NCBI GenBank assembly: GCA_905160935.1 | Contig: CAJHZI010000192.1 | Coordinates: 493,001 to 557,000, forward strand | DNA from: Enchytraeus crypticus | Taxonomy: Eukaryota; Annelida; Clitellata; Enchytraeida; Enchytraeidae | Length of the DNA: 64,000 nucleotides | Direction of reading: 5' to 3' | Shown here: in pieces, positions 1 through 64,000 of the stretch | Position numbering within the stretch: position 1 is the stretch's first letter | How the letters are laid out: every line of letters starts with the position of its first letter | The notes under the pieces: model-generated | Seen by the model: only the letters and a program-made list of their open reading frames with translations | The model's database searches: none | Told to the model about the DNA's origin: nothing | Program-made: the position numbers and the translations under genes

Positions 1-1006
1 ATAAACGTCGAGGCAATAACTATAACAAAACTACAACCAAAGTATATATATATATATAAGAGAGTGCAGCCAAACTAAAGGCTACACTAACTGTTTATTT
101 TATCTGCATCGCATTATTGATGCAATTTTAACAGGCCACGCAAAATGATCTATTCAATATACAACTGCCGAATATAGGTCACAGCAACGTTACGCTGCAA
201 ATGCATATTTTATATTCTCATAACATCCTGCAAGAACAACTGTAGCGATATCCCAGTTTAGCTGAAGTACATAACAAGAGAATGAAATATTTAGAAGCTA
301 ATACACACATAAACCCGCCTCGTAAATTCGGTTCGACTGATATCCGGACAAACCGTACTACTGCAGTTTTGCTATAACGAGATATCAAATAAAGACAACG
401 AACGTTCGTGGATTTACACAATGTCAAATATTTGCTACAAAGTACCGCGTTAAAGCAACAATATAGCAAAGAAATATTTAACGGAAAAATATAAATTATT
501 ACCGGGCTATCTATGAACATGCATTATACACAATTTACATGATCAACTGTGCATACTAAGAATAGGCATTAGCCTATATCCAAAATTACAAGTAAATAAT
601 GCAATTATATAGTAAACAAGCTTACACAGTAATTACACAGTAAACAATTACACAGTTCACGTTAGCTGTACGCAAACAGAGATATACAAAAACTGACAGA
701 TATATCATAACAATATTAAGACGTTCAAGCAATCGTACAATGGAAACAACATCAGGAAAAGTAGCCAGAACTTTATCTTTGACTAAAAATAATAGCAACA
801 ACAATTATAGCGATACTGTCGTCCAAGACAGCATCGAGCACCATTAAGACAACTCCAAGCCGATGAGCAAAAAGAAGGTAAAAAAGGTGCAAGTTCCAAA
901 ATACCGAAAACCAGACCAAAGATAAAGGAAATTAATGAAATTAAATATATAGTATCCAAGCAAGACATAGGCAGTCATGGTTTTTCAGCGACAAGAGATC
1001 TAGTAC
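1..1006. other. AT-rich stretch left of the SINE, no gene recognised
   Basis: Mostly low-complexity AT-rich DNA with a short (TA)n tract near 44-57. The MXD-like gene should continue through here on the minus strand, because its last visible exon ends in mid-codon at 1178. I looked for a phase-compatible exon coding the acidic tail typical of MXD proteins and did not find a convincing one. The terminal exon is therefore probably beyond the window. Confidence 0.5.
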
Positions 1007-1144
1007 TGGCTGGAGCCAGTGGCGAAGTCGGTAAGATACTCGACCGCGGATCAGTATGTGCGGGGTTCAAATCCTGGGCTCGCCCGTCACTGACATCGCT
1101 TTAGAGTGAGGAAACTAACGATAACCTTAGCTTTACCAGCTTTA
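1007..1144 (+). mobile_element. SINE-A copy 1 (tRNA-derived, full length)
   Basis: This copy has a tRNA-like head with RNA polymerase III promoter boxes: an A box around 1019-1031 (TGGCGAAGTCGG) and a B box at 1064-1074 (GGTTCAAATCC). A conserved body follows (CCGTCACTGACATCGCTTT, then GAGTGAGGAAACT) and the copy ends GCTTTACCAGCTTT. The same string recurs about ten times in the window on both strands. It lies in the MXD-like gene just past the donor of exon 5, in antisense orientation to the gene. Confidence 0.8.
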
Positions 1145-1177
1145 GTAAATCTAATGTGTGTCTAGAACACAGTTTAC

Positions 1178-1367
1178 CTGTCTCTGACGTAGGAGATATG
1201 GAGACGTTTGACGATCCACTCGACTCGCTGTATGTTCTCCGGTAACTCGACCACGATTCCTCCTCTCGCTGTTTCTCAGCACGCGCAAGCCTTTCCTTCA
1301 GAGCCGCCAACTTCCTCGTCTCCGCTTCCTTCTCACTTAAATACGTCGCGCCCTCTGCGTGCAGGCT
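1178..1367 (-). CDS. MXD: MXD-like exon 5: leucine zipper and Ser-rich segment
   Basis: Read on the minus strand, this 190-nt exon starts after the acceptor CTTGTAG and ends at the donor CAG|GTAAAC. It encodes residues 114-176 plus the first base of codon 177. Joined to exon 4 in phase 0, it continues helix 2 into a zipper with no gap relative to vertebrate MXD1: ILSL at 112-115 falls on IKKL, and LKERL falls on LKRQL. A Glu/Lys-rich coiled coil (KEAETRKLAALKERLARAEK) is followed by YRRTYSESSGSS. That Ser-rich stretch matches in layout the RMDSIGS-type stretch after the zipper in MXD proteins. The family usually ends 40-60 residues later in an acidic tail, which is not seen here. The assignment rests on phase, position and pattern; this exon alone would be called only a coiled coil. 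Confidence 0.85.
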
Positions 1368-1685
1368 CTACAAGCAGATATAAATAAATACATAAGTTTG
1401 TGTTTCGTTCTTTTATAATTAAATAAATAATTTTGCGCGTTCGTGGCACACTGGCGAATGCGGCCTCCCAGAGCGTAGAGTAATTATTTTAAACATTTCC
1501 TTTTCATCTTTCTTTTAATTAAATACAAGTAGTTCTTCCATCTTATTCTTTTAGCCAAGGGCAAAAAAATAAATAAATAGATAATAAACAAGAATGAATC
1601 ACAACTCTTGTATTTCCTGCATAATTCAAAACACAATAGGATCTCTCGATAATTTTCTAAGTAAAAATCTAACGACAGAGCTTAA

Positions 1686-1746
1686 CGTCCAGCAGCGAAA
1701 GTGTACAGACAGAGACCGTCTGGCGGGCTTCGAATCCTGAGCTAGG
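1686..1746 (+). repeat. tRNA-like remnant
   Basis: The B-box-like string GGCTTCGAATCC is followed by TGAGC. It is preceded at the usual distance by a weak A-box-like region. It resembles SINE heads elsewhere in the window but has no recognisable body. A decayed SINE head is the best guess. Confidence 0.3.
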
Positions 1747-2241
1747 AAGTTCTAGAGCAAATAAAAAAATAAACCAATATACGCCCGTAAAAGCGCACAT
1801 AAAGAAAAATACAAAATCGTGTATATAATAGGATAGGAACTAGGAACCTATATATTATAAAGGAAATGCAAAACGATTTCCTCGCTCAATATGAGTATTT
1901 AAAGACCATTCAGAATGTAGGCTATCATGGTTTTTCACACTGACGAGTCAATGATATTGTTAAGGTTAATAATTAGAACCACTACCTGCAGCAAAATTTA
2001 ACAACTTTAAAGTTAAATTTGAACAAAAGTGTTTAGCATAGTTATTTAGAATAATATGTGGGTCCCGTGATATAAACTCTTTACAAGCTCGAAATTTTAA
2101 TTCAAGCTCCTCCCACTGCTGATAGCGTTTTCAGAAGCCGAATGTGATTATTCAATTTTTTCAAAATTCTAGGGATCGCTTTTGCTAGGATCGCTAATTT
2201 AATATTTTTAAATATAACTGTTTATTGTCCTATCCCTACAC

Positions 2242-2760
2242 CACGTGTGAAGATATTCCTTCGAAACATCCTGACGTAATTTTTAATTTTTGAAACAACC
2301 AATTTTCACAATTTTCAACGCCAGATAAGTCTAGACAATAGAGAAACAATTCCTCAATGAAATCCAGAATTAAGAGAAATCAAAACGTTTTCTCTATCAC
2401 GCATAATTAAAATAATAGGCATAAATACAAATAAAGAACTCGGTAGTAATTTAACTCTTTGCTGTGCTCTTATACTTTCGTGGATTCACCGTGAATCGAA
2501 TCACGATGCCCTCTTAACCTGCGGTTGTTTATCTAAAGTGCGCTAAAAGGTGAGTTATATTTACATGTGAGCGGAGGTTCATCTGAAATAATTGAGAAGT
2601 TCTGGCGTCAGTCAGTCAACAGTCGACTTGATCTGACTCAGCCTCCGCAGATAAGAACTTTAAATTCTTCAAAACAGAGCTAAGCTGAACCGCTTAGTTC
2701 TTTCAGAGGATTCAGAAGGTATTTATTTAGCTCAAGCACGTGTAGGTACATGACACGTGC
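2242..2760. promoter_or_regulatory. Cluster of three CACGTG E-boxes, two in an inverted repeat
   Basis: CACGTG occurs at 2242-2247, 2737-2742 and 2754-2759. The last two sit in perfect 8-bp inverted arms, GCACGTGT (2736-2743) and ACACGTGC (2753-2760), separated by 9 bp. CACGTG is the class-B E-box bound by MYC/MAX and MXD/MAX dimers. This lies inside the MXD-like gene. Function is inferred only. Confidence 0.4.
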
Positions 2761-4154
2761 AGAGAACGTAGTACTGTTAATTGAATAAATTATAATAAAT
2801 TAATTAAATTATTCGCGCAAACAGTAATGCTAATAAAGCTTAGAGTTGAGGCTCAATTGAGATGCTTAGGTTACAGGCAACTTGTTAAATTTGAGTTATT
2901 TACTCACGTTTCAAGATAGAGTTTACACAATAAAAATGCAACTGTAATGTTGTATTTGTAATCTAACGTTGGCACAGTACGGCCTCGGCAATTACATCTC
3001 AGACATTTGTCAGACGGTAAGGTCGCCGACATCACTCAATTAATTCTTATCGAACAATATTTCGATTATCGCACTTTTGATATGACATAATAATCAAATT
3101 CGATCAATTATTTACAATTATTGAATATCAATCAATTTTCGCATGCTTCATTGCTTTCTTGAGCAGCAATCAACCACTTTGTACTGTTAACATTTTAATC
3201 AACCCGCGAAAAAATGCAGTTAAAGCCACGTTCTAGATTCTGCACTCTATCGTAGACTCGTTCAGGAAACTATTTCTCAACACTAGCATTTATTAAGCGT
3301 TTGAAACAAATGGCTTAAAGGTAAACAATACACTTTAACTAAATTAAAATCGTCAAATAAACTACGACATAAAAAACCCGTAAATTGAAATAAACGTTCA
3401 GGTATCTAAACCGAATTAAATGCTCGGAATTATTATACAAGCTGAAGGAGGTACTTTACTTCTAAGCAACTTATTCAACTTACGCTAATACGTAAATCTC
3501 TGACAAAAAACAATAAAGTCAAATATATGATATTCGAATGCTGTTATGCTTTGTTTCTTATCTAGTCCCCCCGTGTCGACCATGAATAGGGAGGACACAC
3601 AGAACGCGAAATGGAACTTTTTAAAGCTTTGTTTAAAACTATAAACCAGTCAATGCAGGTTGACATCAGCTGGATGATTAACTACTCTATTATTAATGAA
3701 GCGCACTTGATATCGAGTTGTAGCAGGCTGAATGCAAAGTGTCCATAAATTTAAATTTTCCATACTACAGTAGTTAGTCGGAAAGATGAGGATGATTAAT
3801 ACAGTAGTTACTAGTTAGTATAAATTATACTCAAGATCTAGAACAAAATTGCAAGAACGCCAGCACTTTGCAGAGGATTGCATTATTCAACACATGCTGG
3901 AAGTATTTATGTGCAATTATTTTAGAAAATTTTAACAGGAATTTTATACAGAGTTTCTTTATATCAAACTCTGCAGCCTTTTAGCAGAATCAGCTGATTC
4001 AGTAATTCTTACATTTTGTCTCGATTTACTATAACAAAGTATACAGCACTCTGATAGATAATACACTAATAAAAATTGATAATTGATAAAATAAAGAACA
4101 ATGTTATCGCTATGTAAATTTATATACATTACACGTCACTATTACATGTCACTT

Positions 4155-4273
4155 GACGGCGGGATTAGCGCACTTGATTTAGTTGCGCGTCAATTATCGA
4201 AGTTAAGCTGCATCGACCTCGGTTAGTACTTTGTGGGTAACCACCTTGGAAGACCGAGTGTTGGTAAAAGCTT
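4155..4273 (+). repeat. 5S rRNA-like sequence (head of a 5S-derived SINE)
   Basis: The 3' half matches 5S rRNA well. GAAGTTAAGC at 4199-4208 corresponds to the 5S A box. GGTTAGTACTT follows near 4220, and then CCACCTTGGAAGACCGAGTGTTGG in the C-box region. The 5' half is more diverged. These are the internal promoter elements used by TFIIIA and polymerase III. Several bases differ from any 5S consensus I know, and the sequence runs on into a repeat tail rather than a T-run. It is therefore read as a SINE head or pseudogene, not a working 5S gene. Confidence 0.75.
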
Positions 4274-4438
4274 AGGAAGAAAAAAATCCCAGGGTGATAG
4301 AAGATTATTCTTAATTCCGCGCCGGCTGCAATTGATGCGCCATCAAAAGGCAACGATTACTAATAACCACGGAAAGGAAGGAGAAAATGGGTCTTAAACA
4401 AGCATCTGTACTTCCTGATCCAGTGTGTCGTTATGTTA
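4274..4438 (+). mobile_element. Body and tail of the 5S-headed SINE
   Basis: This continues directly from the 5S-like head. The last part (4344-4438, from AAAGGCAACGATTACTAATA to GTTATGTT) recurs at 11607-11699 with roughly ten to fifteen changes in about 93 bp. In that second place no 5S head precedes it. A shared tail behind a polymerase III-type head is the usual SINE layout. Confidence 0.65.
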
Positions 4439-6262
4439 TGTTATGTATTAAGGTAACAGTTAATATGTGCATAAAAAGCAAAGAAAATAATATAAAAGAA
4501 ACATGACCGTTCATCATATCTCGAGTTATTACTTTTATTGAAATACGATACAATTAACATTATAATACAATAAATCTGTGACCGCTGGCTGGTTCCCAAT
4601 GAAGCGATAAATTCAGATGCATCGCAGAAACTCGCTCTACATTAACTTCTGCGATAAATCTGTTGGCAATCTATTCGCCCCATAAGCAGAATTGAATCGA
4701 TTGGCCGGCATCCAAGAGGTAACAGTAGCCGAGTGATAAATCGAATAAACAATAAAAATGCTAAAAGCGCCCACTTAAATGACATAGCACAAGACGTGTT
4801 CAATTATTGTCATACGTAAAATGTGCAAAAATAATTAGCAATACAATTAATTTGATTTTTTTAACATGACAAAATCGAGCAAATTTAAACTGATGAAAAA
4901 TAGCGATGGCATATTGCACAATTATGCAAGGCCCATTAGGCCTATACAATATATAAACATGAATGTTTAGGTTCAAAGACAATACGCAAGTGAGAAGTTC
5001 TATATTTAGGCAGAGTTGCCAGCATTGGCAGCTTGATTACACATTAAAATTGATCATAGTAAGAATATTTTATTGCTTAACCTGAAGTAAGCGGTAAACC
5101 ACATAAGTAAACTTCAACCATGCAGAGATGAATAATGTGCCTTCTCAAACATCTAGAATTCAGCAACTGCTTTTCTTTGTCTTAAGCACCTCTACTTTAA
5201 CTTCAATTACTTCATGATATTAGCACATTTCAAAGACTCAGTACTGTTGCCAACAGGAGGCAGTGAAAGAAAGAGTGCTTTTACTAGCAATTAAATAACG
5301 GTCCGACTTAATCTCTAAATATAGCCAACACCTAACACAACCGCAATCCTATTGAAATTCCCAATCCTAACACTAGGATATCCCTATATATCAACTTATT
5401 TCTGGTAAAGAAATATTGAGAAACGTAAAATTGTAAATTAAATATTAGAAGAGACCGATGTTTAATGGATCCAGTCAATTTGGCGCATATGGGACCGATA
5501 AGAAGTGTCAGTGCACATGTATAGCACAACTGAACATTTGTCCGTCATATCCATTCCGTAAGAAGATGAAGATGATGGAGATCGTGGTCATATGTTGTGA
5601 ATACTTCAGTCAGAACTATGTAGATGCATAGTGACAGAAACCTCCTGACACTTGACAAATTTCTTCACTTGCAGAAATATTTTCATTCCACACATATCAT
5701 ATTCCATGTGTTTCAGCAACCCGTCAACTAAACTGAACTAGCGTGCACTATCAAGCAAAGTCCAGCCAATCAATTCCACGCCGGTATTAAAATTATCCAT
5801 CTTAAAACAGAACGAATTTAACTCTAATAATATTTAGAAATAAATTTTTGTTTAGATTTTTTAATTATTACATTTTCATCATTTCATATTAGCTTGAATA
5901 GTCATGGATTAAGTGATGAAATAATACATTGATTTAAATGTTAAGTGCACTCCATCATCATCTTTACTCATTTGGAAGTCTTAACCACTTTTTACTTTGA
6001 CGATCACGGTCTTAAAATTCACCACATCAGTAGTGTATGCCGCATCTCTAGTGATACGATTAATTTCATGTAAATCCAATCAATCAATCAATCCAACCAT
6101 CTACGTGCTCAACTTTAATTGATACAAACTTCATTATGAGAATGCTATATAAAAACTCTTATTAAGTCTTTTTTCAATCTGCACATTGTTTATTGCTTTC
6201 TGTTTTGCTATTTGTATATATGTAAGTTTTCTGCGGTATGTCAGATTTCATGTAATAAACGA

Positions 6263-6341
6263 ATATATATATATATATATAATATATATATATATATATG
6301 CCTATATATACAATATATAGGCATATATATAGTCATATAGG

Positions 6342-6380
<39 letters not shown>

Positions 6381-6412
6381 TAATATATCTATATATATAT
6401 ATATATATACAT
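6263..6412. repeat. (TA)n microsatellite block with internal palindromes
   Basis: Long runs of TA are broken by short inserts such as GCCTATATAT and GGCATATATA, which are inverted with respect to each other. The block lies in intron 4 of the MXD-like gene. The open frame across it is made only of Tyr-Ile repeats and is not a gene. Confidence 0.9.
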
Positions 6413-8844
6413 TAATTAAGAGTCCTTTTCGAGGCAATTCTCAGTTTTCTTCTTTGTATTTTTTCCATGCGTTCTCATAAAATTTCTCCGCCTTTTAAAA
6501 CTTTCACATCAAGAGTTTCCAAGTGTGTTATGTGCTATGGAATGGAGATATGGTCATAAATACAACCACACTTCGATTCATCAGTTTCTCTGTTTTGTCT
6601 CATAGGCAAAGGAAAACTATTCAATTAATCACTCACACTGACAGCTAACTTTAGGTACTAGTATTTTTTAGAACATAATTTTCAGCATGAGCATAACACG
6701 CCGAATTAAACCTCTTCAATACTGGAATAAATGTAATAACATACAATATGGTAGCACGATATAAACATCTACTTTATTCCTCTTACCAAAGAAGAGCGAG
6801 AACAAGTTAGAAATTTTAAAAAGAAATCTCTGCCTTGGGACACTATGGGAGAAAAAAGAACACAGCCCATGCGGATGATCATAAAATTCATAGTAAAAAA
6901 TAATCTTGCGTTTAGTATTGCAACAGCAGAAGTCATTTAGCGAACGAAAGATTAATGAGAACTACAGATCATTGGCACTTGCAAAGTTTTACGAAAGTAG
7001 TCGAACCGTTGAAACTCATTGCGGTTTGATAAAGTTCAGTAGTTCCTTATCAGAAAACTTGTTTTATATCTCAAACCAGGCATGACTTGGTTTTGTCGAT
7101 ACGAACGCTTCAAGCGCGATAAGCTTCTATCGGAGAAAGCTGGAATATTAAATAACACGTGGCAATGATCTTTCGTTATAGAATCCATTAATCTAAAACT
7201 TCAGCACAGAAGAACTTGTAAATAAAAACCTACGAATCTACAAATCACAGCAACTGATAAAGGCCTATTATAAGATGGAGTGGAGTATAAGGGTCCCTTC
7301 GAATTTCCTTCTGCTGTTGATCCTAAATAAAAGTTACAGTAAGGGGATGAATTGATCAATCCCAGTCCATTAAAACGTCATATATAATAAGTTAACAATA
7401 TAGTCTTTCCTAGTATACGTGTACTGCGGTTAAGATTTTAGTTACTAAGAGTTTCTGTTAACATTGTGTGGCTTCATAGAGCGGACCCAATACTAATCTA
7501 TTTTTACAGTAAGCTCAATGTAATAAGAACGAATTAGCGTTTTCAAAGCTTAACAATGAATATAGTACAAAACCTTCCTCTTTAATGCGCCGTTATATCC
7601 CATTTTAAAGGTCGAACATCAAAATGTGTACTTTTAACCTAAATTTAATAAAAAGAAAGTTGATGATGCCATACAAACCATACAAACTATACTAGTTACT
7701 CTAGTGCCAAACATAGATATCTTTAATATCCAATTCTGATTATCAAACATACTTACTAAATTTTTATTGTACAACTATGTTAACTATTCATCCATTTCTA
7801 TCCACCTCATTCTGTTTATTCTAAATTTGACGAATACAGTCAGAAAACAAATGCCATATATCACCGTCGAGCTCTGGCAGCAATAGATAGAGAAAAATAC
7901 TTTCGTGCTGTCAGAACTAATGCAAAAATCTACCCATAGCAAAGATTTACAGCGAGGGCCAGGTCGAAGCAGAACTGCTTGTTTACTATAAGAGTCCAAA
8001 AATATCTGTACATAACGCAACAACATAATAGATGCGATTCTTCCAAGAAAAAATTACCTGTAAAACCCGATTTCATTGTAAATTCTTTTTTTCCCGAATA
8101 TAAATATCTTGCAGTATTTTTAAAATCTACCATATTCTGCTAAGGTTTGAAATATAATCAGCACATAGAATAGTTCTGAAACCACTGACCTAAAATATAA
8201 TGTACAAATATTAGAAGAAGAACGTAGAAGCATTCATTATAAACTTCTGGTTTAAATTTTAAAGCAAAAAGGGCTAAAACATATTCAACGTTCATTTCTC
8301 GCCTCAAAAGCCTGTCAGCAAGGGGGCTCACTGTATTTTATCCCAGCACCTACTGATCCACAGCCGGACAACTTGTCAACCTGTCACCGGCTCAAACAAA
8401 CTTAATGATAAAATCTGATAGATTTTAAGATAAAAAGGTAACAGCTGTTGCAGATATCTAATGTCCAACCATCGCTCGAGCGTTCTTGTAGTTTACAATT
8501 CTATTATCATTAATTAATTAAGCGGGACCGCAGTGTGTACAAAGTGATCGTCTGAAACCAAGTGATAGCTTAGGATGCTGCTAATTTTAAAGAAGGTTCC
8601 TTTAAATTTTATCTCATTCCATTCAGCAGTGACCCTCACATGTTAGTCAAGCATTTGACTAATAGCACATTGCGTCATAAGTTAATAAATAAATAATAAT
8701 AGTGAACCTTTATATACCAACAAATGAAGATTTATATTTGGATATGTCAGGGAATCATGGGCAGCAAAGAGCATCTACTGAATAGAAAAGCTTCTACCGA
8801 TTCAGAATTTAATCCACTAAAGGACCCGCGCTAACCAGAACATC

Positions 8845-8960
8845 ATCACCATCATCTTCTTTTAATCCCTGTTTTACTAGGGTCGGGATATGAATAGACC
8901 TTCTCCACTCCTCTGTTGTCTCATAACATATCATCAGTCATCCCATATAAGCTCTTCATA
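8845..8960 (+). mobile_element. SINE-like repeat E, copy 1
   Basis: A CATCATCACC run is followed by TTTTAATCCCTGTTTTACTAGGGTCGGGATATGAATAGACC. The same arrangement (CATCATCAT, AATCCCAGTTTAACCAGGG) appears at 15963-16025 and in reverse at 35735-35835. It is a dispersed repeat with no coding capacity. A SINE body is likely. Confidence 0.5.
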
Positions 8961-9044
8961 TGTTTAATAACATTTTGTAGCAATTTCTGGAGCCTACACG
9001 CTCACCAACCGAATGCCCATTCTGACATGGGTTTAGAACTTAGT

Positions 9045-9125
9045 GATTTAGTCGCCTTCTATGACACGGGCAGTCACCGGTTGGTCTATTCTTCAAGCAG
9101 CCCGGACAAAACCGGAACAAAATGC
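9045..9125 (+). mobile_element. SINE-like repeat F (AGTCGCC..ACGACA domain), copy 1
   Basis: This copy holds TTTAGTCGCCTTCTATGACACG, then TTGGTCTATTCTTCA and AGCCCGGACA. Related strings occur at 13340-13440, 15610-15725, 58365-58475 and 60545-60605. The core resembles a domain widespread in invertebrate SINEs. I cannot name the superfamily with certainty. Confidence 0.5.
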
Positions 9126-9857
9126 ATAAAATTAATTTTCGTCCACAAAACTTTGCAGTGAGAGAAACCGAGACCCGGATGAAGAGAGAATCGATCATGG
9201 ATCAGTAGAATTATCGCCTCGGGCACATGGATAGCATGAAAGTCAATCAACTGCCGAAAACGGAACCCTTTTGCTCCAGTATCCAATCAATTTTATTTTA
9301 GATGGCTGCAAACTGGACGACTAAAATACAATTACTTTCTAAACAATGGATCGAATAATTGTAATTTGATATTTAATAATTCTAAACGAAATAATGATGA
9401 TAGATGACGATGACGATGGTGATGATAGATTCATACAGTGTTTGATGGCAACACATTAACGTCAGGCTATTTTAAAGCTCTAGTCCTATTTAAACTCATA
9501 CTGGAATCGCTACGGGGCCAGAAGTTTATTTTAGTAACTCTGACAAAAGAAGGTTTAAATGATTATTTGCCATTTCCAAAATTACTGTTCGTCTCATTAA
9601 CTACTGAAACTTCACAGTAGGATTAAAAAAATAACTAGCCAGTTTCATTAATAAAAAGAAGTACAGTACTAATAGTGCCGTAAGCTACAAATGTCGAAAG
9701 AGGCGACTAATCCGAAAAGACTATTAAATTAAATTCGACTTTTAAAGTCAAAAAGCAATTCGGCAATTTACTGGCCAGCAAAGTGCTTTACTGCGAAATA
9801 AAGCGGACAACGAGCATGAATTGGACCTGCCATGTGGCTAACAGAACACAGACAGAG

Positions 9858-9943
9858 TGAGAGAGAGAGAGAGAGAGTGAGAGTGTGTGTCTGAGAGAGA
9901 GTAATAGAGTTAAACAGTGAGAGAGAGATAGAGGGTAATAGAG

Positions 9944-9996
<53 letters not shown>

Positions 9997-10022
9997 AGTG
10001 AGAGAAGAGAGAGAGAGAGTGA
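9858..10022. repeat. (GA)n microsatellite
   Basis: Imperfect GA repeats, with a nearly pure core near 9950-9995. The open frame on the minus strand here is Leu-Ser repeats caused by the array. Located in intron 4 of the MXD-like gene. Confidence 0.95.
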
Positions 10023-10811
10023 GTGAGCTGATGCTAGTGCATTATTCACACAAGGCTCGCCCCTATTATCTTCACTATCAATGGCAACACCACTCAAGAA
10101 AACCTCTCCTGGTCACAAAATCTCATCCAAGCAGTTGGATCATTGAAAAATAGTCAATCGTTCACATTTAACTTCCTTATTGAACAAAAAAGTTGCTTTT
10201 AAATCTATTCAAATGTCACAACATTTAACATTTAAAGATTGATATTTAACGTCCGCCTATTTGAGGTCAGTAAACGAAACAATGCCGATAATTTTCCAGA
10301 ATAAACACCACCATTATAAAAATATTTTAAACTAATAGGTAAGTACCTAGCGTTAGTTTGAGAATAATAATACCAAACTTGACTAAATATCATAATCCAT
10401 ATTCTCAAGTAGAAGTATCTCACTGATATAATAATAGACTAAATCTGTGTTGTGTCGAGCTACAGTAGTAGACCAACCGTTTACTTTACCTACAACTAAA
10501 CAATAATTGCAAAAGATATAGAAATGCTACTTCAGAAGCCATTTGTCTCAAGTACAGGCTACATTGAAGTGTAGACAAAAAGTATATTATCATAGGCGTA
10601 TGGATCAACTGATTGGTCTAAAGATCGATCTTGATTAAATGGCATGAAAGAAGATTGATTAAAAATATTACACATAAATCTGCCATTCGACACCTCAGTA
10701 AACAAAACTACAAAAGTAAATACTAAATAAATCTATATATAAATAGCAAAATATTTAAATATTGTATCGCACAAATGAGAGAGATAATTGCAGAGATAAT
10801 TTCTAGATGAA

Positions 10812-10982
10812 CTAATCATCACAGGGGCAGTCACGTGGACTCATCAAGTCACGCTGATTGTCTACAAATGGCCTCCGCTTCCATTTCCCATCTATTTCCA
10901 GTACCTCGCTCCAGAGTCCATTGTCACCGATAACAGTTACTCTCAATCGATTTTTAAAGAACCGCAGAGTGATATCTTTGTG
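10812..10982 (-). CDS. Unassigned coding-like fragment in intron 4
   Basis: An open stretch of 56 codons ends in TAG at 10814-10812. Its composition is richer in GC than its surroundings and its residues look protein-like (for example GLWSEVLEIDGKWKRRPF). I do not recognise it. A strong acceptor-like site (polypyrimidine then CAG) lies about 70 bp upstream, but a stop intervenes in this frame. The plus strand is also open here and reads YLAPESIV after an acceptor-like TTTCCAG, so neither strand is proven. It could be an exon, an old gene fragment or chance. Confidence 0.25.
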   Translation of the reverse strand, partial: HKDITLRFFKNRLRVTVIGDNGLWSEVLEIDGKWKRRPFVDNQRDLMSPRDCPCDD

Positions 10983-11606
10983 TTAGTCTCTTCGGGTTTG
11001 AATGGCTGTTAAAAACTACTGAAGGGGAAAAGAGAAGAAGTATGCATTTAACTTTTGCTGCGAATTTTTTAAATAAAAACTTCAAACATCGGGAATCATC
11101 TTCAGCATTTGCAAAGGTTGACGACGATAAATAAATGAGGAAAAATACTACATATTTAAAATCATAAATGAATTTCTAAAAGTCAATTGTTATCACAATA
11201 TAAGCATCCGTTGTTTAATGTCACAAGTAGGTTGTGGAATGACATATTAATTTCTGTAAGTATAAAATTATTAAACAAGATAGAAAAAAATAAAGGTTCG
11301 TTCATTATCGGTATTCTCTTTTAGTACTTTCTCCGTAAAAATAAAATGTGACTGATGAGATCTTTCAAAACTGAGGTAAGTTCAACATCTGATGTTTAAG
11401 AGTTAAACTGCATCTTAATAATGAATGATACGCTAGATTGTCGCCTAAAAACTTGCAATAAGTCACGATCACTCAAGGTTCACTAAGAAGAGACTGAATG
11501 ATGTCTATCCCACCGCTCTATCCCACCGCTCACAGCCATTGGGTTTCAATCCATGAAATAGTCTTAATCAAATATTCAACAAATTAATCATACACGGATA
11601 AGAATT

Positions 11607-11699
11607 TAAAGGCAACGATTACTAATAATTACGGAGAGGAAAGAGAAAATGGCCTTAAACAAGCATCTGTGCTTCCTGACCCAGTGTGCCGTTATGTTT
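11607..11699 (+). mobile_element. Second copy of the 5S-SINE tail
   Basis: Matches 4344-4438 along its whole length. The sequence in front of it (from 11500) is unrelated to 5S RNA. This suggests either that the tail belongs to several SINE types or that this copy is 5'-truncated. Confidence 0.65.
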
Positions 11700-13339
11700 A
11701 AGAAGTATAAAATTGAATATTAACGCTCTGAAAATAAATGTTAAACTCCGTCAAACGGCTTTTAATTTCATCATCAAATCTATGCACAATCATAAAGAAG
11801 TTTTAGAAATTCAGTCAACGATAAATTTCTTTTCAGACTGACACCTAAAGGGTATAACCCTATTCCATGTTCTGACTCCTACCCTCCTTCCATTCACTGT
11901 TGCAAGTATATCACGTACGTCTTGCTGTCAGGAAGGCTTTCATTGTCATTGTGCTCGTAACTTTCAAACAATCTTTCCAGGTCACGGAATGGCGGAACAA
12001 AGCTATCGAGCTGATCGCACGCTGTAGCTAATACATCTTTTGTTGGTTAGGCAGGGCAGTAAATAAAGGCTAATCCTGTAAGCGCGCCAAGAAATGAACC
12101 AACGCCATGAACTCTGCCTGGTAGAGGGGCATAGGTAGGGGTGTACACCCTCGAATTCTACTCATAAATTACACTGAGATTTTTCTACATTTATAGCTAT
12201 AAATTCACGATTTATCCAGACATAGATAAGTTAAATAATTTTATGTTGGTTTAGAATTTATCCTTTGTAAATTGCTGCATCAAGCATTAAGAACTTAGTA
12301 AAATGTCTTCAGTATTCCATAATAGAATTCAGTTTAACACTAAAATGGTGTCTACAGCCAAAATGCCCTCTACAAGTTTTTACAAGTTGAAAGCTTAAAA
12401 GTCATCTATAGCTTATTAATTATTCCATAACAACATTAGTAAAGAAATAATTTGATAACGTTGTTTGATAAACTGTTCAATGAAATTTGTGCTTTATTGA
12501 GAATTGTTCAATAATTAATTCCATTTTACTTATTTTTCTCCCTAATATTAATTATACAAATAAAACAAGCCAAAAGGAATTATTAATATATATTTTTACT
12601 GATCAGTACCCGTTACCCTTCAAATGAAAACTACTTTCACCCCCTCATGACCAGCTAAGCGCGCCAAGAACGGTAAGTCCCCAGGGACTCATAACAAATA
12701 TTACTCATCAGGGACGAGTGCAGAAGTGCCGTTAGGCTCGTGTCGCGATGATTGCTCGAGTGCAAGGCATACACTCTTATAGCAAGTACCAAGTTCATAC
12801 AGATTACATAATAAAATCTTCAGTCAAGATAAGCTCGGTTTTGCATTAACTTTCGATTGAAAAGGACGCTGAAATTTGAATGGTACAGCAACACGTTATC
12901 TCCATGAAATTTTCCTCCTAATCGCGAATACGACAAAATTTGCTACTAGGATATGCAAACTGAGATTTAATACTAGAAAGGAAGAGTTCTTAAGTCAAAT
13001 TAACAGATCTAGACTCTAGTATAGTAAGTTTGTATGGTAAGATTTGCAACTCGTTCTTCTAAATTAGTAAATAGGTTCCCTTGCGTATGCGCAGAGCTCT
13101 AACAAGTTTCAATACTGACTATATCAATTAAATAGACATATATTGTAAACCCTGCATGTATATCATACTAGATGATAATAGCAATGCTAAACTTTCAATA
13201 GAAATCAGACATCAATCAATTTAACCAATGTCGGTGTTTTATACTGAACAAATAACAGAACTGTCTGTATTATTTTTAAAATAAGGTTTCAAGTAGTTTT
13301 CCAGTTTGTACTCTCTCATTCTCTCTCTTTCTAAAATAT

Positions 13340-13440
13340 GGCCTCAGAGATGATTTCTCAGTTATTGCTTAGTCATCTCTTACGACAGACACGAGCAACG
13401 TCAGATCAGTTCTGTACTTGTAGCTTGTACACAAAAAGAA
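13340..13440 (+). mobile_element. SINE-like repeat F, copy 2
   Basis: ATGGCCTCAGAGATGATTTC, then TTAGTCATCTCTTACGACAG. This is the same layout as 15610-15725. Decayed. Confidence 0.45.
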
Positions 13441-13619
13441 TAACGGAACAAAGACCTGGAAATCTAACGCGTAATCATCAACTAACGGCATAAGCATCGC
13501 TTCACTTACGCCTCAGTGGCTTAATAATATAATTATATCAGCCAGGCCGGCGTAGAGCAACGGTTTTACATCACAAAGCGATTAACCGGTAGAGATCTAG
13601 TATTAAACTCTCAGCACAA

Positions 13620-13760
13620 AGACGCCTTAGCGGCAGCAAATCAAGTGCAGGAGCTGCCTGCATCAGAGACAGCAGCAATGCAGCTGCTGTCGACACTAGA
13701 AACAGCTGCTGCTGCGGCGTCAACAACAATGAAGCTGCTACTGGTAACCTATCTCTCTCG
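13620..13760. other. CAGCTG-rich, GC-rich patch in intron 4
   Basis: Two CAGCTGCTG units and several GAGCTGC/AAGCTGCT variants lie within 120 bp. The plus strand is open for about 60 codons, in Ala-rich reading, ending near 13789. An acceptor-like TCTCAG stands in front of it. It could be an enhancer-like E-box cluster, a short exon or trinucleotide drift. I could not assign a product. Confidence 0.25.
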
Positions 13761-14557
13761 AGTAACCCAGAAACCTAGAAGCGCCTAGCATTAACCTATT
13801 TTTCTATATCGCTTCAGGTGCAGGTGAATGATATAGATCCAGGATTTGATCAATCGCACGGAGTGAGGGTATCGAAGCGTCTACAGAGTTGAAAACTCGC
13901 GCCGTTAGTAGAGCTAGAGGCTTGTGTCGCATCAAAGTGACATAATATTTCTATTAATAGAAAAGATCAATTTGTAGTACAGTTGCCTGATGAGCAAGAT
14001 GCCTCAGGTTCAAAACCAAATCGGATCTTACATGTATCTGAAAGTACAGTTTTAGCAAAGAAACTAACTTTAAACGTAGCATTGATCTACGTCATTTCAT
14101 ATAAGAAGTTTGAGTGCTATATAATACGATTTGTTTACCGTATCAAGGTTTGTTTGCTATTATAATAGCTAACAAGTTAACAACTCGACTACGGAGGATG
14201 GCTGAAATTGATAAATTTATATCACTAATTTCATTAACATTCTAAACAGCATCGAGAGAGAGAGAGAGAGAGAGATACAACCATCTGTCAGATGCCTACT
14301 ACCAATACCAACAGAAGAACAGTACTAGCAAATAACAGACTATAATGATAACAATACTTGTTATTGACAACAGAAGAGTCTGCAGAAGTAGAGAATGTGA
14401 CAATTAGAGATTACACGTTATTATAAAGACGATTAGACAATATATCGTATACGATGCGCATTCACACGAAGAGTATTAAATAAGTAGTAAAAAAGACAAG
14501 AGCTGATGACTGGAGATATTCCGTACAGTAACAGAGGTATAGACAAACAGAGACAGT

Positions 14558-14626
14558 GTGAAAGAGAGAGAGAGGAAGAGAGAGAGAGAGAGAGAGGGAG
14601 GAAGGGAGAGAGAGAGGGAGGGAGAA
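14558..14626. repeat. (GA)n / (CT)n tract just downstream of the exon 4 donor
   Basis: On the minus strand this is a run of CT and CCCT beginning within 10-15 nt of the exon 4 donor. It makes a long pyrimidine-rich stretch at the start of intron 4. Such stretches can assist recognition of weak donors, which would fit the GTCTGT donor here. Confidence 0.9.
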
Positions 14627-14633
14627 TACAGAC

Positions 14634-14748
14634 CAGAATGAGGTTACGAGCACTGATCAACAGACCCTGGGTAGTGTGTCTGGAGGAAGTTCCTTCCAGA
14701 GGAACGACCTTCTTCAACAACTCAAAACAGAGCTTCATGTGAGCTCTC
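14634..14748 (-). CDS. MXD: MXD-like exon 4: helix-loop-helix
   Basis: A 115-nt exon on the minus strand, from the acceptor TTGTTTGCAG to the donor CTG|GTCTGT. Its first base completes Arg75, and codons 76-113 follow. It begins RAHMKLCFELLKKVVPL, then a short loop, then SSRHTTQGLL and SARNLI. Vertebrate MXD1 reads RAHLRLCLEKLK, SSRHTTLSLL and KAKLHI at the same places. This is diagnostic of the MXD family rather than MAX, MYC, MNT or USF. Arg76 supplies the third residue of the His-Glu-Arg set that reads CACGTG. The exon sits between a minisatellite that starts about 20 bp before its acceptor and a CT microsatellite just after its donor. The donor departs from the usual GTRAGT, but it gives the only gap-free join to the zipper exon. 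Confidence 0.95.
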
Positions 14749-14769
14749 CTGCAAACAATGCACAGTCCA

Positions 14770-15455
14770 ATACAATGAGATACAATAAGATGCGATGCAA
14801 TACAATGAGGTACAATACAATGAGATAAAATAGACGATGCGATACAATACGATGAGATACAATACAATGAGATACAATACAATGAGATACAATAGACGAT
14901 GCGATACAATACAATGAGGTACAATAGACGATGCGATACAATACGATGAGATACAATACAATGAGATACAATACAATGAGATACAATAGACGATGCGATA
15001 CAATACAATGAGGTACAATAGACGATGCGATACAATACGATGACGATATACAATACGATGAGATACAATACAATGAGATACAATACAATGAGATACAATA
15101 GACGATGCGATACAATACAATGAGGTACAATAGACGATGCGATACAATACGATGAGATACAATACAATGAGATACAATACAATGAGATACAATAGACGAT
15201 GCGATACAATACAATGAGGTACAATAGACGATGCGATACAATACGATGTAGTATAATACAATGCGACATAGTACGATGTGATACAACACGATGAAATATT
15301 ATGCAGTGCGATACAATAGAAAGCGATTCAATTCAATGCTATACAGTACAATGCGATACAATACAATGCGATACAATGCCATGCGATACAATACGATGCA
15401 ATACAAACAATGCGGTACAATACGATGCGATACAATACAATGCGACGCAATATTA
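14770..15455. repeat. Minisatellite with a higher-order repeat (GATACAATAC family)
   Basis: Short units of 10-11 bp, such as GATACAATACAATGA, are organised into a higher-order block of about 95 bp. The block begins GACGATGCGATACAATAC and repeats nearly perfectly at about 14892, 14987 and 15097. Past 15240 the units degenerate. The array is open in several frames, giving long Tyr/Cys/Ile/Val repeats. On the minus strand one such frame runs into MXD exon 4 by accident. Confidence 0.95.
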
Positions 15456-15609
15456 TTCAAAGAAATACTATCTAATGAAATACCACAACCTCGCAGGTGA
15501 CTCTTCACGTAAACAATTACAGCAAATTGGTCTATTTAGTACCAGGGAGCGGTTAGCATTCAACATCCAGTATTACAAATTATAACATGTAATACTGTAA
15601 CTTAGATTT

Positions 15610-15725
15610 ATGGCTTCTGAGGTTGCTTCTCGTTGTCTTACTCAGTTCTCGCTCAATCGCCTCTTACGACACGTGCAGTTTAAGGTTGATTATTCTTCAG
15701 TGGCCTAAACACATAAGGAACAATA
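15610..15725 (+). mobile_element. SINE-like repeat F, copy 3
   Basis: ATGGCTTCTGAGGTTGCTTC, then CAATCGCCTCTTACGACACG and TATTCTTCAGTGG. Same layout as 13340-13440. It lies in intron 3. Confidence 0.5.
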
Positions 15726-15962
15726 GTTCATCTTCTTCTAGAGCACTGCCAAACGGGAGGTTCATGGAATATAACTCCAAACGATTCAATCCATAGCCCT
15801 CCTTTTCATCTATTTAATTTATGAATTTGTTATCAGAACATCAACATCCCGTGTCTTCGTCTGCCTCTACCCTTATCCCTTGGGTTTTTCCTTCTTCTAA
15901 ATCCTTTTTTATTAACTGTCTACTTGCACGGACTCTTTCAATTGTAATTTATAATCTAATTC

Positions 15963-16025
15963 TTACATCATCATCATCATCATCTTCCCTTAAATCCCAG
16001 TTTAACCAGGGTTAAACCAGTTTAA
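15963..16025 (+). mobile_element. SINE-like repeat E, copy 2
   Basis: A (CAT)n run followed by AAATCCCAGTTTAACCAGGG. Matches 8845-8900 and the reverse of 35735-35835. Confidence 0.5.
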
Positions 16026-16796
16026 TCTAATTCTTACATACATAAATATAAATTCACGTTACTTGGATTAACTCAGTTATTATGTAGATTCTAACAACTG
16101 AAGAACATGTATAGTAACAGAGCCTGCAGCCTGGCGACTAGCTGCAGAACTTCCACTCGACAAACAGCGTCTAGCTGGAGAACTTGCACACTCTAGATTC
16201 GATTTTTCGCAATCAGTAGCGATGCTGGGAGATAAGTAGAGACTACTCAACTCTGTAAATCATCCTCTAGTAAATAGGACAGTAATTGACAAGACTCCGC
16301 AAGGCTCCGAGCTAATGTCTTTTATAAATACTATACGTCTAGATCGGTTAAGATTTTTCATATTGACTTCGGATCACAAGAATGATCCGAATGATACGGT
16401 TTGAATAGGTTTTCTTTAAACGAAAAAGGCGCTGGCAGTGCATACAGTCATGAACATTAATATTTTCAAAATGGCAACATTTATTTTCTTAATGACATTT
16501 CTTACATCATTCTTTCAACTATCGTTTTATTATACTACTATTTTGCTACAGCGTAACTTGAATTAAGCTGATACAACAATAAGCAAAGGATTATAATGGG
16601 TGAAATAAAAGTTAAACAATGAAAAGTTATATCTTAGTTCTGTCTTAAATACCACACGGGTATATGTTAACAACATTGATTAAGGCAAAATACATCATCA
16701 GACAACAAGAAAATAAAGGATGAATTAGGCCTACATTCCAGCTTAAAGTCGATTAAGATTAATTTTAGACTTTCAGAGCAAATAAAAAGTACAAAC

Positions 16797-16826
16797 CTGT
16801 TCTTCTCCAGCTCATTATGACTCGTT
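16797..16826 (-). CDS. MXD: MXD-like exon 3: 30-nt micro-exon, basic region
   Basis: The 30 nt lie between a strong acceptor (TTATCTTGTTTCAG) and the donor CAG|GTTTGT. Its first base completes Arg65, nine codons follow (TSHNELEKN), and its last two bases start Arg75. The product, RTSHNELEKNRRAH across the junctions, is the MXD basic region (STHNEMEKNRRAH in vertebrate MXD1). His68 and Glu72 are the base-contact residues for CACGTG, together with Arg76 from exon 4. Phase agrees on both sides (in 2, out 2). Human MXD genes also carry this segment on a roughly 30-nt exon, as I recall. Skipping it would keep the frame but remove DNA binding. Confidence 0.93.
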
Positions 16827-17817
16827 CTGAAACAAGATAAAATATGTATTTAGTACATATATCCTTGCTTCAAAACTTTGCGTCTGACATCACATCGCCC
16901 ACAGACGAAGATTAAGAAATTAAACGAGTCCATAACTAAACCGTTATAAGTCAACTGAAAGGTTAAATAAATAGATCAAAACTGACAAAACGCTTCGCTT
17001 AGTTCTAGAGGCAAGCTGAACAGAATTAGCGCGAAATTTTGACGAAAATAAATGACGTATTGCAGCTAGCAACCACCGACAGCTGTTAGTATCGCTGACG
17101 ACTAATCAAGCGTTTAATGTCAGAACTTGAAGGCTCAACGTACGAATCCAGCTGAACATACCTCAAGAAAGTATTACCAGGCATTCTTGGGAAAGCTGAT
17201 AAAGCTAGTAACAACTTTATTGCTGCTTCTCACGTAATAAAATTTAAGAGGAACCGAAGAAAAATCTAAAGTAACGGGTATAATGGATATTGCACGCAAT
17301 ATATCAGTAACATAACAAGATTGCGAGTAAACAGCAACAACTGCAACGATAAACTGTAATAGCGTCAGGTTGAGTGAGAAATACAACAGCATTAGATAAT
17401 TTGAATGTCGATAAAAGTTATGGTAACGTTACGATTAAAACTCGATGTTAAATCAGAATTGAGCATTAAAGCCCAAAAGATTACAAGGCAGCACAAACTT
17501 TACAACACATAATTGTAGACCTAAGCAATATATAGACCTACATGATTATATACTGTATATATATTATAAAGAAATATACAGACAGTACACAAAAAATAAT
17601 TGACCTATAAAGACTTCAGTAATCCATGTTAAATGAACACAACTGACATTAACTGGTTAAGCAAGCCTATGTGAGCCTTATATTGCTTACTAAATAAACA
17701 TATATACAATAAAATATGCAATAGTATCAACAAAGCTTCAAGTTGACGCAAATTTCTGAACCACAAGAGCACTGAGATGTACTGAGAGCTTCAGATATAT
17801 TGTATAGTCCTACTCAA

Positions 17818-17819
<2 letters not shown>

Positions 17820-17870
<51 letters not shown>
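17820..17870. repeat. (CT)n microsatellite
   Basis: About 25 pure CT units in intron 2 of the MXD-like gene. Confidence 0.97.
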
Positions 17871-17874
<4 letters not shown>

Positions 17875-18429
17875 TAGTGTACTGTATGCATCTAGAGTCC
17901 GTAAGGTCATGTGAGCCTTAGGGTTCTACACTGTATCTCGTAGACCAGCTAGCTAAAAAAAATTTTGTGAGTTTCAGGTTATATATTCTAATCCACAACT
18001 TTGCTTTGCAGAATACCAAATCATATGCAGATTATCTTAATCTTTTGGGCAAGTAAAAATTGAGAGTTACTAATGAGGTCAATAAATAGGTTTACTACAA
18101 TAACAGGACGCGATACAAAATATAAAAGTTCAGACAATCAAAGGTGTCTTTGCTACTTCGCTTGTTTTTTTATAACGGTTATAATCAATAGCAACCACTT
18201 ATCAACTTGCTATTGTACGAAAACTAGATCACATATAATTAGACAGCGTTAAGTATAAAATCAGCCATTAATACACTGTAGAAACCCATAAATATATCAA
18301 TCAATTCATCATCGCATTAAACATTTTTAAACAACATACGGCCAGTAATTTGCAGAATACTTCAAAATGAACGCCAGTAGCCTAACGATTACGCTAATTG
18401 CAGTTGTAGATATTCATATAATTGACTGA

Positions 18430-18650
18430 GTTGTAGTGGACACTAAATTAGGCATTAATAAAAAATGTATTTATCATTGTTGTAACTGAACTGAGCTTAT
18501 AGTGGAAACTACATTAGGCATTAACAAAAAAAATGCATTTATCATTGTTGTTCTAAGGCTAAATCAGGATAAGGATTGAAAGACAACATAAAATCGAATC
18601 GGTAGCCTACAGGTTACAGTTGCAGTGCTCTATCCAATGTTCACACACGA
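18430..18650 (-). mobile_element. SINE-D: tRNA-like head with duplicated tail
   Basis: On the minus strand, an A-box-like TGGATAGAGCAC (18636-18625) and a B-box-like CCGATTCGATT (about 18604-18594) form a tRNA-like head. The tail is present twice in tandem (about 18495-18551 and 18430-18484). Each copy reads CAACAATGATAAAT, a T-run, TTAATGCCTAAT, then a CACTA-containing end. The two tails differ by about eight changes. No second copy of this family was noticed in the window. Confidence 0.6.
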
Positions 18651-18812
18651 ATCATCCCACTTGGATTCTACAGCTTAATATCCATCGACAAACCTCATGC
18701 ACGAGCCATTGCAGCTGAAGCAGGCCAAGTTACAGCTACCCAGCCTGCATCGGCCCCGATAACCCTTTTGCACTCAATTTCTTCTGAAGCCCAGAGATTG
18801 GTATGCCATTAA
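18606..18812 (+). other. Open stretch next to SINE-D, unassigned
   Basis: Sixty-eight codons are open between a TAG and a TAA, with a GC-richer, protein-like middle (FYSLISIDKPHARAIAAEAG). A donor-like TTG|GTATGC lies near the end. The first 40 bp overlap the antisense SINE head. I do not recognise a family. Chance is quite possible. Confidence 0.2.
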
Positions 18813-19788
18813 TCACTAGTCATACAGTGAGCCTGAGCTCTTAATGGAAGGCATCGCATTTACGATTCCTTTTATGTGCAATTTTTGCACTAAAATTATG
18901 CGCAAGAGTTGCACGGAAGGCTAAATGCTAGTTTAGCGTTAGTTTCTTGTTTTGAACACATGTCAGTTAAGTATAGCGCACTGAATTTGGACCGGGTATC
19001 TCCTGATTACAGTTGGATAACTTGCTGATATATTTTCGGTTCTGCTCACTGAAGGTCTGTGCAGTAGCTGCACTAAATTCTTCAGCTAGGCTCCAATTTA
19101 AGACACTTCAATTTTTCTAGCTAACAAATATGAGAAGAATATATAATTATTTTGAAATGCCACTGCTTGGACATCTAGAAAACAATCAGTATAAAATGCA
19201 ATCGTTTTCGGAATGGTGAAGAGTCTAAGCTTCTGCTCCTAAAGATTACATAATAAAACCATACGATCAATTATTCTTTAAATAATAATATTTAAAAATA
19301 ATACCATCAAGATTCAAGAGCAATTACTATAAATTAGTCCACAATGAATAGCACTGACAATCTGAGAAACATTCATTTTTCAACAGTAAAGTGAACGACT
19401 GAAGATCAGTAGGTCCGTCACTGATATCACTTCGACATGCGAAACAGGCGTAAAACCCGATAACAACCTCTTACACAAAATGTGTCACAAATTTTGATCT
19501 GTCAACGTAGTAAGCTCCGAATCCCGTTTCATTTCATTTAAAAACGGCAATTTTCAATTAATCTACTATCGATCTATAAATAACCAAACAAGCGAAATGA
19601 AATAAACCACAAAAAGAAAGCAGCAGTCATCCTCTACAACACCGAGGAAATCTCAATCGAACTAAAACCAACAGCCATAGGAATCGATGATTAAATCTAT
19701 TTCAAAGAAATATGTATAATTTTTCTGGTCGAGGAAATGCTTGAAGTAAACGAAGCATCGATGGTCGAGTTGACTGGAATATTGATCC

Positions 19789-19914
19789 ATGGCGGACTCT
19801 CTTGGCTGTGGAGACCCGCCATTGATTTATCATAAAGAGTTCGAAGAACTAACGCAGGGCATCGTCATGAAATTGACTGGATTGCCAGGAAGAACTGGAG
19901 TCAGTCATATTTGA
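19789..19914 (+). other. Small open frame with good start context
   Basis: An ATG in ATCCATGGCG opens 41 codons to TGA, beginning MADSLGCGDPPLIYHKEF. Composition is more balanced than the flanks. No family is recognised and no splice or promoter evidence was seen. It lies on the opposite strand within intron 2 of the MXD-like gene. Confidence 0.15.
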
Positions 19915-20818
19915 AGCAAGGCCATTCATTCCAAGTCTAGATAATAATAAAGAAATTGCGCGAATTTATGGAAACATTCTGCAAGCTTGAGAACCAATTT
20001 TAAAATCACACATGCATACAAGAAGAAAACGAATGTAGGTTCTTCAGAAAAAAGAGAGATGGTATTCAATTCACTTCATCTGAACAACATACACGTAAAT
20101 GTTAAATACTAGCAAACAAATTCATACAAAAAATCAAAGGAAAGAAGAAGCAATCAGAAATATCCGAGAAGTCATATTGTTCTTAGCTAAAGGCTAGCTT
20201 AAGTGATTATAGTTTAGGTTTGCTGATTGCGGAGTGGTTTAAGAAAAATGCATGCATTGGCCATTTTACAAATTTACAGTTAAGATTAAAAAGCGCAAAT
20301 TTGTCTATTTTGTTTATAATAATTGCACATTTTTACAGACATCAATTAATTCTAACATTGCGCTCAATATTTCACTTCTTCTTAACGTAAATCGTCCATG
20401 TTTAGGCATTGCACCATCCTTTAGCCATAACTTAACTGCTGGCTGTGTTACGAGTTCCTGTGTAACGAGCATGGCCGAGATTCTTTAAACTTAGCTGTGA
20501 AATTAGGCCGACCAATAGGTTCTATTCTGCCGACAATATTCATGTTTGTCAAGAAATTTGACTGAGCGCGTCCTGAGTTATGTACGTTGAGGCTGTGCTC
20601 AAGTGGAGTGGGTTGCGCGTGGACTATGCCAGTCTTTTAACCCAGACCACTTGCATGCATAAGAGGCGAACACTCAAACCGTTACTCCATATCCCCTCCT
20701 AAAATTTCACTAAACACACAGCATATCTTGTAATTTGATCTAACAATAGTACAAAGTATTTCTTCATATGAATAATTAAATAAATAATCCATTGTGAACC
20801 AGCTCAGGCGTCACGTTA

Positions 20819-20927
20819 AATTACTTCATCGATTAGCACAAATACAAGTGTTTTTTTCGCACCAGCCAATATAACATCCACAGTCAACCCGCAGGCCGCC
20901 ATGTTGAATTACTTCATCGATTAGCTG
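20819..20927 (+). repeat. Short direct repeat
   Basis: AATTACTTCATCGATTAGC occurs twice, near 20820 and 20905, in otherwise unrelated flanks. Probably the trace of a local duplication. Confidence 0.6.
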
Positions 20928-21321
20928 CAGCAGCGCGGATACATAAACTAATCTTTACAATAGTCGCCTTGAAGTTTATCCAGAGATTTATCTATACTAA
21001 CGATCTAATATCTACACACCAGTTTGGAGGTCGTTTCCGTTTGGAAAGATGGTAACGTTTAGAATAGTTTAGCTAGATGGAAATGTCCGAATGATTTTCG
21101 AAAGATGGTAATGTCTGAAAAGTCGGGTATCAGCGGCAGACCCGACCCGAAACCGACCCGAGACTTCACAAGGCAAGTATGCTACAGGCTTAACAGTATA
21201 TAATATTCTACGGAGTTGTCTAATATAACGAATTTTTTTAAAAAAACATAATAAATCATAGTGTGTTGATGCATCATGACGATGCAAATGACAAAATATA
21301 AATTTGCTGTTCAAGCCCCAG

Positions 21322-21532
21322 CAAGACCTATCACGTGACACTAAAAAAAGAAGATATTCCGGATCAATATTTGCAATGTTACCTTGTCAAACGAGCACGT
21401 CGACGCATACAATTTATACAAGATTTACTATCTCATTTCAGAGTCAAGACAAACATTGCATCACGATTGTTCATGGAGCACAATGTTAGAGAAATGCTAA
21501 CAATAGTATTACACGAAGAACAGAAGTCATAG
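21322..21532 (+). CDS. Unassigned coding-like fragment (possible terminal exon)
   Basis: An open frame follows an acceptor-like AAGCCCCAG and ends in TAG, giving about 69 codons. It is charged and helical in character (YLVKRARRRIQFIQDLL, then FMEHNVREMLTIVLHEEQ). Such composition is unusual for the AT-rich intron around it. I do not recognise the family and see no partner exon. It lies on the strand opposite the MXD-like gene inside intron 2. It could be a nested gene's last exon or a decayed fragment of a mobile element. Confidence 0.35.
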
Positions 21533-21963
21533 CTGTAATTCTATTATCGCTTTGTAGTAATCGATCTGTAACTATATTACATCGCTTAATGCATCCATTA
21601 ATCTTTCATATGATCCTACAGATGAATTTGATAACAACATTTAAAAGTCTACTGTCATTACCATTTATCTCGTCATATATTTGTGTCATAGACATGATTA
21701 CATGTAAGTATTTATTCTAAATAATGAACTTATTAAATAACACTTTAAAGGAAATCATCAGAAAAAATCACATACTCGTATTATTCTATTATATTGTTCT
21801 TAGTCTTATTTATGTTTCACAATTTCTTTTAGCCTTATATTAGTTTTAGTTGACGAGGTCAACTCTTTTTAGTTTTAGTTTAGTCAATGAAAATAACACT
21901 GCTATAAGCTAGATAGGTTTTTGGTCTATCGCTTGATCGATAGGAAATAAAGATAGAGACAAA

Positions 21964-21965
<2 letters not shown>

Positions 21966-22013
<48 letters not shown>

Positions 22014-22030
22014 ATAATAATACTAATAAT
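21966..22030. repeat. (TAA)n microsatellite
   Basis: About 15 AAT/TAA units followed by interrupted ones. Confidence 0.97.
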
Positions 22031-22904
22031 ATGAAAAAATAATAGTAATAAAGGTTTAAAGTTCATAGCCCAAAACAAGGACGATGTCAGGGACGTACCC
22101 AATCATATGTCACTACAAATGGATTCACTCAAAAGATTTTAAAACATGTCCTGAAGAGAAGAAAAGCTAACAAAAAGTATTTATAGATAAGACAAAACAA
22201 GCAAATAAGCAATTCAAAACAAGAATGAAAACTTGTTGGAAATTCCACAACAAAGGAATGTTAATGATCAACAAACAGCTTGCGCTAACGCCACTTCAGT
22301 TAATACATCCACGTTATTATACAAACCAATAAATCTAGTTATAAAAGTAGTGACAAATCTAGTCGAGCAGGCGTAAAAAAAGCTTTAGGCTTTACTAGCA
22401 GGCTAGCGGGCTGAGAGACAAGAGCCCTTGAATTACCAGCCTACTACCGATATTCAACAGAGGCCTAAGCTATACAAAACTCTAGCAAACATTTACACGT
22501 ACAGATCAACAAACCCTGGATATACTTTTATCTACATATATATCTATGTATATACAGCGCAGTCCAGCGCTCGTAATTACTACAGCATATAGATTTGACC
22601 CCACGGCTATACGTAGTTACTACATTCACTGGTCTGGATTGTGACTATATCAGAAGAACTTTGATAAATTATAAAATAAATACCCACAAAAAGCCTGATC
22701 GAAGTTCAAGGATTTGTTAAGTACTATTATATAAAATATATAATAAAGATGATCTCTGGAGGTGCGGCACTACAGCAGATGTTAGAGTCCAAAGAGCAAG
22801 AATTTGTAAACTGATTGAAAAAACAGCGAGATAAATAAATAAGGCAAGAGTAAGCGAGAGAGAGAGAGGAGAGACAAGGAATGAGCGAAAGAGATAAATA
22901 AGTA

Positions 22905-23024
22905 AAAAGCTGGTAAAGCCAAGATTAACGTCAGTTTCCTCACTAGAAATCGATGTCAGTGACGGGCGAGCCCAGGATTTGAACCCGCACATACTGAGCC
23001 GCGGTCGAGTATCTTACCGACTTC
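22905..23024 (-). mobile_element. SINE-A copy 2
   Basis: Read on the minus strand it has GAAGTCGGTAAGATACTCGA, the B box GGTTCAAATCC, CCCGTCACTGACATCGATTT, CTAGTGAGGAAACTGACGTT and GCTTTACCAGCTTTT. The first dozen bases of the head are missing and are replaced by an inverted GACTTCGAAGTC junction. GA repeats flank it on both sides. Confidence 0.8.
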
Positions 23025-23039
23025 GAAGTCGGTAAAGAC

Positions 23040-23192
23040 TATGAGAGAAAGAGAGAGAGAGAGCGAGAGAGATAGAGATAAGAGAGAAAGATATAATGCC
23101 CAACAAACATGACTGTCACACACATGACTGTCACACACACACGACTGTCGCACACACGACTGTCGCATCACACACATGACTGTCACACACAT
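23040..23192. repeat. (GA)n followed by CACACATGACTGT tandem repeats
   Basis: A GA microsatellite at 23040-23090. After it come five or six units of a 13-16 bp repeat, ACATGACTGTCACAC and its ACACGACTGTCGC variant. Confidence 0.85.
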
Positions 23193-23544
23193 ATACCGTA
23201 ACAGATTAGCACGTATTTACAGCTACTAAGCAAAAAATGAGGCAGGCAAGGGGAAAGATCATAGAAGCCATATTTTCGCAAGCTAGAGGCATTGGGGTTA
23301 GGAAATCAGCCTTTGCGATGGGATCAAAATAAAAGGTCAACGGGCGCATTCTTAGTATGAAAGAAAAAACTAATCATGAACATGCGCCTTGGACCAGCCG
23401 CTAGACGAATAGAAGAAAGAGCGAGAAAGAAATTCTTTGTAACTAACTTTAGTATCGGCGTTAGTTAAATTAATTATTTTGCAGAAAACTCTAGAGAGGG
23501 ATAGAGAGAAAAAAAAGGAATGAGAGAGATAGAGATAGACTCAC

Positions 23545-23674
23545 CGGTTGGAAGACACGCTTAAGGAGTTGGTTCTTTTCATTTTTCTCCTCCGCTGATG
23601 AGCAGGGAGATCTCGAGATATGGAAAAACTTTTGGACGTCGGTCGAATAGGACAAGCGTAGCCATGGTCAGAAT
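23545..23674 (-). CDS. MXD: MXD-like exon 2: linker with basic patch
   Basis: A 130-nt exon between the acceptor ATTTACAG and the donor CCG|GTGAGT. Two bases complete Asp22, 42 codons follow, and two bases begin Arg65. It opens SDHGYACP, which continues the exon 1 product to ERERDSDHGYA. Vertebrate MXD1 reads EREAEHGYA here, so the hallmark HGYA is intact. A Lys/Arg cluster, RRRKMKR (residues 49-55), follows where vertebrate MXD1 has its own basic stretch, and may be a nuclear localisation signal. Then comes a Ser/Thr-rich linker that leads into the basic region. Phase (in 1, out 2) matches both neighbours. The exon is less conserved than its neighbours, as in the family. Confidence 0.92.
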
Positions 23675-24799
23675 CTGTAAATTAAGACACAGCATGAATT
23701 AGACGAATTGAACTTCAGTAATTCATGCATATAATCTAAGTATACACTGTATACAACAGTAACTACATAACTAAACTACACTATAGTCGACATATTTAGA
23801 CGAGTATTACTTTACAAAGAGTACTATGTATAATTGTAAATGTATATTACCATTTATAGACGAGCATCGTATTCGTATTCAGTTTACTTTTTATTTGTAT
23901 TCGCTGCTTTTTACATAGTCTATTGCTTTTATTAATAGCAACACGGGTACACATTAATGCTGTCACGACCTTTATAACCGATCACACATATGGTTGATCT
24001 TTCAGTTGCATGCACAAATAAATTGTTAAGACTTATATAGGATATGATAAATAAATATATTAATTAATGACAAAGAACCTCGTATTAACAAGTATTCATT
24101 TGTAGTCATTGTACTGTAGTCATTTCACCCTTTAGTATTAATCATTTGTCTCATCAATAGGCATAACGAATTAATCAATGCCGTAAAATATTATTCGCTG
24201 TATTTAGCTTCCCACGGCAAGCTGCATACTTTGAAAAGGTTTTATTTTTACGTTAGACACGGTTAAATGTGTCCAGTACTGTAACCGAATACGTCCGTTC
24301 CAAATCACTCGGTGATTTATTTTCTATTATTGGCTCTGTTTTCAATTACACTCTGTAAATTGCAGCGATAACTTACAAATGATTACATTGCGATAAAAAT
24401 TTCGTCCAATTCTAATGCTTAGATCAGCTTCACCATTCACCAAGTTAAATAAAATACTGGCATATATTCTTGAGAGAAAAAAGTGTCAAGCACTAAACTC
24501 TTTAGCTTAGCAATGCTGAGCCAAAAATGTTCAATTCAAATAACTGACCAGTAACATCAAGCTCAGTGGAGAAAGATCACAAACGGTTGACCTTACAAAC
24601 TATTATTAGTCTTGTACGTTTAAAATATAAAGCTCTCAGCATAAATACCTCGTGAAACATTTAAACAATTTTCCCGCTTCAACCAGAACGCATTAGAAAT
24701 CTGCAGAAGTTTGCGGACGTTTCAACAAGTGCCGCCGAATGATTGATGGCTGATATTATACCATCGACGTGAGCACCACAAAAGAGCTTTGCGTTCAAC

Positions 24800-24880
24800 A
24801 CCCAACCCCTCCCCCCCCCGCCCCACCCCACACACAAAAACACAAACACACACCCATACATATACACACACCTATATTGT
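24800..24880. repeat. C-rich and CA-rich tract
   Basis: CCCAACCCCTCCCCCCCCCG leading into CACACA and ACACATA repeats. Low complexity. Confidence 0.9.
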
Positions 24881-25027
24881 TTCAACATTGGCTGATTGTT
24901 GGTAAAGGAAAGGGTGCAAATTAGTGAGGTTAAAATTACTGAAGTTTAAATTACTGGATGTTGGACCCTATTACAAAATTACGGCCATCTATCATTAAAC
25001 ATTACGTAAAATAGATACAAATGAAAC

Positions 25028-25133
25028 GAAATGGAACGCTTGGGGAACGCAATGGAACGCAATGGAACGCTTGGAGAACGCAATGGAATGCAATGGAACG
25101 CTTGGGGAACGCAATGGAACGCTTGGGGAACGC
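25028..25133 (+). repeat. 21-bp minisatellite
   Basis: About five partial or full units of AATGGAACGCTTGGGGAACGC. Open on the plus strand only because the period is a multiple of three. Confidence 0.9.
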
Positions 25134-25443
25134 ACAAGCATTGATTCTCAGCAAGGAGTTATTCTTAAAGGCAGTTTGGTTTTGAGATACAATATCTACT
25201 ATGCTTCGAGCAATTTTCCCATAAATCCATACAAAAAATATCCTAGCAAAATTTTAAGAACTTTGGGGTATGTTTCCATTTTGCTCCTGCCAGATAGAAT
25301 ACCATTTAACATATAACGATTTTTGACTTTTTCACTAGCTGGTTTTCGAAACTGCTCTATTCGCAAGATTATTTCTCAAGACTACATTTTCTATTCATCT
25401 ATGAGCTGCCTGTCAGCGGAGGCATAAAGAACACTATTATCTA

Positions 25444-25638
25444 GTGCTAATAATCAGAGAGAACCAATGGCTCAAACAGAAAGTAGGTCGATATCTCAAC
25501 GGCACTGCTGCCTCTCAATTATGCGCAGCAATAAAAGTAACAGGTGATTGGGCTGACGAAATCGTTTCGGTTACAATAGTAGTAGTGAATGCGGAAACAA
25601 CTGAATTTAACGGTCTTTTTGCTAAGCCATTGCTCTAA
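25444..25638 (+). other. Open stretch, unassigned
   Basis: Up to 64 codons are open, with mixed residues (NQWLKQKVGRYLNGTAASQL) and balanced composition for the region. No family, splice site or start could be argued. Chance or an old fragment. Confidence 0.2.
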
Positions 25639-25897
25639 TTTGCATTTAACATTACTAAATTGCTTAATATAAGAAATTAAAATTCTTTTGGTAAAGCAAT
25701 TATAAAGATAAAGTCACTAAAGGTAACAAAAACCTACAAAAACGAACAATAAAAATTCTATGAATGCATGATGAATAAACCTATATTACTGAAAAAAATG
25801 TCTTAAGAATGTATACGTACATAAAAACTAAATACACACGCAGGTTAGATGAAAGCTGCTGGCTGGTACAAATTAAATTTATGACATAATGTTTCAC

Positions 25898-25901
<4 letters not shown>

Positions 25902-25971
<70 letters not shown>
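25902..25971. repeat. (TA)n microsatellite
   Basis: About 35 TA units. Confidence 0.98.
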
Positions 25972-25972
<1 letters not shown>

Positions 25973-27639
25973 TGCCTAACATTTTCTATATTTCTCGCAT
26001 ATACAGTATATATTCGATTTTGACAGATCGTTTAGTAACCACAACAGATTTGTAATATTTCCAAACAGGATATAGATCATGTTCTCTACAAACAATTTAC
26101 TAAATATATTCGACGAGGCAAAAAGTATATCTTACTCCATCTTACATGCAATAATTTAAAAGAATTCAGTTGTTTAAACTCCCGGGAAAGTATTCTATAC
26201 AATGTCATGTACATGTACAATATGTTTATCGCTTTGTCAATAGAAAGAAAATTTATTAATAGATTTTTCAAATGAACTAGACCTTTAATTATTAGAACTC
26301 CCGCAAGATTCTGGTATTTAAAAGCATTAACTAGCAGACATACCATTGTCCTCAAGCGTCAGTATCGCACCTGCTTCACCTAAGTTTTGTTTAAAGTGTA
26401 TTTATAGCCTGCAGTACTATAAGTACCGTTAGATAGCATTAAAATATTTAATTATAACCACATACTAAAGCTTTAAAAAGGATCGAATAAAGGTTTCAAA
26501 CGTTCAAAAATGTATAAAACTAAAATGTATAAAACTATATAAAAATGTTAAAATAAAATAAAAAAGGTATAAAATGATCATATAATTAAATAGCTTCTAA
26601 CAATAAAGAGCCTTAACTAGATTCAACATCAAAAGATTATGTCCTGGCCTTCCTTCAACTTGGTCTATCAGTATTTTAGCGATTCAGAGAAAAGTACTGT
26701 TCAAACATTTTAAATAAAGTGTTTAAAGTATATTTACTTATTCTATAAATCGCTAATATACTGAGAGACAAAATTCAAGTATATCAGCGATATAATCTTG
26801 GGATGTGGAAACGAATTATAACGCTTTATTGCGAGAAACAACTTCATCCCTTCATGGTACGGGATATAAGGGGTTAATTAATATTTTCAAACAAGCGCTA
26901 TACCTTTTATAATAACACTTTTATATGTATTATAATACTAACTAATATAATATGTAAGTTACTATTGAAGATTCAAAGTAACACAAGTAGCATGGTAAAA
27001 AGACTTGAAGTAAAAATAATAAACACAGCTTTTTTATTAAATGAATTGAAAATCAAATTGAATAAATGTAAATATGTTATCAACTACGTCACGACTCACT
27101 ACTCGTTAGTATATACAAATTTAAAGATAAAGTATAGTCTTAAGATTTACAGTAAACACACAAGACACTTAAAAACAAAAAATCGAATCGTACATGTAAG
27201 TATAACTGATATTCAAAAATGACTAAAGTTAAGCCAAATCTCATCAGTTATATCACATAAAACACTAGATTAACAAATTTAGATATGAATAGCGTCACAT
27301 TTTAATAAAAAATTCACCACATGTCAATACAAATGTTCTAGAATTTGTTTCGACAAAAATTTCCTACAAATATCGACAACTGAGTGCCTTTATAAGCGTT
27401 ACTAATTCTAAGAAATTACCAAGGATTAATAGCAACAAAACGGCATTGTAAAGTTTTTCCCATGCGATACGGCAGATATATCACATTCTCTTGCACAATG
27501 GCGTAACCTAAACCCATATGTTACGGGGAATCCGATGAAGGAAATTGATGAGATAAGACGCTACATTTGACACTTATTCGATAATATGCAGAGCAAAGTA
27601 AACAAGGTAAATTGATACTCGCAGTGGGTCTAACAATGC

Positions 27640-27705
27640 GTCCTGTACTAGAGAGTTTCCCATTAGCTCACAGGCTGCAGGTTCGACTCCCTGGGCAGCG
27701 TGTGA
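27640..27705 (+). repeat. tRNA-like sequence (SINE head)
   Basis: A perfect B box, GGTTCGACTCC (about 27680), follows an A-box-like region (TAGAGAGTTTCCC..TAGCTC). No stable acceptor stem is apparent, so a SINE head or tRNA relic is preferred over a tRNA gene. Confidence 0.45.
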
Positions 27706-27969
27706 GTGTCATTAATCATCAGAAGTACCGAAAATACGTCACAGCAGTTTCTACTTAGCACCGCTATCACTCGAGGAGGTTTTATATAATTACAGTGGAG
27801 CCAGTGACTATAGGCGAAAAGTCTGATGAAAAAAGTAGACATATGTTCACTCATATGAGAACATGGTTAGAGAGGTTCTCATTAGCGACAGAAATTTAAT
27901 TTAAACAATTGTAAGAAAATACGAAAACATCAATTTTCATTACATATATACACTAGCATATGTGGAAAT

Positions 27970-28070
27970 TAAGAGGAAGGCGGAAGACAGAGCAGAGTGG
28001 AGGCGTTATATACCATGGACCTGCCACTAGGCAGTTCACTAAGAGAGATATACACTAGCTGCATTTTAGA
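27970..28070 (+). mobile_element. Non-LTR retrotransposon 3' end, copy 1
   Basis: One frame reads KAEDRAEWRRYIPWTC before a stop. The nucleotide core ACCATGGACCTGCCACTAGG then GCAGTTCACTAAGAGAG recurs at 35325-35365, 44255-44310, 50755-50800, 52860-52900 and 58110-58145. This is the C-terminal end and tail of an invertebrate LINE family. Only the last hundred bases are present. Confidence 0.6.
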
Positions 28071-28154
28071 TTATTGGAAAGTCTAAATTAACCAACTTAA
28101 AGAGGTAAACAGAGAAAAAGTTGCAACATTTCGATTTCTCAATGAAAATTTCAA

Positions 28155-28216
28155 AAAAGCTAAAGCTAATGTTAACGTCAGTTTCCTCACACAAAAGCGA
28201 TGTAAGTGACGGGCGA
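28155..28216 (-). mobile_element. SINE-A copy 3 (3' half only)
   Basis: On the minus strand: CGCCCGTCACTTACATCGCT, then GTGAGGAAACTGACGTTAAC and AGCTTTAGCTTTT. The head with the promoter boxes is missing. Confidence 0.75.
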
Positions 28217-28282
28217 AAATTTTATTTATTTTCACTGAAAGTAAATAACAGACGCTCCAAATGAAGTAGCTATATACAGTAG

Positions 28283-28441
28283 GTTGGTATAACAACCAAG
28301 TATGAAGATAGCAATGAAGATCAGGCTATTTGTGGTCCATCGACACGCAATCTTCACGGTGGGAGCCTCTCTAATGAAGACCCCACCCCTCGTACTCCAG
28401 TGTTTGCCAAAAATAGGATCACCCCGTGGACAGGCAACTGA
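28283..28441 (+). other. Coding-like stretch, unassigned
   Basis: Fifty-two codons and a stop after an acceptor-like ACAGTAG. The residues are mixed and non-repetitive (YEDSNEDQAICGPSTRNLHG). The opposite strand is open too. It lies beside a SINE-A fragment and a LINE tail, so part of an unrecognised element is as likely as an exon. Confidence 0.25.
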
Positions 28442-31168
28442 ACTCAAAATCTCAAACGATACAACGCTTCAATCGATCATTGTTATATACCGTGACGTGT
28501 TATCAAAGAAACTGAACTAAGATTTCAGGTTCTTTTTCTCTGACAATCGTAACACTAGGCCAAGTAAATAAAAGAAAATAAATTTTGAGATTAATTTAAA
28601 GTATATTTCCTTACCATCATCAAAAGTAAATATATTCAGTAAAGCAGAAAGTTAAATCCGGCTTAAGCCAGATTTTAACCATAAGACTAGTTACAGTAGT
28701 AATCCAGAAACAGTGCCAAGCCCAGAATTAGTTTTAAAAAATCGTTACAATTTTAAAGTTTGCTTTAATTGATATCGAAGTAAACAATGCTATTTACCAT
28801 AACTTCAGCAAACGTATTCAACATCCAGTAGCCTTTTACATTTATAAAATTCGATTGTCAACTGAACACAAGAGGATTTGAATAAAAATACCTCATGATT
28901 TCGTAAACAATTTCGACTTAATTTTGTCAGCAAACAGTTGGCAGTTTTAAAAGTCTGTAGACGGTAAGGATAACTCTTGAAGCTTTTTAAAGGTAATAAC
29001 AAAGAGATGTAATTTGAATGGAAAATCCCGCATTTTTTTAAAAAACTTAATATATACATATTTCAAATCAAGAGATGAGAGAATGTAATAGAGATGGCGG
29101 ATGATTCCATATGTTAATTTAAACAACAGAATAGAGATGGTAGGTGAAACAATGTTTACATTAAAAGTACATTAGTCACTAAAATTTCGTTGTAAGTACA
29201 GACTGTACACAGTACAGTCAATAGGATAAGAATTACATATGCACCGCAATTCTAAACGAAATGCACTTGATCTAGAAGGAGAGCGATAATAAGCAAGACT
29301 TGAATATTACAATGTACGCCTAGTTAAACAAATAAATACATAAAGATAAGAAGTTTAAATTTATTTTCAGAAATATATCCTGAATCGCATTCTAATTATG
29401 CATTAAGTGGTTTAAAACGTACATAAAAAACGTTCTGAAAACAGAAATCTACTCCTTTCACAGCCTTAATTGAAATTTCTGGTTGCTTATTTACTTAATT
29501 ATCTCGCACATTTTCTTCACGACATTTTACTGCCGGTAATGATAGATCACAGCTATGTAATCGACCTGGAAGAAGTAGTCCATATCAATCTGTGACGTAT
29601 GATGTAATTAAGAGCGGGAGTTCGGCAGCTCGGACTATTCAACTGAAATAATGGTGTCAGTGAATTGGGGGAGGGGGGAGTGGGGGTCCTTCTGAACTCC
29701 CCTGGACATCTGCTAGATGAATTGGAAATCAGAACAACGTAGCATGATGTGCTCGGGGAATTGAAGGCAACACGCAGTGCTATAAATCAGGACTGCTTAG
29801 CGCCACTGAGAGAGGAACAGAGGGATACAAGAAGACAGAATAGACGCACACAGAATAGGTCAGGAAGTAAGTAAGAAAGAGAAAGAGAGCCTGGGTGAGG
29901 AAATAGAGTAAACCAAGTGAAATCCAGTAACATTTAACGAGTGTTTGCTTAGCTTTGAGTCTTGAGAAAAAACCGAGAATCGCTCTAGGGCATATAAATA
30001 AAGGCAAGCCAATGTCTGAGTCATTCAATCCCGCCACAAATATGTTCAAACATTAACACCTTAACAAGCGCTATAGTCACCTCATTTCACGCGATTATTA
30101 CTCTAAAATATTATGATTATCATTCTAAAATAGTGCAAGTTTTCACGCTTACAAAATCCCTTAACTATCGTCTGAACACTCAGTTGCGCACGAAGTTAAG
30201 AAAGAGGAAGAAGGTGGTGGTAAATAATCTAGAGTTATATTTAAAAGCTGTTTTTAAAAGAAAACCTCAACGTCTTGGTAAATCAAGTATTTGTAATAAA
30301 TTAACAAGAACGAATTTGGGTATAGTTGAAACTATTTGACAGAACACTAGACAGAGAATCCTATAAATTATATGCTTTAAAAGAATCAAACTTTGAATTT
30401 AAATTGCACAACACAAATCAATTAAATTAATAATTAACTTAATGAAGGATCAAGATGATGCAAGCATGCAATTTCCGTTTTCATTGCAATCTCTCTCGCT
30501 AGTGTATTGTAAAAAGGCAGGTCCTATGCTTATATTTCTGCTTCACGATTATCAAGAGCAATCCAGTGATCTAAGTGCTAATCTAACCATGCGCAGTACT
30601 AATGCACGTCTAGGTTACCATTTTTAATTAATGAAACTCTTAACTGGAAAATAATTATAAAGTTTCTATACTTATTGTCATGTAAAATGCATACATTATG
30701 AATTTTTTCAATTAAATATAGCAGTTAGGTCCAGAAATTTCTTATCGTTTTACGCATGACTTCCTATTAAAATAGTATATAATACATTATTAGACATGCA
30801 AAGTAAATAAATTACAGGTATACTTTTCTTACAGTTTCATACATGACATAAATCTGTCTCAACATTCAACCTCACAGATCAACTTTAAGCCTGCTTGCGC
30901 AATGATTAAATATCAGAGATTAATATATTACTAGATCAATACAATAATTACTAGATTAATATAATAGTTACTAAATTGTAATAATACCCACTACATTAAT
31001 ATTTACTAGACTAACATTTTACTTTTTAAAGTAATATGTAACTTACAACACTGATATGTTAATTACTAGACTAATATGTGTTTATTTCGCGGAAACAATC
31101 CACATATAGGCTACAAAAAGAAAAGTAGAAAAGAATAACAGGTGAACAATGAACATATCGGCACTTAC

Positions 31169-31232
31169 CTCGTTCTCTTTCTTGCTTATCCAACAAGTTC
31201 GCAGCCAATATTAGCAGATTAATGTGGTTCAT
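31169..31232 (-). CDS. MXD: MXD-like exon 1 (coding part): start codon and SIN3-interaction domain
   Basis: ATG is at 31232-31230. The donor is GAACGAG|GTAAGT. Twenty-one codons and one base are coded. The product MNHINLLILAANLLDKQERE matches the SID of MXD proteins (MNIQMLLEAADYLERRERE in MXD1), keeping the Ala-Ala-x-x-Leu core that docks into the PAH2 domain of SIN3. The start is firm: an in-frame TGA lies 18 nt upstream and position -3 is A. The exon probably begins at 31311, after the acceptor TGTTTTTTTGTAG, leaving 79 nt of 5' UTR. A CTG|GTAAGTGAC string inside that UTR could serve as an alternative donor. A mutated copy of this exon is at 35977-36074. Confidence 0.93.
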
Positions 31233-31311
31233 GTTACAGACTTCAGGTCACACAGACTTCCACAAGGTTTTAGCTTGTCACTTACCAGATTTCAGCTTTC
31301 AACAAAAGGTT
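31233..31311 (-). other. Probable 5' UTR part of the start exon
   Basis: The acceptor-like site CTGTTTTTTTGTAG at 31325-31312 has a long T-run. The stretch down to the ATG contains an in-frame TGA. If an upstream non-coding exon is spliced here, this is leader sequence. Confidence 0.45.
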
Positions 31312-32218
31312 CTACAAAAAAACAGATATTATTTTGTAAAACGCCACATTAGATAGACAAAGCTCACTAATTATCACGACATTTCACGAGCGTTTCCAAA
31401 TTTCTGCAGCAAAATTTCATTTCAGGAACCACCTTTGCAGATGAAGCTTAAAATTACAGGTTCAAGACATCAACTACTTTTAGTTAAAGTTATTCTTTGA
31501 AAAGTAGCAACTACTTCAAGTTTAAGTAGCAAACTCCAAAGTAACTAATAAAGTTCTTAAAATTCAAAAGTTAAAATATTACTAAAGCGAATGTGCGGAA
31601 TGCTAAACAGATTGAATTCGCTTTACCGGCACAAATGGTTACTTTTATAAGAACGACTTATTGCAAATCCTATTACAATTTAGGATGTTCTAAGTTTGAG
31701 CAATGTACTTACACCTTAACACACAATGTGCCAAAAAGTTCTTTAAAGAACAAAGATTTATAAATTAATATCGTAACATTAAATATTAGACACATAAATA
31801 GCGTAAATTAAACAAATAACAAAGTATTATTAAAAGATAGTTTCAGACATAAGAAACTAACGGAATGAGAATGAGACTAGAAGTAATCAACTCTATTATA
31901 AAAAACCAAACAGGTCGTCGACCTAATAAATTTTGACTAAAATAAGAAACTAAAAGTTAAAACTAAAATATAAATATTGCGTTTAATTTTATTTGAGAGT
32001 TGTTCTTTTTTATTTCTATCTTTCTAAACAAAGTTTGCAGTTTGGTTTCAATAATTTCATCAAGTATTATTAGACTATTAGCTCATCTTAGTAATTAAAT
32101 CTGACTAAATTATTAAATCCAAACTGCAAAACAAAGTATTACTAAAAGATCGTTTTGAAAGAAAGATTAACAAAAATATATTAAAAAGGCCTAAAATCGA
32201 GACCTAAATCATCCTCAC

Positions 32219-32316
32219 CCAAGAGAGTTCACAGAGATTTGATGTAAGCGCGCCGCTCACACGACCTTATGTTTACATGCACTCAGGCCTGCAGGCCCGT
32301 ATGTGATCCTTTTATT
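32219..32316 (-). promoter_or_regulatory. Possible MXD promoter and non-coding first exon
   Basis: This is a CpG-richer patch in AT-rich DNA. On the minus strand a TATA-like AATAAAAGG (32316-32308) is followed about 90 bp later by a good donor, TTGG|GTGAGG (exon would end at 32219). Spacing fits a transcription start near 32280. Splicing to 31311 would give a leader joined to the start exon. No transcript evidence is available. Confidence 0.3.
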
Positions 32317-32396
32317 CCCGCACTAGCTTTAAGCCAGCATGGGTGGCAAAAACCGTAAAATTACACACTAACGTACGCAAAACTTGACACGAATAT

Positions 32397-32605
32397 AATA
32401 AATCGCATTATAGCGAAGTGATGAACTATGTTGATATCTAATATTTGTAATAACATATGTTTAAACCGTTGATATTTTATTAAAGTTTCTGTATAACTCT
32501 GAATGTCCGATATTTTATTTTCATCTCAGCTCGGCCGAGATTCGAATCTACGAGAGTTCAATGCCCCTCAGGATCGGTCATTTAGTTTCATGACGCTACG
32601 GGAAT
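32397..32605 (-). mobile_element. SINE-B copy 1
   Basis: On the minus strand the order is GGATTCGAATCTC-type B box (AGATTCGAATCTCGGCCGAG), ATCGGACATTC, then CATCACTTCGCTATAATGCG at the end. Shared with 33325-33558, 39900-40125 and 49880-50065. The copy is decayed, and the usual middle (GACTGGTTATACGGAAAATG) is damaged. Confidence 0.65.
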
Positions 32606-33324
32606 ACATTTTACGTCGACGATCAACTTTGACTTCGCGATTCGCTTCTCAATTATATATCATGCTTAATAAATTTAATTTGTCTCGTCAAATATAAATG
32701 ACGATTTTTAAAGACTAAAATATTTTAACTAGGCTAGAACAAGAAACAAATAGATATGAATGATATTTTTATCTGTTGAACTTATTCAACATTTGCAGCA
32801 ATAGGACTCGATCAAACTTACAAATTAATTGAGCAACACGGGAGGCAAAAGCCATTAGTTTACAGCAAACCAAAGATTAGAGATTTAAAAATGTAACAAT
32901 GCCATAATTATTTTGAATCGCATTATGAACATATGAGAGCCATTGCTAGTATAACCTATACCCACTTCAGCCTAGATGAACTAGTCAAGCTCGTACTATA
33001 GCTGAAATAAGAGTGTCTACCATGAGCCTGTGCAGTGGGATATGGAGAGGCTTATAATGAGAATTAGGAAAACATTCACGTCGCACGCGCCACACAAAAA
33101 GTTTCTTTATTCCTTTTTAAACTGGAAACGAGCGGGGGTTGGAAACCCCATCTTTTTATTGTGAAACTTTTCTAAATGTAAATATTAAATATTGTTAATG
33201 TTAACCAATTTCAATAAATGAGATTAATCTAAGTATTATGAATAACATCATTTACTAATATAATATAATATAATATTATATTTATATATTATATTATATT
33301 ACATTTAATATAGTATTAATAATC
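32606..33324. other. No gene seen
   Basis: AT-rich DNA with a palindromic TATAATATAATA patch at 33258-33312. No coding, RNA or named repeat signal was recognised. Confidence 0.5.
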
Positions 33325-33558
33325 TGAATGTCTCAATAGCGTAGGGATAACGTCATTAAGTTTTAAATGACCGATTCTGAAGTGAATTGAACCCTCGCTG
33401 TTTGGAATCCTAGCCGCACTAATCTGAGAGCTAAATTTTGGATATTCACTGGACTGGTTATTCGGAAAATGGACTAAATTGCCTAACGGTTTAAACATGT
33501 GGTATTAAAAAGTGATAGATATCAATATAGTTGATCATTTCACTATATTGCGTGTTTA
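33325..33558 (+). mobile_element. SINE-B copy 2
   Basis: A-box-like ATAGCGTAGGGATAACGTC, then B-box-like TTTGGAATCCTAGCC, GATATTCACTGGACTGGTTA, GGAAAATGGACTAAATTGCC, ACATGTGGTATTAAAAAGTG, ATCATTTCACTATATTGCG. This is the most complete copy of the family and defines its order. Confidence 0.7.
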
Positions 33559-33744
33559 CTCAATTATTTGTTGTAATAATAATTATTGATAAAATAATTA
33601 TTTTTATTGTTGCACTTGCTGTTAATAATCTCAATAATAATATTACTGAAAGTATTATTTATTGTAGCACTCAGAATTACCGAACTATGTCTTTCTTTCA
33701 ACCGTTATTCTGACTCAACCCATGAAATCAATCAGAGGAAAGAA

Positions 33745-33815
33745 ATGCTAATGTAAATATCAGGTTCCTCACTCGAAAGCGATATCAGTGACGGCGAGCG
33801 CAGGATTTGCACCCC
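33745..33815 (-). mobile_element. SINE-A copy 4 (fragment)
   Basis: On the minus strand, TGCAAATCCTGCGCTCGCCG, then TCACTGATATCGCTTTCGAG, TGAGGAACCTGATATTTACA and TTAGCATTTC. The A-box part is gone. Confidence 0.7.
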
Positions 33816-35090
33816 TATTACTGTTATTCTCCCCGATAGGAGAATAACATTTTTCATATTATAGCTTTCTCTACTATTCAACAAGTTTTAACAAATATGC
33901 GATAGTTGGTGCAGTTTAATGTCTACCAAAATTTGGTTATGAACTCATAATTAAAATAATGGCTATATCCTGCTGCGGGCATATTTCCTTCGCAAAAATT
34001 TACACAGTTTAGAAATAGTACTACGGTCAATTAAAGAAAATTTGATATTGAAAAGTTGCAAAGCTAATGTTAAAAACATCATGCAACCAAAGTCGGTAAG
34101 GTCGACTAGGTGGAACTGTCAAATTTATTAGTTCTTTAGTTTAATATCAAAATATTTTGACACTATAACAAATTCTCCATAATTTAATAATGCTAGAACT
34201 GTATCTAAGAACTATATAAATAATGGCTCAGTTATAAATGTAATTAAAAATTTATTTAAATTGGATAGTCAATTGTTTCATTACATTTTAAGAAGAGCTA
34301 CATTTTTTCCTAATTTTATTTAGGGGTTATGAACTGAACATTTGGCAATACTAAATATTTTGATCTTGACACTTGCTGCAGGTTTAATTCATTCAGATTT
34401 CTGTGATCAAGTTAATTAAAATTAACAAAGTAAAACCTGAAGTTGAAATCAATAAACATTTATAAGCTCTGGATATAGTCTATAATATTTATGAATAAAT
34501 TCTAACTTCTTTATTCTGCAAAGTAATTTCAAATGCCGGTTTCATTTATTGACTTTACAAATTTGCCATGAATGTAATGAAGCAATTGACTATCCAATTT
34601 AAAGTAGACGTCGAAAATATATTCTATAATAAAACGTATTTAATTATTCACCAATTAGACAAGTCTAAACGACTCTACCTCCCTCAAACAAATTTACACC
34701 AGTCGCGCGCATGAACCGTTAGCACCGTTATCATTATCACGTAGAATAGAAACCTTTGCGACCAGTCCGCAATCCACATCAGACAAAAATGAGGCTTTGG
34801 TGAAAGAAATCTTTGTGAGAAAGTGGGGCATCACCGTGTAGATGGGGTTCTATTGAATGGTTCCGCCCCTTATTAACGGGTACAACCCTTTTCTTTTCTT
34901 TTCTGAAAGAGAGCCAATATTTTTGGATTCATGGGTCCGGAAATGAAATTTATTTGGAATTTGCATCATCAGATTTAAGCTTCAGGAGGCAGATTGAGGC
35001 GTTTGATAATTGTTTACCCTGTAATGATAGAACTCATTGCGAAATGGGCTCTATGCCTTGTTTTTATTTTGTAGAGAAACTAGGATAGAT
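33816..35090. other. No gene seen
   Basis: AT-rich sequence. A somewhat GC-richer patch near 34690-34880 (GTCGCGCGCATGAACC, GGTTCCGCCCCTTATTAACG) has no open frame of note and could be a promoter or unique regulatory DNA. Nothing firmer is visible. Confidence 0.4.
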
Positions 35091-35365
35091 CGACTTTTTC
35101 CGTGTCATGTTAGGGACACTGAAAAATAGACCAACAGTGTCGTAAAAGGAGACTGAGCAAGAACTGGGGAGGGAAACGGGAAACAACCTCAGAAAACATA
35201 TTATTTCCAAGCTATAGGCCATATTAAGTTGTGGATAAGGCATAGCCTTTTGTGAAGGGATTAAAGAATTAATCAATGGAGTGCTCTTTATGGAACATGA
35301 AAGCAACATGTGTGTCAAAAATATGTGCCATGGACCTGCCTAGTAGGCAATAGCAGGAGTAATAG
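35091..35365 (+). mobile_element. Repeat related to the LINE tail family, copy 2
   Basis: The stretch reads in reverse as 58330-58110: GGAAACAACCTCAGAAAACA, TTCCAAGCTATAGGCC, GGATAAGGCATAGCC, TTTTGTGAAGGGATTAA. It ends in GTGCCATGGACCTGCCTAGT. It runs into a GA microsatellite at 35391. Confidence 0.6.
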
Positions 35366-35386
35366 CAAGCCCCCGTGTAGTATCTC

Positions 35387-35390
<4 letters not shown>

Positions 35391-35466
<76 letters not shown>
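35391..35466. repeat. (GA)n microsatellite
   Basis: Pure GA with one ATA interruption, directly after a LINE-type tail. Confidence 0.97.
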
Positions 35467-35470
<4 letters not shown>

Positions 35471-35734
35471 CTTTACATCAACTCCAGTGCAGGCTATATT
35501 TTCTCTCATAGTAACTATTATAATTATTGTTCTATGTACATGTATTGTAATGAACAATAATCTTACAAACCGGATCAAATTTTCAATAATTCCATAATAT
35601 GTAATAATGTCATTTGTCTAATTAGTATGAAATATGTACATCTCTTTTAAAAAGGGGAACTCGAAAGTTAAGTTTTTATATTATTAGTGAGTTATTTTAT
35701 TTCTTCGGAGGACGGTGGAGAGATTAAACAGAAC

Positions 35735-35835
35735 CTGAGTTGAGATGTTGGCTGATGATATGGTGTGGGACAGACAGGATTGGAGAAGGTCTATTCTTAT
35801 CCCGGCCCTAGTTAAACTGGGATTCAAGGGAAGAT
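35735..35835 (-). mobile_element. SINE-like repeat E, copy 3
   Basis: The minus strand shows AATCCCAGTTTAACTAGGGC, GGGATAAGAATAGACCTTCTC and CATATCATCAGCCAACATC. Abuts SINE-A copy 5. Confidence 0.5.
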
Positions 35836-35839
35836 ATCT

Positions 35840-35976
35840 GCTGGAGCCAATGGAGAAGTCAATAAGATACACGACCGCGGATCAGTATGTGCGGGGTTCA
35901 AATCCTTGGCTCTACCGTCACTGACATCGCTTTCAAGTGAGGAAACTGACGTTAACATTAGCTTTACCAGCTTTAT
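35840..35976 (+). mobile_element. SINE-A copy 5 (full length)
   Basis: Head GCTGGAGCCAATGGAGAAGTC, B box GGTTCAAATCC, CCGTCACTGACATCGCTTTC, AAGTGAGGAAACTGACGTTA, end GCTTTACCAGCTTTAT. The very next base begins the copied MXD start exon. Confidence 0.8.
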
Positions 35977-36074
35977 CACTTACCTCGTTCTCGTTATTGC
36001 TTATCCAACAAGTTCGTAAGCCAATATTAGCAGATTAATGTGGTTCATGTTACAGACTTCAGGTCACAAAGACT
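35977..36074 (-). pseudogene. Frameshifted duplicate of the MXD start exon
   Basis: These 98 bases match 31163-31259 (end of leader, ATG, SID codons, donor and first intron bases) with three substitutions and one C-to-TA change. The ATG and the GTAAGTG donor survive. The one-base gain after codon 10 shifts the frame, and a stop follows six codons later, so the Ala-Ala core of the SID is lost. It lies 4.7 kb upstream of the true exon in the same orientation. Retention of intron bases shows it is a DNA-level copy, not a retrocopy. Whether it can be spliced as an alternative exon is unknown, but it cannot encode a working SID. Confidence 0.9.
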
Positions 36075-37489
36075 TTCTTTGATTTTGATTGATCAGCATA
36101 CTATGAACTTGTGATAGTTATATACTAACCTAGTCAGTTTCTATAGCAGTATCGTGAACGGTGAACGGTATTCGAGACTGCTTTATAGGTTCCTTACAAC
36201 CTATAATAAATCCAATTCATGAATCATCAATCATACTTTTGCTATTAATAACGCCGAGTGGCAGCAAGTTACGATACATGATTAACCTTTCATGGACCTA
36301 TGGGGATATACATCGTTTTTTTGGTGACCTTGGCGTTGCATCCAGGCCATTTGCATCCGCGGCGAATACGCCATATTCCTTTCACATTTTGAAGTGATCT
36401 ATCTTTCACGAGATGACACTAGTATAACAGAAACTTATGATCTAGTTTAACAAGAATTCTAACTTTCACCAGATGTCACAAGTGGCTTGCAATAATATAA
36501 ACCAACTGTATTCGCTAACAATTCGATTGCCTTTACTACAAGAAACGTAGGCCCACTTAGCTGCAGTCAGCTGTCAGGTAGCCTCAAATGCTTAATTAAG
36601 CACTTAAAAATACATGCATATCAAGGATTAAAGACAAGCACGCTTTCTAATAAATATGTCAAACGCAAATTGACAGGAATACCATAATGTAAAGTAGCCT
36701 AACTATTTGCTTATTTGTTTATTTAACTACTAACTTATTTATTTAAAGTAAGCATCGGCCTACTACTCAAGCATTTCACTATATTTTGTAAGCAAATTCT
36801 TTCACAGAGAAATTTTAAAATAGCTCTACACTGTTTATATTGTTCTCTCTTCGCTAGAGCTGTGATTTTCTGGATAGAGTTTAAGATTTGCGCTGAGTTA
36901 TACAAAGATTTATTCATCAGAAAGAAAAGTACGTCAAGCGTCAGAACGCAAAAAGCGGTCGAGCTCTGTAATTCTTCATTGCAAGTCAAGTCACGGAATT
37001 TCTACAAGCCGATAACCCTGGAACGTATAATGTAGCATTAAGGTTAATCCGTAGGGAGTTAGAGAAAACTCGCCCAGCTAACTTAGTAGCAAGGGAGTTA
37101 TGTGCTGTGTAAAACAACAGCATACTTTCACTGAGGCATAATAAACAGGCTGCGTGATTTGTATTTTGAAATCCATGTGAATTTACTTTAAACAAGCAAA
37201 ACCTTGAAACATATACAATAAAATAATGTTCGTCCTTGTTGGATCATGGCTGCCACAAAGCTAAGACTAACTCTGAACTGCACGTGTCTCAAGAGGTGCA
37301 TAAACACCAAGTTAGTAATAAATCACCGTGAAAGCAATGTTTTTTGTAAGCAGAAGGCTAAATTATAATTGTATGAGTAAATTAATATTTCTATGATTGG
37401 ATCATCCTGTTGGTTAATGTATTTAATTTTACCGTTAGAGTAACTTTTTCCCGTATCACGATAAAATTCTATCTTGATCTCCATTACAG

Positions 37490-37622
37490 TGATTGTTCCC
37501 CAATATTAAAACCATTACCGAGGCAATTACCACGGTATACCGCGGATTACTGCACCGCGGAATACCAGGTCTGGTTCGATGAATTTTTTGTTGTTGCAGA
37601 CATCGACATCGAAATGACATAG
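37490..37622 (+). other. Possible exon, unassigned
   Basis: After a good acceptor (CTTGATCTCCATTACAG) the frame is open to a TAG at 37620-37622. It reads DCSPILKPLPRQLPRYTADY and onward. A donor-like CCAG|GTCTGG lies inside. Two CCGCGG palindromes and ATCGACATCGA repeats suggest caution. No family is recognised. Confidence 0.25.
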
Positions 37623-37645
37623 ACATCGATATCGATATCGCCACA

Positions 37646-37769
37646 GGCTGGAGCTAGTGGCGATGTCGATAAGATATTCGACCGCCGATTGGTATGTGCG
37701 GGGTTCAAATTCTGGGTTCTCCCATCACTGACATCGATTTCTAGTGAAGAAACTGACGTTAACATTAGT
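37646..37769 (+). mobile_element. SINE-A copy 6
   Basis: GGCTGGAGCTAGTGGCGATG, GGGGTTCAAATTCTGGG, CATCACTGACATCGATTTCT, GAAACTGACGTTAACATTAG. The 3' end is cut before the TTTACCAGC motif. Confidence 0.8.
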
Positions 37770-39334
37770 TCTTTTTGTTCGATTAGCCGATTGTTGGAAG
37801 AATATGAACCCTATAATTGTCGTTTGATATCAAATCGATGATAGAATGGGTTATCTATCTCTTAGTAGCTTGAAATAATAGCAGTAGGCCTATCATCGTG
37901 ATATACTCATTTTGTAGATGCTTAAAGAAATGAGGAAAAAGAGAGTTTAGAAACGGAAAATATGAGTAAAGAGAGTAAGGAGTAAAAATTTCCCGAAAGT
38001 TGTAGTTTTTTTTAAACGGATGCCAAGCTGGACTGTTTGCTTTTCAGAACCAACATAGTAATAAACTCATCCTAGCTTTAGTGTTTGTGCAATGTTTAAC
38101 AACGTCTAAACAGCAGAATTCACTCAGCATGGTTAACTCAATTGCACTAAAGGGACGTCTTGACAGACTTGTATTTCCATACTCCGTTTCTCATCGTCTA
38201 GCTTAGAGCAATTAGGAATTAGTAATAGTATTAGTAATAGCTTAGAGTATAGGAAAGCGTGTATTATCTGCCCAATCCGAGTGTCCTTCTTTAGATATTC
38301 CATTGAAAATAAATTAAAACTAAGGACTAGCCTATATGAATATCTGCTATCATCATCTGTAATAAAGCGCTGCAGCGACAACAAAATTATATCACGATAT
38401 CAATATTTTTCTTCATTTAAATTGCAGTAATTAGTTTAGACAAAACATATGACTATTTAAAGTTTTTATTTCTGATTTATTCTACCTGTTTAGAAGTCTA
38501 TTAGTTCGAAAAGTTCTCTCAAACTGGCCTATGAAAATTGATGCATTTGATCTAAATGACATTTATAATGGACTAACACGAGCTTTCACAAACCGTTTGT
38601 TTGTTGACTTCTCTTCAGACCGGAAAGAAATTCAGTTCTATCAAAGATGAAACAAAATCACGTCATCAATTCAGCACCGACCGGATTCCTCGCTATCAGA
38701 GACCTTGTCAACGTTATCATTTTGTCAAACAAAGACTTGTATTGATCTGCATTATTTCCTTTCCTCATGTTATTCCTGACTTTCTTGTTCTTATCAGTTT
38801 ATAACATCTGATTTAAGTTTAACTTTCTTGACTTTCTGTGTCCTTGAAAATAAGTTAATGTAATGATACGGCTTTGTTGATAAAATTCTGTAGATTTATA
38901 ATGATTAGATTGTGATGATTGTAATGATGTATAATTTATCGTAAATTGGATTGAGTTTATGAACGATAATGGTATTTTGAATTAAAGAGAAAGTCAGGTC
39001 AGCTTCTGCAGTCAGTGTAACTTTTAGTATCTTAGACGATCCTTTTTCGTCAAACATTGTTAAATAGTCAGTTTATCATGTTGCAGCTAAGCTTAGCTGT
39101 GTTATTTTCATTCTTCGAATTGTAAACAATGAGCTGGACCCACCTTGTACATATTTCTACACTTCCTTTTTCGGGATATTCTAAAAAAATAATGATAGTA
39201 AAAATAAAATCTGACGAGTCAGAGTCACATAGTAAGCCACTTCACCAATAGACTGGTTCAAGCGAGCAAAATTGATAGTAATTTATTCCTTAGCCATTAC
39301 CAAAACATTCCAGCCTACCGCCTAACACTAGCCC

Positions 39335-39555
39335 TTAAGCTAACCCAAACCCTAACCCTTACCCTAAAACTAACGTAACCCTAACCCTAGCGCTAATACA
39401 AACCCTAACCCTAAAACTAACCAAACACTAACCCTAACCCTAACGCTAACCTAACCATAACCCTAACCCTAACCTTACCCTAACCCTAATCCTAACCTTA
39501 CCCTAACCCTAACTCTAAACCTAATCTTAACCCTAACCCAACCCTAACCTAACCC
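39335..39555. repeat. Degenerate interstitial telomere-type repeat (CCCTAA)n
   Basis: Dozens of CCCTAA and CCTAA units on the plus strand with variants (CCATAA, CCTTAC, CGCTAA). Flanks are ordinary chromosomal DNA on both sides, so this is internal. It is followed by a C/T-rich CTACCACTACCTCTCC repeat. Confidence 0.9.
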
Positions 39556-39689
39556 TACCACTACCTCTCCATCCTACCATCATCTCTCCACTCTACCACC
39601 ACCACTCCACGCTTTATTACAATCGTCCTGGTGTCCTAAAATATCTCGCCTATTTTTTATCAGTCTGCCCATGTCAGCGCTCTATCACA

Positions 39690-39800
39690 GAACCCTACAG
39701 GATTCGAGCCTCGTTATCTCCAGCCTAGCATCCTCTCCAGCTCTATATTTGCTCTGTTAACGGCCTGCTATCAATACGCATTTTGCGGATCCACGATAGG
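39690..39800 (-). repeat. tRNA-like remnant
   Basis: On the minus strand GGCTCGAATCCTGTAGG is a B-box-like element. GATGCTAGGCTGGAGATAAC stands in front of it. SINE relic likely. Confidence 0.3.
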
Positions 39801-39899
39801 ATACTTGGCGGATCTTCTATTCCTAAAGAGAATAATAGAAGATATGATAATTGAATCGTGGTTACTGGACCAGTTCAACGTCTTACGACAAAAAAATTA

Positions 39900-40125
39900 A
39901 ACACGCATTATAGTGAAATGATCAACTACGCTGATATCTATCACTTTTTAATACCACATGTTTAGGCAATTTAGACCATTTTCCGTATAACCAGTCCAGT
40001 GAATGTCCGAGATTTTACTGTCAGATCAGAGCGGCTGGGATTCGAACCCACGAGGGTTCAACTTACCTCAGGATCTGTCATTGAAAACTTCATGACGTTG
40101 CCCCTATGCTATTAAGACATTGACT
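39900..40125 (-). mobile_element. SINE-B copy 3
   Basis: On the minus strand: TAGGGGCAACGTCATGAAG, GGGTTCGAATCCCAGCCGC (strong B box), TCGGACATTCACTGGACTGG, TATACGGAAAATGGTC, ACATGTGGTATTAAAAAGTG, ATTTCACTATAATGCG. Well preserved. Confidence 0.75.
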
Positions 40126-40663
40126 ATGAGGGTGTTGACTCTTAAAGCTCTGTATGATAACGTTAGGAAAGAGATTGTTAGGTTTTATTTTCTATCCTCA
40201 GTACATTGAGCACTTTACCGATAAAAACTTGGTTTCCTTTACAATATAAAACTAAGTTAGGATTATTGAATGCTCGTAAGGCTTGCCAGGAACCTTAGTA
40301 TCATAGTTTGTTTAAAGTATTTGTTATATGTTCTAGGCATAAAGCAGTTTATATTTTTTATATTTTTGCAAATTGATCTCTTATTTGAAAATTGGTACTT
40401 CGTCTTTCTATGCAGTATGGTGCACATTTTTTATTCATAGAATAACAATAAACTAATTATGGCTTCAATTTTACTTTCTGCAAGTAAAATCTGCACATAT
40501 TTGATTTATCTTTCGTAATCGTTTTCGTCAAATGACAGAATTAATGTATTTTGTGCACAAATTCGCTTTCATAGTCCAACTACAAAGCTCATTAACGAGC
40601 ACATCATAGATAAAAAAGGTTGACCCAACTAAGAAAGTTGACCCAACTAACGCTGAGGTGGAC

Positions 40664-40798
40664 TCCTCATTGGGGTCAACTTGTCACTGAGGTCGACTTG
40701 TCACTGTGGTCGTCTTGTCACTGGGGTCGTCTTGTCACTGGGGTCGTCTTGTCACTGGGGTCGTCTTGTCACTGGGGTCGTCTTGTCACTGGGGTCGA
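40664..40798 (+). repeat. 17-bp minisatellite
   Basis: Seven or so units of CTTGTCACTGGGGTCGT. It follows a short duplication of TTGACCCAACTAA at 40619-40650. No coding meaning is inferred. Confidence 0.95.
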
Positions 40799-40981
40799 CT
40801 TAACATGACAGATATGCCTCAATAGCGAGCATTTGTGCAGTCATTTACTTTTATAGTAAAATGAGTGCATTTGTTACTATTTTTTCTTTTTCTATTTCTT
40901 TTTATTTCTATTTCTTTCTATCAACTGATATCTTAAGATCCGTATTAATATACTATAGAGAAACAAAATTAGTTTTCGTAG

Positions 40982-41194
40982 GATTATTTTAGAGAGCCTG
41001 CGAATTTCACATGGTATAGCCCACCTATAGCTCCTCGCAATATGAGTCGATTTATATTCTATCCGCAAAGTGGCACAATTCATCAGCTGCGTATCACGAA
41101 AGATGTTGAACGATTTATTCCGCTTTTTCCAGATCCCGCGGAATGCTTGTATGAGAGGATCGTCAAGGATTGTCTCACAAATACAAATATTTAG
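40982..41194 (+). CDS. Unassigned probable terminal exon
   Basis: Seventy codons and a TAG, preceded by TTTTCGTAG and a long T/C-rich stretch (40875-40925), as expected of a 3' splice site. The residues look like a real folded protein (NFTWYSPPIAP, RFIFYPQSGTIHQLRITKDV, FPDPAECLYERIVKDC). Codon choice is balanced in an AT-rich setting. I do not recognise the family, and no upstream exon was identified. The opposite strand is open here as well, so strand is not certain. If genuine, this is the 3' end of a plus-strand gene converging away from MXD. Confidence 0.4.
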   Translation, partial: DYFREPANFTWYSPPIAPRNMSRFIFYPQSGTIHQLRITKDVERFIPLFPDPAECLYERIVKDCLTNTNI

Positions 41195-42239
41195 CTTCGT
41201 CAGCACAAGTTTGTGTCATCACAAGGAGGCGGTTGTGCGGCAGGAAAAGCTTTATTGCAGGAATATTCATGTTTTGCATTTGATTTTTATGTTTTCTTCT
41301 TTGCATCTGGAATTTCCGACAAAAAGTACAAAGGTTGAGAAGAGATTTGAATCACCAAAAGTTTATTAACGTTTCTCAGCAGTCATGTTGTTGAATGCCA
41401 ATTTGAAGCAATTAATTTGTATATTTAAAATGTTACTTAGTAACGGTAAGATAATTTTTAAGACAAGAAAAATAAATCATCAGCATCAGGTCGTTGTGAA
41501 GTTGTTTTGAAAACAAGGGCCTAGAAACCGGCAGTAAGAAAAGGTATAAACTACCATGAAGACGAAACTTGTTGAAGATTCGATAATAAAAATGTACATA
41601 AAAATATAATATGACATAAATGTACAATTTATATAAAATTGTGATTTACATACAATATTTTAATAAAAAATAGTGTTATATGAAAATAACAACTGATTTG
41701 AAGACGCAATTATTGTCTCTAAGCCGGTAGAATCTGTAAAAATTCGTCCGTGTTTTTGTTTTAAAAATTAAAATACGTCCCAGCTTTACCGATAAGTTCT
41801 TAACGACATCCGCCATATCAATCAATAAATATATAGATAAGAATTCAACGTCCGGTTCCTAACCGTAGGACAATGTCAGGGACGTCTCAAGCAGACCCTG
41901 CATTAAGAGATGTCAATGCACCAACGACAGATAGATACAAAGAACGCGAGAGAAAGAGAGATTAAAATAGTACATGTCCAAGATCCGAGACAAGAACATT
42001 GACCTATGCCATATAATAGTTGTTTTGACCTGTGACATATAACAGTTGTATGTATAGGAGATTCATTGTTAGCCTTTTAGGCACAAACAGCTATATACGT
42101 GCACTTTTAATAATAGATTCGTTCGAAATTCCTCAGCTACCCACAGCCCGAGAGCAGGGTATGGTAAAACCGTCCCGGACTCATGTCCAACTACTTCCGC
42201 CTCTTGGACGCAAACGATAAATACGTCTATCTATTTCAC

Positions 42240-42560
42240 ACCTAGAACATTAATCCGCTGCTACATAAATATCGGAACCGCCAATAATGACACCGGGTCC
42301 CGGATTAGGCTCGCTCCAAAGGAAATACTCATACACGTTAAGGAAATAATTTTCATCATATTTCATTTGCAGCATCCTTCGCCCGAGGCCGTCTATCGAT
42401 CCGACAACGAGGAACATTTTCACTCGGCCCGTTGAGCGCTAAATGATATGCAAATTGGAAATGGTTCCTAAATCTTACGGTCTTCAGTGTCACTGAGAGA
42501 AAAGCATTCCTAGGAAGTGCGAGCGCTAGGATAGGAGATAATTTCTTAATAGAACGGTGT
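42240..42560. promoter_or_regulatory. GC-richer unique patch with POU octamer; candidate enhancer or exon
   Basis: Contains ATGCAAAT (42448-42455), a perfect POU octamer, and GGATTA near 42303. A strong acceptor-like CATTTGCAG ends at 42372 and is followed by 20 open codons (HPSPEAVYRSDNEEHFHSAR) to TGA at 42435. No repeat family matches. Either a small terminal exon or a conserved regulatory element. Confidence 0.25.
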
Positions 42561-43006
42561 GTTTGGGGTTGGGTTCGAGTTTGGCTTTGAAGCTCCAGGT
42601 TTTATTAATTTGTAAGTAGTTTTAGGTTTTTTTTCAAAAACTAATTTCTATTATCAAATGATATTATTAATGTCTTGAGATTGAGTGAATTTGAGCCAGT
42701 TTTATTTTTGATAAAGGTTGAGCCTCAAAACACTCAACTTTACGTTGAGTTTAGTGTTTATTCATATTTTGAAAATTCATAGCCTACAATTCTTTGATAT
42801 GATATTTCCAATAATTTTAGTAAAAAATATGTGTCATTAATGTGAGTAAAAATAATTAAAACATGCGCTTTCTGCGTTCGGAACCAGAAGTCCGACTATT
42901 ATATACGACTTTTAGCTAGGCACCAAACTATTGAGAAAGATAGTGAGAACGCCTGGAATACAGGAAAATGATTTTAACGGGTTTAACTGTAAACTGTAAC
43001 TGTAAA

Positions 43007-43127
43007 AGTCGGTAAGATACTCGACCGCGGATCAGTAAGTGTGGGGTTCAAATCCTGGGCTCTCCCGTCTCTGACATCGCTTTCGAGTGAGGAAGCTGAC
43101 GTTAACCCTTAGCTTTACCAGCTTTTA
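43007..43127 (+). mobile_element. SINE-A copy 7
   Basis: AGTCGGTAAGATACTCGACC, GGGGTTCAAATCCTGGGCTC, CGTCTCTGACATCGCTTTCG, GTGAGGAAGCTGACGTTAAC, AGCTTTACCAGCTTTT. The first bases of the head are lost. Confidence 0.8.
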
Positions 43128-44249
43128 AACTGAGTGTAAGTGAGATGGGAACCCCAATTTTGTAATTTCTTAGTTAGGACACGGACCTAGAAGCTGGGTG
43201 TGAAATCAATAATTCGTTTCTTAGACGAGCGCTGAGGGACTGCGGGCATTTGTTTTAGACGTTTTTCCATTCCTCTCAAAATTAAGTTATGCTCCGAAGC
43301 CGATATAGAGAACATTATCATTGAATCCGGTGCATTTAGTCCAATTAACTATGGTTGCTTTCGTTTGCTTCAAGGAGTTTTATATAAATGTTGATTCAAA
43401 TAATATTGTCAGTACTTCAAATATTTTTAAATTGTAATTTTCTTACATGCAGACTATGAATAATTTATTAATAACTTGATGAATCCATTTAGAAAAAGTC
43501 GTAATGCAGTCTTTGAGATGTCACGATGACTTGTAAAAATAGGAACAACATTTACATTTTGAACAACTCAAATAAGATCTCTTACAATTTCTTAACATTT
43601 TTTGGATCTTCTCGTAATATCTTAATCCGGCAGTAAGTTCAACAATCTTCGGTGATTCGGGCAAAGAACTGCTCTAATTATGTTCGTGATATTTTGAAAG
43701 TTTCTGAGTAACCCTTGGAATGAATATCTTCAAATTTGACAACTTAAGGGGAGTTAAAAAACTTAGTTTGTTTTTGCATATCCTTACTTATACATTCTCT
43801 CCAGGTTCCGCAATCCGGATTATTAGCACAGCCGTCTAAGCCATGTGACATACTTAAATATCCACTAGAATGCAGAGATTATTCACGAAGGAATTTAGAA
43901 ATGTTATCCTTTTCTAACTGATTTTATGCATTGAGTTGTGTTAAAATATGTAACTTTTATAATGTGAAAAATTTACATTTACATTGAATTTTAATAAAAA
44001 TTTGTAATTTAAATATTTTTGTATAAATTTTATTTCTTTGAACAATTATCTTTTGATAATATCTGAAAGTACATGTACATCTGAATCATTATGATATTGT
44101 GTGATAGACACATTTACATTCAAATAGCTATCATCACCTTTGTAATTGATATGCGATACCTAACTACTAGCCTACGAATGCTACCATGTTGAGAGTGCAT
44201 TTTGGCTTTTGGATCCTTTTGAGTGCCATGAGTCCTTGGTTTACCCTGA

Positions 44250-44465
44250 TTCTGCATTCTCTCTCTAAGTGCACTGCCTACTGGCAGGTCCATGGTAAAT
44301 AACGCCTCTACTCCTCTCTGTCTTCTCACTTTCCTCTTCATTTGCACATGAGTGGGTCTTTAAATCATCTAACATACCTAATCTCTGCCTGCTTCTGCCT
44401 CTTTTTCCTTCCATTCTACCTTCTATGACCTATTTTAGTAGACCTTTCCCCCTTAATTCTGCATT
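44250..44465 (-). mobile_element. Non-LTR retrotransposon 3' end, copy 3
   Basis: On the minus strand, broken frames read RMEGKRGRSRQRLGMLDDLK-like and RGVIYHGPASRQ-like strings. The core ACCATGGACCTGCCAGTAGG then CAGTGCACTTAGAGAGAGA follows. This is the same C-terminus as the longer copy at 45190-45545. Decayed. Confidence 0.65.
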
Positions 44466-44919
44466 ATAATATGTATTTTCTAGGTAAATGCTTCGCATTG
44501 ATATATGCCAAACGAGCTATCTAAATAAAAAATAATACAAAATATAAAGAAAAAACAAATAATGAAAGTTTATTTCAGACTGTAACCTATTCACTTTACA
44601 AAAACCTCTGGCAAGAAAGGATCAATATTTACTTTAACTCCTTATAGTTTCAATGTTACCATCATAAATATAGTTGGTGTCCTGCTCGATAGCCTAAGAG
44701 CTCCCCAGGAAGCCACAAACCATTGTTCACTGTCTTAGTTTATTGTATAATGTTATGCTATTTTGCAAAGGGTAGTGGTTTGAAATAAATCAATAAATAT
44801 AAATAAATAAAATATTTAAAATCTGTTTCGAACCTACGACTTCCTGTATTTAGATCAAACTCTAATGAACTCGTACAAAGAAGTCGGTTATGATAACAAC
44901 GCTAGTAGTTACAAGAAAA

Positions 44920-44958
44920 TTAAGTTAAATTTAATTTAAATTTTAAAATTTAACTTAA
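44920..44958. repeat. Perfect 13-bp inverted repeat
   Basis: Arms TTAAGTTAAATTT (44920-44932) and AAATTTAACTTAA (44946-44958) with a 13-bp spacer. Entirely A/T-rich. Could form a hairpin, but may be chance in such DNA. Confidence 0.6.
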
Positions 44959-45189
44959 AGTTGAACTAATTGGCAGTCTCGTTTAAAATATAACACTGTG
45001 GCTTAAGCGTATATGACATTATATTCAGAAATGTATCTTTGACGGACCTGTCTTAGATTCGGCAGAGTACAAAAACCTTAGACTTAGTCGTCAGATCTTA
45101 AAACTTAAACGACTACTGTATGCTAAAGGTTCATTCCATCAGAGGGAGAAAACGGTAGCAAATTATATTTGGAATCTTTTACTTTTAAT

Positions 45190-45545
45190 TCAGGAAAGCA
45201 TATATCGTGGATATGAAGATGGTTGTAAAAGATTAGTTGGACTGACAAAATTAGAAATGAAGAAGTTCTTGAATGAGTTGGTACAGATAGACAGCTAATA
45301 AATGTAATAAGAAATAGAACGAAAAGCTGGATAGGACATGTTATATGTGGACATGGTTATCTAAAGGATGAAGAAGGACGAATGCAAGGGAAAAGAGTTA
45401 GAGGAAAACCGAGACATGAGATGCTGGATGATCTGATAACAAATTAATTTATGGAGATGAGAAGGTAGGTAGAGGATAAAATTGGTTGGAATAATTAGGC
45501 CTATACGCCATAGACCTGCCGTTAGACACTAAAAGAAGAAGAAAC
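45190..45545 (+). mobile_element. Non-LTR retrotransposon, C-terminal end (decayed)
   Basis: One frame with a few breaks gives WTDKIRNEEVLNRVGT-like, RKSWIGHVICGHG, KRVRGKPRHEMLDDL and, at the end, the degraded MDLP motif before stops. This is the classic C-terminus of invertebrate LINEs of the Jockey-related type (WTDRVTNEEVL.RV, K.W.GHVLR, EGKRGRGRPR..ML.D). No reverse transcriptase domain is visible upstream, so this is a 5'-truncated insertion. Confidence 0.75.
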
Positions 45546-45664
45546 TTAATTCACATGCTTCCAACAGACCCGGATATCCCAAATTAGCGAGAGTTTCTGA
45601 TACTAAATTCTGAGTCTACAGAAAATATGCAGACATTCAGCCCAAAGCAAGTGGTGCTAAGTAA

Positions 45665-45838
45665 GTCCCCTCACGCGTCGGTTCACTGAAGACGCCACTG
45701 GGTGATTTTTACGATTGTTTCGGACAAGAAATTGCTCAAATTATTTTCCCGAAGAGAGAAATCTTAGGGAAACTGCTTCAGAGTCTAAAGATTTACAAGT
45801 TAGGAGCTTTATGGCAACAAAAAATTCGTCAAACTTAA
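45665..45838 (+). other. Coding-like stretch, unassigned
   Basis: Fifty-seven codons to TAA, with residues VGSLKTPLGDFYDCFGQEIA and then a basic, Leu-rich end. No family is recognised. It lies shortly after the LINE 3' end. Possibly a fragment of another element. Confidence 0.2.
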
Positions 45839-46287
45839 TATTTCTACAACCAGATGGTGAATGAATAATTTACTGGACCAAGATTCATATCCTTAGGTTT
45901 GGTGAGCTTTCGCGATCTCTTTGATAGTTTTAATTTGATGTGCACTATTTGTCAATTATGTCTATTTCATCATAAAAGATAATTGCTGTTATACATAACT
46001 AACGACAAGTAGTTATACATATGCGTTACTATTCGATTTACAAAAATGCCCCATAACTTTGTTCCTATTTTCACAGACTCTGCAGGAAACATAGATTGCC
46101 ACTCATTACGAATAAACCCTCTAGATTTCATGCTAAGTAACTCGTACGATTGAAAAAGAGTTTAAGACATTTTCAATTGGACATAAGATATTATAGTTGT
46201 ATTTGTTTTAATACACCTGATGTTGGTATTTTTTGCTTATTGTATGTAACTTGCTACCAACTTTTGATGGTGTAATAAATATTAAGA

Positions 46288-46304
46288 TATATATATATAT
46301 ACAC

Positions 46305-46350
<46 letters not shown>
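46288..46350. repeat. (TA)n microsatellite
   Basis: TA run with an ACACACA interruption. A frame through it joins a minus-strand open stretch at 46208-46531 that has no other support. Confidence 0.95.
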
Positions 46351-46351
<1 letters not shown>

Positions 46352-46645
46352 CGCACTGACTTCTGTGACGATAAAAATCGATTGATAATCATTCCATTTT
46401 TTCATCACATGTATTAATGACAACTTTGGCAGCAGTCTGGAGCGAAATACATTTCGAGCTGTGTGTACGTCGAAGGGATTTGTCTGTAACTTGCTAATCC
46501 ATGTACGTCTGAGATTCATATGAAATGACAATATCTGAATTTAAGGTCAGACCCGCAACTGAAGCGACTCTATCGGTTACGAGTGAAATTCCATACGTGT
46601 GTGAATGAAAGTCGTCGAAACGCCGGGTAGAGGATATGCTAAGAG

Positions 46646-47045
46646 TACCTAGAGCTACAAGTACCTAGAGCTACAAGTACCTAGAGCTACAAGTACCTAG
46701 AGCTACAAGTACCTAGAGCTACAAGTACCTAGAACTACAAGTACCTAGAACTACAAGAATCTAGAGCTATAAGTACCTAGAGCTATAAGTATCTAAGTGC
46801 TAGAAATACCTATAACTATAAGTATCTCGAACTAAAAGTACCTAGAGTTACAAGTAGCTATTACTACAAGTACCTAGAACAAAAAGTACCTAGAGCTACA
46901 AGTAGCTATTACTATAAGTACCTAGAACTACAAGTACCTAGAGCTACAAGTAGCTATTACTACAAGTACCTAGAACAAAAAGTACCTTGAGCTACAAGTA
47001 GCTATTACTACAAGTACCTAGAACTACAAGTACCTAGAGCTACAA
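46646..47045 (+). repeat. 16-bp minisatellite
   Basis: About 25 units of AAGTACCTAGAGCTAC. The first seven are almost identical and later ones are diverged (AAGTAGCTATTACTAC and similar). A 64-bp higher-order block, in which units alternate, is visible after 46845. Confidence 0.95.
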
Positions 47046-48667
47046 TTATATATAGCTTAAAGTTCCCAGGACTACATGCTTGAAGCTTCAAGTGGACTGT
47101 ATACTAGAGCTATAAACCAATGGCGATTCTTATAATAGTTCTTCTAACAATATTTATAGTTTAAAGTCTGATTCAATTTTTAAAGTTTGTTGAATGCACA
47201 TTTGTATAATAATTTTGATAATAGTAATTTTATTTAAGAGATGTAAAACTTTTCTTAGCAATACAAAATTTAACTTTAATTATGTATGATATATATGTAT
47301 GTGTGTATATACATGTATAAGTGATATATTAGCACGTATTAATGTGTTAACCATTGAATGATTTGTAAATTTTGTCTAAGATACATATAGTCTTAGTCAT
47401 ATGATGCTATATGGATGTGTAACATTAGATTTCGTAATGTCTACTGCTTCGTCGCAAAATGTTTTAGAATATTTTAGTAATGCTTTAATAGAGAGTTTAG
47501 AAACAAATTGTAAACCTTATTCTACTAAGTAAAGTTTGAGAAGCTGGCTTTCTTCTCGAGATGATAATGCGGTCTCTGAATTTTAAGTTTAAAAGGTTTG
47601 ACCATGGCCCTTCATGATTTCCCTATAGTGCTTATTACAGCTATCTCAATCCAACTGTAATCTACGATATTGGCGTCTCCTCAGTTTGTCGCATTTATTT
47701 CAATCTGGCTAAAGCAAAAGTGACCTGAAGTAAAAAATATTTTATACTTAGGTTCAATTGGGTCCAGTTGGGACCAATTAGAATCTAATGATTCTTTAGT
47801 GGGTGCCAATAGGCAGGTTCATATTCCTTGTGGGGCTCATCAATTAATCTATTTAAACTATTAATTAAATTTCGAGAAAGTGATAATCCCTGATAAAATA
47901 GACAACAACAACTTGTTTTGATAGTAATAGTAGTCTAGTTCAAACCAAGTATAAAGTCACATAATATAAATGATTTTGACGATTTTTCATTGCATAAAAA
48001 CTAAACCGAAAACAACATAAAACAGCAGTAATGCTAGTTTTCAAGGTTTTTCATATCTTTGAATGTTCTGCAGATATGTGTATTCATGACACCCTTCTTA
48101 CCAGGCGTGTTACCGACTGGCCATCCAATCGCCTGCAAGGCTGTCTCGACAACTATTAATTTTCTCATGCACTATTATAAGAAATAATTTTATAAAAGTT
48201 ATATAAAGGGAGATAAAGTTAACTAAAAAAAAAAAAAAATACTGAATGGAAAAAAGAATTTTTAAGGCAATAACAGAAAGGCAATAACAGTAAGGCAATA
48301 ACGGAAATTATTAGCTTGCTCAATGCTATATAACATCGCTAATTGTTTTGTACTTAATTGATTGATCGACATCTTTATTGGGTGAGAAATCAATTTTCTC
48401 AAAGTCCGGCTCTGTAGGGTTACTACACATTGAACAGTTATTGATGTTTGAATAAAAACTGCCTGAATCGATCAGCCAATATCCGGCATGGATGAAGACG
48501 ACTTTGATCCAGAAATCGATCGTCGAGACCGATGAATGTCAAAAATCAAAGCAGCACCAAGGACTGGTTCATGTCCAGTTGATTTACCTCGTCACTAGTG
48601 CCAGCAGAAAATGAAACAATACACAATACAGTCATTTGTTTGTACATGACAAGCAGCAGAACTATGC

Positions 48668-48702
48668 ACATGCTACTGTAATAAAATAAAACAGTAGCAT
48701 GT
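48668..48702. repeat. Perfect 12-bp inverted repeat (hairpin)
   Basis: ACATGCTACTGT (48668-48679) and ACAGTAGCATGT (48691-48702), with an A/T-only loop of 11. The arm sequence GCACATGCTACT recurs twice more at 48755-48780, and TAGCATG occurs near 48731. Confidence 0.8.
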
Positions 48703-48919
48703 TACAGATAAATGACAAATAAATGACAGGTAGCATGACGCATTACTATACACATGCTACTATGCACATGCTACTGCTAGGATTAAGATGCTTTCACTAG
48801 CATGTGAAAGCTAACAAAACAATTAGCGATGTTATACGGCCTTGATCCGACTACTAAAAATGAATAAAAAAATGTTTTGACTTTGGGTAGCGCATATCCT
48901 CCGTGTTACCGACGTTCAA

Positions 48920-48980
48920 GCCAGTTGGCCGAATGGAAAGCACATTTTCCTGAGGACATCGGTTAGAATTCCAGTCAGAT
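48920..48980 (+). repeat. tRNA-like remnant
   Basis: A-box-like TTGGCCGAATGGAAAGC and B-box-like GGTTAGAATTCC at tRNA spacing, as in serine/leucine-type tRNAs. No acceptor stem pairing is clear. SINE head preferred. Confidence 0.35.
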
Positions 48981-49452
48981 GGTCTCTGAGAGTATCAATT
49001 TTGAAGCGGTAACAGACGGTAAACTTAGATTAACAGCTGTTTTTTTGAGTGCATAGGAAAAATTTCACACAGATTTAGCATTGGTTTCCATCCTATAACC
49101 ATCCTATAACGAGAGGTTTTCAGAAACTTAAGAATGCATAATTGAAGAATCAAGTGTATCAGACGAGCGAGTTGTTACCAATATCATCCATATAGCAACA
49201 GATAGAAGGACTAGACAGCTGACGACTCGATTTTGAAGCAAAACGAATGACAGCAAAGAAGCTTAACGCTACACAGCAGCACTAACAATTATTGTAAATT
49301 TTCTATCGATTTCCGGTCGTATATAATTTAGTTCTAAGTAGTTAGCTAAGATTAGTTTCAGAATTCCAATCCAACCTCACCGATCTGAACTAATGGCAAA
49401 TCCAATTCAACAGACATCTATGATTAATACACCCTACGACTTAAGGAATAGA

Positions 49453-49520
49453 GTCCATTTTAACGTCACTTTCGTGTCTCGAAGGCATGCGAGTGACGTA
49501 AAACACGAGATTTGAACCTA
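49453..49520 (-). mobile_element. SINE-A-like fragment
   Basis: On the minus strand, AGGTTCAAATCTCGTG (B box), ACGTCACTCGCATGCCTTCG and GTGACGTTAAAATGG. Same order as SINE-A but well diverged. Confidence 0.55.
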
Positions 49521-49879
49521 AACCTAAAATGTTTCTTAGCAACATACATGAAGAAGTTATACAAAAATCAGACTAATATCATAAAATATTTACTGAAACA
49601 AAATTGGCAAATATTATTATAAACAAAATAAAAGTTAATATTATGTTAAATAATACATGAATCTTTGTCTACGATGCATCCCTTGAATTTCAAGTCAGCA
49701 AAACCATTAGCCAAAATCTTTACGTTTATAACATCTTGTTGTTTATCTCAAGTTTTCTTCTATGCCAGTACTGCTAGTATAATATTTACATTAAATCAAG
49801 AAACCTGAAAAATTCTTTCAAAATGTGTCGCAGAAGGTGTCCCAGGCATTGTGCTATTGAATGTGCTAGTGAATTTCTT

Positions 49880-50055
49880 ACTAGCACAGTGGTTAACGTC
49901 ATGAACTTTTAAACGAGAGATCCTGCGATAAATTGAACTCTCGTGGATTCGATTCTCGGCCGCGCTGATCTGAGATTAAAATCTCGGACATGCACTGGAC
50001 TGGTTATGGAAAATGGGCTAAATTTCCTATCGTTTCAAACGTGTGGTGTTAAAAA

Positions 50056-50065
<10 letters not shown>
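49880..50065 (+). mobile_element. SINE-B copy 4 (interrupted by TA microsatellite)
   Basis: CACAGTGGTTAACGTCATGA (A box), GGATTCGATTCTCGGCCGC (B box), CGGACATGCACTGGACTGGT, GGAAAATGGGCTAAAT, AACGTGTGGTGTTAAAAAGTG. The expected end ATTTCACTATAATGAGTG lies beyond the TA arrays at about 50245-50262. Confidence 0.75.
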
Positions 50066-50120
<55 letters not shown>

Positions 50121-50157
50121 ATATATAAATATATCACTTCTTAACACCACACGTTTG
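50036..50157. repeat. 28-bp inverted repeat around a (TA)n loop
   Basis: The SINE-B segment at 50036-50063 (CAAACGTGTGGTGTT and on) is repeated inverted at 50130-50157 with two or so mismatches. The centre is TA repeats, and further TA runs go to 50230. A large hairpin is expected. Confidence 0.85.
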
Positions 50158-50178
50158 ACACATATATACATATAAGTT

Positions 50179-50232
<54 letters not shown>

Positions 50233-50744
50233 CATAGTTTATCATTTCACTATAATGAGTGGTTACTTTTACTTTACTTTGTATACTTTAACTGTAAAAT
50301 TTAACAAAATGATGAACATATCACGATCAAGGCAGGCAATGTCTCGAGTATATTTCTAAGACTCACCTAGAAGCGTAATAACAGGCGCAGACAAAGTCTC
50401 TAGGCTCGACTATTATTTGTCGAGACAGGTTCTGTGATATAAGATGCGCAAACATGTAATACTCCTTCCTCTCTGTAATTTATCGTCTTCATCTTCAACC
50501 AGACTCCGGGAGAAGACGCTTGAAGCACGCAATACCGCGTTACATTCGTTAGCTCCCTGTCACAGTAAAACATGGTTATCATGGCTTATATTGCATCCGG
50601 AATGTTCTCGGATTGGATGCAGGTTTGGAAGGACTGCGTAATACAGGTTCTTAAAACAGTTTGAATGAAATATACGAGGACAATTTCATGTCTCAATTTA
50701 AATGAAAATGTTTCTGTTTTATTCGATTCACTGGATTTTGTTTT

Positions 50745-50870
50745 ATTGTCTCTCTCTCTCTTCAGTGCACTGCCAAGTGGCAAGTTCAAGGTACATATTC
50801 ATACTCAAAGTCTGCTTTCTCGCTCCATAAGAGCACTCCTTAGATCAACAAGGGCTATTTATTGTCTATC
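50745..50870 (-). mobile_element. LINE-tail family repeat, copy 4
   Basis: CTCTCTCTCTCTTCAGTGCACTGCCAAGTGG on the plus strand is the reversed tail with its GA run. The following 90 bp are nearly identical to 58110-58203 (ATATTCATACTCAAAGTCTG, CTCCATAAGAGCACTCC). Confidence 0.7.
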
Positions 50871-51331
50871 CTTAAATAATTACACGACAATGTCCATGAT
50901 GGTGTGGAACACTGTGGAATAGACTGACCGTATACTGCGCGTGTCTTAGAAGTCGCTTACCACTTATGAAGTTTCATTGAAACCACAAAAACACATTAAA
51001 AACCTCCAGTAACTTCAATAAATCTCTTCAATAGCCTTAATTTTACATGCTATCATCAGACGTTAGTGTACGAAATGATGTATGTTAATAATGAACATTA
51101 AATGAATGTTTTCAATATACTGATATTAATTGTGTACGTATAAATGTCAATGCTCATCTACTATCCAAATGACATGACATGACATGCAATCTGTAATTTT
51201 TATGATGCAAATAAAATTCTTACAATTGCTATCAGTTAACATTATTTAAATTAAAAAAAATCATAAATTAGTTATTTCTTAGTCAAATAATATTAGAGCC
51301 AAGTATAATTTACTCTCCATAATATTTAGGA

Positions 51332-51448
51332 GAGCTAGAGTCAGTATAACATCAGTTTTCTGTTCGATGGCATGTTACTGACGGGTGGGGCGTTGGAATT
51401 GAACCATGGACCCACTGATTCGCTGTGGAATAACTCCAACAAGCCACC
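51332..51448 (-). mobile_element. Diverged relative of SINE-A
   Basis: On the minus strand GGTTCAATTCCAACGCCCC (B box), CCGTCAGTAACATGCCATCG and AAAACTGATGTTATACTGAC keep the SINE-A order. The head (GGCTTGTTGGAGTTATTCC) differs, suggesting a sister family. Confidence 0.5.
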
Positions 51449-52439
51449 GGTTTAACCCTGGACTAATGGACGGAATCATTACATGATATTTGAAACAACG
51501 TGTCTTCCTCAGATAAGTTTAAACGTTTCAGTATTTAATCCTATGAAAATATATATAATATATTGAATTACAATATTAATTTTAATACTTATTCTAATAT
51601 AATATTATACATCTAGTACAACATTAATAATAATACTTATTCTAAAATAATATTATATATCTAATACAATATTAATCAAAATACTTTATTCCTTATTCTA
51701 GAGAGCGAAATCAGAGTATGAACAGGGATCTTGAATCTGATGTTTGGAATAAAACTAGAGAGAGAGAGAGATTTTATACTGTATAAAATATTGAATTAAA
51801 AAAAATTAATGTTTCATTTACAACTAGGTAGACTTCATAATTTATGCGCAATTTTCCATTTAAAGTCGATTAATGCTAAATTGGCAGTTGACAAACTAAC
51901 AGAGCGTCATGAAATAATAGCAGCTAATTGCACTACACGAGATATATGACAGACAATTACAACTAATTTGCCAGCGCTGTATTGCTGCTTTTAGAGGCTT
52001 TCAGAACGTGTTCGGTTTATAGACGATATGGACGTGTCAGTTTTAACAACTGCAGCAAATGCAGAGGCTTTTGTCTTTAGGATGGAGTAGACGAAACACG
52101 TGGGGTTTGAAATCTTGAATTATCTACGTCATCATTATATCATTCAATTTTACTCATTATAAAGAATAATTGCGATCGCATCAGCCAACAACAACAAACA
52201 TAATACGACCAATAACCGAAACAAACCCCTTTGGATGCATCGTAGCACTATTTAGAACTTAGTTTATCTTTGATTGAGCCTGTCTAAAGAGGAGCAAGAC
52301 ACACGATAAATTCAATGCTCCGGACGCTGTCATTGTGTATAATTGATAATGCGGCAGCTGGAGGAGTTGTAAACTTTTGTCCGGTTTTGTTTGTTTGATG
52401 GTGTCATCTGCAGCTGGACAATAAGACGGTTGTAAATGG

Positions 52440-52515
52440 TCAATTAGAATCGCATAGTGGGCCTGCACGGGAATTGAAACCATGGGCTCATAGTGTAGCT
52501 TTGACTACCAATGTA
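52440..52515 (-). repeat. tRNA-like remnant
   Basis: On the minus strand, CATTGGTAGTCAAAGC (A-box-like) and ATGGTTTCAATTCCCGTGC (B-box-like). SINE head or tRNA relic. Confidence 0.35.
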
Positions 52516-52839
52516 GTGCCAGATGACAAAATGGACCAGTAATCTATTAACAATTGATTTCGATCAAGTGACACCGAAGAGTGATTTTCAAAAGAAGTTT
52601 TGCTAAGTATACTTCTCGATTTATAGTTAAATTAGACCTACAATTGCCAGAACATGTATCGTATATTAAGTAAGCAGGATTGTTTTATCAGGAAATGACG
52701 TCCCTGCCCAGTAAATGTTAGTCAAAGCTGAGTGAGGCATAGGAGCCCACCCCGTCATAATCCCCCAAGAATAATGGAATATCAAAAGGAATATTATAGA
52801 TGATATAAAGATTCGCTCGTATGTGGATTTGACGAGGAA

Positions 52840-52905
52840 AACGGGAGAGAAGAGTGGAGGCGTTATATACTGTGGACCTGCCAGTAGGCAGTTCACACAC
52901 ACACA
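52840..52905 (+). mobile_element. LINE-tail family repeat, copy 5
   Basis: GAGAAGAGTGGAGGCGTTAT, ACTGTGGACCTGCCAGTAGG, then CA and GA microsatellites to 52965. Matches 27990-28060. Confidence 0.65.
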
Positions 52906-52965
52906 CACATAGAGAGAGAGTGAGAGAGAGAGAGAGATAGAGAGATAGAGATAGAGAGAGAGTAT
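52905..52965. repeat. (CA)n-(GA)n microsatellite
   Basis: Directly follows the LINE tail. Confidence 0.95.
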
Positions 52966-53058
52966 TGCATATCAGATATCTATTGGAAATATTCAAAGTT
53001 GTTTCAGGTAAACGGATAAGTTTTCAAAGAGCAGGTTAATCTAGATTTTGAGGAGGAA

Positions 53059-53060
<2 letters not shown>

Positions 53061-53130
<70 letters not shown>

Positions 53131-53148
53131 CATATATATATATATATA

Positions 53149-53218
<70 letters not shown>
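53061..53218. repeat. (TA)n microsatellite with ATTCATA spacers
   Basis: TA runs split by ATTCATATATA units at fairly regular spacing. Confidence 0.97.
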
Positions 53219-53220
<2 letters not shown>

Positions 53221-53731
53221 GTAATGGTTTATCTTGAAAAATAAGCTAAAAATATATTTTTGCTAAATCTATAATTTTATTGATTTAGTTGTTCTATCCA
53301 AGATGTATTTTACGCTGTTCAGAATATGAGACGTAGCTTTAGAATTTGTGTCTTGAATCTTTCATGTGGCTTATCACACAAAGCATTGACAGCACTGACG
53401 GATTTCAAATTCAGACTCAGCCTGCCTGAACGATTGATAGCATGATTAATGAGTCTGTAAGATTAAAGTTAATGTGTTTACTATAAATTTAATGCATGAT
53501 TATTCTACAACTGCAGGAATTTCTACTCGTTTTTGGATCATTATAGTTTTGTGTGATTATTGCTTTTACATATTATTGTGAACTTTCATTCGAAGAAAAA
53601 AGTATTAACGTTAAAATGGTTAATAATGGCAATTTAGCATTAGTCATTTTAGCGTAAAAATACTTTTCAAAATACTGCCTTAATCATTTTAAAGACTAAC
53701 GCTAAAATGATTAAAGAAAAATTAACTATAG

Positions 53732-53800
53732 CTCCCTGTTTTCAAAAGGATGTCAGTGACGGTATGGACATTCGATTTCAATCCTGCGCCAAATGCTCTG
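53732..53800 (-). mobile_element. SINE-A-like fragment
   Basis: On the minus strand, AGGATTGAAATCGAATGTCC, ACCGTCACTGACATCCTTTT and AACAGGGAGCTAT. Diverged. Confidence 0.5.
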
Positions 53801-54356
53801 CAGTGGGATAACATACCTATATGCTATCAACTCTGACAAAATGGAAAACAGAATAGCTCAAATATGAAAAAGGATTGGTATTTACACAATATATTGCGAA
53901 CATTTCCAATAACATTTACGATATAACAATTTTCAATAAACGTAGTCATAATTAAAACGAAATAAATCAAATTTAGGGGCCATAAGAGTGTCCTTTATGC
54001 TTGATAAGCAAATTACATCTGTGCACTGACTAAAGTGTTAATAGAGAATTTTATATAATTTTGCCACTCAAAAGAAATGTCAGTGTCAGGATGTCTTATG
54101 ACTAAGCCTTACGCTAAACTTTTACCTTACAACACAGTCATAAACCTAACAAATAAAATAGAAAATTTTTCATATTTATAATAGAAAACGAGAATGACAT
54201 TTGAATTTAAGTCCAAATTTAGATGATGGTTTCACTGAAAGAGACTCAAAAAAAGTTAAATAAACCTGCTTCTTGAAGATTCATATTTGTAGTAAAATTT
54301 AACTAGTCTAGCTACGCAAAAGAATGAGAAAGCTAATTCACTGCCTTTTGCTTAAT

Positions 54357-54565
54357 CGATTACAACGATTATAACGATTATAACGATTACAACGATTACA
54401 ACGATTATAACGATTATAACGATTATAACGATTATAACGATTATAACGATTACAACGATTACAACGATTACAACGATTATAACGATTATAACGATTATAA
54501 CGATTATAACGATTATAACGATTACAACGATTACAACGATTACAACGATTATAACGATTATAACG
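54357..54565. repeat. 9-bp minisatellite in two alternating blocks
   Basis: Twenty-three or so units of ATAACGATT or ACAACGATT. The T and C variants occur in blocks (2C, 5T, 3C, 5T, 3C, 2T), giving a higher-order period of about 72 bp. It ends abruptly in a run of G (GGGGAGGGGGGGGGAAGGGG). Confidence 0.95.
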
Positions 54566-54919
54566 GGGAGGGGGGGGGGAAGGGGATCTAGAACCGATTG
54601 GCATGGGCGCAGAAGTTCTTTCGGCTCTCTCAATCAATTAATGATTCCAATATGGCGCAGCCTCACAATGATCTTTAGCCTTTGCAGACGGTCGCTTTAT
54701 TGTGAGCTTCTATTAACCGACTGGAATGAGGCTTTTATATAAAGAAATTCCCTTCCAGTCAGAGCTGATAAATCATTGCATATTCCAGTCCGGTGCCAAA
54801 GCTTTTATGATTGTTATAGAGGAATATTGCAGAGAGAAGACTTCAAGGTTCGATTCACTTGAATTTACTCTTTCGTTAGAGACTCACTTAACTGAATATA
54901 GGTTATTCTGCTAAGAACC

Positions 54920-54990
54920 AAAGTGGGGAAACGGTTAGCATATTTGCTTAATAAGAAAATGTTCTGCTTTCAAATCCCAGATCAGTCAAC
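54920..54990 (+). repeat. tRNA-like remnant
   Basis: ACGGTTAGCATATTTGC (A-box-like), then CTTTCAAATCCC (B-box-like) at tRNA spacing. SINE head likely. Confidence 0.4.
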
Positions 54991-55508
54991 AACAAAATGT
55001 TGTTGTTCCCTCGTGCCACTGAAGGATTAATCATGCATTGCTTGCTTCCAATTAGCACAGATAGCAACTAAAATTCCATAAGTTAGGGAAAGGAAAAATA
55101 TAAAAAGTGCAACAATTATGCAGTCCAAAAGATCGATCACATGACGTTGCACTACTTTGGAAATATTTTAGATTTAAAATATAAATTATACAAATATGAG
55201 CAATTAATGATCAAATGAATTTTCGAATGAAAAAGGAGTAAATTGACATAATTCATTAATTTAATAAATTTAACTTGCACTACAACGACAAAGGTATGCA
55301 AAAATTAGGCATGAAAATGATTAGCTAGGACATACTTAAGGCTCTAGGCAGTTAGAAGAACCGTATTTAGAACTTATAATGAATAATAAGCTGCTAGAAC
55401 ATAGGTGAAATCAAAACAGAATTTACCAGAATTTGCCAGAACAGCTAACATCTTTTGTTATTCCATTCTTTCTTCAAACTTAGGTAGCAGGAAAAAGGGA
55501 AGAAAGAA

Positions 55509-56330
55509 AGACAAGGGCTTATTTCAATCCCCAATCATACATAATTACAATATCTAGCTTGTTTTTAAAACTATTCACCGACTCTACATTCATAGCCTCC
55601 TCAATCAAAGAGTTCCACCTATCAATCACCCTATGAGAAAAAGAAAACTTTCGTAAGTCTGTCCTTACACTAGGCTTAAACAACTTATAACTATGACCTC
55701 TTTAATCATTATTGGAGAAATTGTAAAAATCTGTTGCTCTTAATTCGGTAAGCCAGAACTGTTACCGTCTACCATTTGATTTGACCTTTATTCTAGCAGT
55801 TTATTATTTATCTTAAGTTCCAATTAGGGTTCTTGTAAGTGTCCAGAGCATTATTTTATGAACCTCTATAAGATCAGTTCTAATTCTCCTGGTCTCTATG
55901 GTTGTCAGTTGAACTGCTCATAGCCTCTCATCATACCTTAAAGCATTGAATCTCCTAATAGTTCTTAATGCTCTTCATTACACTGCTACAATAAGCTCAA
56001 TATCCTTCCTGTAGTGTGGTCTTCACACTGACGTACAATACTCCATATAAGGTCGAATCAGAGATTTAAATCTTAAAACAATTCCTTTATCTCTACTTTT
56101 GAATGTTCTTTTTATTAATCTTAAGGTCCTATTGGCTGCTGAAGTGCCACAGCACCTTCTTTCCTTACTTTGAGGTCCTGACTAAATAGTACCCCTAAAT
56201 AATTTTCCTCACTCACTACCTTCAATATCCTACTATTTACAACATATTCTTTATTAGGATTATTTTAACCAAAGCGAATTACCTTATACTTGTCCACATT
56301 GAATTCTAAGCCCAATTCAATGTGCGTAAT
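55509..56330 (-). mobile_element. CR1/L2-type non-LTR retrotransposon, 3' part, decayed
   Basis: Across frameshifts and stops, the minus strand spells the usual end of a CR1-like reverse transcriptase ORF. First comes LIRPYMEYCTSV, then ALRYDERL and ETRRIRTDLIEVHKI, and finally SYKLFKPSVRTDLRKFSFSH and VIDRWNSLIEEAMN. The upstream NVDKYKVIRFG and EENYLGVLFSQDLKV parts are also visible. The catalytic YxDD region is not included. Many stops make it inactive. Confidence 0.85.
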
Positions 56331-56875
56331 CGTAATCGTAATAATTCCATTAGCGTAATCTAAAATTAGCGCAACTAGACCCAAAACACTTACTGTAGCT
56401 ACCTGAAAACTAAAAAAATAGACAATTCTTCAGATTTTAAGATGCTGAAACTGGAATAGAAAGTAGAAATAGAGAATATGTCTACCCCAGATATTATTCC
56501 ATTGGTGAATTGTTTCATTATATTGCTAATTGATTAAATGAAAAAAAGGATAAGAGGCGATAGGAGGCGGTTTTTATCACAACTGAATTAAACCTGGACC
56601 GTATTGAGTTGTAATCAAAGCGCAATGTTGATGGAAGCAGAGAAAACTGTAAGGTCAAGGGTCAGCTTGTGGAAGACTGAGGAGAGAAGACTGACGTCAC
56701 GGATTATTGATTGAAGACCGAACAGGATATTGGTTAATTGATCCGCCGTAAACTAGATTTATTGTTTTTGGCAACTTTGGTTTATTCTTACTTTTGAGTT
56801 TATGGTAATAATTGTGCATTACCAATACTGAGTTATTGATGGATGAATCTTCCGTGTTGATCGATTATAACTTGA

Positions 56876-56886
56876 GAGGGAGAGAA

Positions 56887-56927
<41 letters not shown>

Positions 56928-56930
56928 CGG
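56876..56930. repeat. (GA)n microsatellite
   Basis: GA/GAAA repeats. Confidence 0.95.
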
Positions 56931-57099
56931 TGAGGGAATCTATGTTTTTCATAATTTACCCATTAGCTCCATACTACACACATAAAGTATACTGTGCAAA
57001 ATGTTCTAATTAAATAATTACATATTTTAGCTTTAAGCATGTTTTCCCTCAAACGTAATTTAGTAACGAAGAGCAGGAAATTACTTTAGTACTTGTAGA

Positions 57100-57720
57100 T
57101 ATCTGGGTCATCGCCTTAACCGATTTTCCACATAAATCAACTGGTTTCGGGTAGTCTTACAACACTGGAACTGAAATCCCTATGATCTGCCCTTTCGAGC
57201 ATGTTCAGGATAGGATTGCAGAGATCCGGAGGGTATTTGGCGGATGAAAGGTTGCGCTCCTGATTGGAGTTGTCTGCGTCTGATGCAGTTACACCCTCTC
57301 TCTCTCCCTCTCTCTCCAGCTGATTCATGAATGCACTGCACGCAACGGCCGCCGATCTTTTGTATCCCCCGAATAAGATCCGGGAATAGGATTCCACTAT
57401 ACTCCGCTGAACATCCGTCGCCGAAGACAACGGCAATAAATTCAGTTTAGTTTGTTCAGGGGACCCGTGAAGAGGTCGTATGTTGATTGCTTTATTGTGT
57501 GCACAGGCGCACGGTTGCGGACATGTTTCAGCCTCTCAGGCGTGGAGTGGTTCTCTATGATTCCTCACACAAACTCTCCAGTGTACGCACACAGTGCACA
57601 ATCACGGAATCTTAAAGGGATTGATTCGGCTGTATTCTCTGGTGTTACTCATATTAATATTACGCAGTTGATGTGGCGATGTGATTGCAGGTAAATTGTG
57701 TGGAAATTTAGGAATCCAAA
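57100..57720. other. GC- and CpG-richer island, coding on unknown strand
   Basis: This stretch stands out from AT-rich flanks. On the minus strand the frame is open from about 57530 to a TGA at 57137, for over 120 codons. It includes VESYSRILFGGYKRSAAVAC and YPPDLCNPILNMLERADHRD. On the plus strand 57452-57694 is open too, and CTCTCCCTCTCTCTCCAG at 57297-57318 is a fine acceptor-like site. No family is recognised. It could be a terminal exon (minus), a promoter island or an old transposon gene. Confidence 0.3.
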
Positions 57721-58023
57721 ATTATGTCAGAGAATTTTGTATTTACTGTTTACCTCTTTTCTGTTGCTTGAGCATTTCTTTCTAAGACTTGTATTAGTGC
57801 TTTTCTTTCTACTTTCACATGATGTGGTTGGATGTATCGATAACTTTATTGACTAACTATGTATTATCTTATCAGAACAGTCTGGATGGATTAGCAGGTA
57901 GTATGATAGTTTGATCATTTAAGAATGAATCAATCAATCATTAGGTAGCAAACCTCAGTAGCGCCAAACCTGCATCAGTTAATTCAAGTAGCCAGAACAC
58001 TGTGCCGTAAAGCAACTACAAAG

Positions 58024-58076
58024 ATATATATATATATAATATATATATATATATTATACATATATACAATTCATAT

Positions 58077-58107
<31 letters not shown>
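58024..58107. repeat. (TA)n microsatellite
   Basis: TA runs flush against a LINE-tail repeat. Confidence 0.95.
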
Positions 58108-58108
<1 letters not shown>

Positions 58109-58330
58109 TCTTCAGTGCACTGCCAAGTGGCAGGTTCAAGGTACATATTCATACTCAAAGTCTGCTTTCTCGCTCCATAAGAGCACTCCTTAGATCAACA
58201 AGTTAATCCCTTCACAAAGTCTAAGCCTTATCCGTAACTCATGTAGCCTATAGCTTGGGAAAAAAGGCTTCTAAGGTAGTTTCCCGTTGACTTCCTCAGT
58301 TAGGTGGATTAATTACCATTTAGTCCTGGG
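58108..58330 (-). mobile_element. LINE-tail family repeat, copy 6 (longest)
   Basis: Starts TTCAGTGCACTGCCAAGTGG and runs through CTCCATAAGAGCACTCC, TTAATCCCTTCACAAAGTC, GCCTTATCCGTAAC, TAGCCTATAGCTTGGG to GTTTCCCGTTGACTTCCTC. The first 90 bp equal 50761-50850 and the rest equals the reverse of 35150-35270. Confidence 0.7.
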
Positions 58331-58364
58331 GGAAAATATTTCATGGTGAAGTGGGTCCGCTCTT

Positions 58365-58475
58365 GCCATCCTCAGCTCCTGCCTTTAGTCGCCCCTTACG
58401 TACACGCGGCAGATTGTTTGCGGTTACCCAATTCTGCAGTGGTCCAACCACACCCGAGCACAACACGGGGAATAT
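58365..58475 (+). mobile_element. SINE-like repeat F, copy 4
   Basis: TTTAGTCGCCCCTTACGTACACG, then TTCTGCAGTGGTCCAACC. Follows a LINE-tail repeat. Confidence 0.5.
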
Positions 58476-58486
58476 ATCTATAAATA

Positions 58487-58622
58487 TTTTATATATATTA
58501 TATATATATTATATATATATATATGTACTATATATATATATATTATAGAATATATATATATTATATATATATTATATATATACATGTATATATAAAAATA
58601 TATTTATATATATATATATATA
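58487..58622. repeat. (TA)n microsatellite with internal palindromes
   Basis: TATATAT with GTAC, ACATGTA and GAATA inserts. Confidence 0.95.
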
Positions 58623-58624
58623 AT

Positions 58625-58725
58625 TTAATCATCTAACCAACCTAATCTCGGCCTGCCTCTGCCTCCTCTTATTCCTTCCATTCTACCTTATATGACCTCT
58701 TTTAGTAGACTTTCCCCTTAGAATG
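58625..58725 (-). mobile_element. LINE 3'-end fragment, copy 7
   Basis: CTCGGCCTGCCTCTGCCTCC and TTCCTTCCATTCTACCTTAT match 44375-44445. On the minus strand it gives the RWNGRNKRRQRQAEIRLVR segment, in one of three broken frames. It sits between two TA arrays. Confidence 0.6.
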
Positions 58726-58759
58726 TTTTCAATCAAACTCTTTTTCCAACTGTAATTCT

Positions 58760-58764
<5 letters not shown>

Positions 58765-58797
<33 letters not shown>

Positions 58798-58814
58798 CAG
58801 TATATATATATACA

Positions 58815-58860
<46 letters not shown>
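58765..58860. repeat. (TA)n microsatellite
   Basis: TA runs around CACAGTATA. Confidence 0.95.
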
Positions 58861-58862
<2 letters not shown>

Positions 58863-60139
58863 TTAAGCCGTGTGTCAATAATTTTTGTTTTCGTTTATTT
58901 TTGTTTTTATTGATTTGTAGACCGTTACTGGGCAGTGTACTGTAAGAGGAACTATTTAGATTGCTTTCTTTTTTTAAGTCCCAAAGTAAATAAATATTTC
59001 GCCTATAGGTAGTTTTCCTAGGGAAGGGGATAAGGTTTGGAATCCATTAGGAATAAATAAAAATATAATTGATACCATTGGGATGAAATTGTTTAAAATT
59101 ATTCCTTTAGATATGATCTTCTGTAAAATTTATAACACAAACACTTCTGATTTCTTTCGTTTTGTGATTCAAAAATGTTCCTTCGACGCGGAAGTTAAAC
59201 CTTTCTCATTTATGGCTAATTTGTTATTAAACTCTTCAATTTTCGTGATTACGACTTTCGACTTATTTCGTGATTTATAATTTCCATTATTCCATAAATT
59301 TTGCATTTTCTATTCAACGCTGCTCATTATAACCTCGCGATAAGAAGTGCAGTGCGTATGCTGCATGTTTTATATTTTACGCAGATAGAGGTCGCAAGGG
59401 CAGTCCGCTTGCTTTTGGTCCAGTGTTTGTAGTAGCAGGCTATGGATGATGGAGCCGATGGTCAGTTTGTTATCAGTAGTGGACATAACTGAAGGTGAAC
59501 CAGTGGATGGACGCTACAGTACACTCTTTGTTCTTCCATCCATACATCATTCCAATCCCATTCAATTTATTACAATCCGCCGTGTTGTAGATTCGGCTTA
59601 GAAGTATTAAGCAGCGCGTTCACGAATTGGGCAAATTTAAGGGGATTGAACAAAATATCTGAACGATTATTGATACAAAGCTGCAAGAATGGATTCAGAA
59701 CAAAATAGGCTTAGTTAAGCTTTCCATAACGGATCCAAAGGGGGTTTAACTTTATATCTAACCCTTCATTTGTTAACATTTATTTTTTGTCTATAGAAGC
59801 GATATAGTCTATCTTGAGCGATGAGTTTGTATATTGACCTAGTCTCTTGATTTTATAATGTCTAGCTTATAGTCTCTGCATATTGAAGCAAGTAACCTAT
59901 TCGAGTCACAGTTAAAATATTCGATCCTTATAAATCAATCAATGTTATTCTTGCCTACGACATGCAGTATTATCCTGCTCAAGTCGTAAATTAATTATAT
60001 GTAATTTTGTGAATTTTTAAAATGAAATTAAAAACATTAATATAATATATGCACGTTATGTAGGGGGAAAATTTTCTGTCTAAGAGACAAAATATAAGAT
60101 ATAAAATCTTATATGCTTTCATTTAGTAATCCACATCCG

Positions 60140-60143
60140 TATC

Positions 60144-60188
<45 letters not shown>

Positions 60189-60215
60189 ACTGCACTACTT
60201 ACTGGCATCAGTAGG
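60140..60215 (-). mobile_element. LINE-tail family repeat with (CT)n, copy 8
   Basis: A (CT)n run (60147-60185) followed by TATACTGCACTACTTACTGGCATCAGTAGGC, the reversed tail. Diverged. Confidence 0.5.
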
Positions 60216-60544
60216 CAATATCATAAAAATTCTTTAAATTTGTTATCACTAATATTTTTACACTGAAAGTAGGCCTATCGATGGCAAAAGAAATTATGGC
60301 GCCATTATAATATTATGAATGTCTTACCTGTTAGGATCCAAGGACAGAATTATTCTAGTTGAGCTACATGTACATAGATTTGGGACCAGCACTATTCATG
60401 TACAATTGTCCAATGTACATGTATATATTCAAATGAATGAGGTCTCTTCGATACTACGGTATTAGCCATACATACTTCCTATTCTTTCCCTTAAGTGTTG
60501 AGAAATCTTTGCTAAATTTCTAGATTTTCTCAATTTCTTTCTTC

Positions 60545-60605
60545 TGTCAGTGTTTGCAGTACACCTTCGGTCTATTCTTCAGCAACCCGGACACAACGCT
60601 GTTAA
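60545..60605 (+). mobile_element. SINE-like repeat F, copy 5 (fragment)
   Basis: TTCGGTCTATTCTTCAGCAACCCGGACACAACG matches 9080-9120. Followed by three GGAAGCATAAAAACTATTACTTT units. Confidence 0.5.
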
Positions 60606-61444
60606 AACCAAATAGAAACTATTACTTTGGAAGCATAAAAACTATTACTTTGGAAGCATATAAACTATTAGTTTGGAAGCATAAATGAATAATTGAATGT
60701 ACTTTTCGGAAGTCATCCTTAGAAGAGGAAATAGATTATAAACTTTTACTATTATTGTTACGTTTCAACCAACATGCATAGGCCTACAATTCAAAACAAT
60801 ATCGGTCACTTGTAAAGGAAAGATTGTTGAAAACTTTGCTTTATCACCTGTCTTTTGCTTTTACTTACTCTCTAACTCTTTTGTTGCGATGTCTTCTACA
60901 TAAACAATTTTGTATTCTAGTTTACGTGCAATTGTTAAATTTAATTTGACTGTAGCTTCAAAAGAACTCTACCTCTTCAGTATCTTTCTTCAATATTGGT
61001 TAATCACTTTCTTTAAAAATTAATCTCTTCAATGTGCATACTATTGTAATTAGATCTTCATTAAGATAGGACCTATATACAGTGCGAACAATTACACAAT
61101 ATACATATAATATTCACAGGCAAATGTAGAATAAAACTATTATTTACTAGGCATGCTATCAACACTATATATACAGTGCATACATGTATACAGTACAGTA
61201 TATATGAAGTCTATATATACATAAATTTATTATGTTCTAAATAAACTTTATGCATAACATAATATACGATATTATACATATAGACCAAATTATATATTAC
61301 ACATGCACGGTATACTAAATGTTAAATTCTAAGCACTCTACATGTGTGCATCAATATCTTTAATTGGATGGTAAAAATAGGTTAAGCATCTCTATATGAT
61401 ATTCTTTATTCCAAAACACCTTACATACAAGTAAAGTTTAAACT

Positions 61445-61492
61445 CCTCTCTCTCGCTCTCTCTCTCTCTCTCTTTTTCTCTCTCTCTCTCTG
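61445..61492. repeat. (CT)n microsatellite
   Basis: Interrupted CT run. Confidence 0.95.
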
Positions 61493-61751
61493 TACGCCGA
61501 CATTCTTTTATACTCTAAACCTAATCCTCACAAGTATCTTCCGAAAAACATTCGGACCTTTCCAGTTGTTCTAAACACCTCGTTCCAGCACTTGACGTAC
61601 AGGACTCTTTTGTCGCATTTCACTGAATTAGCGTTGCCGGCAGTTCTTTCATTCCACGCGACCCGTTCCTGTTAGATTTCCCCATGGAGTTCTGATATAA
61701 ATGACGCTCGGGTTACGCCAGCGCATACACTTGCATTTGTTTTCCATTCAG

Positions 61752-61788
61752 CCACCGCAACCGTCAGGCAGCATAAGCACTGGCACGG
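61752..61788 (+). CDS. Candidate 37-nt internal exon
   Basis: Strong acceptor (CATTTGTTTTCCATTCAG) and strong donor (CGG|GTGAGC) flank 37 nt in a GC-richer patch. In one frame it reads PPQPSGSISTGT, and all bases are usable. No partner exons were found. It is offered because MXD shows that this genome uses exons this short. Two good splice sites can still arise by chance. Confidence 0.3.
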
Positions 61789-62029
61789 GTGAGCTCTGAT
61801 GGAAGAAATAGCCCTTTAAGATTGTCCTTGCTAAATGAGAACTACTGGCAAGGTGCTGCGTTATTGATGATTCTAGAAATTTTTAAAATTATTCTGAAAT
61901 TTGCAATTTGAAACTAACAGAAATTCGATTTATCTTTGATCCATGCGTTTGCAAGTGACTTCAGTTGGCAAACATTTGCAAGCAGTGTAAGTTTTTATGT
62001 AGCAACATCCCTGATTGCCCTGACATCAT

Positions 62030-62360
62030 AGGCCTGACAGCCCCGACTGAACTGACAGACCTGACAGACCTGATAGCCCTGACATATCTGCAATCCCTGA
62101 CATCCCTGATATTTCTGACAGCTCTGACATCCTTTATAGCCCTGACAGCCCTTATAGCCCTGACATTTATGACAGCCCTGACATTCCTGACAGCCATGAC
62201 AGTCATGAAATCCCTGACAGCATTGACAGTCCTGATATCTCTGACAGCACTGACAGCCCTGACAGGCCTGAACTCCCTGACAGCCCTGACGTCTCTGACG
62301 TCCTTGACAGCCCTGACAGTTCTGATATACCTAACGTATCTGATAGCCCTAATTGCCCTA
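62030..62360 (+). repeat. 9-bp-based minisatellite (CTGACAGCC)n
   Basis: About 35 diverged units of CTGACAGCC/CTGACATCC and similar. Because the period is nine, a Leu-Thr-Ala/Ser frame stays open for over 100 codons on the plus strand and a Val-Arg-Ala frame on the minus strand. Both are products of the repeat. Confidence 0.9.
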
Positions 62361-62503
62361 ATTCTCTGATAGCCTCAATTGCTCCTATAACAATGACCTA
62401 CAGAAGAGAAGCGAGAATTTAAGTTTAAATTTTATTTAATTTTTCTATGAACTGATCGGGTATTTTAGGAAGCGACTAGACCTCTAAGAGAGAATTAAAA
62501 TGT

Positions 62504-62803
62504 TTGAATGAGAAGCATAAAGCAGTCGATGAAGTTATTTCTGCAGCGAGTTACAGTATCAAAAGACAATCTGACCTTTTTTTGGAGCCGCATGCTTCTA
62601 TACCTATGGAGAAACTATGCGGGTCCATAAAACCGACTTCTATTACGTATTTACATATAAATTACTGCATGATCCTCACTAGGGTCGCTCCGTTCAACCT
62701 CTCGCTGATCCTGAATTACAGCATAGTCACGTGTCATCATCAGTCACGTGCTCGACGCCATCTGATAAATCTAAAAAATAAAACTTCTGACGCCGTAGTG
62801 TAA
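62504..62803 (+). other. Open stretch, unassigned
   Basis: About 99 codons lack a stop, starting at TTG rather than ATG. Mixed residues (VDEVISAASYSIKRQSDLFL). No family or splice context was established. Two CACGTG boxes lie inside it. It may be regulatory or chance. Confidence 0.2.
62726..62750. promoter_or_regulatory. Paired AGTCACGTG E-boxes
   Basis: CACGTG at 62728-62733 and 62745-62750, each preceded by AGT, 17 bp apart and in the same orientation. This is the spacing and sequence style of USF/TFE/MITF or MYC/MXD targets. No promoter was identified next to it. Confidence 0.35.
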
Positions 62804-62906
62804 AGAATCTTGTGCAATGTTTGAAATTCATTTTAAATTAAAACTACTGAGCTTCAGTTAATTTTTATGTTTACATTTATTGTATATTCAATTGGTATTT
62901 CTTCTT

Positions 62907-63036
62907 GGCTTGAGCTAGTGGCGATGTCGGTAAGGTACTCGATCGCGGATCAGTACGTATGTGGTTCAAATCCTGGGCTCATCCGTCACTGACATCGCTT
63001 TCGAGTGAGGAAACTGATGTTAACATTAGCTTTACC
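62907..63036 (+). mobile_element. SINE-A copy 8 (full length)
   Basis: GGCTTGAGCTAGTGGCGATG (A box inside), GTGGTTCAAATCCTGGGCTC (B box), CCGTCACTGACATCGCTTTC, GTGAGGAAACTGATGTTAAC, TTAGCTTTACC. Confidence 0.8.
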
Positions 63037-63086
63037 TTTTCATTGTGTTTTTAATAGTAAGAAACATAGCAATGAACGGTGAGCTT

Positions 63087-63256
63087 CCTGTTCTTCGTCC
63101 TGTTCTTAGTTCTGTTCTTCTTCCTGTTCTTCTTCCTGTTCTTCGTCCATTCTGTTCTTCGTCCTGTTTTTCGTCCTGTTTTTCGTCCTGTTCTTCGTTC
63201 GTTTCTTTGTCCTGTTCTTCGTCCTGTTTTCGTCCTGTTCTTCGTCCTGTTCTTCA
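63087..63256. repeat. 12-bp minisatellite (GTTCTTCGTCCT)n
   Basis: About 14 units. Open frames on both strands (Phe/Leu/Val or Arg/Lys/Asn/Thr repeats) come from the period being a multiple of three. Confidence 0.95.
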
Positions 63257-63348
63257 TTTATAGCCAGAAAATATAGAGCAAGAGTAACTAAAATGATCAG
63301 TTATTCGAGTGAAAAATTTTGCTTTAGAATAATATCATACCATGTTTT

Positions 63349-63727
63349 AGCATGTCCAGGGATGGGGTTTAGATCTAAGATCTAACCATTGATGGGGTAT
63401 GTGCCGCGTATTGGATTTAAATCTAGTATCTAAATCATGGTCTTGCATATGCAGTGGATTGGATTTAGAGCTATGATCTAAATCATGGTCTTGCATATGC
63501 AGAGAATAGGATTTAGAGCCAGGATCTAACCATTGATATGACATGTGCAGTGGATTGGAATCATGGTCAGGCATGTGCAGTGGATTTGGTTTAGAGCTAG
63601 GATCTAACCATTGATCGGGCATGTGCAGTGGATTGGGTTTAGAGCTAGGATCTAACCATTGATCGAGCATGTGCCAGGGATTGTATTCAGATCCAGGATC
63701 TAAATCATGGTCAGGCATGTGTCGCAT
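63349..63727 (-). repeat. 48-bp minisatellite, continuously open as a 16-residue repeat
   Basis: Eight units of about 48 bp, some shortened by 15-18 bp. On the minus strand they encode H-M-P-D-Q-W-L-D-P-S-S-K-P-N-P-L-type repeats for 126 codons, starting at an ATG and reaching a stop. All length changes keep the frame. Coding for a repeat protein is possible, but no signal peptide, splice site or flanking domain was seen. Confidence 0.7.
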
Positions 63728-64000
63728 AACATATTGATCACGTCAAAACTGTGCCTCGCTCAACGACCGATTGATGATAACAGAGAGGGGACAGTCGGCC
63801 CATAGGTCACCAGCCACCATTCCGCTAAACCCCCTCCTGCCTCCAATACCCTCCTCCCTCCCTTAAACAGGACCACCCTCTCAGCCAAACTCTAGTCGCT
63901 CCTGCGTTCCACTGACCGACTCATGCTATTGAGCTAGCAAGAATTTTCAGAATCAAGGGAGAGTAAGACGTAGCCTACCGGTAACTTCAGAGACAATCCA
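63728..64000. other. GC-richer end of window, nothing assigned
   Basis: Contains C-rich pyrimidine patches (CCCCCTCCTGCCTCCAATAC) and GACCGACTCATGC. Could be close to a promoter beyond the edge. No gene feature can be supported. Confidence 0.3.

Follow-up and report, generated by a model that had tools for sequence, protein, structure and literature searches.

The window analysed here (the whole stretch of DNA, 64,000 nucleotides, C110:493001-557000) comes from a genome whose 802 contigs total 524,188,772 bases. COX1, on which the animal's affinity can be judged, reads with code 5 and looks annelid-like; C802 is the mitochondrial contig. Its minus strand raises the question of whether a handful of very short and widely spaced open stretches form a working gene of the MXD (MAD) family, and how such a gene stands to its relatives in the same genome. 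MXD/MAD proteins oppose growth-promoting MYC in animals. It is very likely that the window holds most of a functional-looking MXD gene of an animal, probably an invertebrate, whose genome contains at least four such genes. The gene is a genuine further member of a well-known family.

Exons of the window gene and of its paralogues

The original prediction placed five GT-AG exons on the minus strand and joined them in phase. The lengths it gave were right, and the joined exons (Table 1) make up 529 nt encoding 176 residues without a stop. They are separated by introns of 7494, 6718, 2048 and 13266 nt; GT donors follow all five exons and AG acceptors precede exons 2 to 5. The motifs LILAANLL, HGYA, HNELEKNRRAH and SSRHTTQGLL, from which the gene had first been recognized, are all present in the joined exons, with HNELEKNRRAH straddling the exon 3/4 junction and 43 residues separating the SID from the bHLH. 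The range given for the gene (1178..31311) had the right outer coordinates; 31311 is the first base past an acceptor-like sequence and belongs to a putative 5' leader rather than to coding sequence.

Table 1. Features of the window gene and of related loci (positions of the first nine rows are those of the window)
Feature	Position	Strand	Length	Start phase	Description
Possible 5' leader of exon 1	31233..31311	-			Putative, from sequence reading; acceptor-like TTTTTTTGTAG just before
Exon 1, coding part	31232-31169	-	64 nt from ATG	0	SID MNHINLLILAANLLDKQERER; end phase 1; donor GAG/GTAAGT
Exon 2	23674-23545	-	130 nt	1	DSDHGYACPIRP... and basic cluster; exon 3 follows in phase 2
HGYA (exon 2)	23666-23655	-			
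Exon 3 (micro-exon)	16826-16797	-	30 nt	2	Basic region (R)TSHNELEKN(R)
Exon 4	14748-14634	-	115 nt	2	Remaining basic region and helix-loop-helix; donor CTG/GTCTGT
Exon 5	1367-1178	-	190 nt	0	Presumed zipper and serine-rich SESSGSSNVS
Decayed SID exon copy	35977-36075	-			94/99 alignment columns identical to exon 1
SINE-like repeat	35840-35975				Directly adjoins the SID exon copy
Candidate last exon	C110:480567 downward		88 aa		12.4 kb beyond position 1; ends TSTDSGCGLSPVSKIALDGL; GC 0.54, the highest of 33 candidates
C444 exons 1-4			58/163/30/115 nt from ATG	0,1,2,2	
C360 exons 1-4			76/112/30/115 nt from ATG	0,1,2,2	
C462 exons 1-4			76/94/30/109 nt from ATG	0,1,2,2	
C444 exon 5	43731		Best-scoring donor at 190 nt, as in window gene	0	ALHETEQVQKRTREQLLREQHQLRLHYEQLRK...SESSESS
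C462 exon 5	293094			0	NLRGTEQ...LRRQLERL...SESST
C360 exon 5	near 724 kb			0	SLREREKHL...LRRRLDRL...SESST

Searching the genome with the joined protein gave eight matches at E up to 1. Four fall within the gene itself. Another three, all starting at query residue 75, hit MXD-like HLH exons on C444 (6.9e-6), C360 (2.5e-5) and C462 (0.0076). The eighth, on C359 (0.107), is a C-terminal frame judged by eye to be Myc-like. Regions of 60, 70 and 70 kb were examined for the three paralogues (including 5000 N in C444 and 7500 in C462), and each contains SID, HGYA, basic and HLH exons in order. Paralogue borders were placed by hand at GT and AG, and some of the donors are weak (GTCTGT, GTTCTC).

One exon plan is common to all four genes: a SID exon ending in phase 1, an HGYA exon, a 30-nt basic exon, an HLH exon and a presumed zipper exon starting in phase 0. 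Usable exon borders of vertebrate MXD genes were not found in the literature searched, and the plan is compared here among four genes of one genome. The border of exon 4 falls on the identical codon in all four. Its donor in the window gene scores 6/9, which 15% of minus-strand GTs reach; the exon 4/5 borders are supported because the paralogues can be cut, at hand-chosen borders, at the same codons.

Exon 5, which begins SLHAEG and holds SESSGSS, has a GC content of 0.553, which 0.05% of window stretches sampled at equal length attain. Nine candidate exons in the 14.6 kb past exon 4 pass a filter that requires phase 0, an AG, 90 nt or more open and a donor of at least 7/9, and every one is nested within exon 5. 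Its match to the presumed zipper sequence of human MXD1 is not significant, nor, among the tblastn matches listed for the paralogue regions, are those at E 0.18 (C462) and 0.90 (C360); other rows, such as one at 0.023 in C444, are low-complexity chance. By eye the heptad is weak, with L, Y, E, L and A at the d positions in what we take to be the Mad register, and few of the expected leucines are kept. The presumed zipper is divergent from that of the MAD family. Exon 5 is assigned to the series of paralogue exons 5 because its position, phase and ends are alike, with no significant score.

The genome has at least four MXD-type genes, and the window copy, which has the least regular zipper by eye and an extra, broken SID exon, might be a decaying duplicate (pseudogene) beside three other copies. 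This is improbable, given that its five exons run without stop or frameshift between GT-AG borders and that the composition of exon 5 is unusual and coding-like.

Over 49 hand-aligned bHLH columns the window gene and that on C444 share 34/49 residues and those on C360 and C462 38/49 (two columns gapped), with 28 to 31 for the other pairs. As the four genes form two identity pairs, they probably duplicated independently of vertebrate MXD1-4.

Family identity

Among solved structures (PDB) the best match of the joined protein is the MAD chain 1nlw_A (4.9e-11), followed by Myc (0.0021) and, at best, 0.0087 for Max; the Pfam HLH family matches it at 1e-9. When 1nlw_A was compared with the window by tblastn, the top two matches were exon 4 (40.0 bits) and exon 3 (23.5), on the same strand and in order. 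Single matches in 100 dinucleotide-shuffled windows reached 26.6 bits at most, against 40.0 in the real sequence, and the best ordered pair summed to 42.8 bits, against 63.5. The window bHLH is identical to the MAD chain at 28/49 positions and to Myc at 15/49.

Alignment to the related families had been proposed as a check on the gene. In blastp of short bHLH segments, where the letters of MXI1, MXD3, MXD4 and MNT are presumed ones, scores were 60.1 bits for MXI1, 57.0 for MAD, 52.4 for MXD4, 48.5 for MXD3, 43.1 for MNT, 30.0 for Myc and 28.9 for Max, so that the MAD chain and all three other MXD segments lie above MNT. MXD1, MXI1, MXD3, MXD4 and structure 1nlw (Mad with Max) have in common with the window gene the SID, HGYA, HNELEKNRRAH and an SSRHTT-type loop, with the family order kept. 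We take HGYA after the SID to be an MXD hallmark, and the SSRHTT loop is presumably MXD-like as well.

Its basic region comes near to that of MNT, the other Sin3-binding Max partner (a 27-residue match at 67% identity to presumed MNT letters). It is nonetheless very unlikely that the gene is MNT rather than MXD, as the MNT alignment ends ahead of the loop, MAD and the presumed MXI1, MXD3 and MXD4 segments outscore it, and both the loop and HGYA are of the kind that we associate with MXD. The text available of PMC8465425 gives MNT a proline-rich region besides the SID and bHLHLZ. This long region contrasts with the 43 residues between SID and bHLH in the 176 joined residues of the window protein. 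Furthermore, a separate HLH exon on C516 (E 1.17, not significant), flanked by AG and GT, has the sequence RRADLKGKFVDLKRALPGLNVKRKVSNLTLLHLALTHIK and is Mnt-like by eye. Against the genome, an 83-residue query of presumed MNT letters found the C359 locus alone at E up to 0.01, and a 50-residue MNT query gave seven matches (best E 0.066), the C516 exon among them.

The gene had been described as the 5' part of a true MXD orthologue. It is of MXD type and not MNT, MAX or MYC, as judged by PDB matches and blastp bits, but, as one of at least four MXD-type genes in its genome, it is not supported as a one-to-one orthologue of MXD1 or MXI1.

Matches to the presumptive partners of an MXD protein are present in the genome. 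A Max query gave six, two on C760, two on C519 and the others at the C359 locus and, weakly, on C356; four Sin3-type PAH matches comprise two on C434 and two on C202. Pfam searches of 13 of the 150 filtered window ORFs and of the exon 1 codons gave nothing above cut-off (a weak PRONE match had 13.6 bits, cut-off 27), and an Rfam search gave no match. A 49-residue piece run against the genome contig collection gave 202 pattern-matching stretches and no relative. A C1q search gave 10 matches.

The SID exon and the far end of the gene

The window SID INLLILAANLLDK (INLLILAA) fits phi-x-x-L-phi-x-phi-A, given in the consulted part of PMC8657803 as the consensus of Sin3 PAH2 binders, and so do the SIDs of the three paralogues, IDTLIMAAEYLDR, IARLLKAASIIER and VALLLKAASFIER. 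A loose SID pattern is non-specific and proves nothing alone, occurring 16 times in the window against a shuffle mean of 13.65. A strict Mad-type pattern, defined after the sequence had been seen and modelled on a presumed Mad1 SID, has a single match in the window and none in 100 shuffles. On the sense strands of the paralogue regions, the pattern without its acidic positions has four matches, three rightly placed and one elsewhere. The window SID agrees with the presumed human MXD1 SID at 8/17 residues; the presumed Mad1 SID has an acidic residue before AA, where the window SID has leucine. Compared on its own with solved chains, the SID peptide gave no match.

A second SID exon lies 4.7 kb upstream of exon 1 (Table 1). 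The copied unit takes in leader sequence (27 nt) and donor sequence (7 nt), and a 1-nt insertion shifts its frame to an early stop. It is most simply read as the product of a recent local duplication of exon 1, since decayed. At least two SID exon copies exist, exon 1 and this one; no further copy was found in the window, nor any other in 524 Mb. The duplication and its SINE-like neighbour might suggest that the 'exon' belongs to a mobile repeat and resembles a SID by chance, which is highly implausible with two copies (a lower bound) in 524 Mb and SID exons of the same phase ahead of the HGYA exon in three paralogues. A copy of this SINE-like repeat at 940-1180 has seven other matches in the window. 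SINE and SID DNA patterns had no match in viral contigs; seven pattern-matching stretches in those contigs included one locus, L001, which was rejected as a chance match that holds a stop and runs antisense to a phage-like gene.

An upstream sequence resembling a first exon recalls MXI1, for which the part of PMC5456372 consulted describes Mxi1-0 as the use of an alternative first exon. In contrast to Mxi1-0, the upstream sequence repeats the SID exon itself in broken form and is not a different exon.

At its other end the gene runs past position 1 of the window. For the acidic C-terminal exon that had been expected there, a candidate was found. None (acidic or serine-rich) is obvious in the window's final 1177 bases, and the 41.2 kb starting there contain 33 terminal-exon candidates that satisfy the filters. 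The preferred candidate (Table 1) is 9% acidic and 27% S/T, and its ending presumably echoes that of vertebrate MXD proteins; it has no significant match in the paralogue regions. If this candidate is right, the coding sequence would stretch over about 44 kb and specify a protein of about 264 residues.

Predicted role and place in the family

The window gene is presumably transcribed, and its protein would pair with Max through the bHLH-zipper. So bound, it may occupy E-box DNA in competition with Myc-Max, and the N-terminal SID helix would bind the Sin3 PAH2 domain. Recruitment of histone deacetylases by Sin3 could then repress growth genes. This prediction from motifs follows the mechanism of the family (Max as partner, E-box binding, recruitment of Sin3 by the SID and repression against Myc) as set out in excerpts of PMC7358075, PMC8465425 and PMC8870482.

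MXD genes outside vertebrates are already published, according to the available portions of PMC3974684, PMC7693978, PMC8465425 and PMC5064789. In the passages seen of PMC3974684 and PMC7693978, one Mad gene is named per animal (MDL-1 in C. elegans and Mad in Ciona), against at least four here. A more far-reaching scenario, which we regard as speculative and on balance doubtful, is that MXD grew to four genes independently in a non-vertebrate lineage, beside two Max-type and two Sin3-type loci and possibly by whole-genome duplication, which would parallel vertebrate MXD1-4. Given the altered SID, the weak zipper and a lost alternative SID exon, the window paralogue would then have drifted to another choice of partner.

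That surveys would miss this gene holds in its own genome, where a Pfam HLH search gave 73 matches and none on C110, C444, C360 or C462. The gene thus illustrates how readily split animal genes escape, with 0/4 of the MXD-type genes listed by a search for their own HLH family. The text available of PMC8465425 places MNT and MXD1 along the tree and the other MXD genes in vertebrates only. That statement would need qualifying if one apparently invertebrate genome carries at least four MXD-type genes, and two independent MXD expansions could then be compared.

A second copy of the SID exon

A search of the whole genome found two copies of the exon encoding the Sin3-interaction domain (SID), namely exon 1 of the MXD gene and a decayed duplicate (see table).

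Repeats around the MXD gene

The tandem array with three periods starts at a distance of 20 bases from the acceptor of MXD exon 4. A minus-strand frame of 299 residues, which also contains exon 4, derives partly from this array and is spurious. Within the window, the longer copies of the SINE-like family show 85 to 93% identity to the copy at 940-1180, and the family head looks tRNA-type. The short LINE-like frame was without a match in a Pfam search.

Features of the window
Feature	Position	Strand	Remark
Decayed SID exon duplicate	35977-36075	-	94/99 alignment columns identical to exon 1
CCCTAA array	39321-39557		interstitial, telomere-like
Tandem array	14768-15442		15/94/206-bp periods
SINE-like, longer copies	1009-1144, 22906-23025, 35840-35975, 37643-37768, 43006-43125, 62906-63036
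SINE-like, shorter copies	28161-28216, 33744-33815
Short frame	55522-55701	-	resembles LINE reverse transcriptase end by eye

Partner families and duplication

Matches of the Sin3-type PAH domain fall at two loci in the genome (C434 and C202), as do Max-type matches (C760 and C519). Taken with the four MXD-type genes, these loci may point to large-scale duplication.
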